Shown here: one piece after another, positions 1 to 64,000 of the stretch
How positions within the stretch are numbered: the stretch's first letter is position 1
Layout: every line of letters starts with the position of its first letter
Assembly (NCBI RefSeq): GCF_041200145.1
Contig: NZ_CP165734.1
Coordinates: forward strand, 7,669,001 to 7,733,000
Direction of reading: 5' to 3'
DNA length: 64,000 nucleotides
Source: Bradyrhizobium sp. LLZ17
GTDB taxonomy: Bacteria; Pseudomonadota; Alphaproteobacteria; Rhizobiales; Xanthobacteraceae
Translations under genes and position numbers: made by a program
Notes under the pieces: generated by a model
The model's input: the letters and a program-made list of their open reading frames with translations, nothing else
Database searches by the model: none
Told to the model about the DNA's origin: nothing

Positions 1-780
1 GGTCTGCCGGCCAGCTGCAGCTTTCACTTCCTTGATCTCGCCGCCGACCATCATGCGCGCGAGCGAGGCCGCGGTCTCGAGCCGCGGGTTGCAGGTCTGG
101 ATTTTCTTGCCACCGCGCAAGATCGTGGCGGTGTCGCAGAGCCGCTTCACCTCCTCGAGCTTGTGGCTGATGTAGAGGATGGCGCGGCCTTCGGCCTTGA
201 GCCGTTCCAGGACGACAAACAGTTGGTCGGCTTCCTGCGGCGTCAGCACCGCGGTGGGCTCGTCCAGGATCAGGAATTTCGGATCCTGCATCAGCGCGCG
301 CACGATCTCGATGCGCTGGCGCTCGCCGACGGATAATTGCCAGACCTCGCGCCTGGGATCGAGCGGCAGGCCATAGGTCTTCGACACCTGCTCCAGCCGC
401 GCCGACATGTCCTTAAAGGATTCCCTTCCATCGAGGCCAAGTGCGACGTTCTCGGCGACGGTGAGGTTGTCGAACAGCGAAAAGTGCTGGAACACCATGG
501 CGATGCCGCGGCTGCGCGCTTCCGAGGGACCAGACAGCACGATCGGTTCGCCTTGCCAGCAGATCTCGCCGGCACTGGGCTGGATCAGCCCGTAGATTGC
601 CTTGACCAGCGTCGACTTGCCGGCGCCGTTCTCACCGAGCAGCGCGTGGATTTCCGTCGGCCAGATGTCGAGGTCAATGGAATCGTTGGCGAGGAAATCC
701 CCATAGCCTTTGGTGAGCCCGATCGCTCTCAGCAGCGGGGACTCGCCGGAATGCAGGCCGTTAGCCGTCGGATCTAACAT
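1..780 (-). CDS. ABC transporter ATP-binding protein, nucleoside/sugar type (C-terminus outside window)
   Basis: The reading frame is open from an ATG at 780 to the window edge (260 codons), so only the first ATPase domain is seen. Walker A is GENGAGKST (about residue 49), the Q-loop is VFQHFS, the signature is LSVGERQR, Walker B is FLILDEPT and the switch histidine lies in YISHK. This is the layout of the double-domain ATPases of BMP-type nucleoside and ribose-type importers, normally about 510 residues, so roughly half is missing. It resembles the ATPase at 3198-4730 but belongs to a separate transcription unit running off the left edge. It probably energises a second importer of the same class; the substrate is unknown. 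No strong Shine-Dalgarno is visible at this start. Confidence 0.9.
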   Translation of the reverse strand, partial: MLDPTANGLHSGESPLLRAIGLTKGYGDFLANDSIDLDIWPTEIHALLGENGAGKSTLVKAIYGLIQPSAGEICWQGEPIVLSGPSEARSRGIAMVFQHFSLFDNLTVAENVALGLDGRESFKDMSARLEQVSKTYGLPLDPRREVWQLSVGERQRIEIVRALMQDPKFLILDEPTAVLTPQEADQLFVVLERLKAEGRAILYISHKLEEVKRLCDTATILRGGKKIQTCNPRLETAASLARMMVGGEIKEVKAAAGRQT

Positions 781-1362
781 TCGCTGATACGCTTGCATGC
801 GATGAAGTGCCTCAATACTGGGCTAGTTTGAACCGCCGCGTAAGGTGTGAAAAAACGTCATCCCTTGCTCAACGCTTCGGCAGGCGACGGGCGTCGCGAG
901 TCGCGGCTCCCGCCGCGCGACGATCGCCTCCAATCGCGCCTCGGATAGCGGACGCGGCCGCGTCCTGCGAGCAACGGTTGTTGCCAATTTGTGACGGTTC
1001 GAACCAAATCGGAACCCGCTATGCAGGGTTGACGCGAAGTTGAGCATTGTCGTGTCGCCACACGTATGCATTGCCGCGGAGCAATGATGAACGTGTTCGC
1101 GGCCCCATGTCCACGCTTCGCGCAGGACGCAAAAGCCGAGCAGAATCAAACGGGAATATTTGGCAATCGCGGGGAATTGTCGTGCCGCTTACAGGGAAGT
1201 GCGAGGCGCACAAGCCTCGAGAATCCATCGTGAAATGCCACTCGCTGCCGAAACAAGCGGCATGCCTTGGAACAAGTTGAGGCTTCTCACTCCGGGAGAT
1301 CGGCGCAAGTGTCGCATCCAGGGACGTTCATTTTTACGTGTCCAAATTTGGGGGTATTCAGG
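781..1362. other. Intergenic region between divergent ABC ATPase and outer-membrane protein genes
   Basis: This stretch of about 580 bases has no convincing gene. The short frames in it show no family likeness and no good ribosome binding site. It must hold the promoters of the divergent genes at 780 (minus) and 1363 (plus). I found no good sigma-54 or sigma-70 match that I would stand behind. Confidence 0.5.
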
Positions 1363-2469
1363 ATGTCGTTTCGTTTGAAAGCAGTTGCAGCCGCGGCGCT
1401 GTCACTTGCTACGCTTGCCACGGGGGGCCTGGCGCAGGCAGCGGATTTGCCGGTCAAGGCAGTCAAGAAGGCCGCGGACCTGCCGTTTTTCCTGGTGATC
1501 GATGACCGTGTGTCGTTCTCCTGGATGCCCAAGGGTACCGATCCCGGCATGTGGAGCACTCGTCCCGATGGCAGCATCAACGGTACCACCGCCAAGCAGG
1601 TCTACTCCTTCACTCACTTCGACCTCTGGGCCTACGGCACCAACTTCTTCACCATCTCGATGTTCAAGTCGGGCCACAACGATCCGGCTTCGCCCTGTAC
1701 CGCGCCGGGCGTGACCATCACCGGCGGTGTCGGCGATTGCGCAGGCGCAACCGAGATCTACGGCCTGTTCCGCTCGACCTTCGGCTGGAACGAGCTGTTC
1801 AATACCAAGACCTTCACCATGGGTCCGCTGCACAACATCTCGTTCGAAGTCGGTATGGATGCGAACACCGAGAACAACTTCCTGGCGCCGGCCAAGCGCG
1901 ACGTCGTCGCCGGTCTCCAGTTCGCCTTCGACCTTCCCTATAAAGGCTACGTCAACGTCTCTCCATTGATGTACTGGGAGTTCTTGAACCACAATGCCTT
2001 CACGCAGTGCGGCATATTCGGTGCCGGCGTGGCCGGCGTGACCTGTAACTCCGACGGCAATGTGAGCTACCGTCCGACCTGGGCCGTCGAAATCAACTAC
2101 TACATGGACCTCGGCTTCCTGCCGCCGAACATGCAGTTCTGGTCGATCAGCGGCCGCGCCGGCTGGTACGGGCCGAAGGGCGACTCGAATGGTCTTCCTG
2201 CGCTCTCGGGCATCGGCCGCTTCTCGACCGCGTCCAAGACCGAGCTGAACAGCGAACCGATCCGCCTGACCTTCGACGCTTCGAAGGCGGCCTGGGGTGA
2301 CAAGTACTCGCATTTCGTCGATCTCTGGGTTGCCTATCGTTACTGGCAGAACAAGTTCGGCCTCGACCACAACGCCATGGCGGGCGTCTGCACGATCGCA
2401 GCGACCGGCCAGAGCACAAAGAGCTGCACGGAGTCCACGGTTTATGGTGGCGTGACTGTGAAGTTCTGA
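1363..2469 (+). CDS. Outer-membrane beta-barrel protein, possibly Tsx-like nucleoside channel
   Basis: The protein has 368 residues. I chose the ATG at 1363 because it begins a clear signal peptide (MSFRLKAVAAAALSLATLAT, cleavage after AQA). The mature part has alternating aromatic/polar strands, many W, Y, F and G residues, and ends in VTVKF, a terminal aromatic typical of outer-membrane barrels. Segments such as THFDLWAYGTNFF and a following EIYG stretch faintly recall the Tsx nucleoside-channel family, and a nucleobase importer operon lies next door. The Tsx assignment is inference; an outer-membrane protein is well supported. It may let purines or related nitrogen compounds cross the outer membrane. 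Confidence 0.75.
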   Translation: MSFRLKAVAAAALSLATLATGGLAQAADLPVKAVKKAADLPFFLVIDDRVSFSWMPKGTDPGMWSTRPDGSINGTTAKQVYSFTHFDLWAYGTNFFTISMFKSGHNDPASPCTAPGVTITGGVGDCAGATEIYGLFRSTFGWNELFNTKTFTMGPLHNISFEVGMDANTENNFLAPAKRDVVAGLQFAFDLPYKGYVNVSPLMYWEFLNHNAFTQCGIFGAGVAGVTCNSDGNVSYRPTWAVEINYYMDLGFLPPNMQFWSISGRAGWYGPKGDSNGLPALSGIGRFSTASKTELNSEPIRLTFDASKAAWGDKYSHFVDLWVAYRYWQNKFGLDHNAMAGVCTIAATGQSTKSCTESTVYGGVTVKF

Positions 2470-2641
2470 TCGGCTGGAGGTCTTCAGGTTCCAACGGCGT
2501 CGCGCAGGAGTGCGCGGCGCCATTGGTGCTTCGAGGGGGCAACCTAGGGTGTGTTAGCCGAAGGGTGTAACCCACGTTTTTGTTTTTCGCGTTGGGAGAG
2601 AAGTGGTGGGTTACGCTGCGCCAACCCACCCTACAAGCTCT

Positions 2642-3127
2642 CTACTTCGCCCACACGCCGTCGTGCAGCGCTTCGGCTTCGTCCTCGAGCAACGGGCCCA
2701 CGACCTCCGTCGGCCGCTGGCCGGCGGCAAAGATGTCGCGGCAAGGCAGATCGAGCGTCGGGTTCTCCGGGTGGTTGCCGGTAAGACCGCGCAGGCGGTG
2801 CTCGCCGAGGCCATAGACCACGCGGCCGATGCCTGCCCAGTAGATTGCGCCGGCACACATCGCGCAGGGTTCCGCGGAGGAATAGAGTGTGGCCTTCGCC
2901 AGGATCGCACGAGTTAGCGTGCGGCAAGCCTGCGTGGCCGCGAGGCGCTCGGCATGCGCGGTGCTGTCGTGATCCGGCATGTAGCCGTTTTCGGTTTCCA
3001 TCAGCACATGGCCGTCCGCATCGACGACGATGCAGCCGAAGGGATGGTTGCCATGGGTGAGGGAACGGCGGGCGACCGCAAAGGACAGGCGCAGAAAGTG
3101 TTCGTCGCGTTCGGCTGCGCCGCTCAT
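2642..3127 (-). CDS. Nucleoside deaminase family protein, guanine-deaminase-like
   Basis: This 161-residue protein has the cytidine/deoxycytidylate deaminase fold. The N-terminal HPFGCIVVDADG segment, the zinc motif HAE (TAHAERLA) and PCAMC (SSAEPCAMCAGAIYW) are intact. The sequence EPCAMCAGAIYWA followed by a basic C-terminal region is like Bacillus-type guanine deaminase (GuaD) more than TadA. It would convert guanine to xanthine and ammonia in the cytoplasm. A strong Shine-Dalgarno (GAGGAG) precedes the ATG. It is last in the nucleobase-importer operon, separated from the ATPase gene by a palindromic repeat. The substrate is inferred from the neighbours; TadA-like or other deaminase activity remains possible. 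Confidence 0.85.
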   Translation of the reverse strand: MSGAAERDEHFLRLSFAVARRSLTHGNHPFGCIVVDADGHVLMETENGYMPDHDSTAHAERLAATQACRTLTRAILAKATLYSSAEPCAMCAGAIYWAGIGRVVYGLGEHRLRGLTGNHPENPTLDLPCRDIFAAGQRPTEVVGPLLEDEAEALHDGVWAK

Positions 3128-3138
3128 CGCTGCTCCTC

Positions 3139-3187
3139 GAGCATGATCCGGAAAAGTGTGCAGCGGTTTTCCGAAAAGACCATGCTC
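3139..3187. repeat. Dispersed palindromic repeat inside operon
   Basis: Nested inverted repeats: GAGCATG (3139-3145) pairs with CATGCTC (3181-3187), and CGGAAAA (3149-3155) with TTTTCCG (3167-3173). This sequence class is common in Bradyrhizobium and Rhodopseudomonas intergenic regions. It lies in the 70-base gap between the ATPase and deaminase genes and would fold in the transcript. Confidence 0.8.
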
Positions 3188-3197
3188 AAACCATTTG

Positions 3198-4730
3198 TCA
3201 GTGCCCCGCCATATGCCGGCCGATCACGGTAAGGTCGGCCTCGCTGGTCCGTGCTTCATACACGAATTCGCCGTGGAACATCACCACCAGGCGATCGGAG
3301 AGCTCGAGCAGTTCGTCGAGGTCCTCGCTGACCAGCAACACCGCCGCGCCGCGATTGCGCGCGGCCATGATCTCGGCATGGATCTGCGCCACCGCGGCAA
3401 AGTCGAGGCCGAAGCAGGGATTGGCCGCAATCAGCACCTCGACGTCATCGCCGAGTTCACGTGCCAGCACGGCGCGCTGCACATTGCCGCCCGACAGCGC
3501 TGAGATCGGCGTATCCGGAGACCGGGTCTTGATTTTGTACTGCCCGATCTTCTTCTTCGCGTCGTCCCGGAAGGCGCCGCGATTGAGCCACCAGCCGAGG
3601 CTGGCAAAGGGCGCACGGTCGAACTCGCGGAAGGCGATGTTGTCGGCGACGCTCATGCCGCCGACGCAGGCGTTCTTCAGCGGTTCCTCCGGCAGGAGCG
3701 ACATCTTGTGCCGCCGCATCTCCTCACGGCTGGCGTGATAGGGGTCGCCGGCAACGCGGATTTCGCCGCTCTCGGATTCGCGCTGGCCCGCCAGCACTTC
3801 GACGAGCTGGCGCTGGCCGTTCCCGGAGACACCCGCGATGCCGACGATCTCGCCGGCGCGCACTGTGAGCGAGACGTCCTGCACGGCGATGGCGCCGGCA
3901 TCGTCGAGGGCGCGAATCTTGCTCAGTGTCAGCTTCGCCGCGCCCGCTTCGCCGGTGCGCGGCGGCTGCACGGTCAACTCTTCGGCGCCAATCATGGTCC
4001 GCGCCATCGCATCGGGCGTGAGCTCGGCGACCTTGCCGGCACCTGCGAGCTTGCCGCGGCGCAGGATCGTGACGTCGTCGGCAAACGCCATGACCTCGCG
4101 GAATTTGTGGGTGATCATCAGGATGGTCAGCTCGCCTTTGACCACCATGTCGCGGAGCATCCCGAGCACCTCGTCGGCTTCCGCTGGCGTCAGCACCGAG
4201 GTCGGTTCGTCCAGGATCAGGAAACGCCGCTTGAGATAGAGCTGCTTGAGGATCTCGCATTTCTGCCGCTCGCCGGCGGAGATATCCGAGACCTTCGCGC
4301 CGAGTGGGACCTTGAAGGGCATCCGCGCCAAAAACGCCTCGAGCTCCTTCATCTCCTTGGCCCAGTCCACGATTGCCGGCACGTTGTCGCGCGCCAGCAC
4401 GAGATTTTCCGCGACCGTCATCGCCGGCACCAGCGTGAAATGCTGGTAGACCATGCCGAGCCCGAGCGCGTGAGCGTCCTTCGGGTTGGCGATCGCCTGC
4501 TCGTGATCGCCAATGATGATGTCGCCTTCGGTCGCGTGGTAGTAGCCCATGATGCATTTGACCAGCGTCGACTTGCCGGCGCCGTTCTCGCCGAGCAGCG
4601 CATGGAACGAGCCCGGCCGCACCTTCAGCTCGACATTGTCCAGCGCCAGGAAGTCGCCGAAGCGCATCGTCATGGCAATGGCGTTGACGCCGAAGGCGCC
4701 TGACGGCGGGGGCGGCTCGCCGATGATCAC
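3198..4730 (-). CDS. ABC transporter ATP-binding protein, BMP-type nucleobase/nucleoside importer
   Basis: A 510-residue double ATPase. The first domain has [10 protein letters not shown] (Walker A), VYQHFT, SAGERQK and FLILDEPTS. The second has [10 protein letters not shown] (a degenerate Walker A, usual in this family), LSGGNVQRA and an ENCF-like AANPCFGLD segment. I chose the GTG at 4730 because it overlaps the stop of the upstream gene as GTGA, indicating translational coupling; the longer frame upstream has no family likeness. It energises the two permeases at 5433-7473 on the cytoplasmic side. The gene order (binding protein, permeases, hydrolase, ATPase, deaminase) points to import of purines or related nitrogen compounds. 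Confidence 0.92.
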
Positions 4731-5410
4731 GAAATCGCTCCGATAAAGGCGTCGGAGGTCGAGACTGCGCCGAACACGCCGCCCTGCATCTTGATCATCT
4801 TCAACGCGTGCTCGTGGTTGCTCTTGTCGGTCGCGCCGCAGCAATCGTGCAACAGCACGCATTCGAAGCCACGGTCGTTGGCCTCCCGCATCGTGGTGTG
4901 GACGCACACGTCGGTGGTGATGCCCGTCAACACGATATTCTCGATACCGCGCACGCGCAGGATCAGCTCGAGATCGGTGGCGCAGAACGAACCCTTGCCG
5001 GGCTTGTCGATGATGGGCTCGCCCGGCAACGGCGCGAGCTCCTCAATGATGTCCCAGCCCGGCTCGCCGCGCACCAGAATGCGGCCGCAGGGGCCGGGGT
5101 CGCCAATGCCCGCACCGATCTGGCGCGAACGCCAGCGCTTGTTGGCGGGCAGGTCGGACAGATCGGGGCGATGGCCCTCGCGGGTATGGATGATGTGAAA
5201 GCCTTGGGCGCGCATAGCCGCGAGCAGCTTCTTGATCGGCTCGATCGGCGCTCGGGTCAGTGAGAGGTCGTAGCCCATCTTGTCGACATAGCCACCGATG
5301 CCGCAGAAATCGGTCTGCATGTCGATGATGATGAGCGCGGTATTCTCCGGTCGGAGGTCGCCATTGTAGGGCCAGGCATAGGGCTCGGATTTGATGTAGC
5401 GCTCGGGCAT
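4727..5410 (-). CDS. biuH: Biuret hydrolase, isochorismatase-family cysteine hydrolase
   Basis: The protein has 227 residues. It is an isochorismatase-fold amidase with Asp in [10 protein letters not shown], Lys in [12 protein letters not shown] and the nucleophile Cys in [18 protein letters not shown], the catalytic triad of the family. Stretches such as PYNG, the [13 protein letters not shown] block and [19 protein letters not shown] closely match what I recall of the biuret hydrolase of Rhizobium leguminosarum (biuret to allophanate plus ammonia); ureidoacrylate hydrolase (RutB) is the alternative. The ATG at 5410 follows a GAGGT ribosome site, 22 bases after the permease stop. The stop overlaps the ATPase start (GTGA). 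The cellular site is the cytoplasm. Confidence 0.85.
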
Positions 5411-5432
5411 GGACGACCTCGTTGATGCGCGA

Positions 5433-6359
5433 TTATCGTGTGATTGAAAGTTCGGCGGGTGCACCGGTCAGCGTCTGCTTCGGCGAGCAGGTGATGATCA
5501 TGATCGCCAGCGTCAGGATGTAGGGCGCCGCGTTGAAGAGATGATAGCCGGAGGTGACGCCGACCGATTGCAGCGCCGGACCCAGCGCTGCCGCGCCCCC
5601 GAAGGCGAGCGAGGCCCACAGGCACAGCAGGGGATCCCAGCGCGCGAAGATCACCAGCGCCACCGCCGTGATGCCCTGCCCGGAGGACAGGCCCTCGTTC
5701 CAGCTTCCGGGGTAAAACAGCGAAAGAAAAGAGCCGCCAATTCCCGCGAGGAAGCCGCCGACCATGGTGGCGCGCAGGCGGATCAGCAGCACGGAATGGC
5801 CCATGGCGCGTGCGGCATCCGAGCTTTCGCCGGCGGTGCGGATGAGAAGGCCCCAGCGCGTGGTGCGGAAAGCCCAGTAGAGGATCGGTGCAAGTGCGAC
5901 GCCGATCAGGAAGAGGACATTGACCCGCAAAGCGGCGCGGAGCTGCGGGATGTCGCTCCACCAGCCGAAATCGATTGCCGGCAGGCGCGGTGCGGTCGGC
6001 TCGATCAGAGGCTTGCCGAGGTAGAACGCAAGTCCGGTTCCGAACAGCATCAGCGCGATGCCGACCGCAACGTCGTTGACGCGCGGCAGCGAGCAGATTC
6101 CGGCATGGAGCGCGCCGAGCAACGCACCGGTGATGCCGGCGGCGAGTACCCCGAGCCATGGTGAGCCGGTGAGATAGGAGATGCCATAGGCGCTCATCGC
6201 GCCCATCACCAGCGTGCCTTCGAGGCCGAGATTGATGCGGCCGGAGCGCTCGGTGATGCATTCCCCCAGGCTCACGAACAGGAACGGGGTCGAGACGCGA
6301 ATGGCGCCGCCGAGCACGGCGAGCGGGACGGTCCAGAGTCCGATCGATCCGTCTGCCAT
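5433..6359 (-). CDS. ABC transporter permease, BPD_transp_2 family
   Basis: A 308-residue hydrophobic protein with about eight to nine membrane segments. It begins [20 protein letters not shown] and carries the family motif around [22 protein letters not shown] near residue 37. This is the second, shorter permease typical of BMP-type nucleoside/nucleobase importers. Its start lies one base after the stop of the preceding permease gene, so the two are surely co-translated. It pairs with the protein of 6361-7473 to form the inner-membrane channel. The substrate cannot be read from the sequence; operon partners suggest purines or similar ureides. Confidence 0.92.
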
Positions 6360-6360
6360 C

Positions 6361-7473
6361 TCAGGACTTACCTTTCAGGAATCCGATGCGGCCGTAGAGC
6401 GCGTCGCTTGCCAGCACAAAGACGAAGATGATGCCTTGCAACACCAGCACGGATGCATCGGGCAATCCCAGCCGGCGTTGCAAAAGGCCGCCGCTAGCGC
6501 TAATGCCGCCGAGCAGGATCGCGACGGGGATGATGGCGAGCGGATTCTGCCGCGCGAGGAAGGCGACAAGAATGCCGGTGAAGCCGTAGCCGGCCGCGAG
6601 GTTGGCGTTGGTGCGCCCCTGCACGGCCGCAACCTCGACCATGCCGGCAAGGCCTGCGGCGCCGCCAGCGAGGAAGCAAATCGTCAAAATGAGCTTGCTC
6701 ACGCCGAGGCCGACGATCTTCGCAGCGCGGATATTGCCGCCGGCGACACGCGCGGCAAAGCCGAACACGGTGTGATAGATCAGGATGTAGGCGGCGATTG
6801 CGGCGATCAGGCCGAAGACGAGGCCCCAATGTACGTCGGTGCCGGGGATGGAGCCGATCATGTTGGCGGCGCCGATCTCGCGGGTCGACGGCTTGTTGAG
6901 GCTCGCGGGATCCCGCATCATGCCTTCGACGAGATGGTTGAGGATCGCGAGCGCGATGTAGACGAGTAGCAGGCTCGAGATTGTTTCGTTGACGCCGCGA
7001 AACTGCCGCAGCGCGCCTGCCAGCATGATCCACAGCCCGCCGCCGATCACGCCGGCGCAAACCATGGCGATCTGAACGACGAACGGTGGCATGCCCTGAA
7101 GCGCGAGTGCAGCGCTCGTCGCCGACAGCGCGCCGATCAGGAGAGCGCCTTCGCCGCCGATGATGACCATGCCGAGCTGGGCGGGCAGTGCCGTGCAGAG
7201 CGCCGTGAGGATCAGGGGGGCGGCGCGCGTCAGGGTGTTCTGCCAGGAAAACCAGGTGCCGAAGGCGCCGTAGTACATATAAAAATAAAGATCGAGCGGG
7301 TTCTTGCCGAAGATCGCGACGAAGATGCCGAAGACCACGAGCGCGCCGGCCAGCGCCGCGCCCGGGATCAGAATGTATTCGATTGTCGCGCCGTGGCGCT
7401 GGAGGAAACCAGGATCCGCGGCCGGGGCGATTGCCCCGATCGCTTCAGTGGAATCCGCCGCTTCCGTTGTCAC
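6361..7473 (-). CDS. ABC transporter permease, BPD_transp_2 family (larger subunit)
   Basis: A 370-residue permease with a soluble N-terminal tail of about 30 residues and then about nine to ten membrane segments. The conserved loop near GMVIIGGEGALLIGALSATS matches the larger permease of BMP-type importers, and GAAGLAGMVEVAAVQGRTN is the expected conserved segment before the last helices. The GTG start at 7473 overlaps the stop of the binding-protein gene (GTGA). It forms the inner-membrane pore with the next gene product. Confidence 0.92.
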   Translation of the reverse strand: MTTEAADSTEAIGAIAPAADPGFLQRHGATIEYILIPGAALAGALVVFGIFVAIFGKNPLDLYFYMYYGAFGTWFSWQNTLTRAAPLILTALCTALPAQLGMVIIGGEGALLIGALSATSAALALQGMPPFVVQIAMVCAGVIGGGLWIMLAGALRQFRGVNETISSLLLVYIALAILNHLVEGMMRDPASLNKPSTREIGAANMIGSIPGTDVHWGLVFGLIAAIAAYILIYHTVFGFAARVAGGNIRAAKIVGLGVSKLILTICFLAGGAAGLAGMVEVAAVQGRTNANLAAGYGFTGILVAFLARQNPLAIIPVAILLGGISASGGLLQRRLGLPDASVLVLQGIIFVFVLASDALYGRIGFLKGKS

Positions 7474-8581
7474 GAAGTCGCTCCGATCACGCCTTCGACC
7501 AGATAGTCCATCTTCTCGAGCTCGGGATCTTTCTGGCCCCGATCGGTGCCGGCCGCGATCACCGTCTTGCCCTTGTTGTCAACCAACCCGCCCTTAAAGA
7601 TGGCGTAGCCGTCGGCGGACAAGAATTTTGCCTTGACGTCGTCGGCGTGCTTGCGCGCTTCCGCGGAAACCGCTTCGCCGTAGGGCGAGGTCTTCACGAT
7701 CTCTTCCTTGAGGCCGCCACGATAGAAATTCGGGATGGTTTCGCCCGCGGCGATCATCTTGACGAATTTCGGGTAGAGCGCTTCCCAGTTCCACTCCGCA
7801 CCGGTGAGATAAGCCTTCGGCGCGAGCGGCGACTGGTTGACGTGATAGCCGCACACCATTGCGCCCCGGCGGGCCGCGTTCTCGACCATGGTCTTCGGGC
7901 CGTCGACGTGACAGGTGAGCACATCGACTCCTGGTCGATCAGGCTGTTGGTGGCTTCAGCTTCCTTGACCGGCATCGACCAGTCACCCGTGAAAATTACC
8001 TGGGTTGTCGCCTTCGGGTTGGCGAGCTTGGCGCCAAGCGCGAACGCATTGATGTTGCGCAACACCTGCGGGATAGGCTTTGCAGCAACGAAGCCCAGCT
8101 TGCCGCTCTTGGAGGTGTATCCGGCCACGATGCCGGAGATGTACTGGGCTTCATCGATATAGCCGAAATAGCTGCCGGCGTTCTTGGGGTCCTTGTCGCT
8201 CCAGAGGCCGCCGCAGTGCTCGAAGCGCAGCTTCGGGAACTTGCTGGCCATCTTGATCATGTGCGGATTGTAGTAGCCGAACGAAGTCGGGAAGAGCAGG
8301 CTGGCGCCGTCGAGGTTAATCATGGACTCGATGGTCTTCTCGACCGCGTCGGTCTCCGGCACCTTTTCTTCCTCGACGACCTTGAGGCCGGGGATTTTCT
8401 TCAGCGCTGCGGCGCCCTGGGCGTGGGCCTGGTTGTAGCCGTAGTCATCGCGCGAACCGACATAGATGAAGCCGATGGTCGTATCGGCTGCGAACGCCCG
8501 GTGGGCGCCGGCCGCGGCGCCCAGGGTGAGTGCCGCACCGCCCTGCAACAAATGCCGTCGTGAAATCCTGCCAAAATCCAT
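7470..8581 (-). CDS. BMP-family substrate-binding protein (frame interrupted near 7925)
   Basis: A periplasmic BMP-type (basic membrane protein/Med-like) binding protein of about 370 residues. The ATG at 8581 follows a GGGAGCGAG ribosome site and starts a Tat-type signal (SRRHLLQGG). Family features include FIYVGSRDDYGYNQAH and, further on, FPKLRFEHCGGL. The frame breaks within GACCAGGAGTCG around 7925: adding one G to the GG run restores DQGVDVLTCHVDGPKTM and the rest to 7470. The missing base in a G run looks like sequencing error, but a real null allele is possible. It is first gene of the importer operon, 64 or so bases downstream of the predicted sigma-54 transcription start. Known relatives bind nucleosides, purines or riboflavin. 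Confidence 0.85.
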
Positions 8582-8656
8582 TGCTCGCTCCCTTGGCGGC
8601 TGCACCGCCATGATCTCGCGGCTGCGCCGGTCTGGCGGAGCCTGGAACAGGATGTC

Positions 8657-8671
8657 GCAAGCTTCGTGCCA
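8657..8671 (-). promoter_or_regulatory. Sigma-54 (RpoN) promoter of nucleobase-importer operon
   Basis: On the minus strand the sequence reads TGGCACG-AAGC-TTGC, a full match to the -24/-12 consensus TGGCACG-N4-TTGC with the invariant GG and GC spaced correctly. Transcription would begin near 8645, giving a leader of about 64 bases before the ATG at 8581. Such promoters need an NtrC-type activator, which fits a nitrogen-acquisition operon. Confidence 0.82.
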
Positions 8672-8969
8672 GAGGTCACGAAGTAATCATTTTGGAATAA
8701 GCATTTGAAACAACAGCGTTATGGCGCGCTTCATAAACCTGACCAGGAAATCGGCAGATTAAATATTAGGCAGTCATGTATGATTGTATGCAAGGCAGTT
8801 AAGCAGTCTTAACCAGCTCATACGTGTGCATGACGGAGAGTTGGACGATCGGCCGGCTCCCCGCATCATGCTAACCACGCTCTGATTGGGACGGGCGCCG
8901 GCGGAGCGATTTTCGCTGGCACCGAACTTGTATCGATTGTCGTCACGATCGCCGCGCGCGGTCGCCAGG
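8672..8969. other. Divergent regulatory region between importer operon and hydrolase gene
   Basis: About 300 bases without a gene. It should contain activator sites for the sigma-54 promoter at 8657-8671 and the promoter of the plus-strand hydrolase gene. The stretch around 8700-8810 is noticeably A+T-rich. A weaker TGGCACC-N4-TTGT element at 8917-8931 points toward the hydrolase gene but lacks the invariant -12 GC. I did not find a clear NtrC palindrome by eye. Confidence 0.45.
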
Positions 8970-10247
8970 ATGGAAAGCTCGACCGAAATGGGTGCTGCTA
9001 GCGCCGTTCAAGATGCATCACTCGGCAAGGAGATCGTTCGCCGCATCCAAGAGCTCGGCGCGATCTCGGAAGAAGCCGACAAGCTTACCCGCATCTATCT
9101 CAGCAAGGAGCTGCGTAGGGCGGCCGACCTCATTCTCGGCTGGATGCGCGAGGCCGGCATGAGCGCGCATCTCGATGCGATCGGCAACGTGTGCGGCCGC
9201 TACGAAGGCGAGCGGCCAGGGGCGCCCTGCCTGATGCTCGGCTCGCACTACGATACCGTGCGCGATGCCGGCAAATGGGACGGACCGCTGGGTGTGATCA
9301 CGGCGATCTCCTGCGTCGCCGATCTCAACCGTCGCGGCAAGCGCCTGCCGTTTGCCGTCGAAATCGTCGGCTTTGCCGACGAGGAGGGCGTACGCTTCGC
9401 CTCGACCCTGCTCGGCAGCCGCGCGGTGGCGGGCACCTTTGATGAGAGCGTTTTGAATACGCGCGACCAGGATGGTGTGTCGATGCGGGCTGCGCTCGTC
9501 GAGTTCGGCCTCGATCCCGATCATATCGGGGCGGCGGCACGGGCGCGGCGCGAGTTGCTGGCTTACCTCGAATTGCACATCGAGCAGGGGCCGGTGCTGG
9601 AAGCACAGAATCTGCCCGTCGGGGTCGTCACAGCGATTGCGGGCGCAACCCGGCTTGCCGCACGGCTGACTGGCATGGCCGGCCATGCCGGCACGGTGCC
9701 GATGGCGCTGCGACGCGACGCGCTCAGCGGCGCGGCTGAATGCATTGGAGCGATCGAGCAGTTCTGCCGGACCGATGCGAGCGGGCTCGTCGGCACCGTC
9801 GGCTACATCCATGCCAAGCCAGGCGCGACCAACGTCATTCCGGGCGAAGTGTCGTTTACCATCGACATGCGCGCGCCGACCGACATGCATCGCAAGCGCG
9901 CGGTCGCCGATGTCGTCAGGCAGATCGAGGCGATCGCAAAGCGCCGGCAGTTGGCGCTTCAGCTCGACGTCACCCATGAGAACCGCACCGTGCCTTGCGC
10001 GACCTGGCTGAAGGATCAGATCGCGCAGGCCATCGCTACGGAAGGGTTTTCCGCATTCGAGCTGCCGAGCGGGGCAGGGCATGACGGTATGGCGATGATC
10101 GACATCGCCGATGTCGGCATGATCTTCGTCCGCTGCCGCGGCGGGATCAGCCATCATCCGGACGAGCATGTCGAGCTTGGCGATGCCGATGCCGGCGCAC
10201 GGGTCCTGCTGCGGGTCGTCGAGAATTTCCAGCCGCGGGAAGGCTAA
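8970..10247 (+). CDS. Zn-dependent amidohydrolase (M20), allantoate-amidohydrolase/N-carbamoyl-amino-acid-hydrolase type
   Basis: A 425-residue M20-family enzyme. Metal ligands and motifs are GSHYDTVRDAGKWDGPLGV, DEEGVRF, LELHIEQGPVLE, GHAGTVPM, PSGAGHDGM and the late HHPDE, in the usual order. Allantoate amidohydrolase (AllC), ureidoglycine-type hydrolases and N-carbamoyl-L-amino-acid hydrolases share this layout and cannot be told apart safely here. The reaction is release of ammonia and/or CO2 from a carbamoyl or ureido group. The ATG at 8970 (CAGG ATGGAAAGC) starts where family similarity begins. Its position, divergent from a nucleobase/biuret operon, favours a ureide substrate from purine breakdown. 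Confidence 0.85.
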   Translation: MESSTEMGAASAVQDASLGKEIVRRIQELGAISEEADKLTRIYLSKELRRAADLILGWMREAGMSAHLDAIGNVCGRYEGERPGAPCLMLGSHYDTVRDAGKWDGPLGVITAISCVADLNRRGKRLPFAVEIVGFADEEGVRFASTLLGSRAVAGTFDESVLNTRDQDGVSMRAALVEFGLDPDHIGAAARARRELLAYLELHIEQGPVLEAQNLPVGVVTAIAGATRLAARLTGMAGHAGTVPMALRRDALSGAAECIGAIEQFCRTDASGLVGTVGYIHAKPGATNVIPGEVSFTIDMRAPTDMHRKRAVADVVRQIEAIAKRRQLALQLDVTHENRTVPCATWLKDQIAQAIATEGFSAFELPSGAGHDGMAMIDIADVGMIFVRCRGGISHHPDEHVELGDADAGARVLLRVVENFQPREG

Positions 10248-10279
10248 GCGGCCCGCAACATACCGGCCTGCCGACACGA

Positions 10280-11661
10280 ATGATTCAGATGAACAGCGAC
10301 CTTTCCTTTCCATCCGATCGCGGAAACCGGTTTTACCAGGGAAAGGCGGCGACGTTCGTCGCCAACGCCCTTCAGGCGGTCAATTTTCTCGGCGACCGAT
10401 TCCGAGAAAGCCGCCTGATGTGTCATCGGCGATCTCGGACCTTTACCGGCACTCGATCGACAGTGCGTTTTCGGTGACCGAGTCCTTTCTCGTCACGGGG
10501 GCGCCGCACGCATCGGCCTACTACCCGCGCGACTTCGCCTGGTTCTATCCGGACGTTCTCGATCCGGAGACCATCATCGATGCTCAGGACGCGATCCGGA
10601 GGGCGCGGCTGCTCGAAAAGAGCGTCCGTCTGTTGCTGGCGGCGGTTCGCGCCAATGTCGTCACGACGACCATCGTCCCGGCGGGACGCGGCCGTTATCT
10701 CGGCGTGAACTATTTCTCGCGCCCCTCGGACACGCTGCTGGGCGTTCTTGCCGGTCTCCGGCAGATGCTCTCTGCCGAAGAGCGGGCATCGTCTTATCTG
10801 GCGATGTCGCAGTGCGCGCATGCCGGCCGTCTGTTGCTGGCCGAATACGGCGGCGATCTGGAGCGCGCAATCCTGAAACTCGCAAGCGAGCTCGAGCCGT
10901 TCGAAGCTGACGGCGCCAGATATTTGCTCTGCGACGCCCGCGGCCCTCGCTCTGCGGCAACGGACACCCGCGCCGAGCGCCGGCGGTTTGTCACCAATGC
11001 CTGCGTCTACACGACCTTCGCGTGGGGTGTGCAGCTCGGGGTGGTCTACGAGAACCGGCTGAAGCGATTGCTCGGGCGCGACCTCGCGCGATACAAGCAG
11101 GACCTGCTCCGTCTGTTCGGCAAGGATGGCTATATCAGGCATTCGCTGGATAGCCCGGCGGGCACGCCGGCATCCCTGGTCGCGCTCGATTTCGTCAGCG
11201 TCCATCGCGGCTTCTGGGACATGAACGATCCGAGCGAGCGCGCGCTGTTCGCGGCGACGACGGATCTGATCATCGCCGAACCGAGGTTTCGCATACCTGG
11301 GACATCGCACTTCCTGGTGTCCGCGAATAATCCGCGCAACAAGATGATCCACAAGATTGCGGCGCCCGCCTATCAGGGACGCTCCTCCTGGCCGACGTTC
11401 AACGTCGAATTTGCCGATCGCATGCTGGATCACGATGAATTCTCAGGGAGCGATACCTATCGCCGCTATGCCCAGGGCATATTGAAGGACATCCGGACTG
11501 CGACCGAGGTCCATGGCGGATATCAAGAGTTGATCTCGGAATCAGGCTTGAAATATCGCACCTGGGCCTACAAGGGCGCCGTGGCTCACTCCTGGTTTCC
11601 GCGTTTCCTGTCCGTCTGGAGCAGGGCGTTTGGAACGCCCTTGCTCCATTGGAACGATTGA
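10280..11661 (+). CDS. Unrecognised protein of about 460 residues, faintly glycosidase-like (frame break near 10415)
   Basis: The main frame (from about 10420 to 11661) encodes about 413 residues containing ASAYYPRDFAWFYPDVLD, GVNYFSRPSDTLLGVLAGL, a central helical part and a C-terminal EFSGSDTYRRYAQG. The N-terminal 45 codons, from ATG 10280, lie in another frame with coding-like GC-rich third positions, suggesting one missing base near 10415. Alternatively translation starts at the GTG at 10420. The PRDFAW segment and helical repeats recall (alpha/alpha)6-barrel glycoside hydrolases, but this is a weak impression. It follows the amidohydrolase by 33 bases on the same strand, so it may share its transcript. 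No signal peptide is visible. Confidence 0.65.
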
Positions 11662-11671
11662 CCCGCGGCCG

Positions 11672-12991
11672 TTACCCCGCCGTGACGTCCACCAGCTCGC
11701 CGCCTTCGAGCACCTTGGCCGCCTTGGCGCGGTCGAGGTCGCCTTCCCAGGCGGCGACCACCACCGTCGCCACGCAATTGCCGATGAGGTTGCCGAGCGC
11801 GCGGGCCATGCCGATGAACCAGTCCACCGACAGCACCAGCACCAGGCCGATCGCCGGAATGCTCGGCACCGCGTTCAGCGTCGCGGCCAGGATCACGATG
11901 GCCGAGCCCGGCACGCCGTGCGCGCCCTTCGACGTGATCAGGGAGACGCCGAGCACCAGCAGGAGATCGCCGAACGACAGCGGCGTGTTGGTCGCTTGCG
12001 CGATGAACACGACGGCGAGCGTCAGGTAGATCGAGAAGGCGTCGAGATTGAAGGAATAGCCGGTCGGAATCACCAGGCCGACGACGGAGTCCTTCACGCC
12101 CATGCGCTCCAGCTTCTTCATGATCTGGGGCAGCACGGCGTCGGAGGACGCCGTCGCGAGCACGATGGTGAGTTCTTCGCGCAGGTAGGCGAGAAATTTG
12201 AGGATGTTGAGTCCGGCCAGCGCCATCACGGTGCCGAGCACGCCGAGCACGAAGATGCCGACCGAGACATAGAACAGCATCACCAGCGAGACGAGCTGCT
12301 TCAGCGAGCCGACACCGTATTTGCCGACGGTGTATGCGACCGCGCCGAGCACGCCGAGTGGAGCAACGCGGACGATCAGCCCCATGACGCGGAACAGCAC
12401 GGTGGAGGCCGCGTCGATCATCGAGGTGACGAGCTTGCCCTTCTCGCCGCCGACCAGCGCCAGGCCGACGCCGAACAGCACCGCAAAGAACAGAACCTGG
12501 AGCACGTCGTTGCGCGACAACGCATCGAAGGAGGTGCTCGGGATCACGTTGAGCAGGAAGGAGCCGACGCCGGCACCCTGGAGCTTGTGGGCGTTGTCGG
12601 CATAGGTGTTGAGCGCCTTGGCATCCAGCGTCGAGGGATCGATGTTCATCCCATGGCCGGGGCCGAAGACGTAGGCCAGGATGAGCCCGACCACGAGCGC
12701 CACCGTGGTCATCACCTCGAAATAGAGCAGCGCCTTGACGCCAACGCGGCCGACCTTCTTGAGGTCACCGGCGCCGGCAATGCCGTGCACGACCACGCAG
12801 AACACGATCGGTGCCACGATCATCGAAATCAGCTTCAGGAAGGCATCGCTGAGGATCTTGAGGCTGACGGCCAAGTCCGGGGCGGCCACGCCGAGGATGA
12901 TGCCCAGGATCAGCGCTGCCAGAACCTGGACGAACAGCGAAGTGTAGAGCGGCTTGGGCTCGGCGGCCGGGGCCGCTGCAATGGTCGACAT
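11672..12991 (-). CDS. dctA: Dicarboxylate/amino acid:cation symporter, DctA type
   Basis: A 439-residue inner-membrane carrier of the DAACS family with about eight membrane segments. The family signatures are LISMIVAPIVFCVVVHGIAG near residue 55, the serine-rich ATASSDAVLPQIMKK loop, the PTGYSFNLD motif, SKGAHGVPGSAIVILAATL and NLIGNCVATVVVAAWEG, the last two being typical of DctA. The probable role is proton- or sodium-coupled import of C4-dicarboxylates. The ATG at 12991 follows GGGGGAG. A strong sigma-54 promoter lies 43 bases upstream, as is classical for rhizobial dctA, though no dctBD genes are in the window. It runs convergent with the gene ending at 11661, 10 bases away. Confidence 0.88.
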   Translation of the reverse strand: MSTIAAAPAAEPKPLYTSLFVQVLAALILGIILGVAAPDLAVSLKILSDAFLKLISMIVAPIVFCVVVHGIAGAGDLKKVGRVGVKALLYFEVMTTVALVVGLILAYVFGPGHGMNIDPSTLDAKALNTYADNAHKLQGAGVGSFLLNVIPSTSFDALSRNDVLQVLFFAVLFGVGLALVGGEKGKLVTSMIDAASTVLFRVMGLIVRVAPLGVLGAVAYTVGKYGVGSLKQLVSLVMLFYVSVGIFVLGVLGTVMALAGLNILKFLAYLREELTIVLATASSDAVLPQIMKKLERMGVKDSVVGLVIPTGYSFNLDAFSIYLTLAVVFIAQATNTPLSFGDLLLVLGVSLITSKGAHGVPGSAIVILAATLNAVPSIPAIGLVLVLSVDWFIGMARALGNLIGNCVATVVVAAWEGDLDRAKAAKVLEGGELVDVTAG

Positions 12992-13033
12992 GGTAACTCC
13001 CCCGTTTCAACGACGTCTTGGTCGCCAAAACTA

Positions 13034-13048
13034 GCAACAACCATGCCA
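13034..13048 (-). promoter_or_regulatory. Sigma-54 promoter of dctA
   Basis: The minus strand reads TGGCATG-GTTG-TTGC followed by T, matching the sigma-54 consensus TGGCACG-N4-TTGCW at all key positions. Transcription would begin near 13022, about 30 bases before the ATG. In rhizobia dctA is activated by DctD from such a promoter. Only 34 bases separate it from the end of the inserted island at 13083, so upstream activator sites may have been displaced. Confidence 0.82.
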
Positions 13049-13092
13049 GAATGCCGCCGTTTTCGTCGGAAATGGCGTTTTCGGGTAGTGTC

Positions 13093-13330
13093 TCAGCTTG
13101 AGATCTCGTCGGCTTCGCGCTTAATGTAGGAACCGCGAACGGCCGGGACCGGGTTGGCGGCAACGATGAGCGCGACCACGTCCGTCACGTTCATCACGCG
13201 GGCGATCAAGCCAGCAGCCATTGCCGGGGTAGCGCCAAGCGTCTTGTGGACGCGGCAGAAGTTGTAGAGCACAAATAGAGCGCCAGCGCGTGGCAGTGGT
13301 TCTCAAACTTCTTGCCGAACGCATAGGTGA
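13093..13330 (-). pseudogene. Transposase C-terminal remnant
   Basis: Reading on the minus strand gives a segment with FGKKFENHCHALALY, then after a frame slip YNFCRVHKTLGATPAMAAG and DVVALIVAANPV, ending in TGA right at the terminal repeat. The combination of a YNF-RVHKTL motif with PAMAAG is typical of the C-terminus of DDE transposases annotated as IS1-like in Bradyrhizobium. The N-terminal two thirds are absent and the frame is shifted near 13285, so it is not functional. Confidence 0.65.
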
Positions 13331-13379
13331 GGCGGGTAAACCGGCGCGCCGGCGCACTTGGGCAAACGCCCGTCCGCTT

Positions 13380-13838
13380 TTATCCGAATAGCGGCGTGAA
13401 AGCGGCTTGTCTCGCTGAGGTGCTGGCTCGCATCGCTGATGCGCCGCCGACAGCCACTCTGCTGGATGTCCTGGGCGACGATCTGCGTCTCACAGGCGTC
13501 AAGAAGGCTGCGATCTCCGGCTTTGCGTAGCAAGTACACCTCAGGCCCTTGAGGACGCGAGGGCCCTCCAGTAGCCCGCGCCGGCAACTGTCGTCCTTGC
13601 GCGCATGGAGCAGATAGCATTCGTAAAATGCGATGAGGCCGAGTTCCGCAAGCACCTCTGGCTGCATCGACAGCAACAACACGAGGCAGCGCTCGGGCGT
13701 CGTGACGATCACCTGCGGAAGCACGTTAAGCGACACCAGTGTCAATCGGCGCTCAAGTATTGCAGGCCGAATGACACTCCCGCTGCCGTGGAAAATATCC
13801 AGGACAATATTCATAGCAGAAAACCGGTCGGAGCACAC
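13380..13838 (-). CDS. Unrecognised open frame in the island (doubtful)
   Basis: This minus-strand frame of 152 codons includes VIVTTPERCLVLLLSMQPEV and AELGLIAFYECYLLHARKDD, which look somewhat protein-like. Its last 50 codons overlap, antisense, the dehydrogenase scrap at 13435-13530 and are low-quality. A further small minus-strand frame (13867-14055) lies next to it. I recognise no family. It may be a truncated gene fragment carried into the island; it may equally be chance. Confidence 0.2.
   Translation of the reverse strand: MCSDRFSAMNIVLDIFHGSGSVIRPAILERRLTLVSLNVLPQVIVTTPERCLVLLLSMQPEVLAELGLIAFYECYLLHARKDDSCRRGLLEGPRVLKGLRCTCYAKPEIAAFLTPVRRRSSPRTSSRVAVGGASAMRASTSARQAAFTPLFG
13435..13530 (+). 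pseudogene. Scrap resembling N-terminus of a xanthine/CO-dehydrogenase-type 2Fe-2S subunit
   Basis: About 30 codons read ADAPPTATLLDVLGDDLRLT followed by GVKKA and soon a stop. This matches the conserved start of molybdenum hydroxylase small subunits (P-x-TLLDxLRDxLxLTGxKxGC), but the sequence ends before the first iron-sulphur cysteine. In a purine-degradation neighbourhood this could be what remains of a xanthine dehydrogenase small subunit (xdhA), or a passenger of the insertion sequences. The match is short. Confidence 0.4.
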
Positions 13839-14074
13839 CTAACCGCGCTGTTACCATCTCGTTGTTTCAGAGAAGAACCGCTTTTCGAAGCTCGCCATAG
13901 CGCAACAGGCACTGCTGAAGCTTCGGCAAATCGCACGATGGGACCCGACTGCTCAATCGCTCAAGAACGTCTTTCTGCAAGTCGATCAACATTATTGACC
14001 ACACACGTGTGATTACCGGTGAAGACGCCGACGAATGATTGTCGTTGTTGGCCATATTCTCGATGTCTGCTTTG

Positions 14075-15163
14075 GGTCCAGGCTGTGTAAAAACTCCGTC
14101 GATGCTATGATTCTCTTGCTGAAACGCGGAGGGAATTGATGCGGGGTTTCGTTCAAGGGGTGGATCGCCAGTAGACGACGTTGCTGCCGGAATGCCTTGA
14201 TGATTGGGTCGGCGATAACAATCCTGTTCGTGCGGTCGATGTGTTCGTCGATGCGTTGGAACTCCATGACCTCGGGTTCGATGGCGTCGATCCTGCACCG
14301 ACCGGCCGGCCAGCGTATCATCCTTCGCCGATGCTCAAGCTCTACATTTACGGTTATCTCAACCGGGTCCAATCGAGCCGACGGTTGGAGCGCGAGGCTG
14401 GCCGCAATCTTGAAGTGATGTGGCTGACGGGACGGCTTGCGCCGGATCACAAAACCATCGCCGACTTCCGCAAGGACAACGGTCTCGCGATCAAGAAAGT
14501 TTGCGCGCAATTCGTCGAGTTGTGCCGCAAGATGGGCCTGCTAGCGAAGGCCAGCGTTGCCATTGACGGCAGCAAGTTCAAGGCCGTCAACAGTCGCGAC
14601 AACAACTTCACGCAAGGCAAGATCCAGCGCCGCCAAGCAGATCGAAGAGGGCGTGGCACGCTACATGAGCCAACTCGATAGCGCCGACCGCCAGACTGCA
14701 GCAGGCGAAGAGCCTTCGGAAACGGTGCTTCTGACCGAGACACGGCTTCGGGAAAAGCTGATGAAGCTTGAAGAAGAAGTGAAGCGGCTGGCCGCGATTG
14801 AAAAGAGATTGCTCGCCTCACCGGACAAGCAGATATCGCTGACCGATCCCGATTGTCGCTCGATGGCAACAAGGGGCGCGGCTCCGGCATGGTCGCCTAC
14901 AACGTACTAAGTGCGGTCGACACCACGACCATCTGATTGTCGCGCACGACGTTACCAACATCGGCACCGATAAATCGCAACTAGCGGCGATGGCGCAGGT
15001 GGCGAAAGCCGCGTTGCATTTGGACGTCGTTGCGGATCGGGGTTACTTTAACGGCGAGGAAATCCTGGCCTGTGAACAGGCCAGCGTGGCAGTTACGCTA
15101 CCCAAGCCGCAAACCTCGGGAGCCAAGTCGGCAGGCCGCTTTGGGAAGCCTGATTTTGTCTAG
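14075..15163 (+). pseudogene. Truncated IS1182-family element with broken transposase
   Basis: The left end GGTCCAGGCTGTGTAAAAAC (14075-14094) resembles the terminal repeat of the intact IS at 51741-53395. A transposase frame starts at ATG 14139 but meets TAG at 14172, then continues as LPECLDDWVGDNNPVRAVDV and on through FRKDNGLAIKKVC and VAIDGSKFKAVNSRDNNFTQ. Further breaks occur near 14625 and 14905. Similarity stops at GRFGKPDF (about 15163), equal to roughly residue 340 of the 478-residue intact copy. The C-terminal part and right terminal repeat are missing, so this is a dead copy. Confidence 0.85.
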
Positions 15164-15182
15164 TCTGGTCTGCGATCAAGAG

Positions 15183-15815
15183 TTAGCGCGTCAGCACGAG
15201 GTGCGTCGCCAGCTCGGTTGGGACCACCTCCGTCACCCGATAGCCAAGGCCCGGCAGGTCGACGCCTGTGAACAGGGATTCACCGCGGCCCAGAACGACG
15301 GGCGACAGCGCCAAGTGCATCTCGTCGATTGCTCCTGCGAGTAGATACTGGCGGACAGTCGCAACGCCCCCGCCGATCTTTACGTCCAGGTCGCCCGCGG
15401 CGGCCTTTGCCTCGGCAAGCGCCGCCTCGATCCCGTCGGTAACGAAATGGAAGGTCGTCCCGCCCTCCATCACGATTGACGCCCGGGCATGGTGAGTGAG
15501 GATGAAGGTCGGCGCGTGGTACGGCGGATTGTCGCCCCACCAGCCCTTCCAATCGGGGCCGCCCCAATCGTCGCCGGCCGGCCCGAACATATTGCGTCCG
15601 AGGATGAAGGCGCCGAAGCCTTTCATTGCGGCTTCGGCAAAGCGGTCGTCGGTGCCCCCGTCTTTCCCGATCATCGATCGAAAGGCCAGGGTCGGGAAGA
15701 ACCAGTTCATCAACTCCTGGCCCCGTTTGCCGAGCGGATGTTCCAGGCCCTGATCCGGACCGGCCCCGAAGCCGTCGATGGACACTCCGAAGCCAGCTAC
15801 GCGTACCTTGCCCAT
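15183..15815 (-). CDS. Dihydrofolate-reductase-family protein (RibD C-terminal domain)
   Basis: A 210-residue cytoplasmic protein beginning MGKVRVAGFGVSIDGFGAGP. It carries the RibD C-terminal/DHFR-like nucleotide-binding fold: FGAFILGRNMFGP, then WWGDNPPYHAPTFILTHHAR, and KIGGGVATVRQYLLAGAIDE followed by HLALSPVVLGRGE. Such proteins are NADPH-dependent reductases of unknown substrate, common in soil bacteria and often solitary. It lies inside the insertion-sequence island yet is intact, so it is likely a recent or selected passenger. The stop lies 20 bases from the end of the truncated IS. Confidence 0.85.
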   Translation of the reverse strand: MGKVRVAGFGVSIDGFGAGPDQGLEHPLGKRGQELMNWFFPTLAFRSMIGKDGGTDDRFAEAAMKGFGAFILGRNMFGPAGDDWGGPDWKGWWGDNPPYHAPTFILTHHARASIVMEGGTTFHFVTDGIEAALAEAKAAAGDLDVKIGGGVATVRQYLLAGAIDEMHLALSPVVLGRGESLFTGVDLPGLGYRVTEVVPTELATHLVLTR

Positions 15816-16243
15816 CCGGGCCTCCCTTTAATTGTGAACTGACTCAAGACGAATGGGCACGCGCGTTTCCGACACCATCGGCCTCCTTTGACACAAAATT
15901 TTTAGAATTTCCGACCTTCGCTGACTCGGTTGGGGAAGCCACTCATGTTGTGATGGTCCGTAATGGGTCATTCGCGTCGATTTGCTCGCGTCTTCCCGAT
16001 GTCCGGTCTGGCCTCGACTGCCGACGTGCCGGACACGACGGCGATCTTCGCCTTCTGGGATGGAAGGCGGAACTTATTGGGCTGCAAGTGTGGCCATGGG
16101 AGCGGCCCGCGCAAAGAGCCAAGGACTTGTAAGCGCGCAGGTAACGCTTGGGATGAGCACGAGCATTTGAGAAAATCAAAAGCCCTAACTCGCGCCCGTT
16201 GCGATCCGGACGACATCACTGTCGAAGACGCTGAAAATTCAAA
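15816..16243. other. Island filler without recognisable gene
   Basis: About 430 bases between the reductase gene and the right terminal repeat. Frames on both strands lack family likeness and good ribosome sites. It is probably decayed insertion-sequence DNA. Confidence 0.45.
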
Positions 16244-16278
16244 CTGAGACACTACCCGCGTTCTTCGTCGAAAACGGT

Positions 16279-17292
16279 CTATTCGGCCGCTTTCGCCGTC
16301 CTGCCGAACATCCGCATCGGGGCCGGGAAACCGCAGGACGTGCCGTCGGTGACCTTGACCTGGTCTTCCCACGGCAGGCGAAAGGTGCCGGCCACCATGT
16401 CCTGCATAAAGGTGTAGGGGCAGTCCATCGCGCCGCCTTTGACGGCGACATAACCGCGGTGCCAGAGCTGGTAGATGTTGTTCTCGACGCCCCAATTGAT
16501 GCGAGCCTCGCGCACGAGATCGGGACGCACTTCGGCGGTGATGATCTCGTCGGCGCGGCCGGTGGTGCCGTGCGCGAGCACGCTGCCGTCGAAATTGACG
16601 ATCATGCCTTCGCCCATGGAATCGAACGAGCCGTCAGAGCCGCACATGCAGACATTCGCGGTCACCATCAGGTTCTGGAACGAATTGGCCTGGTTGGTGA
16701 AGCGCCAGGACTCGCGGATCGGTGCGGTGTAGCCGGCGGTACGGATCATGATCTCGGCGCCTTTGTAAGCACATTCCCGCGCCATCTCCGGGAACATGCC
16801 GTCGTGGCAGATGATCAGCGCGATCTTCGCACCGTTCGGGCCCGAGATCACGGGGATGCCGATGTCGCCCGGCTCCCAGGGCTCGACCGGTATCCAGGGA
16901 TGGAGCTTGCGGTAGTAGAGCTTGATGTCGCCGTGGTCGTCGATGATCAGGCCGGAATTGTAGGGATTGCCGTGCGGGTTGAACTCCATGATGGAGAAGC
17001 AACCCCAGATCTTGTTGTCGATGCAGGCTTTCTTGAAGGCGGCGACCTCGGGCCCGTCGAGCCGGCACATGATCTCGGGATTGATGTCCATCGAGAGGCC
17101 GTGCAGCGAATATTCGGGGAAGACCACCAGATCCATCGTGGACAGATTGCGGCGCGCCTTGCCGACCATCCAGACGATGCGCTCCGTCTGCTTCGCCAGA
17201 TCCGCTGGGGTCACGATGCTCGGCAGTTGCAGCTGAACGAGGCCAATGACCACGCCCTCAGGCGATTTGTTCAACCCGCCAAGTCCATTCAT
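16279..17292 (-). CDS. amiF: Formamidase, nitrilase superfamily
   Basis: The protein has 337 residues, the usual AmiF length. The Glu-Lys-Cys triad is visible in VVFPEYSLHG, YYRKLHPW and LIICHDGMFPE. The opening MNGLGGLNKSPEGVVIGLVQ and the stretch GYTAPIRESWRFTNQANSFQ are characteristic of formamidase/aliphatic amidase AmiF. It hydrolyses formamide to formate and ammonia in the cytoplasm. I chose the ATG at 17292 (after GGGAGCAG) over longer upstream frames lacking similarity. It is divergent from the TetR-adenine deaminase operon, and its stop lies 21 bases from the insertion-sequence island. It fits an ammonia-releasing function with its purine and biuret neighbours. Confidence 0.93.
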   Translation of the reverse strand: MNGLGGLNKSPEGVVIGLVQLQLPSIVTPADLAKQTERIVWMVGKARRNLSTMDLVVFPEYSLHGLSMDINPEIMCRLDGPEVAAFKKACIDNKIWGCFSIMEFNPHGNPYNSGLIIDDHGDIKLYYRKLHPWIPVEPWEPGDIGIPVISGPNGAKIALIICHDGMFPEMARECAYKGAEIMIRTAGYTAPIRESWRFTNQANSFQNLMVTANVCMCGSDGSFDSMGEGMIVNFDGSVLAHGTTGRADEIITAEVRPDLVREARINWGVENNIYQLWHRGYVAVKGGAMDCPYTFMQDMVAGTFRLPWEDQVKVTDGTSCGFPAPMRMFGRTAKAAE

Positions 17293-17498
17293 GATCTGCT
17301 CCCTTGTCGTCCGCGCGTCGTTGCGCGCCATCGGAAGAGCAAATCCGATTTTGGCGGCACGCAGAAGTCCATTTTTCAGGCTCGCGGGCGAAAGCGGGCG
17401 TGCTCGCGCGCACCGTGGGGTGTCTTCGACCCATGCTGACGCCCATTGTTGCAGCGCTGCGTGCCTCAAGTCTCGGCTTGACCGCTCAAATCGTCCGG

Positions 17499-17514
17499 TG
17501 TCAGACTTATGACA
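17499..17514. promoter_or_regulatory. Putative operator of the TetR-type regulator
   Basis: The inverted repeat TGTCA-N6-TGACA spans 17499-17514 and overlaps the A of the regulator's ATG. It lies between the divergent formamidase and tetR genes, where an autoregulatory site is expected. Binding by the TetR protein is inferred from position and symmetry only. Confidence 0.5.
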
Positions 17515-18185
17515 TGAGTACAGCAAAGCGACATACCGCCAGCCTTCGTGACGAGTATGCCGCGATTACGCGGCAGCGCATCGTTGCCGCTTTTGTCGAG
17601 ACGCTGGAGGATGAGCAGGCCGACGACATCTCCATGGCCGCGGTGGCCAAACGCGCGAAGGTGGCTGAGCGAACCATCTATCGGCACTTCAAGACCCGCG
17701 CGGAGCTGTTTGCGGCGGCCGGCGAATGGATCGAAAAGAACGTCTTCAGCTATATTCCCTTCACCTCGCCCGACGAGTTGCCGGAGATATTCCGCAAGCT
17801 GTGCAAGCGGTTCGATCGCCATCCGCATTTGGCGCGCGCCATTGCGATGACGCGCGCCGGCCGCCGCGTGCGCGCCGGCTTCCGGCGGCACCTGATCGAC
17901 CAGCATCACAAGGCGATGGCGCCGCTGGTGCAGCATCTCCCCGCGAAGGAGGTCCGCCAGGCGGAGGCGCTCGCGTCCTATCTCAACAACGTGCTGGCCT
18001 GGAATGCGATGCGCGAGGACTTTGGCATGTCCAGTACCGAGGTCGCCGACGCGATCGAGTGGGCGATCACGACCCTTTTGAAGGACGTTCGCCGGCGCGA
18101 TGCCGCTGCTGCCGGAGGCAGCACCAAGGCCGCGAAATCGCAGCGAAAGCGAACCCCGGCCCGCGAGACGACCGGTGCAGTGTGA
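17514..18185 (+). CDS. TetR/AcrR-family transcriptional regulator
   Basis: A 223-residue regulator. The N-terminal DNA-binding domain includes ITRQRIVAAFVETLEDE, then ISMAAVAKRAKVAERTIYRH and F, the standard TetR helix-turn-helix. The rest is an alpha-helical ligand domain, ending in a basic tail rich in K and R. The ATG at 17514 was chosen because the domain begins just after it and longer frames read through the divergent promoter. The adenine deaminase gene starts 9 bases after its stop, so it is probably the local regulator of purine (and perhaps formamide) use. The ligand may be a purine; this is inference. Confidence 0.88.
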   Translation: MSTAKRHTASLRDEYAAITRQRIVAAFVETLEDEQADDISMAAVAKRAKVAERTIYRHFKTRAELFAAAGEWIEKNVFSYIPFTSPDELPEIFRKLCKRFDRHPHLARAIAMTRAGRRVRAGFRRHLIDQHHKAMAPLVQHLPAKEVRQAEALASYLNNVLAWNAMREDFGMSSTEVADAIEWAITTLLKDVRRRDAAAAGGSTKAAKSQRKRTPARETTGAV

Positions 18186-18194
18186 GGTAAGCCC

Positions 18195-20056
18195 ATGAAC
18201 GCGATGCCCGACGATCTTCTGATCAACGCGCCCGACGAGGTTGTTATCCGCCAGGATCTGGTGCTGACGGCGCTCGGCCGCCGCCCGGCCGATCGCTCCT
18301 TGCGGGTCGGCAAGTTGCTCGACGTGCACAGCCGCACCTGGAGCGAGGATCAGGAGATTGTGTTCAAGGGCCGCCGGATCGCATGGGTCGGGCCGGCGGG
18401 AGGCTATCCCGGCGAAGTCCGCGAGCGCGTGCATCGGCCCGATCTTGCGGCGGTCCCCGGGTTCGGTGAAGTGCACAAGCATATCGAAAGCTCGCATCTA
18501 ACGCCGGAATGGGAGGCCGCGCTGGTGCTGCCGCATGGCAATACCTGGACGTGCGAGGCGAGCCACGAATTCTCCAATGTCAACGGCGCACGCAATCTCG
18601 AGTTCTGGTTCGAGGCACGCCGTCGCGGATCGCCGCTGAAAATCTTTCCGCAACCGGGATCGGCGGTGCCGCCGACCGCCTATGAGTGGGGCGGCGGCTG
18701 GTATGGCCGCGAGGAGCAGGCGAGCTTCATGAGCGAGAGCCTGATGGTCACCGGGCTTGACGAAGTCATGGACTGGCCGGCGGTCTGGAATCCGGACAAT
18801 CCGTCCTACAAGCGGCTATGGGGCATGATCGAGGCCACCTTCGCGGCCCGTGGCGTGGTCGAAGGACATGCCTCCGGTCTGCGGGATCTGCCGTCCATCA
18901 ACGCCTTCGCCGCGGCCGGGCTCGCCTCCGACCATGAAGTGCAGACGCCGGAGGAGACCTGGGACAAGCTCACCCGCGGTCTCTTCATCGAATTGCGCGT
19001 CTACGCCATGCCCGAGATCGTCGCCTGGCTGCTTGCCAAGGGCTTGCAGGACTGGTCGCAGATCGCTTTCACCACCGACGACCGCAGCGCCAGCCATACG
19101 CTCGAGCTCGGCGCCAGCGATCACAATGCGCGCGTCGCGATCGAAGCCGGCCTCGCGCCGGAAGTCGCGATCCAATGTCTGACCATCAATCCTGCGCGGC
19201 ACATGCGCATCACGCCGTTGGTCGGCAGTCTCGCCCCCGGGCGTTTCGGTGATGTCGTGTTGCTCTCGGACGTCGCCAAACTGACCATTGCCGAGGTCTG
19301 GGCCGACGGCGCCCAGGTGTCCGAAGGCAAACGTTATTTGGGCCAGGTCCCCGAAATCTCCTGGCCCGACTGGGCGACCAGAACGGTGAATGTCAAGCGC
19401 GCGATCCAGCCGAAGGACTTCGAGTTGCCGGCCGAGCCCGGCCGCACCACGATGAAGGCCGCCGTGATCCGCCCGTTTCATTGGCATCCTGAGTTCTACA
19501 CACTCGAACTGCCGGTGCGTGACGGCGCCGTGCAGCGCGATGAGAACGAGGCGATCACCAAGTTTGCGATCGTGGATCGCTTCTCCGGCGAGGGTCGGGT
19601 TGCAAAAATGTTCTGGCGCGGCTGCGGACCGCGTACGCCGGACACCGCGCCTGCTCAGTCGCGCACGACAAGCACAACATCTGGGTGGTCGGCTCCTCCG
19701 ACGCGGCGATGGCCAAGGCCGTGAATGCGCTGGTCGAACGTCAAGGCGGATGGGCGCTGGTGCGCGAAGGCGAGCTCGCCGCCACCGTGCGGTTCGAGGT
19801 CGGCGGATTGATGAGCTGCCGTTCGGCGCAGGCTCTCGATGCCGAGATGCAGGCGCTCTACGCGGAGGGCCGCAAGGTGGACTGGATGTACGAGCCAACC
19901 TTCCGGCCCCGCTGGTATCCCGGATTTCCGGAGCGCCTGATGTTCGCGACGCTCACCTGCGCGCCGTGGAGCTGGGTGCTGGTCGCGCCCTGCGAGCAGG
20001 CGCCGCTCGGATTCATCAACGTGCAGACCGGCGAAGCGCACCCGGTGGTCTGGTGA
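18195..20056 (+). CDS. ade: Adenine deaminase (frame interrupted near 19650)
   Basis: An amidohydrolase-superfamily enzyme of about 620 residues converting adenine to hypoxanthine plus ammonia. The metal site HxH is in GEVHKHIESSHLTPEWE, followed by ASHEFSNVNG, the VVEGHASGL segment, SDHE and FTTDDR, all in the order of Ade. The C-terminal domain follows (FAIVDRFSGEG, then KMFWRGCGPRTPDTA). Near 19650 the frame slips; the other frame continues with VAHDKHNIWVVGSSD and runs to the stop at 20056. A missing 1 or 4 bases explains it; the codons around it are otherwise intact. The gene is in an operon with tetR (9-base gap) and the purine permease (23-base gap). The ATG at 18204 is an alternative start. 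Confidence 0.85.
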
Positions 20057-20079
20057 GCGCAAGGATAGGGGAAACGGCG

Positions 20080-21475
20080 ATGGACGAGATGACGCTGCCG
20101 CAAACGGCTTCCAAGGACGCAGCACCAAAATCCGTCGGGCCGATCGGCCCGCAAGGTCCGATCGATCGCTTCTTCGGCCTCTCCGAGCGCGGCACCAGCG
20201 TTGGGCGCGAGGTGATGGCCGGTGCGACCACGTTCGCAGCAATGGCCTATATCATCGCAGTCAATCCGGCGATCATGTCCAATGCCGGAATGGACCGCGC
20301 CGATCTCGTCAGCGCGACGGCGCTCGCGGCGATCTTCGGTTCGGTGACGATGGGGCTATGGGCCAACCTGCCGCTCGCCGTTGCGCCGGCGATGGGCTCC
20401 AACGTCATCTTCACCTATGTAATCGTGAAGCAGATGGGCATGCCCTGGCAAGGCGCGCTCGCCATGGTCGCTTTTACGGGCGTGCTGTTCCTGATCCTCA
20501 GCCTGTCGAAGCTGCGCGAGCGCGTCGCACGCGACGTTCCGGAAGCGTTGAAGATCGGCATCCAGGCCGCCGTCGGCACCTTGATCGTGTTCATTGCGCT
20601 GCGCGGCGCGGGCTTCGTGGTGCAGAACCCCTCGACCTATATCGCCATGGGATCGCTACGCAGTCCGCCGGTGCTGCTGACGCTCGCGGGCCTGCTGCTC
20701 ACGCCGGTGCTGGTCGCGCGACGTGTTCCCGGCGGGCTCATCCTGTCGATCGCCGCGCTGACCCTGATCGGCTTCTTCGTTCCCGGCGCAAACGGCAAGA
20801 TGGTGACATCGGTGCCGTCGGCGATCCTTTCTTGGCCGCGCTGGCCGACCAGCACCTTCATGGCGCTCGATGTCGGTTATCTCTTCAGTCACTTCGTCGT
20901 GGTCCTGCCGCTGCTGTTCTACTTCCTGTGCGCCGAATTCTTCTCGACGCTGGGAACGCTGATCGGAGTGACCGGCGCTGCTAACCTGCGCCGCCCGGAT
21001 GGCTCGATCCCGAATGCCACCGCCGCCTTCGCCACCGATGCGACGGCGTCCATCGTCGGCCCGCTGCTCGGAACATCGGTGGTGACGGCTTATATCGAGT
21101 CGATCACCGGGGTTCAGGCCGGGGGACGCACCGGCCTGACCTCGCTGACCGTCGCGTCTCGCCTTGTTCTTCTGGCCGGTCTTCGTCATCATCCCGCCGC
21201 AAGCAACCGCACCCGCGCTGGTGCTCGTCGGCGTGCTGATGATGCAGGGCCTCGCCCGCATCGACATGACCGATCTCGTCAACGCCGTGCCCATTGTGCT
21301 CACGCTGCTGGTCACCGTGCTGACCAACAATCTCATCAACGGAATGGCGCTGGGGACGCTGACTTATATTTTACTGGAAGTCGCGATGGGCCGGCGATCG
21401 CAGATTCCTGCCATAGTCTGGGGTCTCGGCGTGGTGTTCGTCGCCTATGCGGTCGTGACCGCACAGATCTTTTGA
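20080..21475 (+). CDS. Purine permease, NCS2/AzgA family (frame interrupted near 21157)
   Basis: An inner-membrane purine transporter of about 465 residues with some 12 to 14 membrane segments. Family signatures: AGATTFAAMAYIIAVNPAIM near residue 48, VAPAMGSNVIFTY, GIQAAVGTLIVFIAL, DATASIVGPLLGTSVVTAYI and then ESITGVQAGGRTGLTSL. After TVA the frame slips near 21157; the next frame supplies FFWPVFVIIPPQATAPALVL to the true stop. A small base loss explains it. Like AzgA-type carriers it probably imports adenine, guanine or hypoxanthine, supplying the deaminase encoded just upstream. Confidence 0.87.
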
Positions 21476-21498
21476 GACATCCGAATGTCGCGAAAAAC

Positions 21499-21717
21499 CT
21501 AGGCCACCAGATCCAGCAGGCGGCACGATCCGCGCACCAGCACCTTGCGTCCGGTGGGCGTCATTGCGGGGACGCCGTCATCGACGACGACGAGGCCGAG
21601 CTTGATCAGGCTGTCGAGGAGATAAGGCTTCGAGAGGCGACCGTTCGACACGTTTCGAAGCCCCCGCAGGGCTTCCCACTGGTCCGGCGCAAGATCGAAC
21701 TCAACGTCGTTGCTCAT
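21499..21717 (-). CDS. Small hypothetical protein, winged-helix-like
   Basis: A 72-residue protein: MSNDVEFDLAPDQWEALRGL, then SKPYLLDSLIKLGLVVVDDG and MTPTGRKVLVRGS. The alternation of a helical segment, LLDSLIKLGLV and TPTGRKVL resembles the recognition helix and wing of small winged-helix proteins. No known family could be named. It is convergent with the purine permease gene (23 bases apart). Confidence 0.6.
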   Translation of the reverse strand: MSNDVEFDLAPDQWEALRGLRNVSNGRLSKPYLLDSLIKLGLVVVDDGVPAMTPTGRKVLVRGSCRLLDLVA

Positions 21718-22071
21718 GTTGCCTCAACCGATAATTCTGTTCGCGCGCCCCTGTTAGCGGCACTGCGTGAAAACCATGCGACGACAATGAGTCCGGAATT
21801 CGTTGAACGGTTTGGAATGTCTCTTCACAAATTGCCGCACATCGTTGCGTCACAACAGTTAAGATCACTCAGGCAGGAATTTCGTTCCGATCACGGATCA
21901 CGAATTGATGATTTTCGCTTGATCGCGCGACCGCGGCTGCTCGCAGCGCACGGGAAGCGCCGCTGTCCCATTCTGCGTCGCAACATGCATGGAAAAGGTG
22001 AGGCGAAGAGTTTCGGACTCTGTTACGCTGATTCGCAGGGGATTGGCTTCACACCACAGGAGTGTGAGTGC
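21718..22071. other. Intergenic stretch, no gene seen
   Basis: About 350 bases, relatively A+T-rich in its middle. No frame shows family likeness or a ribosome site. It should contain the promoter for the small gene at 22072. Confidence 0.4.
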
Positions 22072-22254
22072 ATGAACAGGCTGGTCGAAATTCGCAGTCA
22101 GGAATTCCTTTGCCGTGAGCGCGCCGCGTTGGATACCGGCCGCCGGGCGTTCTGGCTTGCGCAGGCCGAGGCATGGGAGCAGCGCGCGCTCGACGAAATC
22201 GCGCATCACTTCCGCGAGTGCAATCTCGCCAATGTCGAGCAGAATGCCGCCTGA
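22072..22254 (+). CDS. Small conserved-looking hypothetical protein
   Basis: A 60-residue protein beginning MNRLVEIRSQEFLCRERAAL and continuing FWLAQAEAWEQRALDEIAHH with a C-terminal ECNLANVE. It is charged and predicted helical, with no membrane segment or signal. An AGGAG ribosome site lies about 10 bases before the ATG. Small proteins of this style are frequent in Bradyrhizobium; the function is unknown. It is convergent with the vWA gene, 24 bases away. Confidence 0.6.
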   Translation: MNRLVEIRSQEFLCRERAALDTGRRAFWLAQAEAWEQRALDEIAHHFRECNLANVEQNAA

Positions 22255-22278
22255 CGCCAGCGGCGAGCCGATCTCCGC

Positions 22279-23655
22279 TTACTGATAAGTCGCCACGATA
22301 TCGGACACCGCGCGCTCGAGTTGCTGCGCGGTGGCGCATTGGCGCACGACGCTGCAAAACGTCGCGTAGCGCGGCATCTCGGAATCGCCGAAGCCCCAGG
22401 CGAGCCGTCCCTCGGGATTGAGCCAGACCAGCCGTTTCGAGCGTTCGGAGATCCGGCGCAGAATGTCCGCGCGCGGATCGAGATTGTTGCTGCGGGCATC
22501 GCCGAGCACGATCACCGTGGTTTGCGGTGTCAGCGTGCTCATGAAGTCCTTCTCGAAATCGACCAATGACGAACCGTAATCGGACGAGCCGAAGCCGACC
22601 TTCGACATGATCTCGGCCATCGCCTCTTCCGGGGATTTCGATTCCAGAATGTCGCTGACCTCGATCAGATGCGAGGAGAAGGCGAAGGAGTGGACGTCGT
22701 CGACCACTTCATGCAGCGAGTGGATCAAGAGCAGGAAGAAGTCGGACACCTGCGCAACCGAGCCCGAGACATCGCAGATGGCAACGATCCGGGGCCGGTC
22801 GCGGTGCTTGCGCTTCCACGCGGTGAGGAAGGGTATGCCGCCCCAGGCGGCATTGCGGCGCAGCGTCCGGCGAACGTCGAGATGGCCGCGGCGCTGGCGC
22901 TTGCGCGGCTTCGAATAGCGTTCGCGCAGGCGCCGCGCGATCTGGCGGATCAGCGCGCGCATCTCCGCAACCTGACGCCGCTCGACGCGCGCGAGCGGCG
23001 CGTTGCGCAGGATTTCGTTGCGAAGGTTCTCGGCCTCTTCGCGGGCATAGAGCGCAAGCCCCTGCGAGACGGTGTCGCGCACCGCTTCACGCAGAGCATC
23101 GAGCGCGTCGCGCAGACGCTCGGCCAGCGACGGGTTGGTCGCTGCCAGTTCGTCGAGATCGTCGCGCAGTCGCTGGAGGCCCATGGCATCGAGGATGCGG
23201 CTGGAGAAAATGCCGCGCTGGGTGGAATAGCGGATGTCGGACAGGGAGGCTGCGCCGGCGGCCGTGGCGATGGCAGCCGCGATCGCATTGCGATCCTGCG
23301 CGAGCAGCATCTGGGCAAGCGGGCCGAGTTGTGGATCTTGCGGATTTCCGCCCGCTTCGCTGGCCGCCTCCGACGCCGGCGACTGGTCGGGATCCTGCGA
23401 AGCGTCCTCGCTCTTGGCCTCAGGCTGATCCTGCCGCGGTTCCGGCTGGCTGAAGAACAGATCGAAGCAGTCGGCCAGCGCGAGCTTTTCGTCCTGCGAT
23501 TTGGCGAGTGTCAGAAGGAGGGTGTCGCGCAGGATGGCGCGGTCGGACACGCCGACCTCCGCGACCGCGCGCATCGCATCGATGCTTTCGGCAGGCGAAA
23601 CATGGACCCCGGCACCGCGTGCCGCCCGAAAGAAGCGATGGATGTTCTCCCGCAT
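22279..23655 (-). CDS. vWA-domain protein, CoxE-like
   Basis: A 458-residue cytoplasmic protein. The N-terminal helical part (MRENIHRFFRAARGAGVHVS) and the acidic, Q/P/D-rich linker are followed by a C-terminal von Willebrand A domain with the MIDAS motif DVSGSVAQVS, the later threonine region, and VIVLGDARSNNLDPRADIL. This matches the CoxE-like vWA partners of MoxR AAA ATPases, which act together as metal-insertion or complex-remodelling chaperones. It starts 5 bases after the stop of the MoxR gene, so both are co-transcribed. The target is unknown; no CO dehydrogenase genes are in the window. Confidence 0.88.
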   Translation of the reverse strand: MRENIHRFFRAARGAGVHVSPAESIDAMRAVAEVGVSDRAILRDTLLLTLAKSQDEKLALADCFDLFFSQPEPRQDQPEAKSEDASQDPDQSPASEAASEAGGNPQDPQLGPLAQMLLAQDRNAIAAAIATAAGAASLSDIRYSTQRGIFSSRILDAMGLQRLRDDLDELAATNPSLAERLRDALDALREAVRDTVSQGLALYAREEAENLRNEILRNAPLARVERRQVAEMRALIRQIARRLRERYSKPRKRQRRGHLDVRRTLRRNAAWGGIPFLTAWKRKHRDRPRIVAICDVSGSVAQVSDFFLLLIHSLHEVVDDVHSFAFSSHLIEVSDILESKSPEEAMAEIMSKVGFGSSDYGSSLVDFEKDFMSTLTPQTTVIVLGDARSNNLDPRADILRRISERSKRLVWLNPEGRLAWGFGDSEMPRYATFCSVVRQCATAQQLERAVSDIVATYQ

Positions 23656-23660
23656 CAGCG

Positions 23661-24607
23661 TCAACCGAAGACGTTGGAACGCGCGGCCTTGGCAATGAAG
23701 CCCGTGATCTGGGGCGACGCGGCTTCGATGTCGGCCTCGTATTTCAGCAGCACGTTGAGCGTGTCCTTGACGATCTCGGTGTCGAGCTCGGAGGCCTGCA
23801 ACAGCACCAGCACGCGGGCCCAATCGATGGTCTCGCTGACCGAGGGCAGCTTCTTCAAATCCAGCGAACGGATCTCGTGGATGAAGCCGACCATCTGCCG
23901 GCGCAGCGTCTGCGAGATGTTGGGCACGCGGCTCTCGACGATGCGCTCCTCCAGCCGCTGCTCGGGGAAGCCGATATGCAGATGCAGGCAGCGCCGCTTC
24001 AAGGCGTCGCCAAGATCGCGCTCGCTGTTCGAGGTGAGGATCACCGTCGGCGGCGTAATCGCGGAAACTGTGCCGAGCTCGGGGATCGTGACCTGGAAGT
24101 CCGAGAGGATCTCCAGCAGCAGCGATTCGAACTCTGCGTCCGACTTGTCGATTTCGTCGATCAGAAGCACGCAGCCGCCCGGCTGCTCCAGCGCCTGGAG
24201 CAGGGGCGCGGCTCGACGAATTCCTTGGAGAAGAACACGTCGCCGAAATCGTGGAGCTGGTCGAGCGCGGCGTGCAGCGTCTGCGCGCCGCCGAGGACCT
24301 CGCCGAGCTTGTCTTTGAGGATCTGGGTGTAGAGCAGCTGCTTGGCGTATTTCCACTCGTAGAGCGCCTTGGCCTCGTCGAGGCCTTCATAACATTGCAG
24401 GCGGATCATCTTCATGCCGCGCCAGGCGGCAATCGCCTTGGCGAGCTCGGTCTTGCCGACGCCCGCCGGGCCCTCGACCAGGATCGGCTTCTCGATCTGC
24501 TGCGACAAATAGACGGCGGTCGCGATCTGGCGGCTCGCGATATAGCCTTGCGCGGCGAGGCCGCTCTCCACTGCCTCGATCGCGGTCGAGGCCTTCTGTT
24601 CAGCCAC
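23661..24607 (-). CDS. MoxR-family AAA+ ATPase (frame interrupted near 24208)
   Basis: An AAA+ chaperone ATPase of about 315 residues. Walker A is LVEGPAGVGKTELAKA, Walker B is VLLIDEIDKSD, sensor 1 is ILTSNSERDLGDAL, and arginine-finger-type LKRRCLHLHI follows. The frame slips near 24208 between FFSKEFVEPRP and LLQALEQPGGC; one extra C in a CCCC run restores it. The GTG at 24607 gives the best start, in front of VAEQKAS. It forms a bicistronic unit with the vWA gene. MoxR/vWA pairs mature enzymes or membrane complexes. Confidence 0.86.
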
Positions 24608-24750
24608 GAAAGGCGCTCCCAAGGTCTTGCTTGAGGCTTGTTCTGCCTGCGTTCCCGGCAAAGAACAAGCCTCGTTTGGGACGGGCCTGACCCGCGCCGA
24701 CGGTCGCTTTTTCCGTTCAGCGCAAATATTTAGTGAGGGAGCGATCGTCG

Positions 24751-24951
24751 TTAGTGCCGCAGCAGCTCGCCCTTGCGGATAGTCTGCCTGACCTCGGCGC
24801 CGCAATCGGCGCATTCGTAAACGAAGTCGATTTTGGCGAGGCTCCAATGCGGCTCAACCTCGCGCACGTACATTGGCAGGAACCCCATGCATGTCGGGCA
24901 AATCACAGGCGCGATTTCGATATCCTGATGATGCTGTACATAAGCTGGCAT
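24751..24951 (-). CDS. Small zinc-ribbon-like protein
   Basis: A 66-residue protein with two CxxC pairs, CPTC near residue 18 and CADC near residue 48, spaced as in a zinc ribbon. It starts MPAYVQHHQDIEIAPVICPT and ends in a basic KGELLRH. A GGAGAG ribosome site precedes the ATG. It probably binds one zinc; the function is unknown. It does not share a strand-wise operon with anything near, apart from the MoxR unit 144 bases downstream. Confidence 0.65.
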   Translation of the reverse strand: MPAYVQHHQDIEIAPVICPTCMGFLPMYVREVEPHWSLAKIDFVYECADCGAEVRQTIRKGELLRH

Positions 24952-25139
24952 CTCGGCTCTCCTTCGCAGGCGACCACCAAACCCCGCGCAAAGGCTACTG
25001 CCGGTGTCGCCAGCGCCGTCATCAACTCTTTCGAACAGAGGCGGAACGGAGAGGGTTTGTCGCTCGTTGTGACATTCTTGTTACGCCTGCGGACTGTAAC
25101 GGGCGGACGAAATGCCTATTTCACGGCCCAGTCGGATTC

Positions 25140-25181
25140 TTCGACGCACATTCCAACAAATTCGACGCACATTCCAACAAA
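25140..25181. repeat. Perfect 21-base tandem duplication
   Basis: Two exact copies (25140-25160 and 25161-25181) beginning TTCGACGCACATTCC lie just upstream of the ribosome site of the quinone oxidoreductase gene. The unit is a whole number of helical turns, so the duplication could affect a promoter or operator. Confidence 0.85.
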
Positions 25182-25195
25182 AAGGGAGCAAGCCC

Positions 25196-26170
25196 ATGAC
25201 GCATGCGATCCGTTTTCACAAGACCGGCGGTCCGGAAGTCCTGGTTTGGGAGGAGGTCAGCGTCGGCAAACCGGGACCGGGCGAGGCACGTATCCGTCAC
25301 ACCGCCGTCGGTCTCAACTTCGTCGACATCTATAACCGTTCCGGGGTGTATCCCGCACAATTGCCGAGCGGTCTTGGCAGCGAGGCCGCCGGTGTGGTCG
25401 AAGAGGTCGGGTCCGGCGTCACCGATTTGAAGCCGGGTGATCGCGTCGCCTATGGCGCTTCGCCGCTCGGCGCATATTCCGAGGCGAGGCTGATTCCCGC
25501 CGACCGGCTGTTGAAGCTGCCTGACGGTGTCGACGACAAGACCGCGGCTGCGATGATGCTGAAGGGGCTCACCACGCAATATCTGATCCGGCAGACCTAT
25601 CGCGTGAAGGCCGGCGACACCATCCTGCTTCATGCGGCCGCCGGCGGCGTCGGCCTGATCTTGAGCCAGTGGGCCAAGCATCTCGGCGCCGCCGTGATCG
25701 GCACCGTCAGCAACGACGAGAAGGCGAAGCTCGCGAAAGCGCATGGCTGCGATCATGTCATCGTCTACAGCCGCGAGGATTTCGTGAAACGCGTCGACGA
25801 GATTACCGGCGGCAAAAAGGTGCCGGTGGTCTACGATTCCGTCGGCAAGGACACGTTCCTGAAGTCGCTGGACTGTCTCGCGCCGCTCGGCGTGGCTGCA
25901 TTGTTCGGCGCGTCCTCGGGCCCGGTCGAGCCGCTCAATCTCGGCCTGTTGGCGCAGAAGGGGTCGCTCTACGTCACCCGTCCGACCCTGTTCACCTATG
26001 CTGCCAAGCGCGAAAGCCTAGTCGCGATGGCGGGTGAGCTGTTTGACGTCGTCAAGTCCGGCGCAGTCAAGATCGAGGTGCACCAGACCTACGCGCTGAA
26101 GGATGCGGCCAAGGCGCACGCCGATCTCGCCGCGCGCAAGACCACGGGGTCGACCGTGCTGACGGTCTGA
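25196..26170 (+). CDS. qor: NADPH:quinone oxidoreductase, zinc-free MDR family
   Basis: A 324-residue medium-chain dehydrogenase of the Qor type. The start MTHAIRFHKTGGPEVLVWEE, the GLNFVDIYNRSGVYP segment, GSEAAGVVEEVG, and the nucleotide-binding LLHAAAGGVGLILSQWAKHL with the AAGGVG loop are all present; catalytic-zinc cysteines are absent. It reduces quinones with NADPH in the cytoplasm. The ATG at 25196 follows AAGGGAG; a longer frame upstream reads through a tandem repeat and is unlikely. It is monocistronic, ending near a large palindromic repeat that may serve as terminator. Confidence 0.92.
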   Translation: MTHAIRFHKTGGPEVLVWEEVSVGKPGPGEARIRHTAVGLNFVDIYNRSGVYPAQLPSGLGSEAAGVVEEVGSGVTDLKPGDRVAYGASPLGAYSEARLIPADRLLKLPDGVDDKTAAAMMLKGLTTQYLIRQTYRVKAGDTILLHAAAGGVGLILSQWAKHLGAAVIGTVSNDEKAKLAKAHGCDHVIVYSREDFVKRVDEITGGKKVPVVYDSVGKDTFLKSLDCLAPLGVAALFGASSGPVEPLNLGLLAQKGSLYVTRPTLFTYAAKRESLVAMAGELFDVVKSGAVKIEVHQTYALKDAAKAHADLAARKTTGSTVLTV

Positions 26171-26202
26171 TCTCCGGCCGGACGGTGGCGCAGGCTCACG
26201 AC

Positions 26203-26300
26203 AGCGTTTTCCAGCGAAGTGGATACCGATTCGCGTCAAGAAAACGCGTCAAAACAAAAATCCAAAGCCTAGTTCCGATCCCATCGGAACTAGGCTCTGG
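26203..26300. repeat. Dispersed repeat with strong hairpin (possible bidirectional terminator)
   Basis: The block starting GCGTTTTCCAGCGAAGTGGA and ending in a 14-base-pair perfect stem is a repeat class common in Bradyrhizobium intergenic DNA. The stem is AGCCTAGTTCCGAT (26266-26279) with ATCGGAACTAGGCT (26283-26296) and a CCC loop. It lies between the convergent qor gene and the gene at 26308-26583, where a terminator is expected, though no T-run follows. Confidence 0.7.
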
Positions 26301-26307
26301 GCCTGCG

Positions 26308-26583
26308 TCACGTCCGTTCATGCTTGCGCAAGTCGCGAGCGTGATCGAGGCGGATCGCCTTGAGATCTAGATCATCAGACGGGATCTGGGGGAGGGCGGC
26401 CTCGCTCAGGATGGCCTCGGTCACGTCCTCGACCGAACTCTCCACGACCTCGTGGATGAACGAGATGTTCTGATATTCACCGGAGGTGACGCGGGAGATG
26501 ACCTCGCGCCTTGTGATCTCGGGATCGACGATCGCCTCGCGGCCGCGCCGGCCATAGTCGATCATCACGACGAAATACTGCAT
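26308..26583 (-). CDS. Small hypothetical protein with putative S24-repressor operator upstream
   Basis: A 91-residue protein: MQYFVVMIDYGRRGREAIVD, EVISRVTSGEYQNISFIHEV and a helical DDLDLKAIRLDHARD end. No family is recognised. A palindrome TTCCG-N5-CGGAA lies 48 bases upstream of the ATG and matches two more flanking the S24 regulator gene, so this gene is likely controlled by that repressor. It may be a small stress or phage-related product; the function is open. Confidence 0.65.
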   Translation of the reverse strand: MQYFVVMIDYGRRGREAIVDPEITRREVISRVTSGEYQNISFIHEVVESSVEDVTEAILSEAALPQIPSDDLDLKAIRLDHARDLRKHERT

Positions 26584-26630
26584 GGAATGGGCCCTACCGC
26601 ACTCTCCTATCGGGAGCGCGGCAAAGTTAT

Positions 26631-26645
26631 TTCCGAAAAACGGAA
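26631..26645. promoter_or_regulatory. Operator TTCCG-N5-CGGAA (perfect), site 1
   Basis: A perfect inverted repeat TTCCG-AAAAA-CGGAA between the S24 regulator gene and the small gene at 26308-26583. The same design with one mismatch each occurs at 27337-27351 and 27395-27409, so it is very likely the binding site of the S24-type repressor. Confidence 0.6.
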
Positions 26646-26690
26646 TTTAGTCAAGCCCAACTTCAGAAAATCAGAAATCGGCGACGGGGC

Positions 26691-27298
26691 CTATCTGCTC
26701 TTCTTGCGAGGACGTGCTGACTTGGCGCGCAGCCGCTCCAGCTGGCCCTTGGGCATCGAGAGGCAGATCTCCCCGACCCAATCGATCTTGACGCCGACGA
26801 TCGGCTTGGCGTTGAAGCTGGTGAGGTTGACCAGCGAGGGAGATTTCCCCGCTCGATGGTCTTCAAATAGCGCTCGCCGGTTTTAAGCCGGACCGCGGCT
26901 TCTTCGCCGTAAAAGCTCGACAGCGGATGGCGCTGGTCCTTGTAGACCACGATCACATCGCCGCTTTCGTATTTGGGCAGCATCGAATCGCCGACGATCT
27001 CGAAGGCGACGGTCTCCTCCATGATCGGGAAGGGCAGCGCGACGTCGCCGAGTCCCTCTGGAGGAACCTGCTCGAAATCCGGCTCGATCACGGCGCCGGC
27101 TCCGACACGGCCCATGATCGGTGCGAGGTTCAGCTCGAGATATTCCATGATCGGAATGATTTCCGAGGCCTTCACCAGGCGTTCGCCACCGAGGATTTCC
27201 GACACCGCGCCCGGGCGCACGCCCATCGCCGCAGCCAGCCCACCCTTGCTCTTGCCTGTTTTTTCCAGGCCCCGCTCGATCATTGCAGCGTCCAACAT
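26691..27298 (-). CDS. S24-peptidase-type (LexA/CI-like) transcriptional repressor (frame interrupted near 26849)
   Basis: A repressor of about 202 residues with an N-terminal helix-turn-helix (SKGGLAAAMGVRPGAVSEIL) and a C-terminal S24 domain: the nucleophile Ser lies in EIVGDSMLPKYESGDVIVVY, and the general-base Lys in VRLKTGERYLK. The frame breaks near 26849 after TIERG; one more G in a GGGG run restores KSPSLVNLTSFNAKPIVGVK to the stop at 26691. Such proteins self-cleave or switch conformation under DNA damage or stress. Palindromic sites TTCCG-N5-CGGAA flank the gene on both sides, suggesting autoregulation and control of both neighbours. Confidence 0.82.
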
Positions 27299-27336
27299 GA
27301 TGATTCCCTCGATTGTCCGTGGTCTTGCCTCTTGTA

Positions 27337-27351
27337 ATCCGAAATTCGGAA
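27337..27351. promoter_or_regulatory. Operator ATCCG-N5-CGGAA, site 2
   Basis: One mismatch from TTCCG-N5-CGGAA. It lies 39 bases upstream of the S24 repressor ATG on its promoter side, the expected place for autoregulation. Confidence 0.55.
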
Positions 27352-27394
27352 ATGATACAATTATGAATATCAGAATTCGCGCTTGACTTTTTCT

Positions 27395-27409
27395 TTCGGA
27401 ATACCGGAA
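27395..27409. promoter_or_regulatory. Operator TTCGG-N5-CGGAA, site 3
   Basis: One mismatch from the consensus. It lies just downstream of a TTGACT -35 element (27383-27388), so it would cover the -10 region of the promoter for the GcrA-like gene at 27466. Confidence 0.55.
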
Positions 27410-27465
27410 TGTGCATCCCGCCTCCGGATCGTGCGATTCCGCGGGGCGCATCACAGGACAGCAGC

Positions 27466-28000
27466 ATGGAACCGGGCCATTGGTCGTCGGAGCACTCCGA
27501 CGCGCTTCGCGACTATTTTCTCAAAGGAATGTCTTATGCAGAGATCGGGAGGGAGATTAATGCAAGGTTTGGAACGGCTTACTCCCGCAACGCTGTCGTC
27601 GGACGGGCCAAGCGGCTCGGGCTCGCGGCGCCGGCCCGGATGACGAGCCCGTCGATCGTACCGTCCTTGCCTGGGGAGCCTCGTCTGCTCCCGGTGTGCC
27701 ACCCTGCGTCACTGTGCCTGAACCTGCCGCCACAATCGGCGCTGCAGCCGGCCAAACCGGTCAAATTGCGTTGCGTCGGTGTCCGGCCGCGCTTGATCGC
27801 ACTGGTCGAGCTCGAACCAGGCGACTGCCGCTATCCCTATGGCGGCGACAAGGAAGGTGAGGAGATCGCCTTTTGCGGTCATCCGCGCCAGCCCGGCTCG
27901 AGCTATTGCGCGCCGCATGCGGCGCGTGATCCGCGGTGGCGGAGCCAGATCCGGCCGCAGCGCGGGTGCCGTCACGCTGAGATTGGTCTCCGCCGCCTGA
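27466..28000 (+). CDS. GcrA-like cell-cycle regulator (frame interrupted near 27936)
   Basis: A GcrA-family protein of about 178 residues. The N-terminal DNA-binding helix-turn-helix is in WSSEHSDALRDYFLKGMSYA and EIGREINARF, then TAYSRNAVVGRAKRLGL. The sigma-70-interacting C-terminal part has DCRYPYGGDKEGE and FCGHPRQPGSSYCAPHAAR, with conserved Cys and His. Near 27936 (CCGCGGTGGCGG) the frame slips; a corrected frame ends TLRLVSAA at 28000, exactly as typical GcrA proteins do. GcrA works with sigma-70 at methylated promoters in Alphaproteobacteria. The start ATG at 27466 begins the family match. An S24 operator lies over its promoter. Confidence 0.82.
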
Positions 28001-28055
28001 TCGGCGCGCGGTCCGGCCATTCATTCCATCGTCAGTTTCGCAAGGAGTCTCGCAA

Positions 28056-28631
28056 GTGGCACGTGTCAGACGCACTATGTCTTACAAGCTGGCCAAGCTT
28101 CACGACCGGCGGTCACGCGATCTGCCGTTCAATGCCGCGGTGGTGGAGGTCGAGGTCGACAATCCCCTAGCGCTGGATTCGGACGAGAAGATCGTGGCCG
28201 TGCGCTCGATCCGCAACGATCCGCTCGGCCGGCTGCATTCGCATCACCAGATCGACGAGGCGCAATATCGTGGCGGCCGCGCCTATCAGAACGACTGGGA
28301 GCGGGCCGAGCGGGGCCCTCAGGCGATGGACCCCACGCGCGAACATGTCGATGGCGCGCGCGCCCGCGAGCCCGTCACCGAGAGCCAGCGTCAGGCGGTG
28401 CTGCGGCTCGGCCGTGTCGAGCGCGAACTCGGCACCGACGGGACCGCGCTGGTGCACGACGTGCTGGTTCTGGGGTTGACCATGGATCAGATCGGGGAGC
28501 GCCGCGCCGTCCGCACCCAGCGCTGGAGCGACTATTTCGCTCGGCGCTTTCGCGAATGCCTTGACCGGTTGGCGCTGGTCTATGGTTTTGCCACGGAAGC
28601 CTCAGCGCGGCGCGTCCAGCCGCGTCGATGA
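28056..28631 (+). CDS. Hypothetical protein, DUF6456-like
   Basis: A 191-residue basic protein. A GTG at 28056 after AAGGAG is the best start; ATG 28077 is possible. The middle reads RNDPLGRLHSHHQIDEAQYR and GGRAYQNDWERAE, followed by MDPTREHVDGARA. The C-terminal helix-turn-helix-like part is VLVLGLTMDQIGERRAVRTQ. The layout recalls C-terminal DUF6456 domains of phage or regulatory proteins in rhizobia, but this is from memory and not certain. It lies 55 bases after the GcrA-like gene on the same strand and may share its transcript. Confidence 0.7.
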   Translation: MARVRRTMSYKLAKLHDRRSRDLPFNAAVVEVEVDNPLALDSDEKIVAVRSIRNDPLGRLHSHHQIDEAQYRGGRAYQNDWERAERGPQAMDPTREHVDGARAREPVTESQRQAVLRLGRVERELGTDGTALVHDVLVLGLTMDQIGERRAVRTQRWSDYFARRFRECLDRLALVYGFATEASARRVQPRR

Positions 28632-28677
28632 CGCGAGCCTGCCGGCGGCCTTGGTCGCCGGCGCGCTCCGCCGTCTC

Positions 28678-29034
28678 TTACGGATGCGGCATGACCTGGT
28701 AGGGCGTGGTGTAGGGCTCGACGCGAAGTGAGGCGCTGGCAAGCAAGCCGATTTTGCTGGTTGGCGCCTGCTGCAATTCACCGCTCGGGCCGCGATGCAC
28801 GTTGTACTGCCAGACGGCGAGATCGCCCTTCTGCGCCAGTGCATGCGCGACCGCGCTCGCATCACTGCCGCCCAGCGCCTGGAGCTCTTCGGGCGACAAC
28901 CCGATGATGATTTCGTCCTTGATGGTGACGACCTTGAACAGGTTCATCCTGGTCTCCTGCGCCCATGCGCCCTGTGTCGACAGTGTAAGAAGCGCAACCG
29001 CGGCGCCCTTGATGAGATCGCAGCGAGAAAGCAT
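28678..29034 (-). CDS. Small exported hypothetical protein
   Basis: A 118-residue protein with a signal peptide (MLSRCDLIKGAAVALLTLST, cleavage near WAQ). The mature part is FKVVTIKDEIIIGLSPEELQ, DLAVWQYNVHRGPSG and a tail ending YQVMPHP. No family is recognised. The ATG at 29034 is preferred because it begins the signal sequence; the longer frame has none. It is convergent with the gene at 28056-28631. Confidence 0.7.
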   Translation of the reverse strand: MLSRCDLIKGAAVALLTLSTQGAWAQETRMNLFKVVTIKDEIIIGLSPEELQALGGSDASAVAHALAQKGDLAVWQYNVHRGPSGELQQAPTSKIGLLASASLRVEPYTTPYQVMPHP

Positions 29035-29228
29035 GCCCTGGTCCTTTGCTGACGCGCCCGGATCGGATTGTCCATCGACCATTGCGTCCGTGATCTGCGT
29101 GGCCGTTGCGCAACCGCTTGGTCGGGCGATCTTGAACGACGGTTCACGAGAGGAGATTAATTGGCAAATTGATGAACCATGATGCGGAAAGGCGAGTCCA
29201 AAGCCGGGAGATCAAGGGGACTCGCCAG

Positions 29229-29693
29229 ATGAAATTCACCAGCACCGTTTGTCTTTTCGCAGCTATCGGCTTGGCCGGCCCGGCGGTGGCCGCCGATCCC
29301 TTCTATATCGGAGGCTGGACATTCACGACGGCCGTGGTGGCGCCATGGGCCGATCCGCAGCGCAAGGCTGACGGCGCCGAACGGGCGCGGTTAATGAGCA
29401 AGACGATTGTCTTCGGGGCGCGAGAGATATCCGGTCCGCGTCCCTTTGCCTGCGCCAGGCCGCTATACAAGGTGACGGACTATAGTCCCGACATGCTCTT
29501 CCAGGGCGCATTCGACGAGATGCAGCGCGCCGACAAGAAAGCCGATCCCAAGGCGATTGCCGCTGCGCTCGGTTTTACCAGTGCCCGGATCAAGACCCTG
29601 GAGACCGGTTGCGAGATCGACGTCCATTTCGTGGATGATGCAACCGCCGAGGTCGGACTCAACGATTACGTGTATACGCTGAAAAAGCGATAG
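29229..29693 (+). CDS. Exported hypothetical protein
   Basis: A 154-residue protein with a clear signal peptide (MKFTSTVCLFAAIGLAGPAV, cleavage after VAA). The mature part contains DPFYIGGWTFTTAVVAPWAD, FACARPLYKVTDYSPDM and ETGCEIDVHFVDDAT. Two cysteines (CARP and GCEID) may form a disulphide in the periplasm. No family is recognised. The ATG at 29229 is the signal-peptide start. It stands alone, divergent from the gene at 28678-29034. Confidence 0.75.
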   Translation: MKFTSTVCLFAAIGLAGPAVAADPFYIGGWTFTTAVVAPWADPQRKADGAERARLMSKTIVFGAREISGPRPFACARPLYKVTDYSPDMLFQGAFDEMQRADKKADPKAIAAALGFTSARIKTLETGCEIDVHFVDDATAEVGLNDYVYTLKKR

Positions 29694-29975
29694 TCGGCGG
29701 TCGCCAATCTCCGCCACACGGGAAACAAGTGGAAACGCTGTGCCCATTTAATGCTGCTTCTTGACGCAGGTTGGTGACGGCGCCGCATATTCCTGTTATC
29801 CGGAATTGCCGTGGCGCGATGTCGGCGACGCATCATTGCGTCTGCGGTTTGGCTTGCCTTGTTGGTTGTTTCTTGGCATAGTTGCAACCTCTCGGGCTGG
29901 CCGGTTCGTCGGATGTAGGGCTGAGCGGTAACTTGACGTCCAACCCAAGACGGCGATCCTTGTGATAGGTGCGAG

Positions 29976-30161
29976 ATGAAAAACCTCAATTTCGCGGCCG
30001 AATTGCATCTCAAGCTCGGCGCGCCCGCGACCAGCACCGTCGAAAGCCTGCGGCTGCTACGCGCCTTTCTCAAGCTCGCGCCCCGGCAGCGCTTTGAGGT
30101 GATCAAGCTCGTCGAAGACCTCGCCACCGACGAAACCCTTCCCGAACATCCGTTGTCTTGA
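29976..30161 (+). CDS. Small helical hypothetical protein
   Basis: A 61-residue protein: MKNLNFAAELHLKLGAPATS, TVESLRLLRAFLKLAPRQRF and EVIKLVEDLATDE. It is helical and amphipathic, with no signal or membrane segment. A GGTGCGAG ribosome site precedes the ATG. It lies just upstream of the phasin gene on the same strand. Function unknown. Confidence 0.6.
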   Translation: MKNLNFAAELHLKLGAPATSTVESLRLLRAFLKLAPRQRFEVIKLVEDLATDETLPEHPLS

Positions 30162-30300
30162 GTCGGACCGCGCGCCGGCATTACACTTTGTCCATCTTTC
30201 TGGCCGAGACAGGCCGCCCCCAGGGGCTGTCGCCGCAGCCGGGCCGCTGGAAGGCGGTACGACAAACGTGATAATCAAGAGAAAAGGGAGGAGTACGACC

Positions 30301-30642
30301 ATGATCGAACCGAAACTCGAAGTTCCGGCCGAACTGCGCGACCTGGCCGAGAAGACGATTGACCAGGCAGAGAAGGCTTTCGGCATGTTCTTCGATGCCG
30401 CCACCAAATCGATGTCGTCTGTTCCGGGGGCGGGCGCGGACGTGTCCAAGCAGGCGCTCGCTTTCACCGAGCAGAATATGAAGGCCGCATTCGAGCACGC
30501 GCGCAAGCTCGTTCACGCAACCGATGTTCAGGAAGCCATGCGGATCCAGTCCGAGTTCCTGCGCAGCCAGTTCACCAATGCCGGGGATCACATGCGCCAG
30601 ATGACCGGCAACTTCATGCAGTCCGGCAAGGGCAAGTCCTGA
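30301..30642 (+). CDS. phaP: Phasin family protein
   Basis: A 113-residue phasin. It starts MIEPKLEVPAELRDLAEKTI, then DQAEKAFGMFFDAATKSM and AFTEQNMKAAFEHARKLVHA, the helical pattern of PhaP2/phasin_2 proteins coating polyhydroxybutyrate granules. The ATG at 30301 has an excellent GGGAGGAG ribosome site ten bases upstream. It stands apart from any phaC/phaR genes here. Cytoplasmic granule surface is the likely site. Confidence 0.9.
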   Translation: MIEPKLEVPAELRDLAEKTIDQAEKAFGMFFDAATKSMSSVPGAGADVSKQALAFTEQNMKAAFEHARKLVHATDVQEAMRIQSEFLRSQFTNAGDHMRQMTGNFMQSGKGKS

Positions 30643-30836
30643 TTTCGCTCTCCGCCCTCCGTCTGCTTACAAATTGATCTTGCGCAGCGGCGAGATGCGC
30701 ATTTCAATTCCGGTGCAGGTCCATGATGGGCCACCGGATGAGCTTCATTCGCCGTCCATCATCCTTTCTGCTGATCCCTGTCGGTTCACCCGGCAGGGAT
30801 TTGCATTTTATCCGTTTGCCGCGATTGGCCGTCGCT

Positions 30837-31154
30837 CTATGGGCGCAGCGATCCGATGTAGGCTGCGATGTCGCTCGCTTCGGTCCGGCTCAAGGGAAAG
30901 TTTGGCATCTTCGGATGCGGGTCGAGCAGGAAGAAGGCGAGCCGCTCCGGGCTGAAATTTGGCCTGCGTGCAACGGATGCGAAGGAGGGGACGTCGACGC
31001 TCGCCTGGCTCTGACCGTCCGCCACGACGTGGCAGCTCGCGCACCAGCGCTTGGCGAGATCGGCCCCGTGGTCGGCGTCGGCCGCAGCGGCTGACCCGCT
31101 GAAGCCAATAAGCATAGCGAGCAGAGCCAAAATTGGTCTCACGCGTGCACGCAT
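30837..31154 (-). CDS. Small class I c-type cytochrome
   Basis: A 105-residue exported monoheme cytochrome c. The signal peptide (MRARVRPILALLAMLIGFSG) ends near SAAAA; the heme motif CASCH is at about residue 38; the axial methionine is likely in KMPNFPLSRTE, followed by the C-terminal helix DIAAYIGSLRP. It carries electrons in the periplasm. No oxidase or dehydrogenase gene is next to it, so the partner is unknown. Confidence 0.88.
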   Translation of the reverse strand: MRARVRPILALLAMLIGFSGSAAAADADHGADLAKRWCASCHVVADGQSQASVDVPSFASVARRPNFSPERLAFFLLDPHPKMPNFPLSRTEASDIAAYIGSLRP

Positions 31155-31400
31155 TGGGGTTCCTTCATGCGTCGTTTCAGCCGCAGCACGATCCCGGAAA
31201 TTGCGACAGATCGATGCGGGCTATGATCGATCGGAATAGCCTGCGGGTGGACCGATACAATTGCCGTATGAATCGCGGCATCCTCGCAGCCGGCAGGCCA
31301 AGGCTTTCAGCAGAGTGGGACACGTGGCTCTCCGACTTTGTGCAGCCTTTGTATCGTGGCCGGCTCGGAGCAGCCTTGATCTGCCGCAAAGCGCTCCCGG

Positions 31401-32231
31401 CTAGTAGTCGGCGGGATTCATGATCATCGGGCTCGTCGTATCGGCCGGCGCGAGCGAGCTGCTGGCGCTCTCACTCAGGAAGCGATCGAGCGTCGCCTGT
31501 ATCTTCTCCTTGACCGAGTCGGGACCGCGATCGCTCATCTCCGTGTGCTGTGCGCCGGTACGGACGATGTCGATGCCGCGCGCCTTGGCTTCTTCGGGCG
31601 TCGGCAGGACGCCGGGGTCCGTCACGAAGTGCGGATCCTTGGAGCGGAACGACAGGATTTTCATTTTGTCGCTGAGCACGAAGGGGACCCTGAGATTGTC
31701 GAGCGTGATGACCTTCGACACCAGCTCCGGATGCTGACGGGCGACATACATCGAGACGTCGCCGCCATTGGAATGACCGACCAGCGTCAGGTGATCGAAG
31801 TCAGCGTTCTCCTGCCGCCTTTTGAGCTCGCCGAGCACGTAGAGGATGTTGGCCTCGCAACGCATATAGACCTCGCGCCGGCCGACATAGGGCTGGCCGA
31901 CATGGGTCATCAGGGGCGGATCGGTCGGCAGGTCCTGCTGGATGCTGGCAACGAGATAGCCGCGCGCGGCGAGCACGTTTGCGAGGAAGGAATACTCGGT
32001 TGCCTTGACGGTGTTGCCATTGCTGATGATCGCGAGCGGAAGTTTCCAGAGGCCGAGATTGGCCTTGGTCTCGTAATCGCGACGCACTGCGATCTCGACC
32101 GAGATCGGCCGCTGGCGCGCGGCGTCGAACAAGGTCAGCATTTCGTGGCGGATCGCGAATTTGCTGACGACCACGTACTCGGCGACGCCAAGGACGCAGA
32201 CAAAAGCCAGGATCGCAAAGACCTTCTTCAT
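31401..32231 (-). CDS. Alpha/beta-hydrolase, exported or membrane-anchored
   Basis: A 276-residue protein with an N-terminal hydrophobic segment (MKKVFAILAFVCVLGVAEYV) that may be a signal peptide or anchor. The nucleophile elbow is LTLVGHSNGGDVSMYVARQH (GHSNG); a later Asp and the HTEMSD histidine can complete a triad. It resembles periplasmic alpha/beta-hydrolases of the dienelactone-hydrolase or carboxylesterase type. The substrate is unknown. It is single, with free sequence on both sides. Confidence 0.82.
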   Translation of the reverse strand: MKKVFAILAFVCVLGVAEYVVVSKFAIRHEMLTLFDAARQRPISVEIAVRRDYETKANLGLWKLPLAIISNGNTVKATEYSFLANVLAARGYLVASIQQDLPTDPPLMTHVGQPYVGRREVYMRCEANILYVLGELKRRQENADFDHLTLVGHSNGGDVSMYVARQHPELVSKVITLDNLRVPFVLSDKMKILSFRSKDPHFVTDPGVLPTPEEAKARGIDIVRTGAQHTEMSDRGPDSVKEKIQATLDRFLSESASSSLAPADTTSPMIMNPADY

Positions 32232-32383
32232 GGTTCCGTCTCAATCACGTTTGACTGAAGATGGTCATTGGGACCTCCCGGATCGAGCGATCGTGAGCAC
32301 CTTCCGGGATTAAATTTAGGCAAGCCCGTGGGCAGGAGCTCAAAACGCACCAGCATGAGATGGTGCGGCGCAAAAAGACGCGG

Positions 32384-34180
32384 CTAGAGGCAGTTCGCCT
32401 TGCCGCGCTCCGGGCAGAGCCGGAAGGCGCTTGAGAGCGTGAACAGGAAACGTGCGCTGCGCCGCTCGTTGTCCGGCGCCCGGTAGCTCAAGGGGACGGC
32501 AACACCGAGATCGGCCTGAACATCGTCCCACAGAAACAACCGCACGCCGGCGCCCGCCGACGTCAACGACAGGCCATCACTCAGGCGGTAGCCGTCGTTC
32601 CAGACAGCGCCGGCGTCGCCGAAGGCGTAGAGCTGGTAGCCGCTCCAGTAGCGAAAGTTGAGCTTCTGGTCGAAGCGCAGCTCGAGCGAACCGGCAAGCC
32701 CGTTGTCACCGCTGATCTCAGCCGCGCCATAGCCTCGGCCGAAAGCCGCGCCGCCGAGATAGAATTGCTGCGATGTGAACAGCGGCCGCGATGCGGTCTG
32801 GCTCGCCGCGGCCAGCTTCAGCGACCAGGCGTCATTCAGCGTCTGGTAGCGCGTGAACCAGAAGTTCAGCACGGAGAAGTTCGACGAAGCGCCGTCGTGC
32901 GACAGGAGATCGTCGCCGAAATGCGAGGCGCCAAAGATGTCGAGGCCCTGGCGATAGGTTAGGGTCGCGTAGATGGTGCCGCCGAAATCATCCTTCAGCC
33001 GATAGTCGGCGGTCAGGCTCGCAGTCCTGATGTGGTCGTTGTACCAGGGACCGTAGACATCGCGTTCCGACACATTGCTGTAGGTCGTGGCGGCCGTCAG
33101 AACCAGGGACGAGAATTGCGACTGAACCGGCGCGATGCTGGCACGCAGCTCGACTGCATCTGTCGTGGTGACATCATTGACGAGACGTCGCGCATCGCCC
33201 GGCCGAACCTCGCTATGCAGAAGCGATGCACCGAGGCGTACGCCGTCGACGCCGACTGGGGCATCATAGGACAGGCGTCCGAAGCGAAGTTGGCGCGGAT
33301 CGTTCGGGGTGGTCGACAGGTTCACCGCCAGCGTATCGCCCGGCGTGAGATAGGAGTTGAACGCTCCTGTCGCATAGCTCTGCCAGGGGCCGACGGTCGA
33401 GGATCCGAGATTATCCAGACCGAACGAGGTGAAGATGTGCCAGGTCTTCACAAAGACGGTGAGCCGGAAACGACCGGTCGCCTGGCCGATCTCCTCGAGC
33501 GCGGTATCGGTGATCCGGACTCCCGGCCATCCGTTGACCAGATACAGCTGGCGTTCGAGCGTGGCCAGTCGCGACGGATGCTCGGCGAGCACCGGGCCGA
33601 GCATCGGCCGAATTCCGAACTGCTCAGCGCCGTCGCCCTTGAGCTCGGTCTCGACGATGGAGCCTTCGATGACCTGGATCTGTACGGTTCCGTTCTGGAT
33701 GTCCTGTGGCGGAACGATCGCCCGGCTGAGATGAAAGCCGGCGGAGCGATAGAGGTCACTGATCGCGCCCGCGATCGCCACGAGGTCCGCTTGCGAGACA
33801 TGCTTTGCGAGATAGGGCTGATAGGTTGCGGCGATACGATCCAGGGCAACGGCATCCGCGCCACGGACGCTTACGTTGCGCAGGACAAATTGCGGACGGG
33901 TATCGGCGCCGTTATCGGAACGACCCACGGCCGGCAGTTTGACAGACGCGCCTCGGCGGGAATTTTGGTCGGTCTGGTTGTCAAAATACTTCTCGGTCTG
34001 CCGCGAATCGAAGCCCGGCTGACTCGCCTGCTGCGCGAGGGATTGCGGAATTCCCGCAATCGTCGGCAACAGCAGGCCGATCACGGCAGCGGAATACCTC
34101 CGGAAGCGCTTCCACGCATGCCGCTCTCCGTCATACGACGGAGTTCCGCCAGAAGAATTGTAAGAGAACGTTAGCCGCAT
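32384..34180 (-). CDS. TpsB-type outer-membrane transporter (ShlB/FhaC/HecB family)
   Basis: A 598-residue outer-membrane protein. After an N-terminal signal-like part (AAVIGLLLPTIAGIPQSLAQ) come POTRA regions: LRNVSVRGADAVALDRIAAT, GAISDLYRSAGFHLSRAIVP and then QIQVIEGSIVETELKG. A long beta-barrel follows, with FYLGGAAFGRGYGAAEISGD and VRLFLWDDVQADLGVAVPLS near the end, the typical VRGY-like loop region. It is a two-partner-secretion transporter, but no TpsA haemagglutinin is adjacent. Instead it is divergent from a secreted FecR-domain protein and a CHASE2 signalling protein, suggesting it secretes an unconventional cargo. Confidence 0.85.
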   Translation of the reverse strand: MRLTFSYNSSGGTPSYDGERHAWKRFRRYSAAVIGLLLPTIAGIPQSLAQQASQPGFDSRQTEKYFDNQTDQNSRRGASVKLPAVGRSDNGADTRPQFVLRNVSVRGADAVALDRIAATYQPYLAKHVSQADLVAIAGAISDLYRSAGFHLSRAIVPPQDIQNGTVQIQVIEGSIVETELKGDGAEQFGIRPMLGPVLAEHPSRLATLERQLYLVNGWPGVRITDTALEEIGQATGRFRLTVFVKTWHIFTSFGLDNLGSSTVGPWQSYATGAFNSYLTPGDTLAVNLSTTPNDPRQLRFGRLSYDAPVGVDGVRLGASLLHSEVRPGDARRLVNDVTTTDAVELRASIAPVQSQFSSLVLTAATTYSNVSERDVYGPWYNDHIRTASLTADYRLKDDFGGTIYATLTYRQGLDIFGASHFGDDLLSHDGASSNFSVLNFWFTRYQTLNDAWSLKLAAASQTASRPLFTSQQFYLGGAAFGRGYGAAEISGDNGLAGSLELRFDQKLNFRYWSGYQLYAFGDAGAVWNDGYRLSDGLSLTSAGAGVRLFLWDDVQADLGVAVPLSYRAPDNERRSARFLFTLSSAFRLCPERGKANCL

Positions 34181-34312
34181 GATTTTTCATAGTTTTTTAT
34201 GGTCAATGAACGGTTAACGCGGCCGGTCATCCTGCCGGGAGTCCAGCTAATTCTATCTTGAGACATTTCCGATAACCCTCAGAACCGGGCTACTAGCGGA
34301 CTGAGGACCATC

Positions 34313-35573
34313 ATGTTGAGCAGAGCTGGACTGCGGCGCGCCCTGTGGGCCGCGCTGGCACTGGGAAGTACTTCTCATGCCTTCGCCGCGGACGGCGATG
34401 CCTGGTCGGTCAGCAAGGCATCGGGAGATGTCTGGATCGCAACTGACGGGGCGCAGCAAGCCTCACTCAAGCAGGAAGAGACACTGAAGTCCGGCGATAC
34501 CATTCGCACCGGACGCAACGGCCGCGTACTCCTGGTCCGCGGCGAGGAAACCATCCTGATCTCGCCCAACTCCGTCGTCGGTGTGCCGGCGGAAAAGAAG
34601 GACGGGCTCTCGACCACCATCGTGCAGCAGGCGGGCCAGATCTTCCTCGAAGTCGAGAAGCGTAACGTGAAGCACTTCGAAGTCGAGACGCCCTATCTTG
34701 CGGCCGTGGTCAAGGGAACGAAGTTCAGCGTCACCGTCGATGGGGGGAGCACCAAGGTCGGCGTGCTTCGCGGCCAGGTGGAAGTCTCCGATTTCAAGAC
34801 GGGCCAGATTGCCCAGGTGATGCCGGGCCAGACGGCGACCGCCTTCGAGCACGGCAAGGCTGGTCTCAGCCTGAGCGGGGCCGGTACGTTCAACGCCATC
34901 GAGCAAGGTCAACCGCGTGCCTCGACTATCGAGCAGAATCCCGGTGCCGAAGTCGGGCCTGTCGGTCCCGCGCAATGCTGCGAACGGCCACACATTTCAT
35001 GCGCTCGGCCAGGTCGAGAAGAACATGAAAGGTCCGAAGGCGGCGGGGGCGGACTCGAGGTCCCACCAGGCGGCCGGCGGGTCTCATCCCAAGGCCGGTG
35101 TGATCCGGATCTCGGGCTCGCTCGGCGAAGTGAAGTTGAACTTCCACAAGGTGACGCACGGGCTCGCGCACGGAGCCCCAGCGCCGGCTTCCGCGAGAAA
35201 CGCGTCGAACTCCAACACCCAGACGGTCTGGAGCGACGGCAAGTCAAACACGACGGTATCCAATAGCGCCGTCCAGACGGCGGTCACGACCAGCACCGGC
35301 ACGGCCGCGAGCGGCACGGTCTCGTCGGGTGCGAGCACGACGATAGCCGCAACGACCGCAGGTTCGTCCAACGACAGCTCCAGCGGGAGCTCCGGTGCCA
35401 ACGGAAATTCAGACAATGGGAAAAACGGCAGCGGCGACGACAGCAAGAGCAAGGGCAACGACAAGGGCAATAGCAATAACGCCGCCACCGGTAACGGCAA
35501 AGGCAATAACGGGAACGGCAACGGGAATGGCGGCGGCAACGGCAGCAACGGTCACGCCAACGGCAAACACTGA
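34313..35573 (+). CDS. Secreted FecR-domain protein with low-complexity tail (frame interrupted near 34973)
   Basis: A signal peptide (MLSRAGLRRALWAALALGST, cleavage after FAA) is followed by a FecR domain: LKSGDTIRTGRNGRVLLVRG, ISPNSVVGVPAEKK, VQQAGQIFLEVEKRNVKHFE and VETPYLAAVVKGTKFSVTVD. The frame slips near 34973, probably by loss of a CG in a GCGCGC run. The second frame continues GHTFHALGQVEKN and GVIRISGSLGEVKLNFHK, then a long Ser/Thr/Gly/Asn-rich tail ending NGNGGGNGSNGHANGKH. It is not a sigma-regulator-type FecR because it has no transmembrane helix after the N-terminus. It sits between a TpsB transporter and a CHASE2-GGDEF-EAL protein. Confidence 0.83.
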
Positions 35574-35630
35574 GGCGATTTCCTAGAGGACGGGGGCACA
35601 TTTGCAGAAACGGGTGTGCAGGAGGATCGG

Positions 35631-38375
35631 GTGAAACGCTTTCGACCGCATATTCTGGTCGCGACTGCGCTGGCGATCGTGCTGTCCACGGGATGGCATG
35701 GTCCAGTTCGAAACGCGCTCACCGATCTCCGGTTTGCCTGGGAATCCCGTGAGGCCAGTGGCGACGTCGTGGTGGTCGCCATTGACGCCCCTTCGATCGA
35801 CCAGATCGGTGTCTGGCCGTGGCCCCGCCTCCTGCATGCCGAACTGCTGCGAAAGCTCGAAAGCGCCGGTGCGCAGGACGTCGCCTTCGACGTCGATTTC
35901 AGCACGCCCTCGGACATCGCCACCGACGAGGCCCTGGCCAAGGCGCTGCGGGATGTCGGCGGCGCGACGATTCTGCCGTCCTTCAAGCAACCGGCCTCCA
36001 ATGGTGGCGCCGCTCACATCAATCGCCCGCTGAAGCCATTTAGCAACCAGTCCTGGCCGGCCGTCGTCAACGTCGCGATCGAACCCGATGGCCTTGTTCG
36101 TCGTTACCCATTCGGCGAGCAGATCGGCGAGACCTTTTTGCCCTCGATGGCCGTTGTGCTGGCGGGACAGAATGGAATCCGAACCTCGCCTTTCCTGATC
36201 GATTTCAGCATTCGCCCAGGTTCTATCCCGCAGGTGTCTTACGTCGACGTGTTGCGAGGCGACGCTGCCACTCTGGCGAGGCTGAGGGACAAGAAGATCC
36301 TTGTCGGGGCCACCGCGCTCGAACTCGGCGATCGCTTCAGCGTGCCGAATGGCCGCATCGTATCGGGTCCGGTGCTACAGGCACTCGCTGCGGAATCAAT
36401 CCTCCAGCACCGGACGCTGCGCCGGACGTCCGACGCCGGCACGATACTCGCCCTGGGTGTCCTCTGTCTTCTGATGATCTTCTCCTGGCGCCGCTTCGCC
36501 CCCGGCTTCCGCGTCGCGATGCTGATCGCGGCGGGTGCCGCGATCGAACTGGTCGCGGTCCTGGTGCAGGCGAGATGGCCGCTCGTCATCGACACATCGC
36601 TATTCCACGTCGTCATCGCTGCCTACCTGATGGCAATTGCACTCGACGAGATCGACTTCCGCAGCCTCCTGGGGCGCATCGCCGAGAGTCGCTTTCACCG
36701 GATCGCGATGTCGCTCGGCGACGGGCTGGTCTGCACCGACGAGGATCACCGCATCACCGTGTGGAATCCAGGGGCCAGTGCGATCTTCGGCTATATGCCG
36801 GCCGAGATGATCGGGCGCCCGTTCGAAAGCCTGTGCGCCGTGCCTTCCAATGGTGGCGGAAAGCCGTTTTCGATGGGCGACGCCGCGCGCCAGGGGCTGC
36901 TGATTCCGGGCGGCGCGGTCGTTGTCGAGTTCGAGGGTCGGCGCAAGACGGGCGAGACTTTTCCTGTCGAGGCAAGCTTTTCTGGCTGGCAGGGCGCGGA
37001 CGGGTTTCAGTACGGTGCCATCCTGCGTGACATTTCCGTACGCAAGCGCGAGGCGGAGCGCATCAGATATCTCGCCGAATATGATGTGCTCACGGGTCTT
37101 TCCAATCGCAACACGCTGCATGCGAGGCTTGTCAGCTTGATCGCAGCGGCGGAGCAACGGTCTTCCGAGCTCGCGCTGCTCGTGCTCGGGCTCGACGAGT
37201 TCCAACAGATCAACAACATGCTTGGACACGCGGCCGGCGACCTCCTGTTGAAGGCCGTCGCTGCGCGCCTCCAGGCCGAGGCAGCTGGCAAAGCCGTCGT
37301 CGCCCGGCTCAGCGGCGACGAATTCGCCATCGTGCTTGACTGTGACGTAACCGACGAACCAATCGCGGAGTTTGCGGACCGGGTCGCGCGCGCCTTCGAA
37401 GCGCCGCTTGTGACCGGCACGCGACAGCACCGCGTCAGGATGAGCATCGGCGTCGCCGTCTATCCGGAAGCCGGACAGGGCGCGGATGATCTCCTGAGCA
37501 ACGGCCATCTCGCGCTGAGCCGCGCGAAGGGCACGCGGCGCGGCGGCCACGTGATCTTCGAGAGTGCCATCAGGCACGAGCTGGAGAGCCGGTTGACACT
37601 GGAGAGCGAGCTCGCGCTCGCCGCCGACCGCAGCGAGTTCGAGTTGTTCTACCAGCCCCAAGTCCGCCTGGTCGACGGCGGCCTGGTTGGAGCCGAGGCG
37701 CTGATCCGCTGGCGGCACCCGGCGCGCGGCTATGTGTCGCCCGGAGAGTTCATGCCTGTGGTCAACAGCTCGGCGCTCTCCGAGCGCATCGCGAGCTGGG
37801 TCATGGAGACCGCCTGCCGGCAGGCGCGTGCGTGGGAATTGTCCGGAAATAGCGTGCGCGTCGCCATCAACCTGTCGCCATCGCAGCTCCACTCCGGCGA
37901 TCTCGCCCATTCGGTTGGCTTGCTGCTCGCGGCGACCGGACTGACACCGTCGCTGCTCGAAATCGAAGTCACCGAGGATATCCTGCTGCACGACGAAGCT
38001 CGCGTGCTCGACATCTTCAAGCGAATCCAGGAGCTCGGCGTCCGCATCCTGTTCGACGACTTCGGCACGGGTTATGCCAGCTTAAGCTATCTGAAGAAGT
38101 TTCCCCTCGACGGTCTCAAGATCGATCGGTCTTTCGTGCTCGACCTGCTCGCGGAACCGGATGACGCCGCGATCGTCAGCTCGACGATTGGCCTCAGCAA
38201 GCAGCTTGGCCTTACTGTCGTGGCCGAAGGCATCGAGAACCGGGCCACCGCCGACTTCCTGGTCAGCATGGGATGCGAGGAAGGGCAGGGCTATTTCTTC
38301 GGCCGCCCAATGCCAGCTGATGCGTTTGAAAAGCAATTCCTCGGCGTTGACTGTGCAGCCGCCAGCGCGGCTTGA
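35631..38375 (+). CDS. CHASE2-PAS-GGDEF-EAL membrane signalling protein
   Basis: A 914-residue cyclic-di-GMP enzyme. Order: an N-terminal membrane helix (FRPHILVATALAIVLS), an extracytoplasmic CHASE2 domain (residues about 25-270, VVVVAIDAPSIDQIGVWPWP), about three membrane helices (about 275-350), PAS (370-480, ITVWNPGASAIFGYMPAEMI), a GGDEF domain whose signature is SGDEF (ARLSGDEFAIVL), and an EAL domain with EALIRW, AINLSPSQL, FDDFGTGYASLSYLK, KIDRSFV and VAEGIE. The EAL residues look intact, while the GGDEF site has G to S in its first position, so phosphodiesterase activity is the safer guess. The GTG at 35631, five bases after AGGAGG, is the start. Confidence 0.9.
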   Translation: MKRFRPHILVATALAIVLSTGWHGPVRNALTDLRFAWESREASGDVVVVAIDAPSIDQIGVWPWPRLLHAELLRKLESAGAQDVAFDVDFSTPSDIATDEALAKALRDVGGATILPSFKQPASNGGAAHINRPLKPFSNQSWPAVVNVAIEPDGLVRRYPFGEQIGETFLPSMAVVLAGQNGIRTSPFLIDFSIRPGSIPQVSYVDVLRGDAATLARLRDKKILVGATALELGDRFSVPNGRIVSGPVLQALAAESILQHRTLRRTSDAGTILALGVLCLLMIFSWRRFAPGFRVAMLIAAGAAIELVAVLVQARWPLVIDTSLFHVVIAAYLMAIALDEIDFRSLLGRIAESRFHRIAMSLGDGLVCTDEDHRITVWNPGASAIFGYMPAEMIGRPFESLCAVPSNGGGKPFSMGDAARQGLLIPGGAVVVEFEGRRKTGETFPVEASFSGWQGADGFQYGAILRDISVRKREAERIRYLAEYDVLTGLSNRNTLHARLVSLIAAAEQRSSELALLVLGLDEFQQINNMLGHAAGDLLLKAVAARLQAEAAGKAVVARLSGDEFAIVLDCDVTDEPIAEFADRVARAFEAPLVTGTRQHRVRMSIGVAVYPEAGQGADDLLSNGHLALSRAKGTRRGGHVIFESAIRHELESRLTLESELALAADRSEFELFYQPQVRLVDGGLVGAEALIRWRHPARGYVSPGEFMPVVNSSALSERIASWVMETACRQARAWELSGNSVRVAINLSPSQLHSGDLAHSVGLLLAATGLTPSLLEIEVTEDILLHDEARVLDIFKRIQELGVRILFDDFGTGYASLSYLKKFPLDGLKIDRSFVLDLLAEPDDAAIVSSTIGLSKQLGLTVVAEGIENRATADFLVSMGCEEGQGYFFGRPMPADAFEKQFLGVDCAAASAA

Positions 38376-38391
38376 GAGGCTCGTTTCGGCT

Positions 38392-38652
38392 CTAGCGCCT
38401 GCGCGCCACTGCGATGCCGAACAGGAATGCGACGAACAGGCTCGCCAAAGGCGCTTCGCGGGTGATCGCCGCCACAGTCGCGAGTGGTTTACCGGGCTTT
38501 CGCGCTTCGTCGATGACGGAGGTCAAGCGATCGACAGCGGTATGCAAGCCGCCCGCAACTTCGCCGATGGTGCGGGAGACGTCGGTCGCGGCGTCGATGG
38601 CGCGCTCGGCCACGCCGGGTTGGTCAACAGACTGCGGAATTTCCGTGGTCAA
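38392..38652 (-). CDS. Small C-terminally anchored protein, DUF883/YqjD-like
   Basis: An 86-residue protein: MTTEIPQSVDQPGVAERAID, then an amphipathic helical part (LHTAVDRLTSVIDEARKPGK) and a C-terminal hydrophobic segment LASLFVAFLFGIAVARRR. The design is that of ElaB/YqjD-type proteins that attach ribosomes or stress factors to the inner membrane. The assignment is by architecture, not by residue motif. It is convergent with the CHASE2 gene (16 bases). Confidence 0.65.
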   Translation of the reverse strand: MTTEIPQSVDQPGVAERAIDAATDVSRTIGEVAGGLHTAVDRLTSVIDEARKPGKPLATVAAITREAPLASLFVAFLFGIAVARRR

Positions 38653-38692
38653 GTTCGTGAACTCCGCTCCTGACAGGTGACTGAGGCCGGCG

Positions 38693-38758
38693 CCTTTGGC
38701 TATCCGCGCGCGCGCTCGTTTTGAACAGCGGGTCTCGAAAGACCTTTGGCTATCCGCG
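38693..38758. repeat. Direct repeat of 16 bases, 50 bases apart
   Basis: CCTTTGGCTATCCGCG occurs at 38693-38708 and again at 38743-38758, upstream of the arginase gene. The spacing of 50 bases is close to five helical turns. It may be a duplicated segment or a double binding site. Confidence 0.6.
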
Positions 38759-38932
38759 ACAGGCGCCGTGGTGAAACGGCGGGCACCGGCCTTGCAGTAA
38801 AAATGCGGCGCCCGGGATTTGGTTCCAGGGTGCAGGCCCGCATGACGTGCTTTCGCTGCTCCCCCGTGAACGACGGATGCAGAATCTCTGTTAGGCTGCC
38901 GCAGGGTCTACCTTAGGGAGCAGGAGATTGCC

Positions 38933-39910
38933 GTGACCGTTCAGACCATGGCGGACCGAGCCCGGCGCATCGCCTTGCTCGGTGCGCCGATTGATATGGG
39001 GGCCTCGCAGCGCGGGACCCTGATGGGACCTGCGGCGTTGCGCACTGCCGGCCTGGCGACATTGCTCGAAAGCCTAAGTTTCGAAGTCGTGGATTATGGC
39101 GATCTGTCGGTCGCCGAGTTCGGCGATCTCGCCGACAGGCCGCCGGAGAAGGCCAATCACTACCGGGAAATCCAGAGATGGACGCGCCTGCTCAGCCGTC
39201 GCGCCTATGAGATTGCGAACACGGGCGCGATCCCGATCTTTCTCGGCGGCGATCACACCTTGTCGATGGGCTCGGTGAATGCGATGGCGCGCCATTGGCA
39301 GCAGCGCGGGCGCGAGCTGTTCGTGCTCTGGCTGGATGCGCATGCCGACTACAACACGCCGGAGACGACGATCACCGCGAACATGCATGGCATGTCGGCG
39401 GCATTCCTGTGCGGCGAGGCGGGCCTCGAGGGGCTGCTGGGCGATGATCCGCGCGTCTCGATCGATCCCGACCGGCTCGACCTGTTCGGCATACGTTCGA
39501 TCGACAAGCTTGAGAAGGAGTTGATGCGCGCGCGCCGGATCCGGGTTGCCGACATGCGCCAGATTGACGAGTTCGGCGTCGCCGTGCTGATCCGCCGCGT
39601 GATCGAGCGCGTCAAGGCGAGCGACGGCGTGCTGCATGTCAGCTTCGACGTCGATTTCCTCGACCCCTGCGTCGCGCCTGGCGTCGGCACCACGGTGCCG
39701 GGCGGAGCCACCTACCGCGAGGCGCACCTGATCATGGAGCTGCTGCACGATTGCGGGCTGGTCGGATCGGTCGACATCGTCGAGCTCAATCCGTTTCTCG
39801 ACGAGCGCGGCCGCACGGCGCGAACCGCGGTCGAGCTGATCGGCAGCCTGTTTGGCCAGCAGATCGCCGACCGGCCGACGCCCAGCAACGCGATCGCTCC
39901 GGGCGAGTGA
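38933..39910 (+). CDS. rocF: Arginase
   Basis: A 325-residue ureohydrolase converting arginine to ornithine and urea. Manganese ligands are in LGGDHTLSMGSV, LDAHADYNTPE and FDVDFLDP, and the family end is DIVELNPFLDERGRTARTAV; all are intact. The GTG at 38933 follows GGGAGCAGGAG, an excellent ribosome site. The protein is of usual length. It is monocistronic; the urea it yields would add to the nitrogen-salvage theme of the window, but no urease genes are present. Confidence 0.95.
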   Translation: MTVQTMADRARRIALLGAPIDMGASQRGTLMGPAALRTAGLATLLESLSFEVVDYGDLSVAEFGDLADRPPEKANHYREIQRWTRLLSRRAYEIANTGAIPIFLGGDHTLSMGSVNAMARHWQQRGRELFVLWLDAHADYNTPETTITANMHGMSAAFLCGEAGLEGLLGDDPRVSIDPDRLDLFGIRSIDKLEKELMRARRIRVADMRQIDEFGVAVLIRRVIERVKASDGVLHVSFDVDFLDPCVAPGVGTTVPGGATYREAHLIMELLHDCGLVGSVDIVELNPFLDERGRTARTAVELIGSLFGQQIADRPTPSNAIAPGE

Positions 39911-40069
39911 GTAGCGAGCCTTTTGTGCGCCGCAAAGAAGGGAACTGCTGCCGCGACCGGTGGATTTAGATCAGTCCTGATCTAAATCGCCTGCTTTTGA
40001 AATGCGAGCGAATTGCAAACGCGCTTCGCGGAAGGTTTCATGCGGGCCGAGCTTCAGCCGAGGTCCGTC

Positions 40070-41338
40070 ATGAGCAGCACAATCGACCCCGACGAAAAAT
40101 CCTCCCGGATCACTCGCCGCCGTTTCCTGCAAAGCGGCACCGTCGCGGCTGGAGGAGCCGTCCTTGGCGCCGGCACCGCCGCTGCTGAAACGAATAACCT
40201 TCCGCCCAACATTCCGGAGTGGATGAAGACGCCGGGCGAGCCGATGGGAAGCCAGCCCTATGGTACGCCGTCGCCGTTCGAGAAGGGCGTCGTCAAGAAT
40301 ATCTCGAAGACCCTCAAGCAGTACATTTCTGCCTCCGGCCGGACACCGTTGCAGGAGCTCGACGGCATCATCACGCCGAACGGATTGTTTTACGAGCGGC
40401 ATCACGGCGGTGTCCCAACCATCGACCCGGCGCAGCATCGGCTGATGCTGCACGGCCTGGTCGACCGTCCCCTGATCTTTACGATGGACGATCTGCAGCG
40501 CTTCCCGTCGGAATCGCGCATCCACTTTCTCGAATGCTCCGGCAATCCCGGTTACAGCAAGCCCTACGGCAAGACGGCATCGGACCTCGTGGGTCTGGTC
40601 AGTTGTGCCGAGTGGACCGGCGTCAGCCTGAAGCTGGTGCTTCAGGAAGCCGGGCTGAAGCCAGAGGCCAAGTGGGTGGTGGCCGAAGGAGCCGACGCAG
40701 CCGCACTGACCCGCAGCATCCCGATCGAAAAATGTCTGGACGACGCAATGCTGGTCTACAGCCAGAACGGCGAACGGCTACGGCCGCAGCAGGGCTATCC
40801 GCTGCGGCTGCTGCTGCCGGGCTTCGAAGGCAACATGAATGTGAAATGGCTGCGGCGTCTGCACGTGGCCGCAGAGCCCGTCTATTCGCGCGAGGAGACC
40901 TCGAAATACACCGACCTGCTGCCGGACGGCACGGCGCGTGAGTTTTCCTTTTATATGGAAGCGAAGTCGATCATCACGCGTCCCTCGGGTGGTCAACGTC
41001 TGAGCGGGCCGGGCTTTCACGAGATCACCGGCATTGCCTGGAGCGGCCATGGCAAGATCTCGCGTGTCGAAGTCTCTGTCGACGACGGCAAGACCTGGCA
41101 ACAGGCGGCCCTGCAGGAGCCGGTGCTGACACGCGCGTTGACGCGCTTCCGCTTGCCGTGGCGGTGGGACGGCAAGCCCGCGGTGATCCAGAGCCGTGCG
41201 ATCGATGAGACCGGCTATGTGCAGCCGACGCTTGCCGAACTGCTCGCGGTGCGCGGCGAGAACTACTTCTACCACAACAACGCGATCTGGCCCTGGCGTG
41301 TCGCTTCTGATGGCGAGGTGACCAATGCGCTGGCGTGA
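40070..41338 (+). CDS. soxC: SoxC, molybdopterin subunit of sulfur/sulfite dehydrogenase
   Basis: A 422-residue molybdopterin-dependent protein. The Tat signal is SRITRRRFLQSGTVAAGGAV; the Mo-coordinating Cys is in FLECSGNPG; the segment SREETSKYTDLLPDGTAREF and the C-terminal dimer domain (ITGIAWSGHGKISRVEVSVD) match SoxC. The ATG at 40070 follows CGAGG. The next gene, a cytochrome, overlaps its end by 14 bases. Together they form SoxCD, which oxidises thiosulfate-derived sulfane sulfur or sulfite in the periplasm. Other sox genes (soxXYZAB) are not in the window. Confidence 0.92.
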   Translation: MSSTIDPDEKSSRITRRRFLQSGTVAAGGAVLGAGTAAAETNNLPPNIPEWMKTPGEPMGSQPYGTPSPFEKGVVKNISKTLKQYISASGRTPLQELDGIITPNGLFYERHHGGVPTIDPAQHRLMLHGLVDRPLIFTMDDLQRFPSESRIHFLECSGNPGYSKPYGKTASDLVGLVSCAEWTGVSLKLVLQEAGLKPEAKWVVAEGADAAALTRSIPIEKCLDDAMLVYSQNGERLRPQQGYPLRLLLPGFEGNMNVKWLRRLHVAAEPVYSREETSKYTDLLPDGTAREFSFYMEAKSIITRPSGGQRLSGPGFHEITGIAWSGHGKISRVEVSVDDGKTWQQAALQEPVLTRALTRFRLPWRWDGKPAVIQSRAIDETGYVQPTLAELLAVRGENYFYHNNAIWPWRVASDGEVTNALA

Positions 41339-41864
41339 GATTTGCGGCATTGCCTTCGCGGTCCTGCTGTGCGCCTCGGCGAATGATGCGCGAGCGCAAG
41401 GCCCCTATGGCATCGGAAGGCCGGCGACGGTGGCCGAGATTGCGGGCTGGAACATCGATGTAGGCCGCGATGGCGGCAATCTGCCGGAGGGGCGGGGCTC
41501 GGTCAGCCGGGGGCGCGAGGTGTTCGCTCAGCAATGCGCGTCTTGCCATGGCGACAAGGGTGAGGGCGGCCTTGGTGATCGTCTCGCCGGCGGGCAGGGC
41601 ACGATCGCCACGCCCAAGCCGATCCGCACGGTCGGCAGCTACTGGCCGTACGCGACGACGCTGTTCGATTACATTCGCCGCGCCATGCCGCAAAATGCGC
41701 CGCAGTCGCTGAGCAACGAGGAGGTGTATGCGGTGTCGGCCTATGTCCTGAACTTGAACGGATTGGTCGCAGCCGATGCGACGCTGGATGCGAAATCTCT
41801 TGCCGCGATCAAAATGCCGAACCGCGACGGGTTCGTCGGTGATGCCCGGCCCGACGTGAAATAG
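41325..41864 (+). CDS. soxD: SoxD-like cytochrome c, single-heme form
   Basis: A 179-residue exported c-type cytochrome. The signal peptide (MRWREICGIAFAVLLCASAN) precedes YGIGRPATVAEIAGWNIDVG, the heme motif CASCHGDKGEGG at about residue 72, and the axial-methionine segment MPQNAPQSLSNEEVYAVSAY. It partners SoxC. Paracoccus SoxD has two hemes and about 380 residues, so this short single-heme version is like other Bradyrhizobium/Sinorhizobium-type SoxD. The start overlaps soxC by 14 bases, so translation is coupled. Confidence 0.9.
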   Translation: MRWREICGIAFAVLLCASANDARAQGPYGIGRPATVAEIAGWNIDVGRDGGNLPEGRGSVSRGREVFAQQCASCHGDKGEGGLGDRLAGGQGTIATPKPIRTVGSYWPYATTLFDYIRRAMPQNAPQSLSNEEVYAVSAYVLNLNGLVAADATLDAKSLAAIKMPNRDGFVGDARPDVK

Positions 41865-41963
41865 TGAGGGGCGTCGAGTTCCAGCGCATCAAGCGGGAAC
41901 CTACTTACATCAGGGTGGAACTCACGGGGGCGGAATCGAGTTAACCCTCGGGAGGAATGAAAA

Positions 41964-42257
41964 GTGGCTTCTTCGATGACGGGACGTTTCTCAGAGTCCA
42001 TCGCAACAGCACTGCGGCACCCCGGCGTGATCGCGCTGGTCGTCGCGGCGGTTACGATTGCCGCGATGCTGATCGTCGACCACGGCCCATGGAGCCGGGC
42101 CAAGACCCAGCCGGCTCATGTCGCGATGTATGCGACCACCGGCGAGGCCGCGCGCGCCGCCGGCGCCAAGGTGCTTCCGACCGACCCGAAATCGCCGCTC
42201 GAGCCGGAACGGCCCGGGCCCAAAACGTCGCCTGCCATCAATCCCGTGACGCCCTAG
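41964..42257 (+). CDS. Small single-span membrane protein
   Basis: A 97-residue protein starting at GTG 41964 after GGGAGGAATG. One membrane span (HPGVIALVVAAVTIAAMLIV, about residues 19-38) is followed by a periplasmic proline-rich tail (TDPKSPLEPERPGPKTS). No family is recognised. It lies 99 bases after soxD on the same strand and might belong with it. A role as a membrane-tethered accessory is a guess only. Confidence 0.6.
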   Translation: MASSMTGRFSESIATALRHPGVIALVVAAVTIAAMLIVDHGPWSRAKTQPAHVAMYATTGEAARAAGAKVLPTDPKSPLEPERPGPKTSPAINPVTP

Positions 42258-42277
42258 TTCGCGTCAGCTGTTGCGGC

Positions 42278-43507
42278 TCAGCTCGTTTCGGCGTCAGCCT
42301 TGCGGCCGTAGTTGAGGAGTCCGCCGCTTGCCTTCGGCGGATGGGCGCGGAGAGCTTCTTCGTTGGGCTCGGTGCCCCAGCCGGGGCGGGCCGGAATCAT
42401 CAGATGGCCGTTCTGGATGTCAGGCTCATGCGTGAACAGCTCCCGGTCCCACGCCAGGCGATCAATGTCGATCTCCATGATCCGCAGGTTCGGCACGGCG
42501 GCGCAGAAATGCGCGTTCATCATCGTGCAAAGATGGCCGTAAAAATTGTGAGGTGCGACGTTGACCTCGAAGGCTTCCGCCGCTGAAGCGATCTTCATCG
42601 ACTGCCACACCCCGTTCCAGGGCGTGTCGATGATCGCGACATCCATCGCCTGTTCGCGGAAATAAGGGAGGAATTCGCGCAACCCCAGCAGCGTCTCGCA
42701 GGACGAGATCGGGTGGGGGCTTTGCCTGCGGATGTAGCCGAGCGCTTCCGGATTGAAGCTGTCGATCTCGATCCAGAACATGTCGAGATCGGCGATGCTG
42801 CGCAGGATTTTGAGGTAGCCTTCGGTCTTGGCGTTGAAGTTGCAGTCGAGCAAGATGTCGACATCAGGACCTGCGCCGTCGCGGATCGCTTCCAGGTGCA
42901 TGCGCAGGTCACGCAGGATCTTGCGGTCGACATTGATCTCGGGCGCGAAGGGCGAGCCGAAGCCGGGCCGCCAGCCGGTCGGCTTGCCGTCGTCATAGGA
43001 GAAGATGTTGGTCTTGAGCGCGGTGAACTTCTTCTCGCGCACCTCGCGTCCGATCGCCTTGACGCCGTCGAGGTCTTCGATCGCTGGCTTGTACCAGGAT
43101 GGATGATTGATCCGCCAGGTGGCGCAGTGTGACCAGTAGACTCTGACGCGGTCGCGGATCCTGCCGCCGAAGAGCTCGTAGCAGGGCACGCCGAGACACT
43201 TCGCCTTGGCGTCGAGCAGGGCGTTCTCGATCGCGCCGAGCGCCTGCGCCACCACGCCGCCGGCGGCGGGCCGCGTTGCGGCGAACAGCTCGGCATGGAT
43301 GCGCTCGTGCTGGAAAACGTTCTGGCCGACCACGCGGGCCGAGAGGCGCTGGATCGCCGCGCCGACGCCGGGCGAACCAAAGCCCTCGTCGAACTCGCTC
43401 CAGCCGACAATGCCGTCGTCCGTCGTCACCTTGACGAAGTGGTAGTTTCTCCAGCCGGCGTCGCAGGCGAGGATTTCGAGACTTGCTGCTTTTGATGAGC
43501 TGGTCAT
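42278..43507 (-). CDS. Mandelate racemase/muconate lactonizing-type dehydratase (enolase superfamily)
   Basis: A 409-residue enolase-superfamily enzyme. The N-terminal capping part has EFDEGFGSPGVG; the barrel begins near GAIENALLDAKAKCLGVPCY; a Lys appears in FTALKTNIFSYD; metal ligands are in DILLDCNFNAKT and WIEIDSFNPEAL; the C-terminal His appears in NVAPHNFYGHLC. The pattern is of acid-sugar dehydratases (galactonate/mannonate-type), but the exact sugar is open. It stands alone on the minus strand with the Nramp-like gene upstream. Confidence 0.85.
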   Translation of the reverse strand: MTSSSKAASLEILACDAGWRNYHFVKVTTDDGIVGWSEFDEGFGSPGVGAAIQRLSARVVGQNVFQHERIHAELFAATRPAAGGVVAQALGAIENALLDAKAKCLGVPCYELFGGRIRDRVRVYWSHCATWRINHPSWYKPAIEDLDGVKAIGREVREKKFTALKTNIFSYDDGKPTGWRPGFGSPFAPEINVDRKILRDLRMHLEAIRDGAGPDVDILLDCNFNAKTEGYLKILRSIADLDMFWIEIDSFNPEALGYIRRQSPHPISSCETLLGLREFLPYFREQAMDVAIIDTPWNGVWQSMKIASAAEAFEVNVAPHNFYGHLCTMMNAHFCAAVPNLRIMEIDIDRLAWDRELFTHEPDIQNGHLMIPARPGWGTEPNEEALRAHPPKASGGLLNYGRKADAETS

Positions 43508-43638
43508 GTCGCTCCCTGTGGCCTGGACCGGGCGTTGTTGCTCTTATGGTCCCCAGGTCGCATTGTTAAGCTCGCGACAGGCCGGCGTGAAGTCCGCAGA
43601 GCGCGCGGCGGGCGTGCATTTCCGGGCGCCGTTCCAGA

Positions 43639-44898
43639 TCAGCCGATCACGAACGAGCCGAGCAAGGCGAGGACGGCGAGCGCCATCAGCGCGGTGCCGA
43701 GCCAGCCCAGCACGACAAGCCATGACCGGGCCTTGAAGCGGCCCATGATGGTTTTGTTCGAGACGATCAGCATCATCATTGCCATGATGGGGACGGCGAC
43801 GACGCCGTTGAGCACGGCGCTCCACACCAGCATATGGATCGCACTGATGCCGGTGAAGCCGAGGCCGAAGCCGATGATGGTCGCGGCCGCGATGATGGTG
43901 TAGAAGCCGACCGCCTTCTCCGGCCTTGCCTCCAGCGTGGCGCGCCAGCCGAAGATCTCGGCAACCGCATAGGCAGCCGAGCCCGCCAGCACCGGGATCG
44001 CCAGCAGGCCCGTGCCGATGATGCCGAGCGCGAACAGCGCGAAGGTGAAGTCGCCGGCCAGCGGTCGCAGCGCTTCGGCGGCTTCCGTCGCCGAGTTGAT
44101 GTTGGTGACGCCGTTGGCGTTCAGCACCGAAGCCGTGGTCAGGATGATGAAGAAGGCGATGCCGTTCGAGAGCAGCATGCCGAGCGTCGTGTCCGCCCTG
44201 ATGCGCGCGAGCTCGGGATCTCCGCCGCGCTTGGTCTCCTCGCGCAGCGGCCGCTCGCGTTCGCCCTGGTTCATCTCCTCGACCTCCTGGGACGCCTGCC
44301 AGAAGAACAGATAGGGGCTGATGGTGGTGCCGAGCACGGCGACCACCATCATGAAATAATCGGCGTTGACGGTCGCCTTTGGCCACACTGCGGCGACCAG
44401 CGCGGTGCTCCATGGGATCTTCACGGTGAAGGCGGTCGCGACATAGGCGAACAGCGTCAGCGTCAGGAATTTCAGCACCGGCGAATAGCGGCGGTAGGGC
44501 AGGAAGACCTGGAGGATGGTCGAGCCGGCCGCGAAGATCAGCGCATGCTCGTGGTTGAGCCCGCCGATCACCAGCGAGAGCGACTCCGCCATCGCGGCGA
44601 TGTCGGCGGCGATGTTGAAGGTGTTGGCGGTAACGAGCAGCGCCACGAGCCCCATCACCCCCCAGCGCGGCGCGACCCGCATGACGTTGGCGGCGAGCCC
44701 CTTGCCGGTGACCCGGCCGATTTGCGCGCTCACCAGCTGGATCGCGATCATGAACGGCGTGGTGAGGAAGACCGTCCACAGCAGCCCGTAGCCGAATTGC
44801 GCGCCGGCCTGCGAATAAGTGGCGATGCCCGACGGATCGTCGTCGGCAGCGCCGGTGATCAGGCCTGGCCCCAGCCTTTGCAGCAGCGCCGGCGCCAA
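43639..44898 (-). CDS. Nramp-like divalent-metal transporter of the DDDPS type, copy 1
   Basis: A membrane protein of about 419 residues with about 11 spans. The first span has GLITGAADDDPSGIATYSQA, the counterpart of the DPGN motif of classical Nramp, but with DPS-G; the sixth span has GTTISPYLFFWQASQEVEE, lacking the metal-binding MPH. So metal specificity differs from MntH. The frame before TTG 44898 continues to a stop with no ATG; removing one A from an AAAAA run near 44955 would join it to ATG 45001, adding about 34 residues, so the real start may be there. It is closely similar in design to the gene at 49242-50516. Confidence 0.83.
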   Translation of the reverse strand: MAPALLQRLGPGLITGAADDDPSGIATYSQAGAQFGYGLLWTVFLTTPFMIAIQLVSAQIGRVTGKGLAANVMRVAPRWGVMGLVALLVTANTFNIAADIAAMAESLSLVIGGLNHEHALIFAAGSTILQVFLPYRRYSPVLKFLTLTLFAYVATAFTVKIPWSTALVAAVWPKATVNADYFMMVVAVLGTTISPYLFFWQASQEVEEMNQGERERPLREETKRGGDPELARIRADTTLGMLLSNGIAFFIILTTASVLNANGVTNINSATEAAEALRPLAGDFTFALFALGIIGTGLLAIPVLAGSAAYAVAEIFGWRATLEARPEKAVGFYTIIAAATIIGFGLGFTGISAIHMLVWSAVLNGVVAVPIMAMMMLIVSNKTIMGRFKARSWLVVLGWLGTALMALAVLALLGSFVIG

Positions 44899-45063
44899 CT
44901 TCGTCGCTGCGACGACGCTGTCGTGCTTCGAGGCGGCGCTTTTTGTTCGGTTCGACAGGGCGACCTTCCGGAATTGCGAATCCAGGGCTAATCGCGATCA
45001 TAGCCGGAAAGTTCCCGGGGCGGCCAGCGGCGCTCGCGCAGCGACCCGGCGCTTTCCCGTTGG

Positions 45064-45086
45064 TTTGACTCGTCGGGCAAAACACC
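45064..45086. repeat. Dispersed repeat copy A (GTCGGGCAAAACA)
   Basis: TTGACTCGTCGGGCAAAACA with following CC. The core occurs again with variations near 45492, 46791 and 51585. It is a small intergenic repeat of a kind seen through Bradyrhizobium genomes. Confidence 0.65.
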
Positions 45087-45170
45087 TGCAGAGCCGGAGC
45101 ATCCGAAAGATCGCCATCCGGAATTCAGCTGTTCAGGCACGCCGGCTGGTCGGCCGTTAGCGTCTGCGCG

Positions 45171-45356
45171 CTACTTCATGCTGACGAACATGCCCCAGGC
45201 GGCGGCGAGCGCAGCGCCGGTAAAGACCACCACCGGGTTGTCGCAGAAGGCGCTGCCATAGCTGCAGACGTCCGCGCCGAACTGGCCGAGTTCGTGATGG
45301 CTGGCGGAGTAGAACAATCCTGAAAGCCCGAGCAACACGGCGGCGACGTAATACAT
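45171..45356 (-). CDS. Small membrane protein
   Basis: A 61-residue protein: MYYVAAVLLGLSGLFYSASH, then a loop with two cysteines (GADVCSYGSAFCDN) and a second hydrophobic segment VVVFTGAALAAAWGMFVSMK. GAGGAGAG precedes the ATG at 45356. Two spans with a disulphide-capable loop suggest a small inner-membrane protein. No family is recognised. Confidence 0.6.
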   Translation of the reverse strand: MYYVAAVLLGLSGLFYSASHHELGQFGADVCSYGSAFCDNPVVVFTGAALAAAWGMFVSMK

Positions 45357-45439
45357 GGTCCGTCTCTCCTCGGCTGTCTCTGGTATCCTGGCCTCGCCGA
45401 CCATCGGCATTCCGCGGTGGTGCTTCAGCTTGGCGCAGA

Positions 45440-45530
45440 GAGATTTCATTCCGCCAAATCCCATTCGCTGAATTTTAGATAAAGTTTGATATGTCGGGTC
45501 AAGCACCGGCAATATGGCAGCATCGGGCTG
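45440..45530. repeat. Dispersed repeat copy B (about 85 bases)
   Basis: The block GATTTCATTCCGCCAAATCC to GGCAATATGGCAGCATC is closely similar to 46741-46824 along its length, including the GTCGGG core. It lies between small genes. Confidence 0.65.
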
Positions 45531-46051
45531 TGCTGGTGCGACGCTGGGCGCGCCTCTCAGGTTGAATTTGAAGTTCGTGAAAATCTCCGGTCGCTTGCGA
45601 GCGGCATGGCAAGGCGCACAATTCGGGTGATTTGCAAAAGGGAGGTGCAGCATGCTCGCCGTCCTCATTTTCAAAGTCACCATTGTTGGATTAGGCGTCT
45701 TTTTCGACAGTCCTCGCCTACAGGCTCATGAGCGCATAAAGCAAGAGACCGCTCGCCAGCGGCCTCTCATGTTTCACGTCACGCAAGCGAAGCTGATGTC
45801 ACAGGCTCTCGCTTCCGTGCGCTCACATTGAAGCGTGTCCGCCGACGGGTCCCTCATCTGCATCTGCGCTGTCAAGAATTGAAAGGGCCGCCTTGCGGCG
45901 GCCCCTTGCCGGTAAAATCGTTCTACGGAATGGAAATATCAGCCCCGGCAGGATCAGCTTACGGCCTGCCGCCGTCCCGGAAATACCGCACAACTACCGT
46001 ATGGAAGGCTGACCTGATTCTGGCGCTAGGTTCCGTAGCGACTTTCGAGCA
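45531..46051. other. Intergenic region with hairpins
   Basis: About 520 bases without a convincing gene. It contains two hairpins: a bulged one at 45745-45768 (GAGACCGCT with AGCGG and TCTC) and a perfect one at 45885-45904. The rest shows no recognisable feature. Confidence 0.45.
45885..45904 (-). terminator. GC-rich hairpin, possible terminator for the GYD-domain gene
   Basis: GGGCCGCC (45885-45892), loop TTGC, GGCGGCCC (45897-45904) is a perfect 8-base stem. On the minus strand it is followed by TTTCAATTCTT, so it could end transcripts from the gene at 46052-46387. Confidence 0.5.
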
Positions 46052-46387
46052 TCAGCTGCCCGGGGGGCTATAGGACGTGCGCAGCTTGGCCGCGTTCTGC
46101 CGCACCTGCTTGATCTCGTCCTGCGTGAAGAGCCGCGTCAATTTCACGTTCTGAAGCGCGCCCGCCGTGACGGTCAAGCCGGAGATGGCCGGAGCTGCAG
46201 CCGGATCAGGCACGTCGAAAATCACCAGAACGCCAGGGCCGTCGGCCGCGACGCTGTACATCGAGATCAGCTTTCCGCCGGCCGCCTCGATGAGTTTTCT
46301 CGCCGCTTCCTCGCGGCTGGTCGTCGGCTTTTCGAGTATGGCGTTGAGAGCACGTGGTGTGTATTGCCCGGTGAGACAAAAATGCAT
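46052..46387 (-). CDS. GYD-domain protein
   Basis: A 111-residue cytoplasmic protein. It starts MHFCLTGQYTPRALNAILEK, then PTTSREEAARKLIEAAGGKL and ISMYSVAADGPGVLVIFDVP, and VTAGALQNVKLTRLFT, which is the GYD domain (dimeric alpha/beta-barrel-like). Function is unknown; the family is widespread in rhizobia, often as a single gene. The ATG at 46387 has a perfect AAGGAGG ribosome site, which decides the start over an upstream in-frame ATG. Confidence 0.82.
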   Translation of the reverse strand: MHFCLTGQYTPRALNAILEKPTTSREEAARKLIEAAGGKLISMYSVAADGPGVLVIFDVPDPAAAPAISGLTVTAGALQNVKLTRLFTQDEIKQVRQNAAKLRTSYSPPGS

Positions 46388-46740
46388 GGCAATCCTCCTT
46401 CTGAGGTTCATTCACGTTCCCGCCGTTCCGAGTTGCTCGTCACGACGGCCGTATCTGAAAAAGATGGAGTACAATGCCCGCCGTGGGCACAAACGCCGCC
46501 ACTAACTGACGAGACTTCGGCACACCTCGTTGGCGGCTCGGCCGGGAAGATACATCAGACGGCGAGCGCGCAAAAGACGATTCCGGATTAGGATGGTCCA
46601 CGCGATGGCAGCGAAGTACCGCGATGGAGCGATCCGCGGCGAGATTTTCTCTGCCAAGTTGCGAAGGCCTCCTCGCCTCTCGACCCAGCGGACCACGCGA
46701 GGATCAAAGCGCTAGGCAATCGCCGCCGGCGTCGCGCGGG
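46388..46740. other. Intergenic stretch, no convincing gene
   Basis: About 350 bases. A minus-strand frame (46502-46696) ends in RNRLLRARRLMYLPGRAANE but has no ribosome site or known family, so I do not call it. Nothing else recognised. Confidence 0.35.
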
Positions 46741-46824
46741 GAGATTTCATTCCGCCGAATCCAATTCACGTTTTTGAACAAAGCTTGCTCCGTCGGGCAA
46801 AACACCGGCACAATGGCATCCTGG
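46741..46824. repeat. Dispersed repeat copy C (about 84 bases)
   Basis: GAGATTTCATTCCGCCGAAT through CTCCGTCGGGCAAAACACCG to CAATGGCATCCTGG. It is the closest relative of copy B at 45440-45530, and shares the GTCGGGCAAAACAC core with copies A and D. Confidence 0.7.
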
Positions 46825-47046
46825 AAATTCGCGCGTCACCAGTCGGTCCCCCCGCCGGGTTCAGAACCGGCAACCTCCAGGAGGAAGCCGCCTCCCGCTG
46901 ATGCCTCCGCCGTACGGCGCTCATGCCGCGATTGAACCCGCATCCCGTCCGGGCACACCAAAACCAGGCAGCGCTATTGCGTCGGCTGCCGTGACCCGAC
47001 CGACGAGCAGGCACGGCGTGGTCATCGAGCCAGGACCTGGACTTGC

Positions 47047-47376
47047 ATGAGCATGAATCCTTTTATCGATTTCGGGTATCGGCTCCTTGCGTTCGCGGTG
47101 TCGGTCTATTGCGCGCGCAAGCTGTGGTACGGCTACGTCGACCGAAAGATATTGTTCGTCAACACGGATTGGCTCGCCTGGTCGCGGCAGGTGTTTTACA
47201 GGGACACGATGCCGATCCGTTACTGGATGCAAATGTGCGGCACGGGCTTTTGCTCGGTGCTCTGCCTCGTGGGTGTGTTCATGAGCTGGCAGCAGCTGAA
47301 CCCCAATGGGAACTTCGCTGTTTGTTGCGGGCCCGCCGTTGATTTTTCGAACGCGGTCATTAACATTTGTGTATGA
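47047..47376 (+). CDS. Small membrane protein
   Basis: A 109-residue protein with about two hydrophobic spans (IDFGYRLLAFAVSVYCARKL and TGFCSVLCLVGVFMSWQQLN), separated by a YGYVDRKILFVNTDWLAW loop. An alternative ATG at 47053 gives MNPFIDFG. Several cysteines lie in or near the spans. The stop overlaps the start of the next gene (ATGA), so the two are translationally coupled. No family is recognised. Confidence 0.6.
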   Translation: MSMNPFIDFGYRLLAFAVSVYCARKLWYGYVDRKILFVNTDWLAWSRQVFYRDTMPIRYWMQMCGTGFCSVLCLVGVFMSWQQLNPNGNFAVCCGPAVDFSNAVINICV

Positions 47377-47564
47377 ATGCTGATGACCACAGCGCCGACA
47401 GGATGAAGCACGGGGAACTCGCGGACCTTGCCCGGACGCTGGAACAAACGCGTGCGCTCGTTGAGGCAAGCCGAAAGCTGATCGCGCGCAGCCGAGATTA
47501 CCTGCAGGAACACCGCTGGGATCGGACCGCGGGAAGACCAAGTCCGATCCCGCATTCGACTTAG
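47373..47564 (+). CDS. Small helical protein coupled to upstream membrane protein
   Basis: A 63-residue protein: MNADDHSADRMKHGELADLA, then RTLEQTRALVEASRKLIARS and RDYLQEHRWDR. It is strongly helical and charged. The ATG overlaps the stop of the membrane-protein gene by four bases (ATGA). Function unknown; the coupling suggests a partner of the membrane protein. Confidence 0.58.
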   Translation: MNADDHSADRMKHGELADLARTLEQTRALVEASRKLIARSRDYLQEHRWDRTAGRPSPIPHST

Positions 47565-47597
47565 GAACGATAGCGGGCGCGCAATGCTTTTTCGGGC

Positions 47598-47832
47598 ATG
47601 GCGCGTTACCTCTTCAAATTTCTAGACCCGGAGTCCCCCCCCCCCGGACATTCAGGGCGAGGACTTTCCGGACGACGAAGCGGCCTGGCGTGAGGCCACG
47701 GTCTATGCCGGACAGCTTTTGAAGGACGGCGGCGGACGGCTTCGTCCCGGCCAGCAATGGGCGCTGGAAGTCGCCGACGAAGCCGGCAGGGCCATCTTCA
47801 GCATTCAGATCAGTACGGGCGCCAAGCGTTGA
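47598..47832 (+). CDS. DUF6894-like protein with C11 tract breaking the frame
   Basis: The protein begins MARYLFKFLDPESPPPP, and after an 11-C run (47635-47645) continues in another frame as DIQGEDFPDDEAAWREATVY, then LLKDGGGRLRPGQQWALEVA and ending IQISTGAKR. This is the small DUF6894 family frequent in Bradyrhizobium. With 10 C the frame is whole, so the 11th C is either a sequencing slip or a real slippage site. No function is known. The gene is convergent with the Crp/Fnr regulator, 7 bases away. Confidence 0.75.
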
Positions 47833-47839
47833 GGGCGTC

Positions 47840-48652
47840 TCAGTCCGCCTGGTCGCGGCTGGTTTCGGACCGAATTCGCTGATGTCGCGCCGCGGCAGCT
47901 GGCATGATCGCCGTCACACTCATGACCGGTGAACGGGCTAGCTCCAGCGCATGGAGGTAGTCGCGGTTGAACTCGGCCACGTCTTCCAGTGTGGTGCGGT
48001 TGCGCAGCTGCACGACGTGGTTCTGCCACTCGATCAGGCCTTGCCGTCTCAGCTCCTGAAGCGTCCGGTTGACGTGGACGACTGACAGCCCGCACGCATC
48101 AGCGACGTTCTGCTGCGTCAGTGGCAGATGAAAGCTGCCGCCATTTTCCAGGGCGCCGACGAGTTCCAACCGAGCGGCAATCTCGCAAAACAGATGCGCA
48201 ATTCGGCCCAGCGCCTCGCGCGATCCGAGGTTTTCGACCCATTCCCGATAGAGCGCGGCATGGATCAGCGTCTCGCGCCAAAACGCCTGCGTGATCGCGG
48301 GCGAGTCGTTCATGAGCCCCTTGAGATAGGTGTGGGGCACACAAGCGACTGCCGAGTTGCCGACGCTGCAAAGCTCGTGGTCCATGACGGGCAGATGCAG
48401 CGTGTGCAAGTCGGGCATGTCGCCCGCGATGTAGAACGAAGAGATCTGGTTGCGGTCCGAGACCACCCTCTGGCGCGCCAGAAACCCGCTCATCACGACC
48501 GTCGAATGCGTCGGCCTGTCGCCCTGGCGCACGACAAGCTCGCCATTGCCCAGCGTCCTGAGCTTGTACGGCATGCGTGCGAGACTGGCTTGATCTTGTT
48601 CGGAGAGGGCGGCCACCGCCTGCAGGCGCGCGATCAGTTTGCGATGTGGCAT
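47840..48652 (-). CDS. Crp/Fnr-family transcriptional regulator
   Basis: A 270-residue regulator. The cyclic-nucleotide-like domain includes GELVVRQGDRPTHSTVVMSG and FYIAGDMPDLHTLHLPVMDH; the C-terminal helix-turn-helix is LPLTQQNVADACGLSVVHVN followed by RTLQELRRQGLIEW. The cysteines needed for an Fnr iron-sulphur cluster are absent, so it senses something else or nothing. The ATG at 48652 with GAGGGAGC upstream fits the domain start. Such proteins are very numerous in Bradyrhizobium. Target genes are unknown. Confidence 0.85.
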   Translation of the reverse strand: MPHRKLIARLQAVAALSEQDQASLARMPYKLRTLGNGELVVRQGDRPTHSTVVMSGFLARQRVVSDRNQISSFYIAGDMPDLHTLHLPVMDHELCSVGNSAVACVPHTYLKGLMNDSPAITQAFWRETLIHAALYREWVENLGSREALGRIAHLFCEIAARLELVGALENGGSFHLPLTQQNVADACGLSVVHVNRTLQELRRQGLIEWQNHVVQLRNRTTLEDVAEFNRDYLHALELARSPVMSVTAIMPAAAARHQRIRSETSRDQAD

Positions 48653-48841
48653 GAGCGGCTCCCTCACCTTGATAGGCGGGAGCACCATGGTCTCTCAGCC
48701 ACCGACGCCTATGGACGTTAGCCTGGCCGGTGATACCTGATTAACGCACGAGGATTGGCGGAGTTCAACTGGTGATTTACCGAGTGGCGGTTCCATTATC
48801 AGGAACGTGACTCCTTCGCCGTCATTGCGGCGGCAGTTGCT

Positions 48842-49057
48842 TCAGGGTTGCAGCCGCGAGAGCAGACGTTGTCGATCCTGATCGCGGCGTCGCTGCTCTG
48901 CGCGCATCCGTTCGAGTTCGGATTCGGCTTTGGAGGTTTCTTCGTTCTGGCGCTTCATTTCGACGATGAGCGCCTCCTGCTCGGCGAGCCGCCGTTCGCC
49001 TTCGACGACATCGCGCTCCACCTGCCTCAACTCGTCGTATATCGCAGTCGCGTACAT
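48842..49057 (-). CDS. Small coiled-coil protein
   Basis: A 71-residue protein: MYATAIYDELRQVERDVVEG, then ERRLAEQEALIVEMKRQNEE and RMRAEQRRRDQDRQRLLSRL. Heptad-like charge pattern indicates a coiled coil along nearly the whole length. The ATG at 49057 is preferred over a longer frame lacking similarity. Function unknown. Confidence 0.55.
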   Translation of the reverse strand: MYATAIYDELRQVERDVVEGERRLAEQEALIVEMKRQNEETSKAESELERMRAEQRRRDQDRQRLLSRLQP

Positions 49058-49241
49058 GGCGATCCTCGCGCGGCCGTGCTGCCAACGCACGTCGGAGAGT
49101 AGCTTCCGCCTCTTGCAGTCCGGAGCCGCGGCACATGACGTTCAACTCATCACGCTTCTTGAACGTTCCGGCTGATGCTATTTTTTCCCGAGGTTTGCAT
49201 GAGAGGTCGCGCGCGCCAACAAGACATCGAGATGCGGCAGG

Positions 49242-50516
49242 TCAGAGCAGCCACGTCGCCACGAGTCCCGCGCTCGCCGAGAACACGGCGGTGGTGGTGA
49301 TCCATCCGAGCGCGTTCATCCAGCGCGAGTTCACCTTGTCGCCCATGATCCTGCGGCTGTTGGTCATGAGCATGATGAGCAGCAGCAGCGGCGGGGTCGA
49401 AAAGCCCTGGACGATCCCCGACCACACCAGCGCCCGCATCGGATTGAAGCCGAGGAAGTTCAGCACCACGGCGATCGCCGTGAGCCCGGCAATGAACCAA
49501 TAGAACGCCGGCGCCTCACCGGGACGGGCGTGAAGGCTGGCCTTCCAGCCGAACGCCTGCGCCAGATCGTAGGCCGCACCCGCCGTCATGACCGGCACCG
49601 CGAGAAACCCGACGCCGATGATGCCGACGGTGAACAGCACGCTCGCACCCTCGCCGGCAAGCGGACGCAATGCCTCCGCGGCCTGCGCCGCGGTCTCGAT
49701 ATTGGTCTGACCATGGGCGTGGAGCGTGGCGCCGGTCGACATGAGGATGAAATACATCACGGCGTTGGAGAACAGCATGCCGATCAGCACGTCGCGCCGG
49801 CTGCGCGCGAGCTCGGAATTGGACGCGCCGATGCGCTGCGACAGGCGGGTCTTGCCGTCCTCGATCTTCTCCTCCACCTGCTGGTTGGATTCCCAGGTGT
49901 AGATATAGGCCGACAGCGACGTGCCGATGATCGCGACCACGATGGAGAGGAAGTCGCGATCGAAGCGCACCGTGGGAAGCAACGTTCCCCTCAGGATCTC
50001 GCCCGGGTTTGGCCGTGCCAGCAAGGCGGCGGCGACATAGGCGAGCAGCGCCAAAGTGAGCCAGCGGAACACCGAGCGGATCGTGGCATAGGATCCGAAC
50101 ATCTGCAGCGCCAGCAGCGCGGCGGCGACCGCCGCCACGATCCAGGGGATCGGCAGCGCAATGAAGATACCGAGCGCGGCCGCCATGCCGCCGAGATCGG
50201 CCGCGGCTTCGATCGTGTTGCCAATGGTCACGCCCACCAGCACGGCCCAGAGCAGCCAGCGCGGATAGAAATCGCGAATGACCTGAAACAGCCCGCGCCC
50301 CGAGACCTGCCCGAGCTTGGAGGACAGGTAGACCACGGTGAACATCATCGGCAGCACGACGGGCGCGAGCCACAGGATCGCCGTTCCGAACTGCGCGCCG
50401 GCGCTGGCATAGGTGCCGATCGCCGACGGATCGTCGTCGGCCGCCCCCGTGATGATGCCGAGCCCAATCGCCTTTCCGAGACCTTGCTTCTTCTCTGTCT
50501 CGTTGTCGCCCGACAT
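49242..50516 (-). CDS. Nramp-like divalent-metal transporter of the DDDPS type, copy 2
   Basis: A 424-residue membrane protein with about 11 spans, starting MSGDNETEKKQGLGKAIGLG. The first span has GIITGAADDDPSAIGTYASA; the sixth has GTSLSAYIYTWESNQQVEE in place of the classical MPH site. The later RPLAGEGASVLFTVGIIGVG and NFLGFNPMRALVWSGIVQGF segments parallel the first copy at 43639-44898. So the window has two paralogues of the same subfamily, about 5 kb apart. The transported metal is unknown. Confidence 0.87.
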   Translation of the reverse strand: MSGDNETEKKQGLGKAIGLGIITGAADDDPSAIGTYASAGAQFGTAILWLAPVVLPMMFTVVYLSSKLGQVSGRGLFQVIRDFYPRWLLWAVLVGVTIGNTIEAAADLGGMAAALGIFIALPIPWIVAAVAAALLALQMFGSYATIRSVFRWLTLALLAYVAAALLARPNPGEILRGTLLPTVRFDRDFLSIVVAIIGTSLSAYIYTWESNQQVEEKIEDGKTRLSQRIGASNSELARSRRDVLIGMLFSNAVMYFILMSTGATLHAHGQTNIETAAQAAEALRPLAGEGASVLFTVGIIGVGFLAVPVMTAGAAYDLAQAFGWKASLHARPGEAPAFYWFIAGLTAIAVVLNFLGFNPMRALVWSGIVQGFSTPPLLLLIMLMTNSRRIMGDKVNSRWMNALGWITTTAVFSASAGLVATWLL

Positions 50517-50681
50517 CTAGTCCCGTTGCGCTGCCTGCCAGATCCCTTCCTCAAGCGCGCGCCGTGAACAAGGTTCCTGCGCATCGGGGGCGACGAAACA
50601 CGCCTGAAACAGTACTGAAACCAGATGACCCTGAACTCCGCTGCCGTTCGCCCCGACCAAGAAAGCGAAAAGGAGACAGTC

Positions 50682-50786
50682 ATGATCCAGGTCGGTTCGA
50701 CGGAAGAAGTCGCGTTGCTGCTGGCGCTGTTCGGCACGCACACCCAGCCCGTCGGCAAGCCGAACCCGGCACCGCGGCACCGCTGA
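50682..50786 (+). CDS. 34-residue protein
   Basis: MIQVGSTEEVALLLALFGTH followed by TQPVGKPNPAPRHR. The ribosome site AAAAGGAGACAGTC before the ATG is excellent, which is the main support. A hydrophobic stretch VALLLALFG sits in the first half. The next gene starts 10 bases downstream, so they may be co-translated. Function unknown. Confidence 0.45.
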   Translation: MIQVGSTEEVALLLALFGTHTQPVGKPNPAPRHR

Positions 50787-50796
50787 GAGCAAACCC

Positions 50797-51045
50797 ATGC
50801 CCGGCCTCGCCGATTGCCTGAGCTTCCTGCGCTTGTTGATTGCCAGGGGAGATCCGAGAGCGATCCCCTTGGCGACAAGCGCCATCGACGACTATCTGGC
50901 GATGGCGCCGATCAGCGCCGGCCGGCGCGGCCTGCGCGTGCTGCAGCAGGACGCATGGGAGCTGCATGATTCCGGCGTCGGCGTGCAGCGCTCGTTCGCG
51001 GAGACGGTGGACGCTTATATCGAGCGGAGGCTGAAGGAGGAGTAG
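50797..51045 (+). CDS. Small hypothetical protein
   Basis: An 82-residue protein: MPGLADCLSFLRLLIARGDP, AIPLATSAIDDYLAMAPISA and a C-terminal RSFAETVDAYIERRLKEE. It is helical with no signal peptide. It follows the 34-residue gene by 10 bases on the same strand. No family is recognised. Confidence 0.55.
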   Translation: MPGLADCLSFLRLLIARGDPRAIPLATSAIDDYLAMAPISAGRRGLRVLQQDAWELHDSGVGVQRSFAETVDAYIERRLKEE

Positions 51046-51159
51046 CGTGACCTCCGCGGACCGCTCTCTCAGTTCTTTTCGTCCGTGCTTGCGGAAGCGA
51101 ATGAAACAAGGTTCTTCTTGTCTCCAAAGTCGATCTTTAGCTCGACCTGAGCAGACTTA

Positions 51160-51450
51160 ATGTCATCGGCGGAAACGAGGGCCCCAAGGGCCAAACTGGC
51201 GCACCCCGTTCCGCTGATGTTCGACGATAAGACGCTTTTGCTCAAAGAAGCAGACCGCTCGCGGTCGCAAGCAAGACCGCGCACGGGTCGCGGGTGGGCA
51301 AAAGTACGAAGTCGACATGAGGCGAAGAAGACGTGCCGTTCCGCGTCCGCGGTGAAGAAGGCAGTCAAGAAGGCAGTCAAGAAGGCAGTCAAGAAGGTTG
51401 GCAACAGCCGTAAGAAAGTCGAGCGCAAGCTCGGACGCAAGGGGCGATAG
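51160..51450 (+). CDS. Lysine-rich histone-H1-like small protein (doubtful start)
   Basis: A 96-residue frame whose C-terminus has KKAVKKAVKKAVKKV, then SRKKVERKLGRKGR, similar to bacterial histone-H1-like (AlgP/Hc1-like) tails with AVKK repeats encoded by 12-base tandem units. The N-terminal half (MSSAETRAPRAKLAHPVPLM) is less convincing and may be the wrong frame or a truncated piece. The product would bind DNA non-specifically. The opposite strand also has an open frame here, which I reject as a shadow of the repeat. Confidence 0.4.
   Translation: MSSAETRAPRAKLAHPVPLMFDDKTLLLKEADRSRSQARPRTGRGWAKVRSRHEAKKTCRSASAVKKAVKKAVKKAVKKVGNSRKKVERKLGRKGR
51349..51396. repeat. 12-base tandem repeat encoding AVKK units
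   Basis: Three exact copies of GCAGTCAAGAAG (51361-51396) preceded by one near copy (GCGGTGAAGAAG, 51349-51360). It encodes AVKK four times in the H1-like frame. Unit length keeps the frame if copy number changes. Confidence 0.8.
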
Positions 51451-51560
51451 GAACTTCCAGTTTCAGGCTCGACTTGTTTGGTGCCGGCCTGCCGCCAATT
51501 GGTCGGCTGTAACGGCGGCTCTGGCGCGCGAGTCCCCCCGTCGCGCGCCGGGGCCGCTTC

Positions 51561-51618
51561 GGTTTTTCCATAAAGAGCTTGACCCGTCGGGCAAAACACT
51601 GGCGGGTGGCGTCATCGA
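51561..51618. repeat. Dispersed repeat copy D
   Basis: GGTTTTTCCATAAAGAGCTT then GACCCGTCGGGCAAAACACT with GGCGGGTGGCGTCATCG. It shares the GTCGGGCAAAACAC core with copies A to C and lies 120 bases before the left end of the intact IS. Confidence 0.65.
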
Positions 51619-51792
51619 AAAGGTGTTCGGTTCGGCCCGCGCGGAGCAGTCTGCCGCGGGATTTTGTTTATCCAGAGCTTTTATGTCGCCTGTTGCACCT
51701 TCAGCCGACATTCCAAAGCTGGTGATTGAGGTCAGCTTTTGGCCCAGGCCGTGTGAAAACGTTCTGTTTCCGGTGATTCGCGCGATAGGATT

Positions 51793-51808
51793 CCCCGCAC
51801 TTGCGGGG
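51793..51808 (+). promoter_or_regulatory. Hairpin covering the transposase ribosome site
   Basis: CCCCGCA (51793-51799), loop CT, TGCGGGG (51802-51808). The right arm overlaps the ribosome site GGGGAGG (51805-51811) of the transposase ATG at 51816, so folding would limit transposase translation. Confidence 0.6.
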
Positions 51809-51815
51809 AGGTCCG

Positions 51816-53252
51816 ATGAAGCGCTTTGTTGAAGGGGTGGATCGCGGGCAGAGCATGCTGTTTCCGGCATCGCTCGATGACTATGTGACCGTGGATAATC
51901 CGGTGCGAGCGGTCGACGTGTTCGTCGAGAGTCTCGATCTCGGCAAGCTCGGGTTCATCGGCGTGCAGCCATTCGACACGGGCCGACCCAGCTATCACCC
52001 CGGTACGATGCTCAAGCTTTACATCTACGGCTATCTCAATCGAGTTCCGTCGAGCCGGCGCTTGGAGCGGGAATGCCAGCGCAATATCGAGATGATTTGG
52101 TTGACCGGTCAGCTGACGCCGGATTTCAAGACGATCGCTGACTTCCGCAAGGACAATGGCAAGGCCATTCGTGGGGTCTGTCGCGAGTTCGTCGCGTTGT
52201 GCCGAAAGCTTGAGCTGTTCAGTGCCGCGAGCGTCGCCATCGACGGATCAAAATTCAAGGCCGTCAATGCGCGGGACAAGAACTTCACAGAGGCAAAGAT
52301 GAAGAGGCGTCTGGAGCGCATCGATGAGAGCATCGCCCGCTATCTCTCTCAGCTTGAGACCGCCGATCGGCATGGCGACGCGGTGCCGGAGGCGAAGGTT
52401 GAGCGGTTGAATGGCAAGATTGAGAAGCTGAAGGAGGAGGTCATCCGGCTCAACACGATCAATGCGGAGATGATCAAGAGCGAGGACAAGCAGATTTCGC
52501 TGACCGATCCCGATGCGCGCTCGATGGCGACGAGTGGCAAGGATACCGGGATCGTTGGCTACAACGTGCAGATCGCAGTTGATACGCAGCATCATCTCAT
52601 CGTGGCTCACGAAGTGACCAACGTGGGCACCGATCGCCACGAACTCGCTAACATGTCCAGGCAGGCTCGCGATGAGATGTCAGTCGAGACGCTCGAAGTG
52701 GTAGCAGACCGTGGCTACTACAATGGAGAGGAGATCAAGGCCTGCGAGGAAGCCGGCATCACGGTGACGTTGCCGAAGCCGATGACTTCCGGCGCGAAAG
52801 CTGCCGGCCGCTTCGGCAAACAGGACTTCGTCTACGTAGCGGCCGACGATGTCTATCGCTGTCCCGCCGGCGAGCGACTAAACTATCACTTCACGAACGT
52901 AGAAGATGGAAAGGCCCTGCGCCGCTATTGGACAAGCACCTGTAAAACTTGCGCGCTAAAAGCTCAGTGCACGACAGGCCCCGAGCGCCGCATCTCACGC
53001 TGGGAGCACGAGGCCGTTCTGGAGAAAGTTCAGCATCGGCTCGACCACAATCCCAACGCAATGGGTGTCCGCCGTCAGACAGTGGAGCATCCGTTCGGCA
53101 CGATAAAGGGGTGGATGGGAGCAACACACTTTCTCACGAGAGAGCTGCCAAAGGTGGCCACCGAGATGGCGCTCAATGTGCTGGCCTACAACATGAAGCG
53201 CGTGATGATGATCGTGGGCATAGGCGGATTGCTGGAAGCGATGCAGGCGTGA
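51816..53252 (+). CDS. IS1182-family transposase
   Basis: A 478-residue DDE transposase. The N-terminal region is MKRFVEGVDRGQSMLFPASL, then YLNRVPSSRRLERECQRNIE and TIADFRKDNGKAIRGVCREF. The first catalytic Asp is in SVAIDGSKFKAVNARDKNF; the second Asp follows in VADRGYYNGEEIKA; the Glu in QTVEHPFGTIKGWMGATHFL. A C-terminal cysteine cluster (CKTCALKAQC) precedes the Glu. All key residues look intact, so it may be active. The ATG at 51816 with GGGGAGG upstream is the start. Confidence 0.93.
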   Translation: MKRFVEGVDRGQSMLFPASLDDYVTVDNPVRAVDVFVESLDLGKLGFIGVQPFDTGRPSYHPGTMLKLYIYGYLNRVPSSRRLERECQRNIEMIWLTGQLTPDFKTIADFRKDNGKAIRGVCREFVALCRKLELFSAASVAIDGSKFKAVNARDKNFTEAKMKRRLERIDESIARYLSQLETADRHGDAVPEAKVERLNGKIEKLKEEVIRLNTINAEMIKSEDKQISLTDPDARSMATSGKDTGIVGYNVQIAVDTQHHLIVAHEVTNVGTDRHELANMSRQARDEMSVETLEVVADRGYYNGEEIKACEEAGITVTLPKPMTSGAKAAGRFGKQDFVYVAADDVYRCPAGERLNYHFTNVEDGKALRRYWTSTCKTCALKAQCTTGPERRISRWEHEAVLEKVQHRLDHNPNAMGVRRQTVEHPFGTIKGWMGATHFLTRELPKVATEMALNVLAYNMKRVMMIVGIGGLLEAMQA

Positions 53253-53455
53253 GGTCCGCCACCAAATCAGCGCCTAGATGAAGCTTCTGGTTCATCCTAA
53301 GACGACAGGGGGGCAATCCCATCGCATAAAAGGCTCGGCGGCGGCGGAAGGCGCCGGTAGGCATCAAGTTGCACGGTTTTCACACGGCCTGGACCCACTC
53401 CGGACATCGCGCCTCCTCGCCAAGAGCAATCTGCGCTGCGAGGACCGCGCGTCGG

Positions 53456-54520
53456 TCACTTCGCGGGAAGACGCAAACTGGCAAGGTCGGTCCCCACGAC
53501 AATGGTACCAGTAAAGCCGCCCTCCTGGGCTGCGTCCCTGTAATCCGCCTCCGTCAGCGGCTTCCCAGGAACCTTGAAGGGATATTGCTGGGCCGCTCCG
53601 ATGGGCGGGATCAGGTGCGTTAGGATAAGATATTTCGAACCTGCGCGCTTCGCCATGGCGCCGACATCGGGGGCGGTGCTTTGGCGATAATAGGCATAGG
53701 GATACATGTCGCTGCCCTTGCCGGGTCCCATAATAGGATGAATCACTGAATGCACGATGATGTCGGCGCCTTTCGCCAACTTCTCGACTTGGTCAGACGT
53801 CGACCAGTTGCGTGGCGGCGCGAGCACGTCGTTCACGGCATCACCGCCGATCACCACGCTCCCCACGGGCGTGTCGACGCGATACGCGACGTTGCCCGGT
53901 ATGTGCGTCGCCCGAATGGCGCTGACTGTCACATCGCCAGATGTCCAGACGGTTTGTGGCTCCTCGCTCGGCTCGAACGTGATCGTGTTTATCAATTCGG
54001 ATGGACCGCCCGCGGTGCGATCCTTCACCTCGGAGTGGCGCTGGGCGATCTCTCCGGACTGGATGAATGCATCAGCCAGGTGCGCCACAAACTTTTTGCA
54101 GCTGACAATGAAATCCTGTGTTGAAGCGGCGTCCGCACTGCACACGGCGTCAATTTTCGGGCCGGTCCCATGAAACGCCCAACGGCTCTGCACGAGATCG
54201 AAAAATCCCTCGGTGTGGTCGCCGTGCATGTGCGTGAAGAACACGGCGTTGATCTGTTCGGTTCCGACTCCCAATTGCGATAGTCGCATCGTAGTGCCGC
54301 GGCCGGCATCGAACTGTAATTTCAGGGCGCCGCAGTTATTGCCATCCTCTCCATAGCGCACCAGCGTTCCGGCTGAAGCTAGCCCATTGAACGGTTGTTG
54401 CGGGCCGCCAGCGGTGCCGGTCAAGGTCACCGTCATACACGGCGCCGCATGTGCGGTGACTACGCCCGTCAAGTACCCCACGGTGGCCACAAGCACGGTT
54501 GCGAACGTAAACCGTTTCAT
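53456..54520 (-). CDS. Exported metallo-beta-lactamase-fold hydrolase
   Basis: A 354-residue protein with a signal peptide (MKRFTFATVLVATVGYLTGV, cleavage near AHA). The metal motif HxHxDH is in VFFTHMHGDHTEGFFDLVQS; further ligands appear in RATHIPGNVAYRV (His), VVIGGDAVND (Asp) and LILTHLIPP (His). It is an RNase-Z/arylsulfatase-like member of the MBL fold, similar to periplasmic MBL hydrolases of unknown substrate. GAGGG precedes the ATG at 54520. It lies 60 bases from the right end of the intact IS, converging with the transposase. Confidence 0.85.
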   Translation of the reverse strand: MKRFTFATVLVATVGYLTGVVTAHAAPCMTVTLTGTAGGPQQPFNGLASAGTLVRYGEDGNNCGALKLQFDAGRGTTMRLSQLGVGTEQINAVFFTHMHGDHTEGFFDLVQSRWAFHGTGPKIDAVCSADAASTQDFIVSCKKFVAHLADAFIQSGEIAQRHSEVKDRTAGGPSELINTITFEPSEEPQTVWTSGDVTVSAIRATHIPGNVAYRVDTPVGSVVIGGDAVNDVLAPPRNWSTSDQVEKLAKGADIIVHSVIHPIMGPGKGSDMYPYAYYRQSTAPDVGAMAKRAGSKYLILTHLIPPIGAAQQYPFKVPGKPLTEADYRDAAQEGGFTGTIVVGTDLASLRLPAK

Positions 54521-54765
54521 ATCCAGCCCTCTTGAACACAGTTTTCCGATGCGACTTCTAAGATTGCCCAAATCACCGCCCTGCGGCAATCCCTTAGAAG
54601 AGTCCGCACCTGGCACCTTTGAGACATGCCGACCGACCGGGACGATATCCGTTGTGGGGTGGACCGGACCTCATGCGGACATGCCAAAAACGACGCGAAT
54701 GACCCGTAGCTGACCTCATCTCCAGCCGCCGCTCTCGGCACATGGGTAATCCACGTCGATACGGG

Positions 54766-55410
54766 CTATTCGAGCCCGAAAGAAAAGCTGTCAGCCAATG
54801 CCGCAGGGGGAACGGGCGGGCAATGCCCTTCTGACCTTATTGCATCGTCAAGTGAACGTTCGAAGATATTGGGGCCCCAAACGATGAAGCGGATGCCACC
54901 CGGACGCTTGGGGTACAACGGGCCGAGCTGTCGGTCGTAGCGCGGACCAGCGAGGCTCCCAATGATCCATGCGTTGCGCGGCCAAGGCATGAACATCCAG
55001 AGCCTGTTGACGTCCAGCGCATAATTAAACGAGACGGTCAAACTCGTGCTCGCGGCCTTGACGTAAGGATCGGATTTTCCACGATCAACATCGGTGCCGT
55101 CCGTATTTCGGTATTCCGCGCCAATGGCCCGAAGTGTGGCATGCATGATCGCAAGCCGCGAATAGATGTTTGCTTCGCCAGTGCTCAAGTCATCGAACAA
55201 ATGATCAAGCCTTAGGGCAAGAGCCTTGTCGTCCAGCATCGGAAACGGCAGCAGGGATTTGGCCCGTCCCAGATACGCGCGATAGTCGGCGTTCGACACC
55301 GGGCCAAACGTGCAATTATCTTGCTCGGCATGCCGGTCTAACAGCGGCGCATAATTGGCAATAATGGCCGAGATGACCACGATTAGGGCGATTGTCTGCT
55401 TACCTTTCAT
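54766..55410 (-). CDS. Exported hypothetical protein
   Basis: A 214-residue protein starting at the ATG at 55410 with a hydrophobic N-terminus (MKGKQTIALIVVISAIIANY) that can serve as a signal or anchor. The mature part contains YRAYLGRAKSLLPFPMLDDK, ALALRLDHLFDDLSTGEANI and FMPWPRNAWIIGSLAGPRYD. No family is recognised. It has ordinary codon use but is isolated. The longer frame upstream lacks signal features and is rejected. Confidence 0.62.
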   Translation of the reverse strand: MKGKQTIALIVVISAIIANYAPLLDRHAEQDNCTFGPVSNADYRAYLGRAKSLLPFPMLDDKALALRLDHLFDDLSTGEANIYSRLAIMHATLRAIGAEYRNTDGTDVDRGKSDPYVKAASTSLTVSFNYALDVNRLWMFMPWPRNAWIIGSLAGPRYDRQLGPLYPKRPGGIRFIVWGPNIFERSLDDAIRSEGHCPPVPPAALADSFSFGLE

Positions 55411-55796
55411 CCCACGCCTTTGTCTCACGGAACTGAATACTAGCGCTTTACACGTAAAGATTGCATGTTTCCTAACAGTCCAGATCCACGCTTGCGGGTG
55501 ATCGAAGGGCCGCCCTTCTGCTGTTGGCCCATCTGCGACCTCGGAGGCCATCCGCTTTTCGACCGGCGTTGGCGGTACACCGGACATCAGGCGGCCAGCT
55601 GCTTAGTGAGTACGTGCCCTAGTCCGGCGCCGGACCACGAAATAGTTTGTTAGCTTGTGCGTGTGAAACTTGGAGCGTGCCGATTACCGCCGATTGCGGC
55701 ACATGGAATGGGAATACCGGCCCCGGCTGTTTTCTCCCAACCCTGCGGCTGGGGCCGTTTGAACTTGCGAGGCATCGTTCACGCCGGTCCACAACC
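55411..55796. other. Intergenic region with GC-rich hairpin
   Basis: About 385 bases without a convincing gene. A hairpin CGGCCCCGGC (55718-55727) with GCTGGGGCCG (55748-55757) pairs over 10 positions (one G-U) and a 20-base loop. A similar hairpin is at 61524-61567. Confidence 0.45.
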
Positions 55797-55931
55797 ATGT
55801 TTAGAGGCATTGCCGTCGCGCTATTTGGGCTGACCATTCTTTCGCAGCTCGATCAGGCGCTCTTCTATGGTCGAAATACTGGCGCTGCACTCGGGCTTGT
55901 GCGGGAGATTAGCCGTGGTTTCGGGCTGTAG
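55797..55931 (+). CDS. 44-residue protein with hydrophobic N-terminus
   Basis: MFRGIAVALFGLTILSQLDQ, then ALFYGRNTGAALGLVREISR and GFGL. The design (short hydrophobic N-terminus, YGR-A-L-REI and aromatic end) resembles tiny exported or membrane proteins that are common in Bradyrhizobium. No strong ribosome site. Function unknown. Confidence 0.45.
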   Translation: MFRGIAVALFGLTILSQLDQALFYGRNTGAALGLVREISRGFGL

Positions 55932-55982
55932 GTCAGCCGTGCTGCGCTCAATCGGAGCGGCGCGTTCAGGGTCCCTCGACGG

Positions 55983-56147
55983 CTACTTCTTCAACAGTAT
56001 CCCTGTCGTTCGCGCCATTCGCCTCACCGATCCGGCGTGGCGGCCCAACTCGGCTGTGATCTTCGATACGCCAGCTCCCTGCCGTGCCAGCTTGGACAAT
56101 TGCTGGACCTCGCGGTCGGCCCATTGCTTTGGCTTTTGTGTTTTCAT
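55983..56147 (-). CDS. 54-residue helix-turn-helix-like protein
   Basis: MKTQKPKQWADREVQQLSKL, then ARQGAGVSKITAELGRHAGS and VRRMARTTGILLKK. The pattern W-x-x-x-E-x-x-L-x-x-L-A-x-x-G with ITAELGRxxGSVRR is typical of small Myb/SANT-like or GcrA-type helix-turn-helix proteins that occur in rhizobia. The product is basic and may bind DNA. Too short for many gene finders. Confidence 0.55.
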   Translation of the reverse strand: MKTQKPKQWADREVQQLSKLARQGAGVSKITAELGRHAGSVRRMARTTGILLKK

Positions 56148-56461
56148 GGTGCAGCGCTCAACCTGCCGCCCACTTAACCGGAGCGCCTGGTCGCCGGCAC
56201 TTGGGAAATTTACGGGTGGTGCCTGCCACCACGAGGCTCAGCACATTGAGGAAGATATCGTCGTGATCGAGGCTGGGCTGGCGCGGTTGGATAGAGCGGC
56301 GGCGAGCTAACCTTACCAAGATGTTTTCCTAGACGGAGCGGCAAACCGGGACGAAGATCGCCGCTAGCTGCCATGAAACCCATTGCTGTACGCGACGAAA
56401 TGATCCTGAAACAAACGCCGTCAACAGCGCAGGGTTTTCGATAAGGCGGAGCTAAACCATC

Positions 56462-56665
56462 ATGAACCGCGAAAGAGATACCATTGCAGTCGGCACCCGC
56501 TTCAAGATCAACAAACTTGGAGCGGTTCGCTGCCCAAAACTGGCTAAAAAGGTTGGCATCGTTGTTGGCTTGAGCCGGCAGAGTACCGGCATCACCGTGC
56601 TGTTCGATGGCGACGCGAGGCCGAGTTGCTTATACAGGGGCTATATATCTTCAACATCTGCCTGA
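56462..56665 (+). CDS. Small hypothetical protein
   Basis: A 67-residue protein: MNRERDTIAVGTRFKINKLG, then AVRCPKLAKKVGIVVGLSRQ and GITVLFDGDARPSCLYRGYI. It has beta-rich character like small KOW/SH3-like proteins common in Bradyrhizobium. Function unknown. Confidence 0.6.
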   Translation: MNRERDTIAVGTRFKINKLGAVRCPKLAKKVGIVVGLSRQSTGITVLFDGDARPSCLYRGYISSTSA

Positions 56666-56824
56666 GCCTGCCTTAAGTCGCTCACCGCTGCCTCGCCAGT
56701 GGTCAGGAGCGCTGACACGGCCGTCGGATGTCGGTTTAAGCACGGCTTCGGTGTGGTCGAGAATGGCGGCTTCGGTCGTCGTGATGCTGTAGAGATTGCC
56801 CTATGGAGAGCACCGGCTCGCCAC

Positions 56825-57034
56825 CTACTCCAGCTCGATCATTCGGTCCTTGGTGACCCGCAGGCTGCGGAGATAGTAGCCTTGTGCCTGAACGGCTGAC
56901 TTGATTTCGTGGCTGACCTTGAGAACTCGTTTTCTGCTCTTGCGCCACTTATGCGCAGAGTAAAGCACGGGCACGGCAGAGCCGGTACTTAGAACGAGGA
57001 AGTCGCGCTTGTCATTGCGATAGACATCAAACAT
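56825..57034 (-). CDS. Small hypothetical protein
   Basis: A 69-residue basic protein: [40 protein letters not shown] and [20 protein letters not shown]. No family could be named. A GGGGGCGAAAG ribosome-like site precedes the ATG at 57034. Confidence 0.6.
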
Positions 57035-57278
57035 CTTTCGCCCCCGCTAATCATATTGAACTAAGAATGAAATATGTTTCGGTTGCCTCAATGGACGAGC
57101 TTAGTATCGCGAACGGCTGTGGGGTTGTAAATCTGCAACGTCCGGGATTTCTTCAGCGACGTTCCGGATTGGGAACGAACTTGGTGCAAGCTCGGCCGTT
57201 GGTATTGATCAAGCTCTTGCGAGCGGTCGGGTGAAGAGGCTACCGAATTCCGCCACAACCGCGTTGGCACATGCGCGA

Positions 57279-57440
57279 ATGCTGGAAATCCCCCGCTGCG
57301 ATCACTGCGAAGAAGAGTTCGCGCCTGAAGAGTTAACCGTGCTTGAGGCTCCGGCCGGGGATGGCGAGTTGATCTGCGCTCGGTGCATCAAGATCAAGCT
57401 CCGTCGAGCTGTCGCGAGGCTGGCGCGTGGTGATAACTGA
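57279..57440 (+). CDS. Small zinc-ribbon-like protein
   Basis: A 53-residue protein: MLEIPRCDHCEEEFAPEELT, then VLEAPAGDGELICARCIKIK and a basic end LRRAVARLARGDN. CDHC and CARC suggest one bound zinc. An upstream in-frame start at 57231 would add 16 residues without changing the motif. Function unknown. Confidence 0.55.
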   Translation: MLEIPRCDHCEEEFAPEELTVLEAPAGDGELICARCIKIKLRRAVARLARGDN

Positions 57441-57572
57441 TGAATGCATCAGCGTCGTGTCGGTCGCGGCTACCGTGTATCTGACGCCATGAACTTGTTG
57501 GGGCGCAGCACTGTCCACGTTCCATCGGGTTGTTGCTAAAAAGCGGCCAGTGAATAAGTAAGTGCGCACGAC

Positions 57573-57987
57573 TCACCTAAACATGCCGCTGACCATCCGA
57601 ATGCCCAGAAACAGCAAGCTGTACAAGACCACAGCGAAGATGACCGCATAGATCTTTTGTCTCGTTCCGCGTGACCGCTCCCAATTTGGATACGGCACAT
57701 TTTCGCAGGAAGTCGGCGAATCCATGTTTATCCCACCGCTCAAAAACCGTCTCTTCGCGAGCGAAGATTGATCGCACTACGCCCGTCGAATAGAGCGCGA
57801 CCGACCGATGGCCAAATGAGTTAGGTGGGTGCTCAAACCAAAACGCATCCTCTGTTGAATGCTCATACTTGGGCTTGTAGCCATGGAGCATGAGCTGCCT
57901 AAATCGCCAGAACGTCTCCGCTCCCGCAGCGCCGATGTGCATTTCGTCAACCAGCGAAAACGAATGGTCTTCCGATGAGGAGCGCAT
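57573..57987 (-). CDS. Hypothetical protein with C-terminal membrane anchor (frame interrupted near 57705)
   Basis: The N-terminal frame reads MRSSSEDHSFSLVDEMHIGA, FWRFRQLMLHGYKPKYEHST and STGVVRSIFAREETVFERWD. Near 57705 the frame slips; the continuing frame gives NVPYPNWERSRGTRQKIYAV and IFAVVLYSLLFLGIRMVSGM then a stop at 57573, a clear C-terminal membrane helix. A single-base loss explains it. No family is known. It would be a tail-anchored inner-membrane protein. Confidence 0.55.
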
Positions 57988-58192
57988 CGCCCGTCCTGTA
58001 CAATTAATAGTTGCAATTCCGCGCGTCCCTAAATTCTACACGTGCTGGTGCAATCAAAAAGCCAACGATAGAGCTTGCGTACGCCTGCTGAAAAAACGTG
58101 AGGGTCGAAAATAGTCCTCGCGGGCCCCCCTACGCCCTTGGGATTGTGCGGTTAGGCGCGGCCCGAGCGGCCGGGCGACCTGCTGCCACGGT

Positions 58193-58441
58193 TCAAGTCA
58201 AGGATGAGAACGGTTTCCCGAAGGCGCAGAACTGCACCTCCTGATCGTGCTTGAGTGGCGCGTTGAAATCGGAAATGCCATTGACGCCAAGCACGACCGC
58301 TTCGCCATCGCGCGTCATTACGCGCGCGCGGTCGCCTTCGCGCTCAAGGCGGAGGCGATAACAATTGTATTTCACTAGCCAGCCGGGGCCGTCCGGAACC
58401 GCAATGCCCTTCGTGGCCAGGCAAAACTCAAATGAATGCAT
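58193..58441 (-). pseudogene. Decayed fragment of an ATP-dependent DNA ligase (LigD-type adenylation domain)
   Basis: The fragment reads MHSFEFCLATKGIAVPDGPG, then WLVKYNCYRLRLEREGDRAR and DGEAVVLGVNGISDFNAPL, with EVQFCAF near the end. ATP-dependent ligases have (H)EIKYDGYR at the nucleotide site; here it is VKYNCYR, so the KxDG motif is lost. About 25 residues between the TR and DGEAVV segments are missing. So it is a degraded adenylation-domain piece. A second decayed ligase piece lies at 60140-60500 on the other strand. Confidence 0.6.
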
Positions 58442-58550
58442 GAAGGAAGAATAGGCATTCTCGGCTGGTTTGGGAGTGGAGCCTGCCGGGCGCCGGCTTA
58501 ACCTTCGTTCATGTCGCGGAGCTTGAACCGCAGCTCGTGGACCAATCGAT

Positions 58551-58781
58551 TTACATTCCCCAGTTCGGATAACGATTGTTATACGTCCTATCCAGCGGCG
58601 CTGGCTGAGCGGTCGGGAACCGAGGACTGTGCGGTGCGTCGACAAAACCCGGAACAGGATGTGCGACCGGGCTTTGGTTCGTGCGAACACCGGCATGTCG
58701 GCGATGTGAGTGAGACGCCGCAGCGGCGCCGGTGGATGCGCACAGAGTGATCAAAAGGCACGCGACCGAAGCAGAACGCAT
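58551..58781 (-). CDS. Small exported protein
   Basis: A 76-residue protein with signal peptide MRSASVACLLITLCASTGAA (cleavage near AAA), then SHSHRRHAGVRTNQSPVAHP and a proline-rich C-terminal part ending TYNNRYPNWGM. Such His/Pro-rich secreted mini-proteins are frequent in Bradyrhizobium. Function unknown. The ATG at 58781 is the signal-peptide start. Confidence 0.55.
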   Translation of the reverse strand: MRSASVACLLITLCASTGAAAASHSHRRHAGVRTNQSPVAHPVPGFVDAPHSPRFPTAQPAPLDRTYNNRYPNWGM

Positions 58782-59013
58782 CGCATCCTCCGATTCGCGC
58801 GGCTCGCGCATTTGCTCTGGGCTCGCCGATCCGCCGATTGGCTCAAACCGGTCATCGCGGCTTACCCATGGTTCCGGCCGTTCGGGTGCCACGCCTATTC
58901 TATCGTTGCATTCACCGTGATGACCGATCTTCCTGAACCGTACGGACCGTTTCCTTGACCATATAGCAAACGTATCGTTGCCATTGTGTCCGCGTGGCTG
59001 AACGTCGTTACGT

Positions 59014-59205
59014 TCAGCTGCCTGAGCGCCCCGTGCGCAGGCTTTTGGGAAACGCCAGAGCTATGCATTCCTCCTGGAATTCGCATCGGAAAATTGCAGT
59101 CTCACCCGACTTGACCGCGACGTAGGCCGTCATGTCGACGCCAAACATGGCTGGATTGCTGGTGACCCGGCAGTCGGAGACAGCGAAAGCCGAAACCGGC
59201 GTCAA
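59014..59205 (-). CDS. Small hypothetical protein, probably exported (N-terminus uncertain)
   Basis: The 63-residue frame, opened at a TTG, reads TPVSAFAVSDCRVTSNPAMF, then GVDMTAYVAVKSGETAIFRC and CEFQEECIALAFPKSLRTG. TPVSAFA looks like the end of a signal peptide, and the frame upstream (VAVLSL) continues without an ATG, so the real start is missing, slipped or truncated. No family recognised. Confidence 0.4.
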   Translation of the reverse strand: MTPVSAFAVSDCRVTSNPAMFGVDMTAYVAVKSGETAIFRCEFQEECIALAFPKSLRTGRSGS

Positions 59206-59311
59206 GCTCAGTACGGCTACCTGGTGGGCGCAGTTTAGTCGCCGCCAACATGATTCTTTGTCCGTGCTCGCTGACTGATGCGGTTTGCTAGCTGTGAGCT
59301 TTCAGGATAAT

Positions 59312-59528
59312 TCAGTAAATGCATTGCCGCACCCAGTAGCCACCGCTCACCCGTATCCACTGGCATGGGCTTGGAGGTGGCTCCTTGATGATCGGCCAAC
59401 CGTGGATATCGATATTCGTCGGCGCGGTGATGCCGCGCCAATACACCGCATTCGCTTCGGGGGAACGGAAAACGAGGGCCGCCGCAAAGAGAGGCAATGG
59501 CAACGCTGACCAAAAGCAATCGATGCAT
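59312..59528 (-). CDS. Small exported protein (frame interrupted near 59485)
   Basis: The N-terminal frame from ATG 59528 gives MHRLLLVSVAIASL; after a one-base slip near 59485 the second frame gives FAAALVFRSPEANAVYWRGI then TAPTNIDIHGWPIIKEPPPS and GYWVRQCIY to the stop at 59312. Joined, it is a signal peptide plus a small aromatic domain. Function unknown. Confidence 0.5.
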
Positions 59529-59709
59529 TGGTTCTATCCGCCAGATGAGTGGTTTCCGATGCTAGCCTGGCTCCGCGACCAAGCCAACAGACGCTACGCC
59601 CGGAGATCTCTCAAAATGTCTCCTTATCGCCGTAGACCAGAAGTCGTCGGCAAGCACGCGGAATGAAGCGATTGACCCGGAGCGGATTCCACTGGCGATT
59701 TGCGCTAAT

Positions 59710-59940
59710 CTACGCGGCGCGTTCCTTGTCTGAGCTTTCCTCAACGCTGGTCGCGGTTTCTTCCAATCTCTTTTGGTAGCCGCCTGTGAACCTCTCGACA
59801 TTATCTGCCCACATCCTCGGGAGCGAGACTTGAAAGTGCATAATCGGCTTCAAGGCGTTCACGCCAAGCGCTGTCGCCGCGGCAATGCGCCTTTGCGGGT
59901 CGCGCGCGAGAAGGTTTGCGTTGGCGCCTTTGTCTGCCAT
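59710..59940 (-). CDS. Small phasin-like or helical protein
   Basis: A 76-residue protein: MADKGANANLLARDPQRRIA, then AATALGVNALKPIMHFQVSL and ERFTGGYQKRLEETATSVEE. The second half resembles the helical end of phasins, but the protein is short. An AAGGAGAAG ribosome site precedes the ATG at 59940. Function unknown. Confidence 0.55.
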   Translation of the reverse strand: MADKGANANLLARDPQRRIAAATALGVNALKPIMHFQVSLPRMWADNVERFTGGYQKRLEETATSVEESSDKERAA

Positions 59941-60139
59941 GCTCTTCTCCTTACGTTGTCCAGCTTTGGGGAGAGTTCGTCGGCATCAAATCCTACAAGG
60001 CAGTCCTAGGCCAGACGATTCAAATCCCTCATGTGGTCGCTCGCGCGGTTGCTCGTTCTCCATGACCATACAGCCCGCCTCTAAGCTTGTGGGAGACAGC
60101 GCGCGTTCGCCGTCTTCACTGGCGAGTCTCATCTTTCTT

Positions 60140-60500
60140 TCGCCTAACGAGGAGGGTGAACGCTTGCGCATCTCCAGGTCCAGAAGGAAATCTGGTCGGA
60201 TTGCCGTCCATCGCGCGTCCGCATGATGCGCAGCATGCTCGGGAACCCGGCGGCGGCGACTTCAACGGTCTCCACTCACGCAAATATAACGTGAGGTGCA
60301 GTTCTACGCCTTATTCTTGCCCCCGACTGCGACGACGTGAGCGACATCCGGCTGCAATGCGAAAGGCCAAACTCGCAGAATCCTTGCTAGGCGCGTGGAT
60401 GGCATCTTCCTATCTGACTTTGACGGGGAGAACGGCCCGACCTTTATCGCCACGCCTGCCAGATAGGTCTTCGAGCCGCAAGCGCGGTCGGAGAAGGAGG
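60140..60500 (+). pseudogene. Decayed fragment of an ATP-dependent DNA ligase, several frame breaks
   Basis: Reading across three frames gives pieces of a ligase adenylation domain: EGERLRISRS near 60145, GDFNGLHSRKYN then EVQFYA near 60260-60310, DCDDVSDIRLQ, MRKAKLAESLLG, RVDGIFLSDFDGENGP and LYRHACQIGL to about 60470. The order and spacing match the DNA-ligase-like proteins common in Bradyrhizobium, but at least four frame breaks separate the pieces. It is clearly dead. The relation to the fragment at 58193-58441 (opposite strand) is not clear. Confidence 0.6.
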
Positions 60501-60511
60501 AAAGAAGTTAC

Positions 60512-60816
60512 ATGACAAACGTACCTAAGATCGCCGGCCACTATTGGGCAAAGTGGCGCACGGCACGAGAGACGCCGCGGAACTGGTGCCATCCGACCAT
60601 TGGGAGGTGGTGCAGGTTTTTGAGAACCGCCTCGATCGCGACGAGGACGAATTTTTGATGGTCAGCGTTCCCGGCGTCGAGCGTAGCCAGTCTATCAAAC
60701 ATTTCATCTTGGGGGCTGGGCCGCCATTTCATCTTGGGGGCTGGGCCGCTGGCAGAGCCCCCGACCACTGCGAGCTCGTCCGAAACGCGGTTGCCTCTTT
60801 TGAGGCTCGTTGCTAG
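60512..60816 (+). CDS. Hypothetical protein (frame interrupted near 60562; 25-base duplication)
   Basis: A GGAGGA ribosome site precedes ATG 60512: MTNVPKIAGHYWAKWRTA. After a slip near 60562 the other frame gives GTRDAAELVPSDHWEVVQVF and ENRLDRDEDEFLMVSVPGVE. The C-terminal codons are altered by a perfect 25-base tandem duplication at 60700-60749, which changes the frame. So the gene is damaged twice. No family is recognised. Confidence 0.5.
60700..60749. repeat. Perfect 25-base tandem duplication
   Basis: Two exact adjacent copies starting CATTTCATCTTGGGGG and ending GGGCCGC (60700-60724 and 60725-60749). As 25 is not a multiple of three, the reading frame is shifted behind it. It looks recent since the copies are identical. 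Confidence 0.85.
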
Positions 60817-60825
60817 CAAATCAAC

Positions 60826-61290
60826 TTAGCCCAGCAGGTTAAAACAGCCGAGCGCGGGGACCAGGACCGGGCTGTTCCGTCTGATCACAGACCTGAACTT
60901 GTTGAGCGCGCGGATGGCATAGCCGAGCCCCGGCGCATTTGTTAGGTGGCAGAAGGCGACCTTCTTCACATAACCATCGACATGCCATGCGACGCGAGTA
61001 CCGTTGCGGAAGAAGACAACGTCACCGACGCCGTAGCGTTTCGGCGGCATACTGTCGCCTTCGAGCACGATCGATCCTTCCAGGATCATGATGGTTTCGT
61101 CAAAGTCATAGTGCCAGTTGAAGCGACCCTCGGTGCACGACCAGATCAGGGTCCAAGCAGTCTTGCATCCGCTCGTCGACAAAACGCGCGAGCGAGCTTC
61201 CGGATTTCCTTCAATGATCCACGATGGTTCGATCGGTGAGGGCTCCAGATCAACATTGCAATGCGTCGTGTCGAAAGCTGCGAGCGGCAT
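60826..61290 (-). CDS. Cupin-domain protein
   Basis: A 154-residue cytoplasmic protein with a cupin fold of the DUF861/EutQ-like type. EPSWIIEGNPEARSRVLSTS precedes the domain; the motif region is WSCTEGRFNWHYDFDETIMI and LEGSIVLEGD, then KRYGVGDVVFFRNGTRVAWH, with His and Glu residues suited to metal binding. The ATG at 61290 with GGGAGG upstream is preferred over the GTG at 61299. Substrate unknown. Confidence 0.75.
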   Translation of the reverse strand: MPLAAFDTTHCNVDLEPSPIEPSWIIEGNPEARSRVLSTSGCKTAWTLIWSCTEGRFNWHYDFDETIMILEGSIVLEGDSMPPKRYGVGDVVFFRNGTRVAWHVDGYVKKVAFCHLTNAPGLGYAIRALNKFRSVIRRNSPVLVPALGCFNLLG

Positions 61291-61682
61291 CGGTCTCACC
61301 TCCCACTGAATTTATACTGCAGTCTGCCGAGTTTTCCCGACACTCGCAAAGTCCGGCTTCCCGCCGGGGATGTGAAGAGCCAACTTGTCGCAGAGCCACC
61401 CGGGCGAGTTCCGAAAGTGGTACCTCTCCGTATGCGCTTTGGATTCACGTACGTTAATGCCGGGCCGTCGCGCTTGGGTGGACCATCAAGCAAGCCTGCC
61501 GCGTCGCGTGCTGGCAGGCCTTTGGCCCCAGCGCGCGCCTCCCTGCTAGGAACCTGCCGCTGGGGCCTTCTCACGCGGGACCCGCATTGGATTACGAGGG
61601 TGGACGAGACGATAATCCGCAATCCATCAGAGCTTGCGACGTCCATGAATTCGCGGGCCGCATCCCGACGGGACACGACACC
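61291..61682. other. Intergenic region with GC-rich hairpin
   Basis: About 390 bases without a convincing gene. A perfect 10-base hairpin stem GGCCCCAGCG (61524-61533) with CGCTGGGGCC (61558-61567) and a 24-base loop is present; it resembles the hairpin at 55718-55757. Confidence 0.45.
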
Positions 61683-61880
61683 ATGTATCCAGAAGTCAAC
61701 ATTGCAGCCATCGACCCGCCGATGCCGGCGCCACCTCGGGGCTCCGACCTGCTCGGCGTCGCATTCCTTGCTACTGCCGCCGTTTTCATGACCGCCTGGA
61801 TCGGTGGCCTGATCTGGAGCGGAGCAGCATTGGTGTTCTGGCTGATACCTAGAAGTAGTGGGCGAGTTGCGCGGCTTTAA
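61683..61880 (+). CDS. Small single-span membrane protein
   Basis: A 65-residue protein: MYPEVNIAAIDPPMPAPPRG, then SDLLGVAFLATAAVFMTAWI and GGLIWSGAALVFWLI, with a basic end. The hydrophobic stretch forms one or two membrane spans. The last 10 codons overlap, on the other strand, the end of the tiny gene at 61849-61938. Function unknown. Confidence 0.5.
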   Translation: MYPEVNIAAIDPPMPAPPRGSDLLGVAFLATAAVFMTAWIGGLIWSGAALVFWLIPRSSGRVARL

Positions 61881-61938
61881 TGGCGCCGCAGACGATCATT
61901 CCCCAAAGCGCAATGCTGATCTGGATGGCGTCCAGCAT
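61849..61938 (-). CDS. 29-residue membrane micro-protein
   Basis: MLDAIQISIALWGMIVCGAI followed by KAAQLAHYF. It is a single amphipathic-to-hydrophobic helix of a type that I believe recurs in Bradyrhizobium. A GGGAACGGGAC ribosome-like site precedes the ATG. Being so short, it rests on composition and memory only. Confidence 0.4.
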   Translation of the reverse strand: MLDAIQISIALWGMIVCGAIKAAQLAHYF

Positions 61939-62236
61939 GTCCCGTTCCCCCGTGAACTAATTGTTGGGTTTTTTGATTAGAGCCGCGAAGTCGCAAGCAG
62001 GGCTCAGGCTACAGGCGCCGAGGGTACCGGAGCGATTCCGGATAACTACGGTGCGGGATACTGTCCTACTAAATCGGACGGAAGCCCGGCATCCCCCAGC
62101 CCGCGCCGCGCGAGCATCCTCGTCTATAGCGACAGCAGAAACCCAGCTGCGTGCGACCAAACTGAGACTGGATGCGGCGCACACGCCTATGTCGCAGCGA
62201 GTCTGCGGCACAGACTAACGGAAGGTAACAATTCAC
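61939..62236. other. Intergenic region, nothing recognised
   Basis: About 300 bases between the micro-protein start and the solute-binding protein stop. Open frames here have neither signals nor family likeness. Confidence 0.4.
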
Positions 62237-63548
62237 CTAACTGCGCATGAAGCCTTCGCACTCGCCTTCGGCCCAGGCAAGTGCGTTCTCGAGTGGCTCG
62301 CCTTGCGCGTAACGTAGCGCCATCTTGGTCATCGTCGCGCGCGTGTAGATCTGCTGCGCAACCTTCGGCGGAGCGGGCCACCCCGCAATCGATAGGCTCT
62401 GCTGCTTGAAGGGGTTAGCATAATGGTAAAGGGTACCTTTTGGTGGCTCCGCTGCTGCCCATACGGGCAGCGTGGTCACCTTTTCATAGGCTGGCACCTC
62501 ATAGCCGGCGCTGGCGATCACAAGTTGCTCAATTGATAACGGCAGCGACAAATGCGCAAGCAGGCTTTTTGCTGCTTCCTTGTTCTTCGAAAACGCCCAT
62601 ATGGTCCAAAAGGCGGGGAGATAGGGCGCGAAGCGACCCTTAGGGCCAGCCGGGAATCCATCGGTCCATAATTGTTCGGCAACTCGAGGCGCGTCGCGCT
62701 TGGCAACTGCCCACGCACTCGGCGGATTACAGATTAGCGCGCCTTTGCCTGAGATCAGCCATTTGTTGTTTGACGAATCGTCCCATGCGCCCGCGTCTGG
62801 CGGCAGGAAAGCAAGCAGCCGCTTGTAGAATTCCAGCGCCTCCCGTACCTCGTCGGTCCTAACAGTGAGATTGCCGTCAGCGTCGACTAGATGAGCGCCG
62901 AATGACTCAAAGATAGCCCCGGCTGTACACACGCTATCGTTGGTGTCGCCCAGTCCAATTCCGAACGGGAAGCCGGCCTTGTGGCAGTCTTTCGCTGCCT
63001 TCAGGAACGTATCCATCGTCCAATCTTCGGCTTTCGGCGGCAAGCCTGCCGGATACATCGCCTGCACATCAATTTTGGCATGCTCCTTCAGCAAGTCGAT
63101 CCGGGAGCAGGGGGGCTGAAGCTGGCTGCCTTGGCACGCGGGAACGCCGATCCATCTACCGTTAGCCTGAGCGAGATATCTGACCGTTCCGTTCACGTCG
63201 CCGTTTTGCTTGAGAACCGGCTCCATCACGTCGTCAACGGGTTCGAGCAATTCGGCAAAACCCTGCGGCGACCATGTCGCTAGACGCAGAATATCGTGAC
63301 CGGTTTTCGCTTGTGCCTCGGCTTGGCTGGTTAGGAGCAGCTTGTTACCCTGGCTCCTCGACCTTTTCCCTCTCTGCCCATTCCCTGACGAGATCCGTCG
63401 AGGCTTTGTTTGCTCCCGGTACCCAGTGATCCCAGAAGCCTATGGTCAGCTTGCCAGCCGCGTAGGCACCATGAACATACGGAGCGGTGATGAGCGTTGC
63501 TGATGTGGTCGCGGCGGCAGCGACGAATTCTCGTCGAGATAGTCTCAT
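62237..63548 (-). pseudogene. Extracellular solute-binding protein (sugar ABC type), broken near 63347
   Basis: A family-1 solute-binding protein. The N-terminal frame (ATG 63548) has a Tat-like signal MRLSRREFVAAAATTSATLI and KLTIGFWDHWVPGANKASTD, ending at a TAA after REWAEREKVEEPG. The second frame continues GNKLLLTSQAEAQAKTGHDI, then WSPQGFAELLEPVDDVMEPV and a long intact C-terminal part to 62237. Around the join some seven residues expected between KVE and SQGNK are missing, so this looks like a small deletion as well as a frame change. No permease or ATPase gene is adjacent. It is probably a dead orphan. Confidence 0.7.
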
Positions 63549-64000
63549 TGGCTTGCTCCCCGGGTTGACGGCGCTTCTGCGCTGCACTGACCGCGCGACA
63601 GGGGGGATGCTCTTGAGTGCTATTTAGCCGCGACTTTCGCCTGTGGCAGCTCCTAAGCCAAGCGGTCATCTAAAGCTCAAAGCTGAGCTGCAGCAAGCAA
63701 AGTTATCCGTCAACCACTCTGTCGCAACCCTGTTAGTGGTCGCGCCATCCTCTCGCGCCAAGTAAAGGCTGTCGCGTAACCAACCAACCTCCGGAGCTTG
63801 AGAAGCAGAGCTTATGGAGGTCGTTTGCGTAATCTAATTGACGCTCAGACATTGCAGGGTATGGATGAACTTCGGAGCATCGCGGCGAAACAGACTCAAT
63901 CTCACCCCGCAGAATCGTCGCGACCAGACTGAGCCTGACCAGTTCCAGAATTAACCCGTAGCACGGACATCAATCTTAATGTGAGGCTTTGATTGCAGCG
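63549..64000. other. Right-end region, no gene recognised
   Basis: About 450 bases. A short plus-strand frame ends GMDELRSIAAKQTQSHPAES but lacks a convincing start. Nothing else is recognisable; a gene may begin beyond the edge. Confidence 0.35.

Follow-up and report, generated by a model that had tools for sequence, protein, structure and literature searches.

Which compounds does Bradyrhizobium take up and break down by means of an operon in which a biuret hydrolase gene lies among the genes of a BMP-type importer, and what connects this operon to the purine and urate catabolism genes which surround it? The question is raised by a stretch of 64,000 nt from Bradyrhizobium sp. LLZ17 (contig NZ_CP165734.1, positions 7,669,001-7,733,000), hereafter the window, in which all coordinates given below are counted. 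The reading that we favour, with a confidence somewhat above even, is that of a nitrogen-controlled operon for the scavenging of biuret, triuret and triazines, located beside genes of urate catabolism, the functions being predicted from sequence.

The operon occupies the minus strand and begins with the gene of the BMP substrate-binding protein (7470..8611; PF02608), followed by those of importer permease 1 (6361..7473) and permease 2 (5433..6359), both PF02653, by biuH (4727..5410, start inferred; NF050097), which separates the permease genes from the ATPase gene, by the gene of the importer ATPase with its two ABC domains (3198..4733; PF00005, two stretches), the start of which was placed from its overlap with the biuH stop codon, and finally by that of a zinc deaminase of the CDA fold (2642..3127). 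BiuH scores 423.7 bits with NF050097 (curated cut-off 370) and, on alignment to 6azo, is identical at Asp36, Lys142, Cys175 and Gln215 (R. leguminosarum numbering, with the offset to 6azo worked out by hand), which correspond to the catalytic Asp, Lys and Cys and the inter-subunit Gln described for biuret hydrolase (PMC5806882). Family, score and active site together suggest that BiuH hydrolyses biuret, with allophanate and ammonia as the products.

The conservation of this arrangement was followed in 51 loci outside the genus and in 40 genus loci. The latter were hand-picked, with a preference for complete genomes and long contigs and so as to span the range of identity, from 91 further genomes in which a BiuH ortholog was among the matches listed. 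The core order BMP-perm1-perm2-BiuH-ATPase is found on one strand in 40/40 genus loci and in 42 of the 51 outside loci, whether or not a formamidase gene intervenes; the nine loci that depart from it include a short contig (L128). The earlier note's own test of refutation, namely whether the same gene order recurs in other Bradyrhizobium, is answered by this conservation. The outer-membrane-like protein gene, so named in the earlier note, which stands on the opposite strand to the operon (1267..2469, plus strand), occurs at 28/40 genus loci, and its product gave no match in a Pfam search.

Divergent from the operon, on the plus strand, are the gene of an M20-family allantoate amidohydrolase/carbamoylase-like enzyme (8970..10247, start approximate; PF01546; NF006775 at 574.3 bits, cut-off 479) and orfY (10408..11661, start approximate), a conserved protein gene present at 26/40 genus loci, for which a Pfam search gave no match. 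A dicarboxylate symporter gene of the SDF family, DctA-like (11672..12991, minus strand; PF00375, 348 bits), a transposase remnant and a RibD_C protein gene separate this half of the neighbourhood from the right half, composed of an AmiF-type formamidase gene (16279..17289, minus strand; NF009803), a TetR-type regulator gene (17507..18185, start approximate, plus strand; PF00440), an adenine-deaminase-like gene (18195..20053, plus strand; nearest PDB entry Ade2 3nqb) and the gene of an AzgA-type purine permease (20089..21153, plus strand; PF00860). Every gene type listed in the earlier note is present at its place; the list had overlooked the three elements between the halves as well as frame breaks in the BMP, adenine-deaminase-like and AzgA genes. 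The adenine deaminase is likewise where it was announced, but the gene scores 198.2 bits with TIGR01178, and that of an intact relative 276.8, against a cut-off of 472.5.

That nitrogen genes unrelated to one another were gathered here by chance, in a stretch rich in genes, seems to us highly improbable, and for the core it is refuted by the conserved order in 40/40 genus loci. The patchiness of the right half, whose adenine-deaminase-like gene occurs in 24/146 genus genomes, and the transposase remnant between the halves would fit such a collection, yet the same gene lies within about 17 kb of the BiuH ortholog in 21 of the 22 genomes in which the two share a contig (judged by eye, among the matches listed).

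Several genes are frame-broken in the assembly, namely the BMP and adenine-deaminase-like genes (each divided between two frames, near 7930 and near 19665, respectively), the AzgA gene, a permease gene of a second BMP importer (bmp2) and, elsewhere, AtzF. The BMP gene is unsplit in 40 relatives, and the adenine-deaminase-like and AzgA genes also have intact copies in relatives. The matched part of AzgA amounts to 355 residues, compared with open frames of 488-529 in three relatives, and a continuation of the gene in another frame, as far as about 21475, is probable. Owing to these breaks, the pathway may be non-functional in LLZ17, unless they are sequencing errors.

With respect to its control, the operon is preceded by a sigma-54 promoter sequence (8657..8671, minus strand; TGGCACG-N4-TTGC, 11/11 consensus positions) located 57-60 nt before the BMP start. 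A site of 10 or 11 of the 11 positions precedes the BMP gene in 41/41 genus copies and precedes none of the perm1, perm2, BiuH, ATPase and deaminase genes, while 1.3% of 3280 random segments from the same loci carry a site of 10-11/11. Outside the genus, 17 of 42 copies reach 10-11/11, ten reach 9, and in 15 the site has at most 8 positions or is absent. A second sigma-54-like site (13034..13048, minus strand; 10/11 positions) occurs 57 nt before the symporter gene, and at least 10 positions are kept in 16/16 symporter copies tested. A scan of three upstream regions for an NtrC-type enhancer revealed no simple dyad upstream of BMP. A conserved block, TGCTTAAC..TTGCATACAA, occurs farther upstream of the BMP gene. 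The promoter sequence is observed, and from it we infer that, when nitrogen is limiting, the operon would be transcribed by sigma-54 RNA polymerase. The operon of AtzT is a precedent for such a promoter, since atzRSTUVW and atzDGEHF of Pseudomonas sp. ADP are both reported to depend on sigma-54 and to be induced when cells are starved of nitrogen (PMC6834077). The scavenging of nitrogen proposed in the earlier note draws support from the gene content and from the sigma-54 promoter sequence that precedes the BMP-BiuH operon.

The nature of the cargo was approached through the binding protein, which matches PF02608 in the first part of the split gene only (95.3 bits, cut-off 24.1); NCBIfam at E 1e-20 yielded no family for two intact binding proteins. 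Its nearest solved relative is the guanine-binding AtzT, a distant one, to which residues were read by sequence alignment. In 81 BiuH-linked copies (one, L025, being unreadable and four more distant ones set aside), the position of the guanine-contacting Glu165 of AtzT is occupied by Gln (74), Thr (5) or Ser (2) and never by Glu, whereas the binding proteins of bmp2 have Glu there in 28/28 copies and in that of LLZ17 itself. Where BiuH itself is more distant, namely at L104 and L129 (61%), the BMP has diverged too far for such a reading. The aromatic sandwich formed by Tyr45 and Trp194 of AtzT is kept, with Trp194 in 81/81 copies and Tyr (76) or Trp (5) at position 45; the BiuH-linked proteins also differ from AtzT at Thr139, Asn218 and Asn220, the last two changes being common to bmp2. 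Since the Glu of the AtzT type is lost, a ureide or oxo-triazine is favoured, and the importer most likely carries not adenine or guanine but a small planar compound such as biuret, triuret, cyanuric acid or a related one, although the loss could also mean xanthine or urate.

It is nevertheless conceivable, if rather unlikely, that the importer carries purines or nucleosides, as it is named in PMC12625717, with biuH as a passenger which removes a product of purine oxidation. Membership of the BMP family, the relationship to AtzT, the preserved aromatic sandwich and the purine genes adjoining the operon are all in keeping with such a cargo. The replacement of Glu in 81/81 BiuH-linked proteins and its retention in bmp2 argue against it, as does the presence of a separate purine-type importer, and outside the genus the usual partners of the operon are TrtA (34/51 loci) and AtzF (29/51), with AtzH in 11/51, purine genes being rare. 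The combined purine/biuret importer of the earlier note is not the best reading of two adjacent BMP importers, one of which keeps the guanine-contacting residue while the other has replaced it.

This second importer leads to the purine side of the neighbourhood. The 5' part of the bmp2 ATPase gene lies within the window (1..750, end approximate, minus strand; tblastn with proteins of intact relatives), and the remainder of the importer falls to its left. Just left of the window are found an 8-oxoguanine deaminase gene and this purine-type importer, and genes for an XDH-like enzyme, the PuuE allantoinase and a UraD-HIU hydrolase occur within about 11 kb. The supposed lack of xanthine dehydrogenase and allantoinase was therefore due to the window edge. 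In the genus, bmp2 stands beside the operon in 27/40 loci, and another 8 have PuuE; outside it, UraD-HIU hydrolase accompanies the operon in two genomes from a different family of the order, of which one carries an XDH-like gene as well. Purine linkage of this kind was seen only within the order.

The deaminase, previously taken for a guanine-deaminase-like enzyme, most resembles Msd (Msmeg3575), both by sequence and by structural model, and appears closer to it than to guanine deaminases. It shares with Msd the fold, the length and the zinc motif, at an identity of about 35%, and differs from it in belonging to a BiuH operon. Msd entries take the first six places among the matches of the model, and the titles of four give ammeline, 5-azacytosine or 5-azauracil as the bound ligand, the ligands and activity of Msd being taken here from PDB entry titles (5xko-5xkr, 8wlv-8wlx). 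The literature searched contained nothing on this deaminase and no account of an operon pairing biuret hydrolysis with guanine deaminase. The formamidase, at 576.6 bits with NF009803 (cut-off 406), keeps in 38/40 rows, i.e., in all rows with a letter there, the Glu-Lys-Cys which we take to be the catalytic triad of AmiF-type enzymes (5g3o, 2dyu). Its relatives depart from these in being encoded inside the biuH operon, between perm2 and biuH, in 16/51 outside loci from 12 families. Such a position points to a candidate step for which no assay was found in the literature searched.

A route through azapyrimidines or amino-triazines, which we regard as doubtful, would have the Msd-like deaminase produce the oxo form and 5-azauracil open to N-formylbiuret, from which a formamidase-type deformylation would lead to BiuH; with similar reserve, 5-azacytosine or ammeline would be the substrate of the deaminase and the conversion of oxonate to 5-azauracil the link to purines. 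Besides the Msd matches and the position of the formamidase gene, this route is supported by one genus locus of the 40 (L037), in which an AtzD/TrzD-family gene and a UPRTase gene occur between the operon and the deaminase, by the decarboxylation of oxonic acid to 5-azauracil (PMC4011208), and by the binding of ammeline by AtzT at 0.36 uM (PMC6834077). Against it, the deaminase has no match in the 51 outside loci and an identity of about 35% to Msd does not fix the substrate, the enzymes of the formamidase family are named for formamide, and the formamidase gene of the window lies about 8 kb from the operon. It is similarly questionable that the operon is a unit for the uptake and breakdown of oxidised urate and s-triazine products, in which an oxo-triazine/ureide importer would feed the Msd-like deaminase, a formamidase deformylating N-formylbiuret or formylurea, and BiuH. 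If true, urate oxidation (to triuret, cyanuric acid and oxonate/5-azauracil) would be a natural source of biuret, which would explain the biuret genes beside the purine genes.

Compared with known systems, most parts look to be of known kinds, whereas the arrangement and some of the partner enzymes look little described. The earlier note had considered the gene order itself little described; since biuH beside BMP-type importers is already published for the biuH-trtA-atzF-bmpA-nupABC loci of nitrifiers, for which no known purine degradation genes upstream are reported (PMC12625717), the operon is not new in kind, and TrtA/BiuH/AtzF triuret-biuret operons have been reported from Rhizobium leguminosarum 3841 and Herbaspirillum (PMC7948467). 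The LLZ17 operon resembles these systems in joining biuH to a BMP-type importer. Unlike them, it ends with the Msd-like deaminase and has its best TrtA and AtzF matches far from BiuH, with a TrtA-like gene at 2675166 (86% to that of L041), AtzF at 5305498, in two frames, and an AtzD-family gene elsewhere on the chromosome; unlike the nitrifier loci, it adjoins urate catabolism genes. None of the 40 genus loci combines the deaminase with TrtA. A strict exclusion between the two was rejected, as in two genomes whose deaminase gene adjoins biuH (L040, L049) the matches listed include, at a distance of about 19-20 kb, a BiuH paralogue which may be TrtA. The atzRSTUVW/atzDGEHF system of Pseudomonas sp. 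ADP similarly ties a BMP importer to cyanuric acid and biuret breakdown (PMC6834077) but differs in the four binding-protein positions discussed above and in having AtzE where the LLZ17 operon has BiuH.

In the favoured explanation, the window would represent the right half of a Bradyrhizobium nitrogen-scavenging island. Under nitrogen limitation, sigma-54 RNA polymerase would transcribe the importer, biuH and the deaminase gene as one unit, the importer would take up biuret, triuret, cyanuric acid or a relative, and BiuH would convert biuret to allophanate and ammonia, with allophanate hydrolase, a triuret-hydrolase-like enzyme and a member of the cyanuric-acid-hydrolase family presumably supplied by chromosomal genes elsewhere. 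The XDH-like enzyme, 8-oxoguanine deaminase, UraD-HIU hydrolase, PuuE, the purine-type importer, the M20 hydrolase, the adenine-deaminase-like enzyme and AzgA would form a purine-to-ureide pathway, and the two would likely be linked by urate oxidation, the products of which, triuret and cyanuric acid, feed into biuret (PMC7948467). Counting against this explanation are the deaminase, whose part in biuret chemistry would be conjectural and which has no match in the 51 outside loci, the frame breaks in LLZ17, the weaker or missing promoter site in many outside copies, the reading of the ligand from residues aligned to a distant relative, and a purine linkage seen only within the order.

The binding-protein signature makes it possible to test whether importers labelled as nucleoside transporters carry biuret or triuret instead, and the neighbourhood of operon and urate genes offers named genes for deletion. 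Urate oxidation has been proposed as the natural source of triuret, and hence of biuret (PMC7948467), and an operon for biuret adjoining genes of urate catabolism, as seen in two Bradyrhizobium groups and in another family of the same order, gives this idea genomic support.

The core operon lies on the minus strand of the window, which spans 7669001-7733000 of contig C1, the single 7.8-Mb contig of this genome, with its genes in the transcription order BMP binding protein, permease 1, permease 2, biuret hydrolase (BiuH), ABC ATPase and zinc deaminase. Judging from coordinates for which some starts were inferred, few-base overlaps join BMP to permease 1 and biuH to the ATPase gene, and gaps of about 22 nt and about 70 nt precede biuH and the deaminase gene, respectively. 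To the right follow, in order, an M20 allantoate-amidohydrolase-like gene, orfY, a DctA-like dicarboxylate symporter gene (11672-12991, minus strand) situated between the island's two halves, a transposase remnant and the gene of a RibD_C protein and, further right, genes for a formamidase, a TetR regulator, an adenine-deaminase-like protein and an AzgA-type permease. Profile matches confirm in the window the importer, BiuH, deaminase, M20, formamidase, TetR, adenine-deaminase-like and AzgA gene types named in the earlier note. The product of orfY (10408-11661, plus strand, about 411 residues), beside the M20 gene, has no Pfam match, and the gene was seen in 26 of the 40 genus loci.

BiuH matches reaching at least E 1e-80 were counted by eye in 92 of 146 Bradyrhizobium genomes, and 40 loci were hand-picked from the 91 BiuH-bearing genomes other than LLZ17 and fetched at 20 kb, a length which limits the neighbours that can be seen. 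The gene order expected to recur in other Bradyrhizobium genomes does so for the core, BMP-perm1-perm2-BiuH-ATPase being found on one strand in 40/40 loci. The deaminase gene is present in 31 of them, directly after the core in 30, and the organism-named entries among its best 120 relatives are Bradyrhizobium proteins. The M20 gene accompanies the core in 36/40 loci, the binding-protein gene of bmp2, a second, purine-type BMP importer, in 27/40, the formamidase gene in 21/40 and a gene resembling TrtA, the triuret hydrolase, in 8/40; all eight TrtA-bearing loci also carry the allantoinase PuuE (78-82% identity), whose gene lies some 275 nt away from the operon in locus L041, where the TrtA-like protein scores 283.6 bits to TrtA (6xix) and 225.8 to BiuH (6azo). 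The adenine-deaminase-like gene occurs in 24/146 genomes and, by eye, lies at most about 17 kb from BiuH in 21 of the 22 genomes sharing one contig, the exception being G145; the genes stand on separate contigs in two further genomes.

Outside the genus, 385 genomes of the class and 398 of the phylum were sampled at the same BiuH threshold, and all 51 resulting loci (50 genomes), some ending at contig ends, were fetched. The strict core order, counted from matches at least 45% identical, occurs in 42/51, the others being L083, L104, L105, L106, L124, L125, L127, L128 (a short contig) and L129. TrtA is encoded in 34/51 loci, the allophanate hydrolase AtzF in 29/51, AtzH in 11/51, GntR regulators of one cluster in 18/51 and of another in 7/51, and a ChrR-type cupin, mostly adjoining trtA, in 21/51. 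The formamidase gene, present in 17/51, sits co-directionally between perm2 and biuH in 16 of these 17 loci, from 12 families, and follows the ATPase gene instead in L118. The formamidase Glu, Lys and Cys are conserved in all 38 of the 40 aligned rows, genus copies included, that have a residue at those positions. No match to the deaminase reached E 1e-12 in any of the 51 loci. L115 and L116 have a UraD-HIU hydrolase gene adjoining the operon, and L116 an XDH-like gene as well.

The reported lack of xanthine dehydrogenase and allantoinase was an edge effect, since an XDH-like gene and PuuE (546.9 bits, cut-off 424.6) are located just left of the window. The molybdenum enzyme is called XDH-like because its large piece reaches 429.7 bits versus a best-model cut-off of 780 and its second piece has no NCBIfam match. 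The same side harbours a UraD-HIU hydrolase fusion, each part exceeding its own cut-off, an 8-oxoguanine deaminase (668.5, cut-off 532) and the bmp2 importer, whose ATPase gene extends into the window.

Three of the 18 genes tested against intact relatives (those for one bmp2 permease, for BMP and for the adenine-deaminase-like protein) are frame-split in the window genome, versus 3/506 gene tests in 40 relatives, and the AzgA gene is likewise frame-broken. Such breaks could betray decay of this pathway. Two allophanate-hydrolase-like genes elsewhere in the genome, one of them the sole AtzF exceeding its cut-off (contig C1, 5305498-5307167) and the other at 4445702-4446930, each span two frames, as read from coordinates, which points to genome-wide assembly indels. 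This wide spread of breaks makes assembly indels look likelier than decay.

Among solved structures, the BiuH-linked BMP comes closest to AtzT (203.3 bits) and the bmp2 binding protein to 3s99, modelled with adenine (515.4 bits). According to PMC6834077, guanine in AtzT is sandwiched by Tyr45 and Trp194, with Ser97, Phe98, Glu165, Asn218 and Asn220. With AtzT numbers mapped by hand to the PDB sequence, positions 45, 97, 98, 139, 165, 169, 194, 218 and 220 read YSFQQNWHD in 74 BiuH-linked loci, WSFHTNWHD in 5 and YSFHSNWHD in 2, and WSFREGWHD in bmp2 of 28 loci and the window genome; by eye, the window's split BMP has the BiuH-linked residues across both pieces. L025 was unreadable and left out, and the BMP copies of L036 (the second one), L104, L109 and L129 were excluded because they are distant or foreign to BiuH operons; among these only L109, of bmp2 type, has Glu165. 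The further BMP gene of L036 (982-2313), near the biuret operon on the opposite strand and 52-57% identical, encodes Leu there. As the 218/220 change is common to bmp2, the change specific to BiuH-linked BMPs concerns 165 and 139. Replacement of Glu by Gln where the amine/NH edge is read would fit a ligand with a carbonyl in place of the amine; biuret, triuret and cyanuric acid might thus occupy the pocket, and xanthine or urate equally well.

A predicted sigma-54 site, a perfect TGGCACG-N4-TTGC, precedes the BMP gene (8671-8657, minus strand); 20 Markov shuffles of the window gave 0.05 perfect sites per 64 kb on both strands. At least 10 of the 11 positions match in all 41 genus copies, the site being perfect in 34/40 relatives and lying 52-71 nt from the BMP start adopted for the scan, and the upstream regions of the other operon genes in the genus copies contain none. 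Outside the genus (n=42), 17 BMP copies reach at least 10, 10 score 9 and the remaining 15 score no more than 8 or lack a site; 1.3% of 3280 random segments of the same loci, some possibly including the true site, reach 10. Sigma-54-like sites also precede the symporter gene in 16/16 copies tested (13034-13048, minus strand) and the formamidase gene in 8/21; the upstream scan found none before the 8-oxoguanine deaminase, bmp2, OMP, M20, orfY, TetR and adenine-deaminase-like genes. The AtzT operon offers a precedent for sigma-54 and nitrogen control (PMC6834077). A conserved block, TGCTTAAC..TTGCATACAA, occurs in the divergent intergenic region, roughly 100 nt farther upstream of the BMP gene than the sigma-54 site, and is possibly a regulator site.

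The core operon is of a known kind. Nitrifiers carry biuH with bmpA-nupABC, trtA, trtB and atzF; known upstream purine degradation genes are stated to be absent there (PMC12625717). PMC7948467 reports on TrtA, on operons combining it with BiuH and AtzF, and on the oxidation of urate to triuret and cyanuric acid; BiuH key residues were taken from PMC5806882. Searches of a limited literature library on biuret with formamidase, guanine deaminase or Bradyrhizobium nitrogen source found no such operon, which does not prove its absence. With ligand, control and enzyme substrates all inferred, the additions made here are the variant itself, with its Msd-like deaminase and neighbouring urate genes, together with the sigma-54 promoter, the signature of the binding site and the formamidase gene inside the operon.
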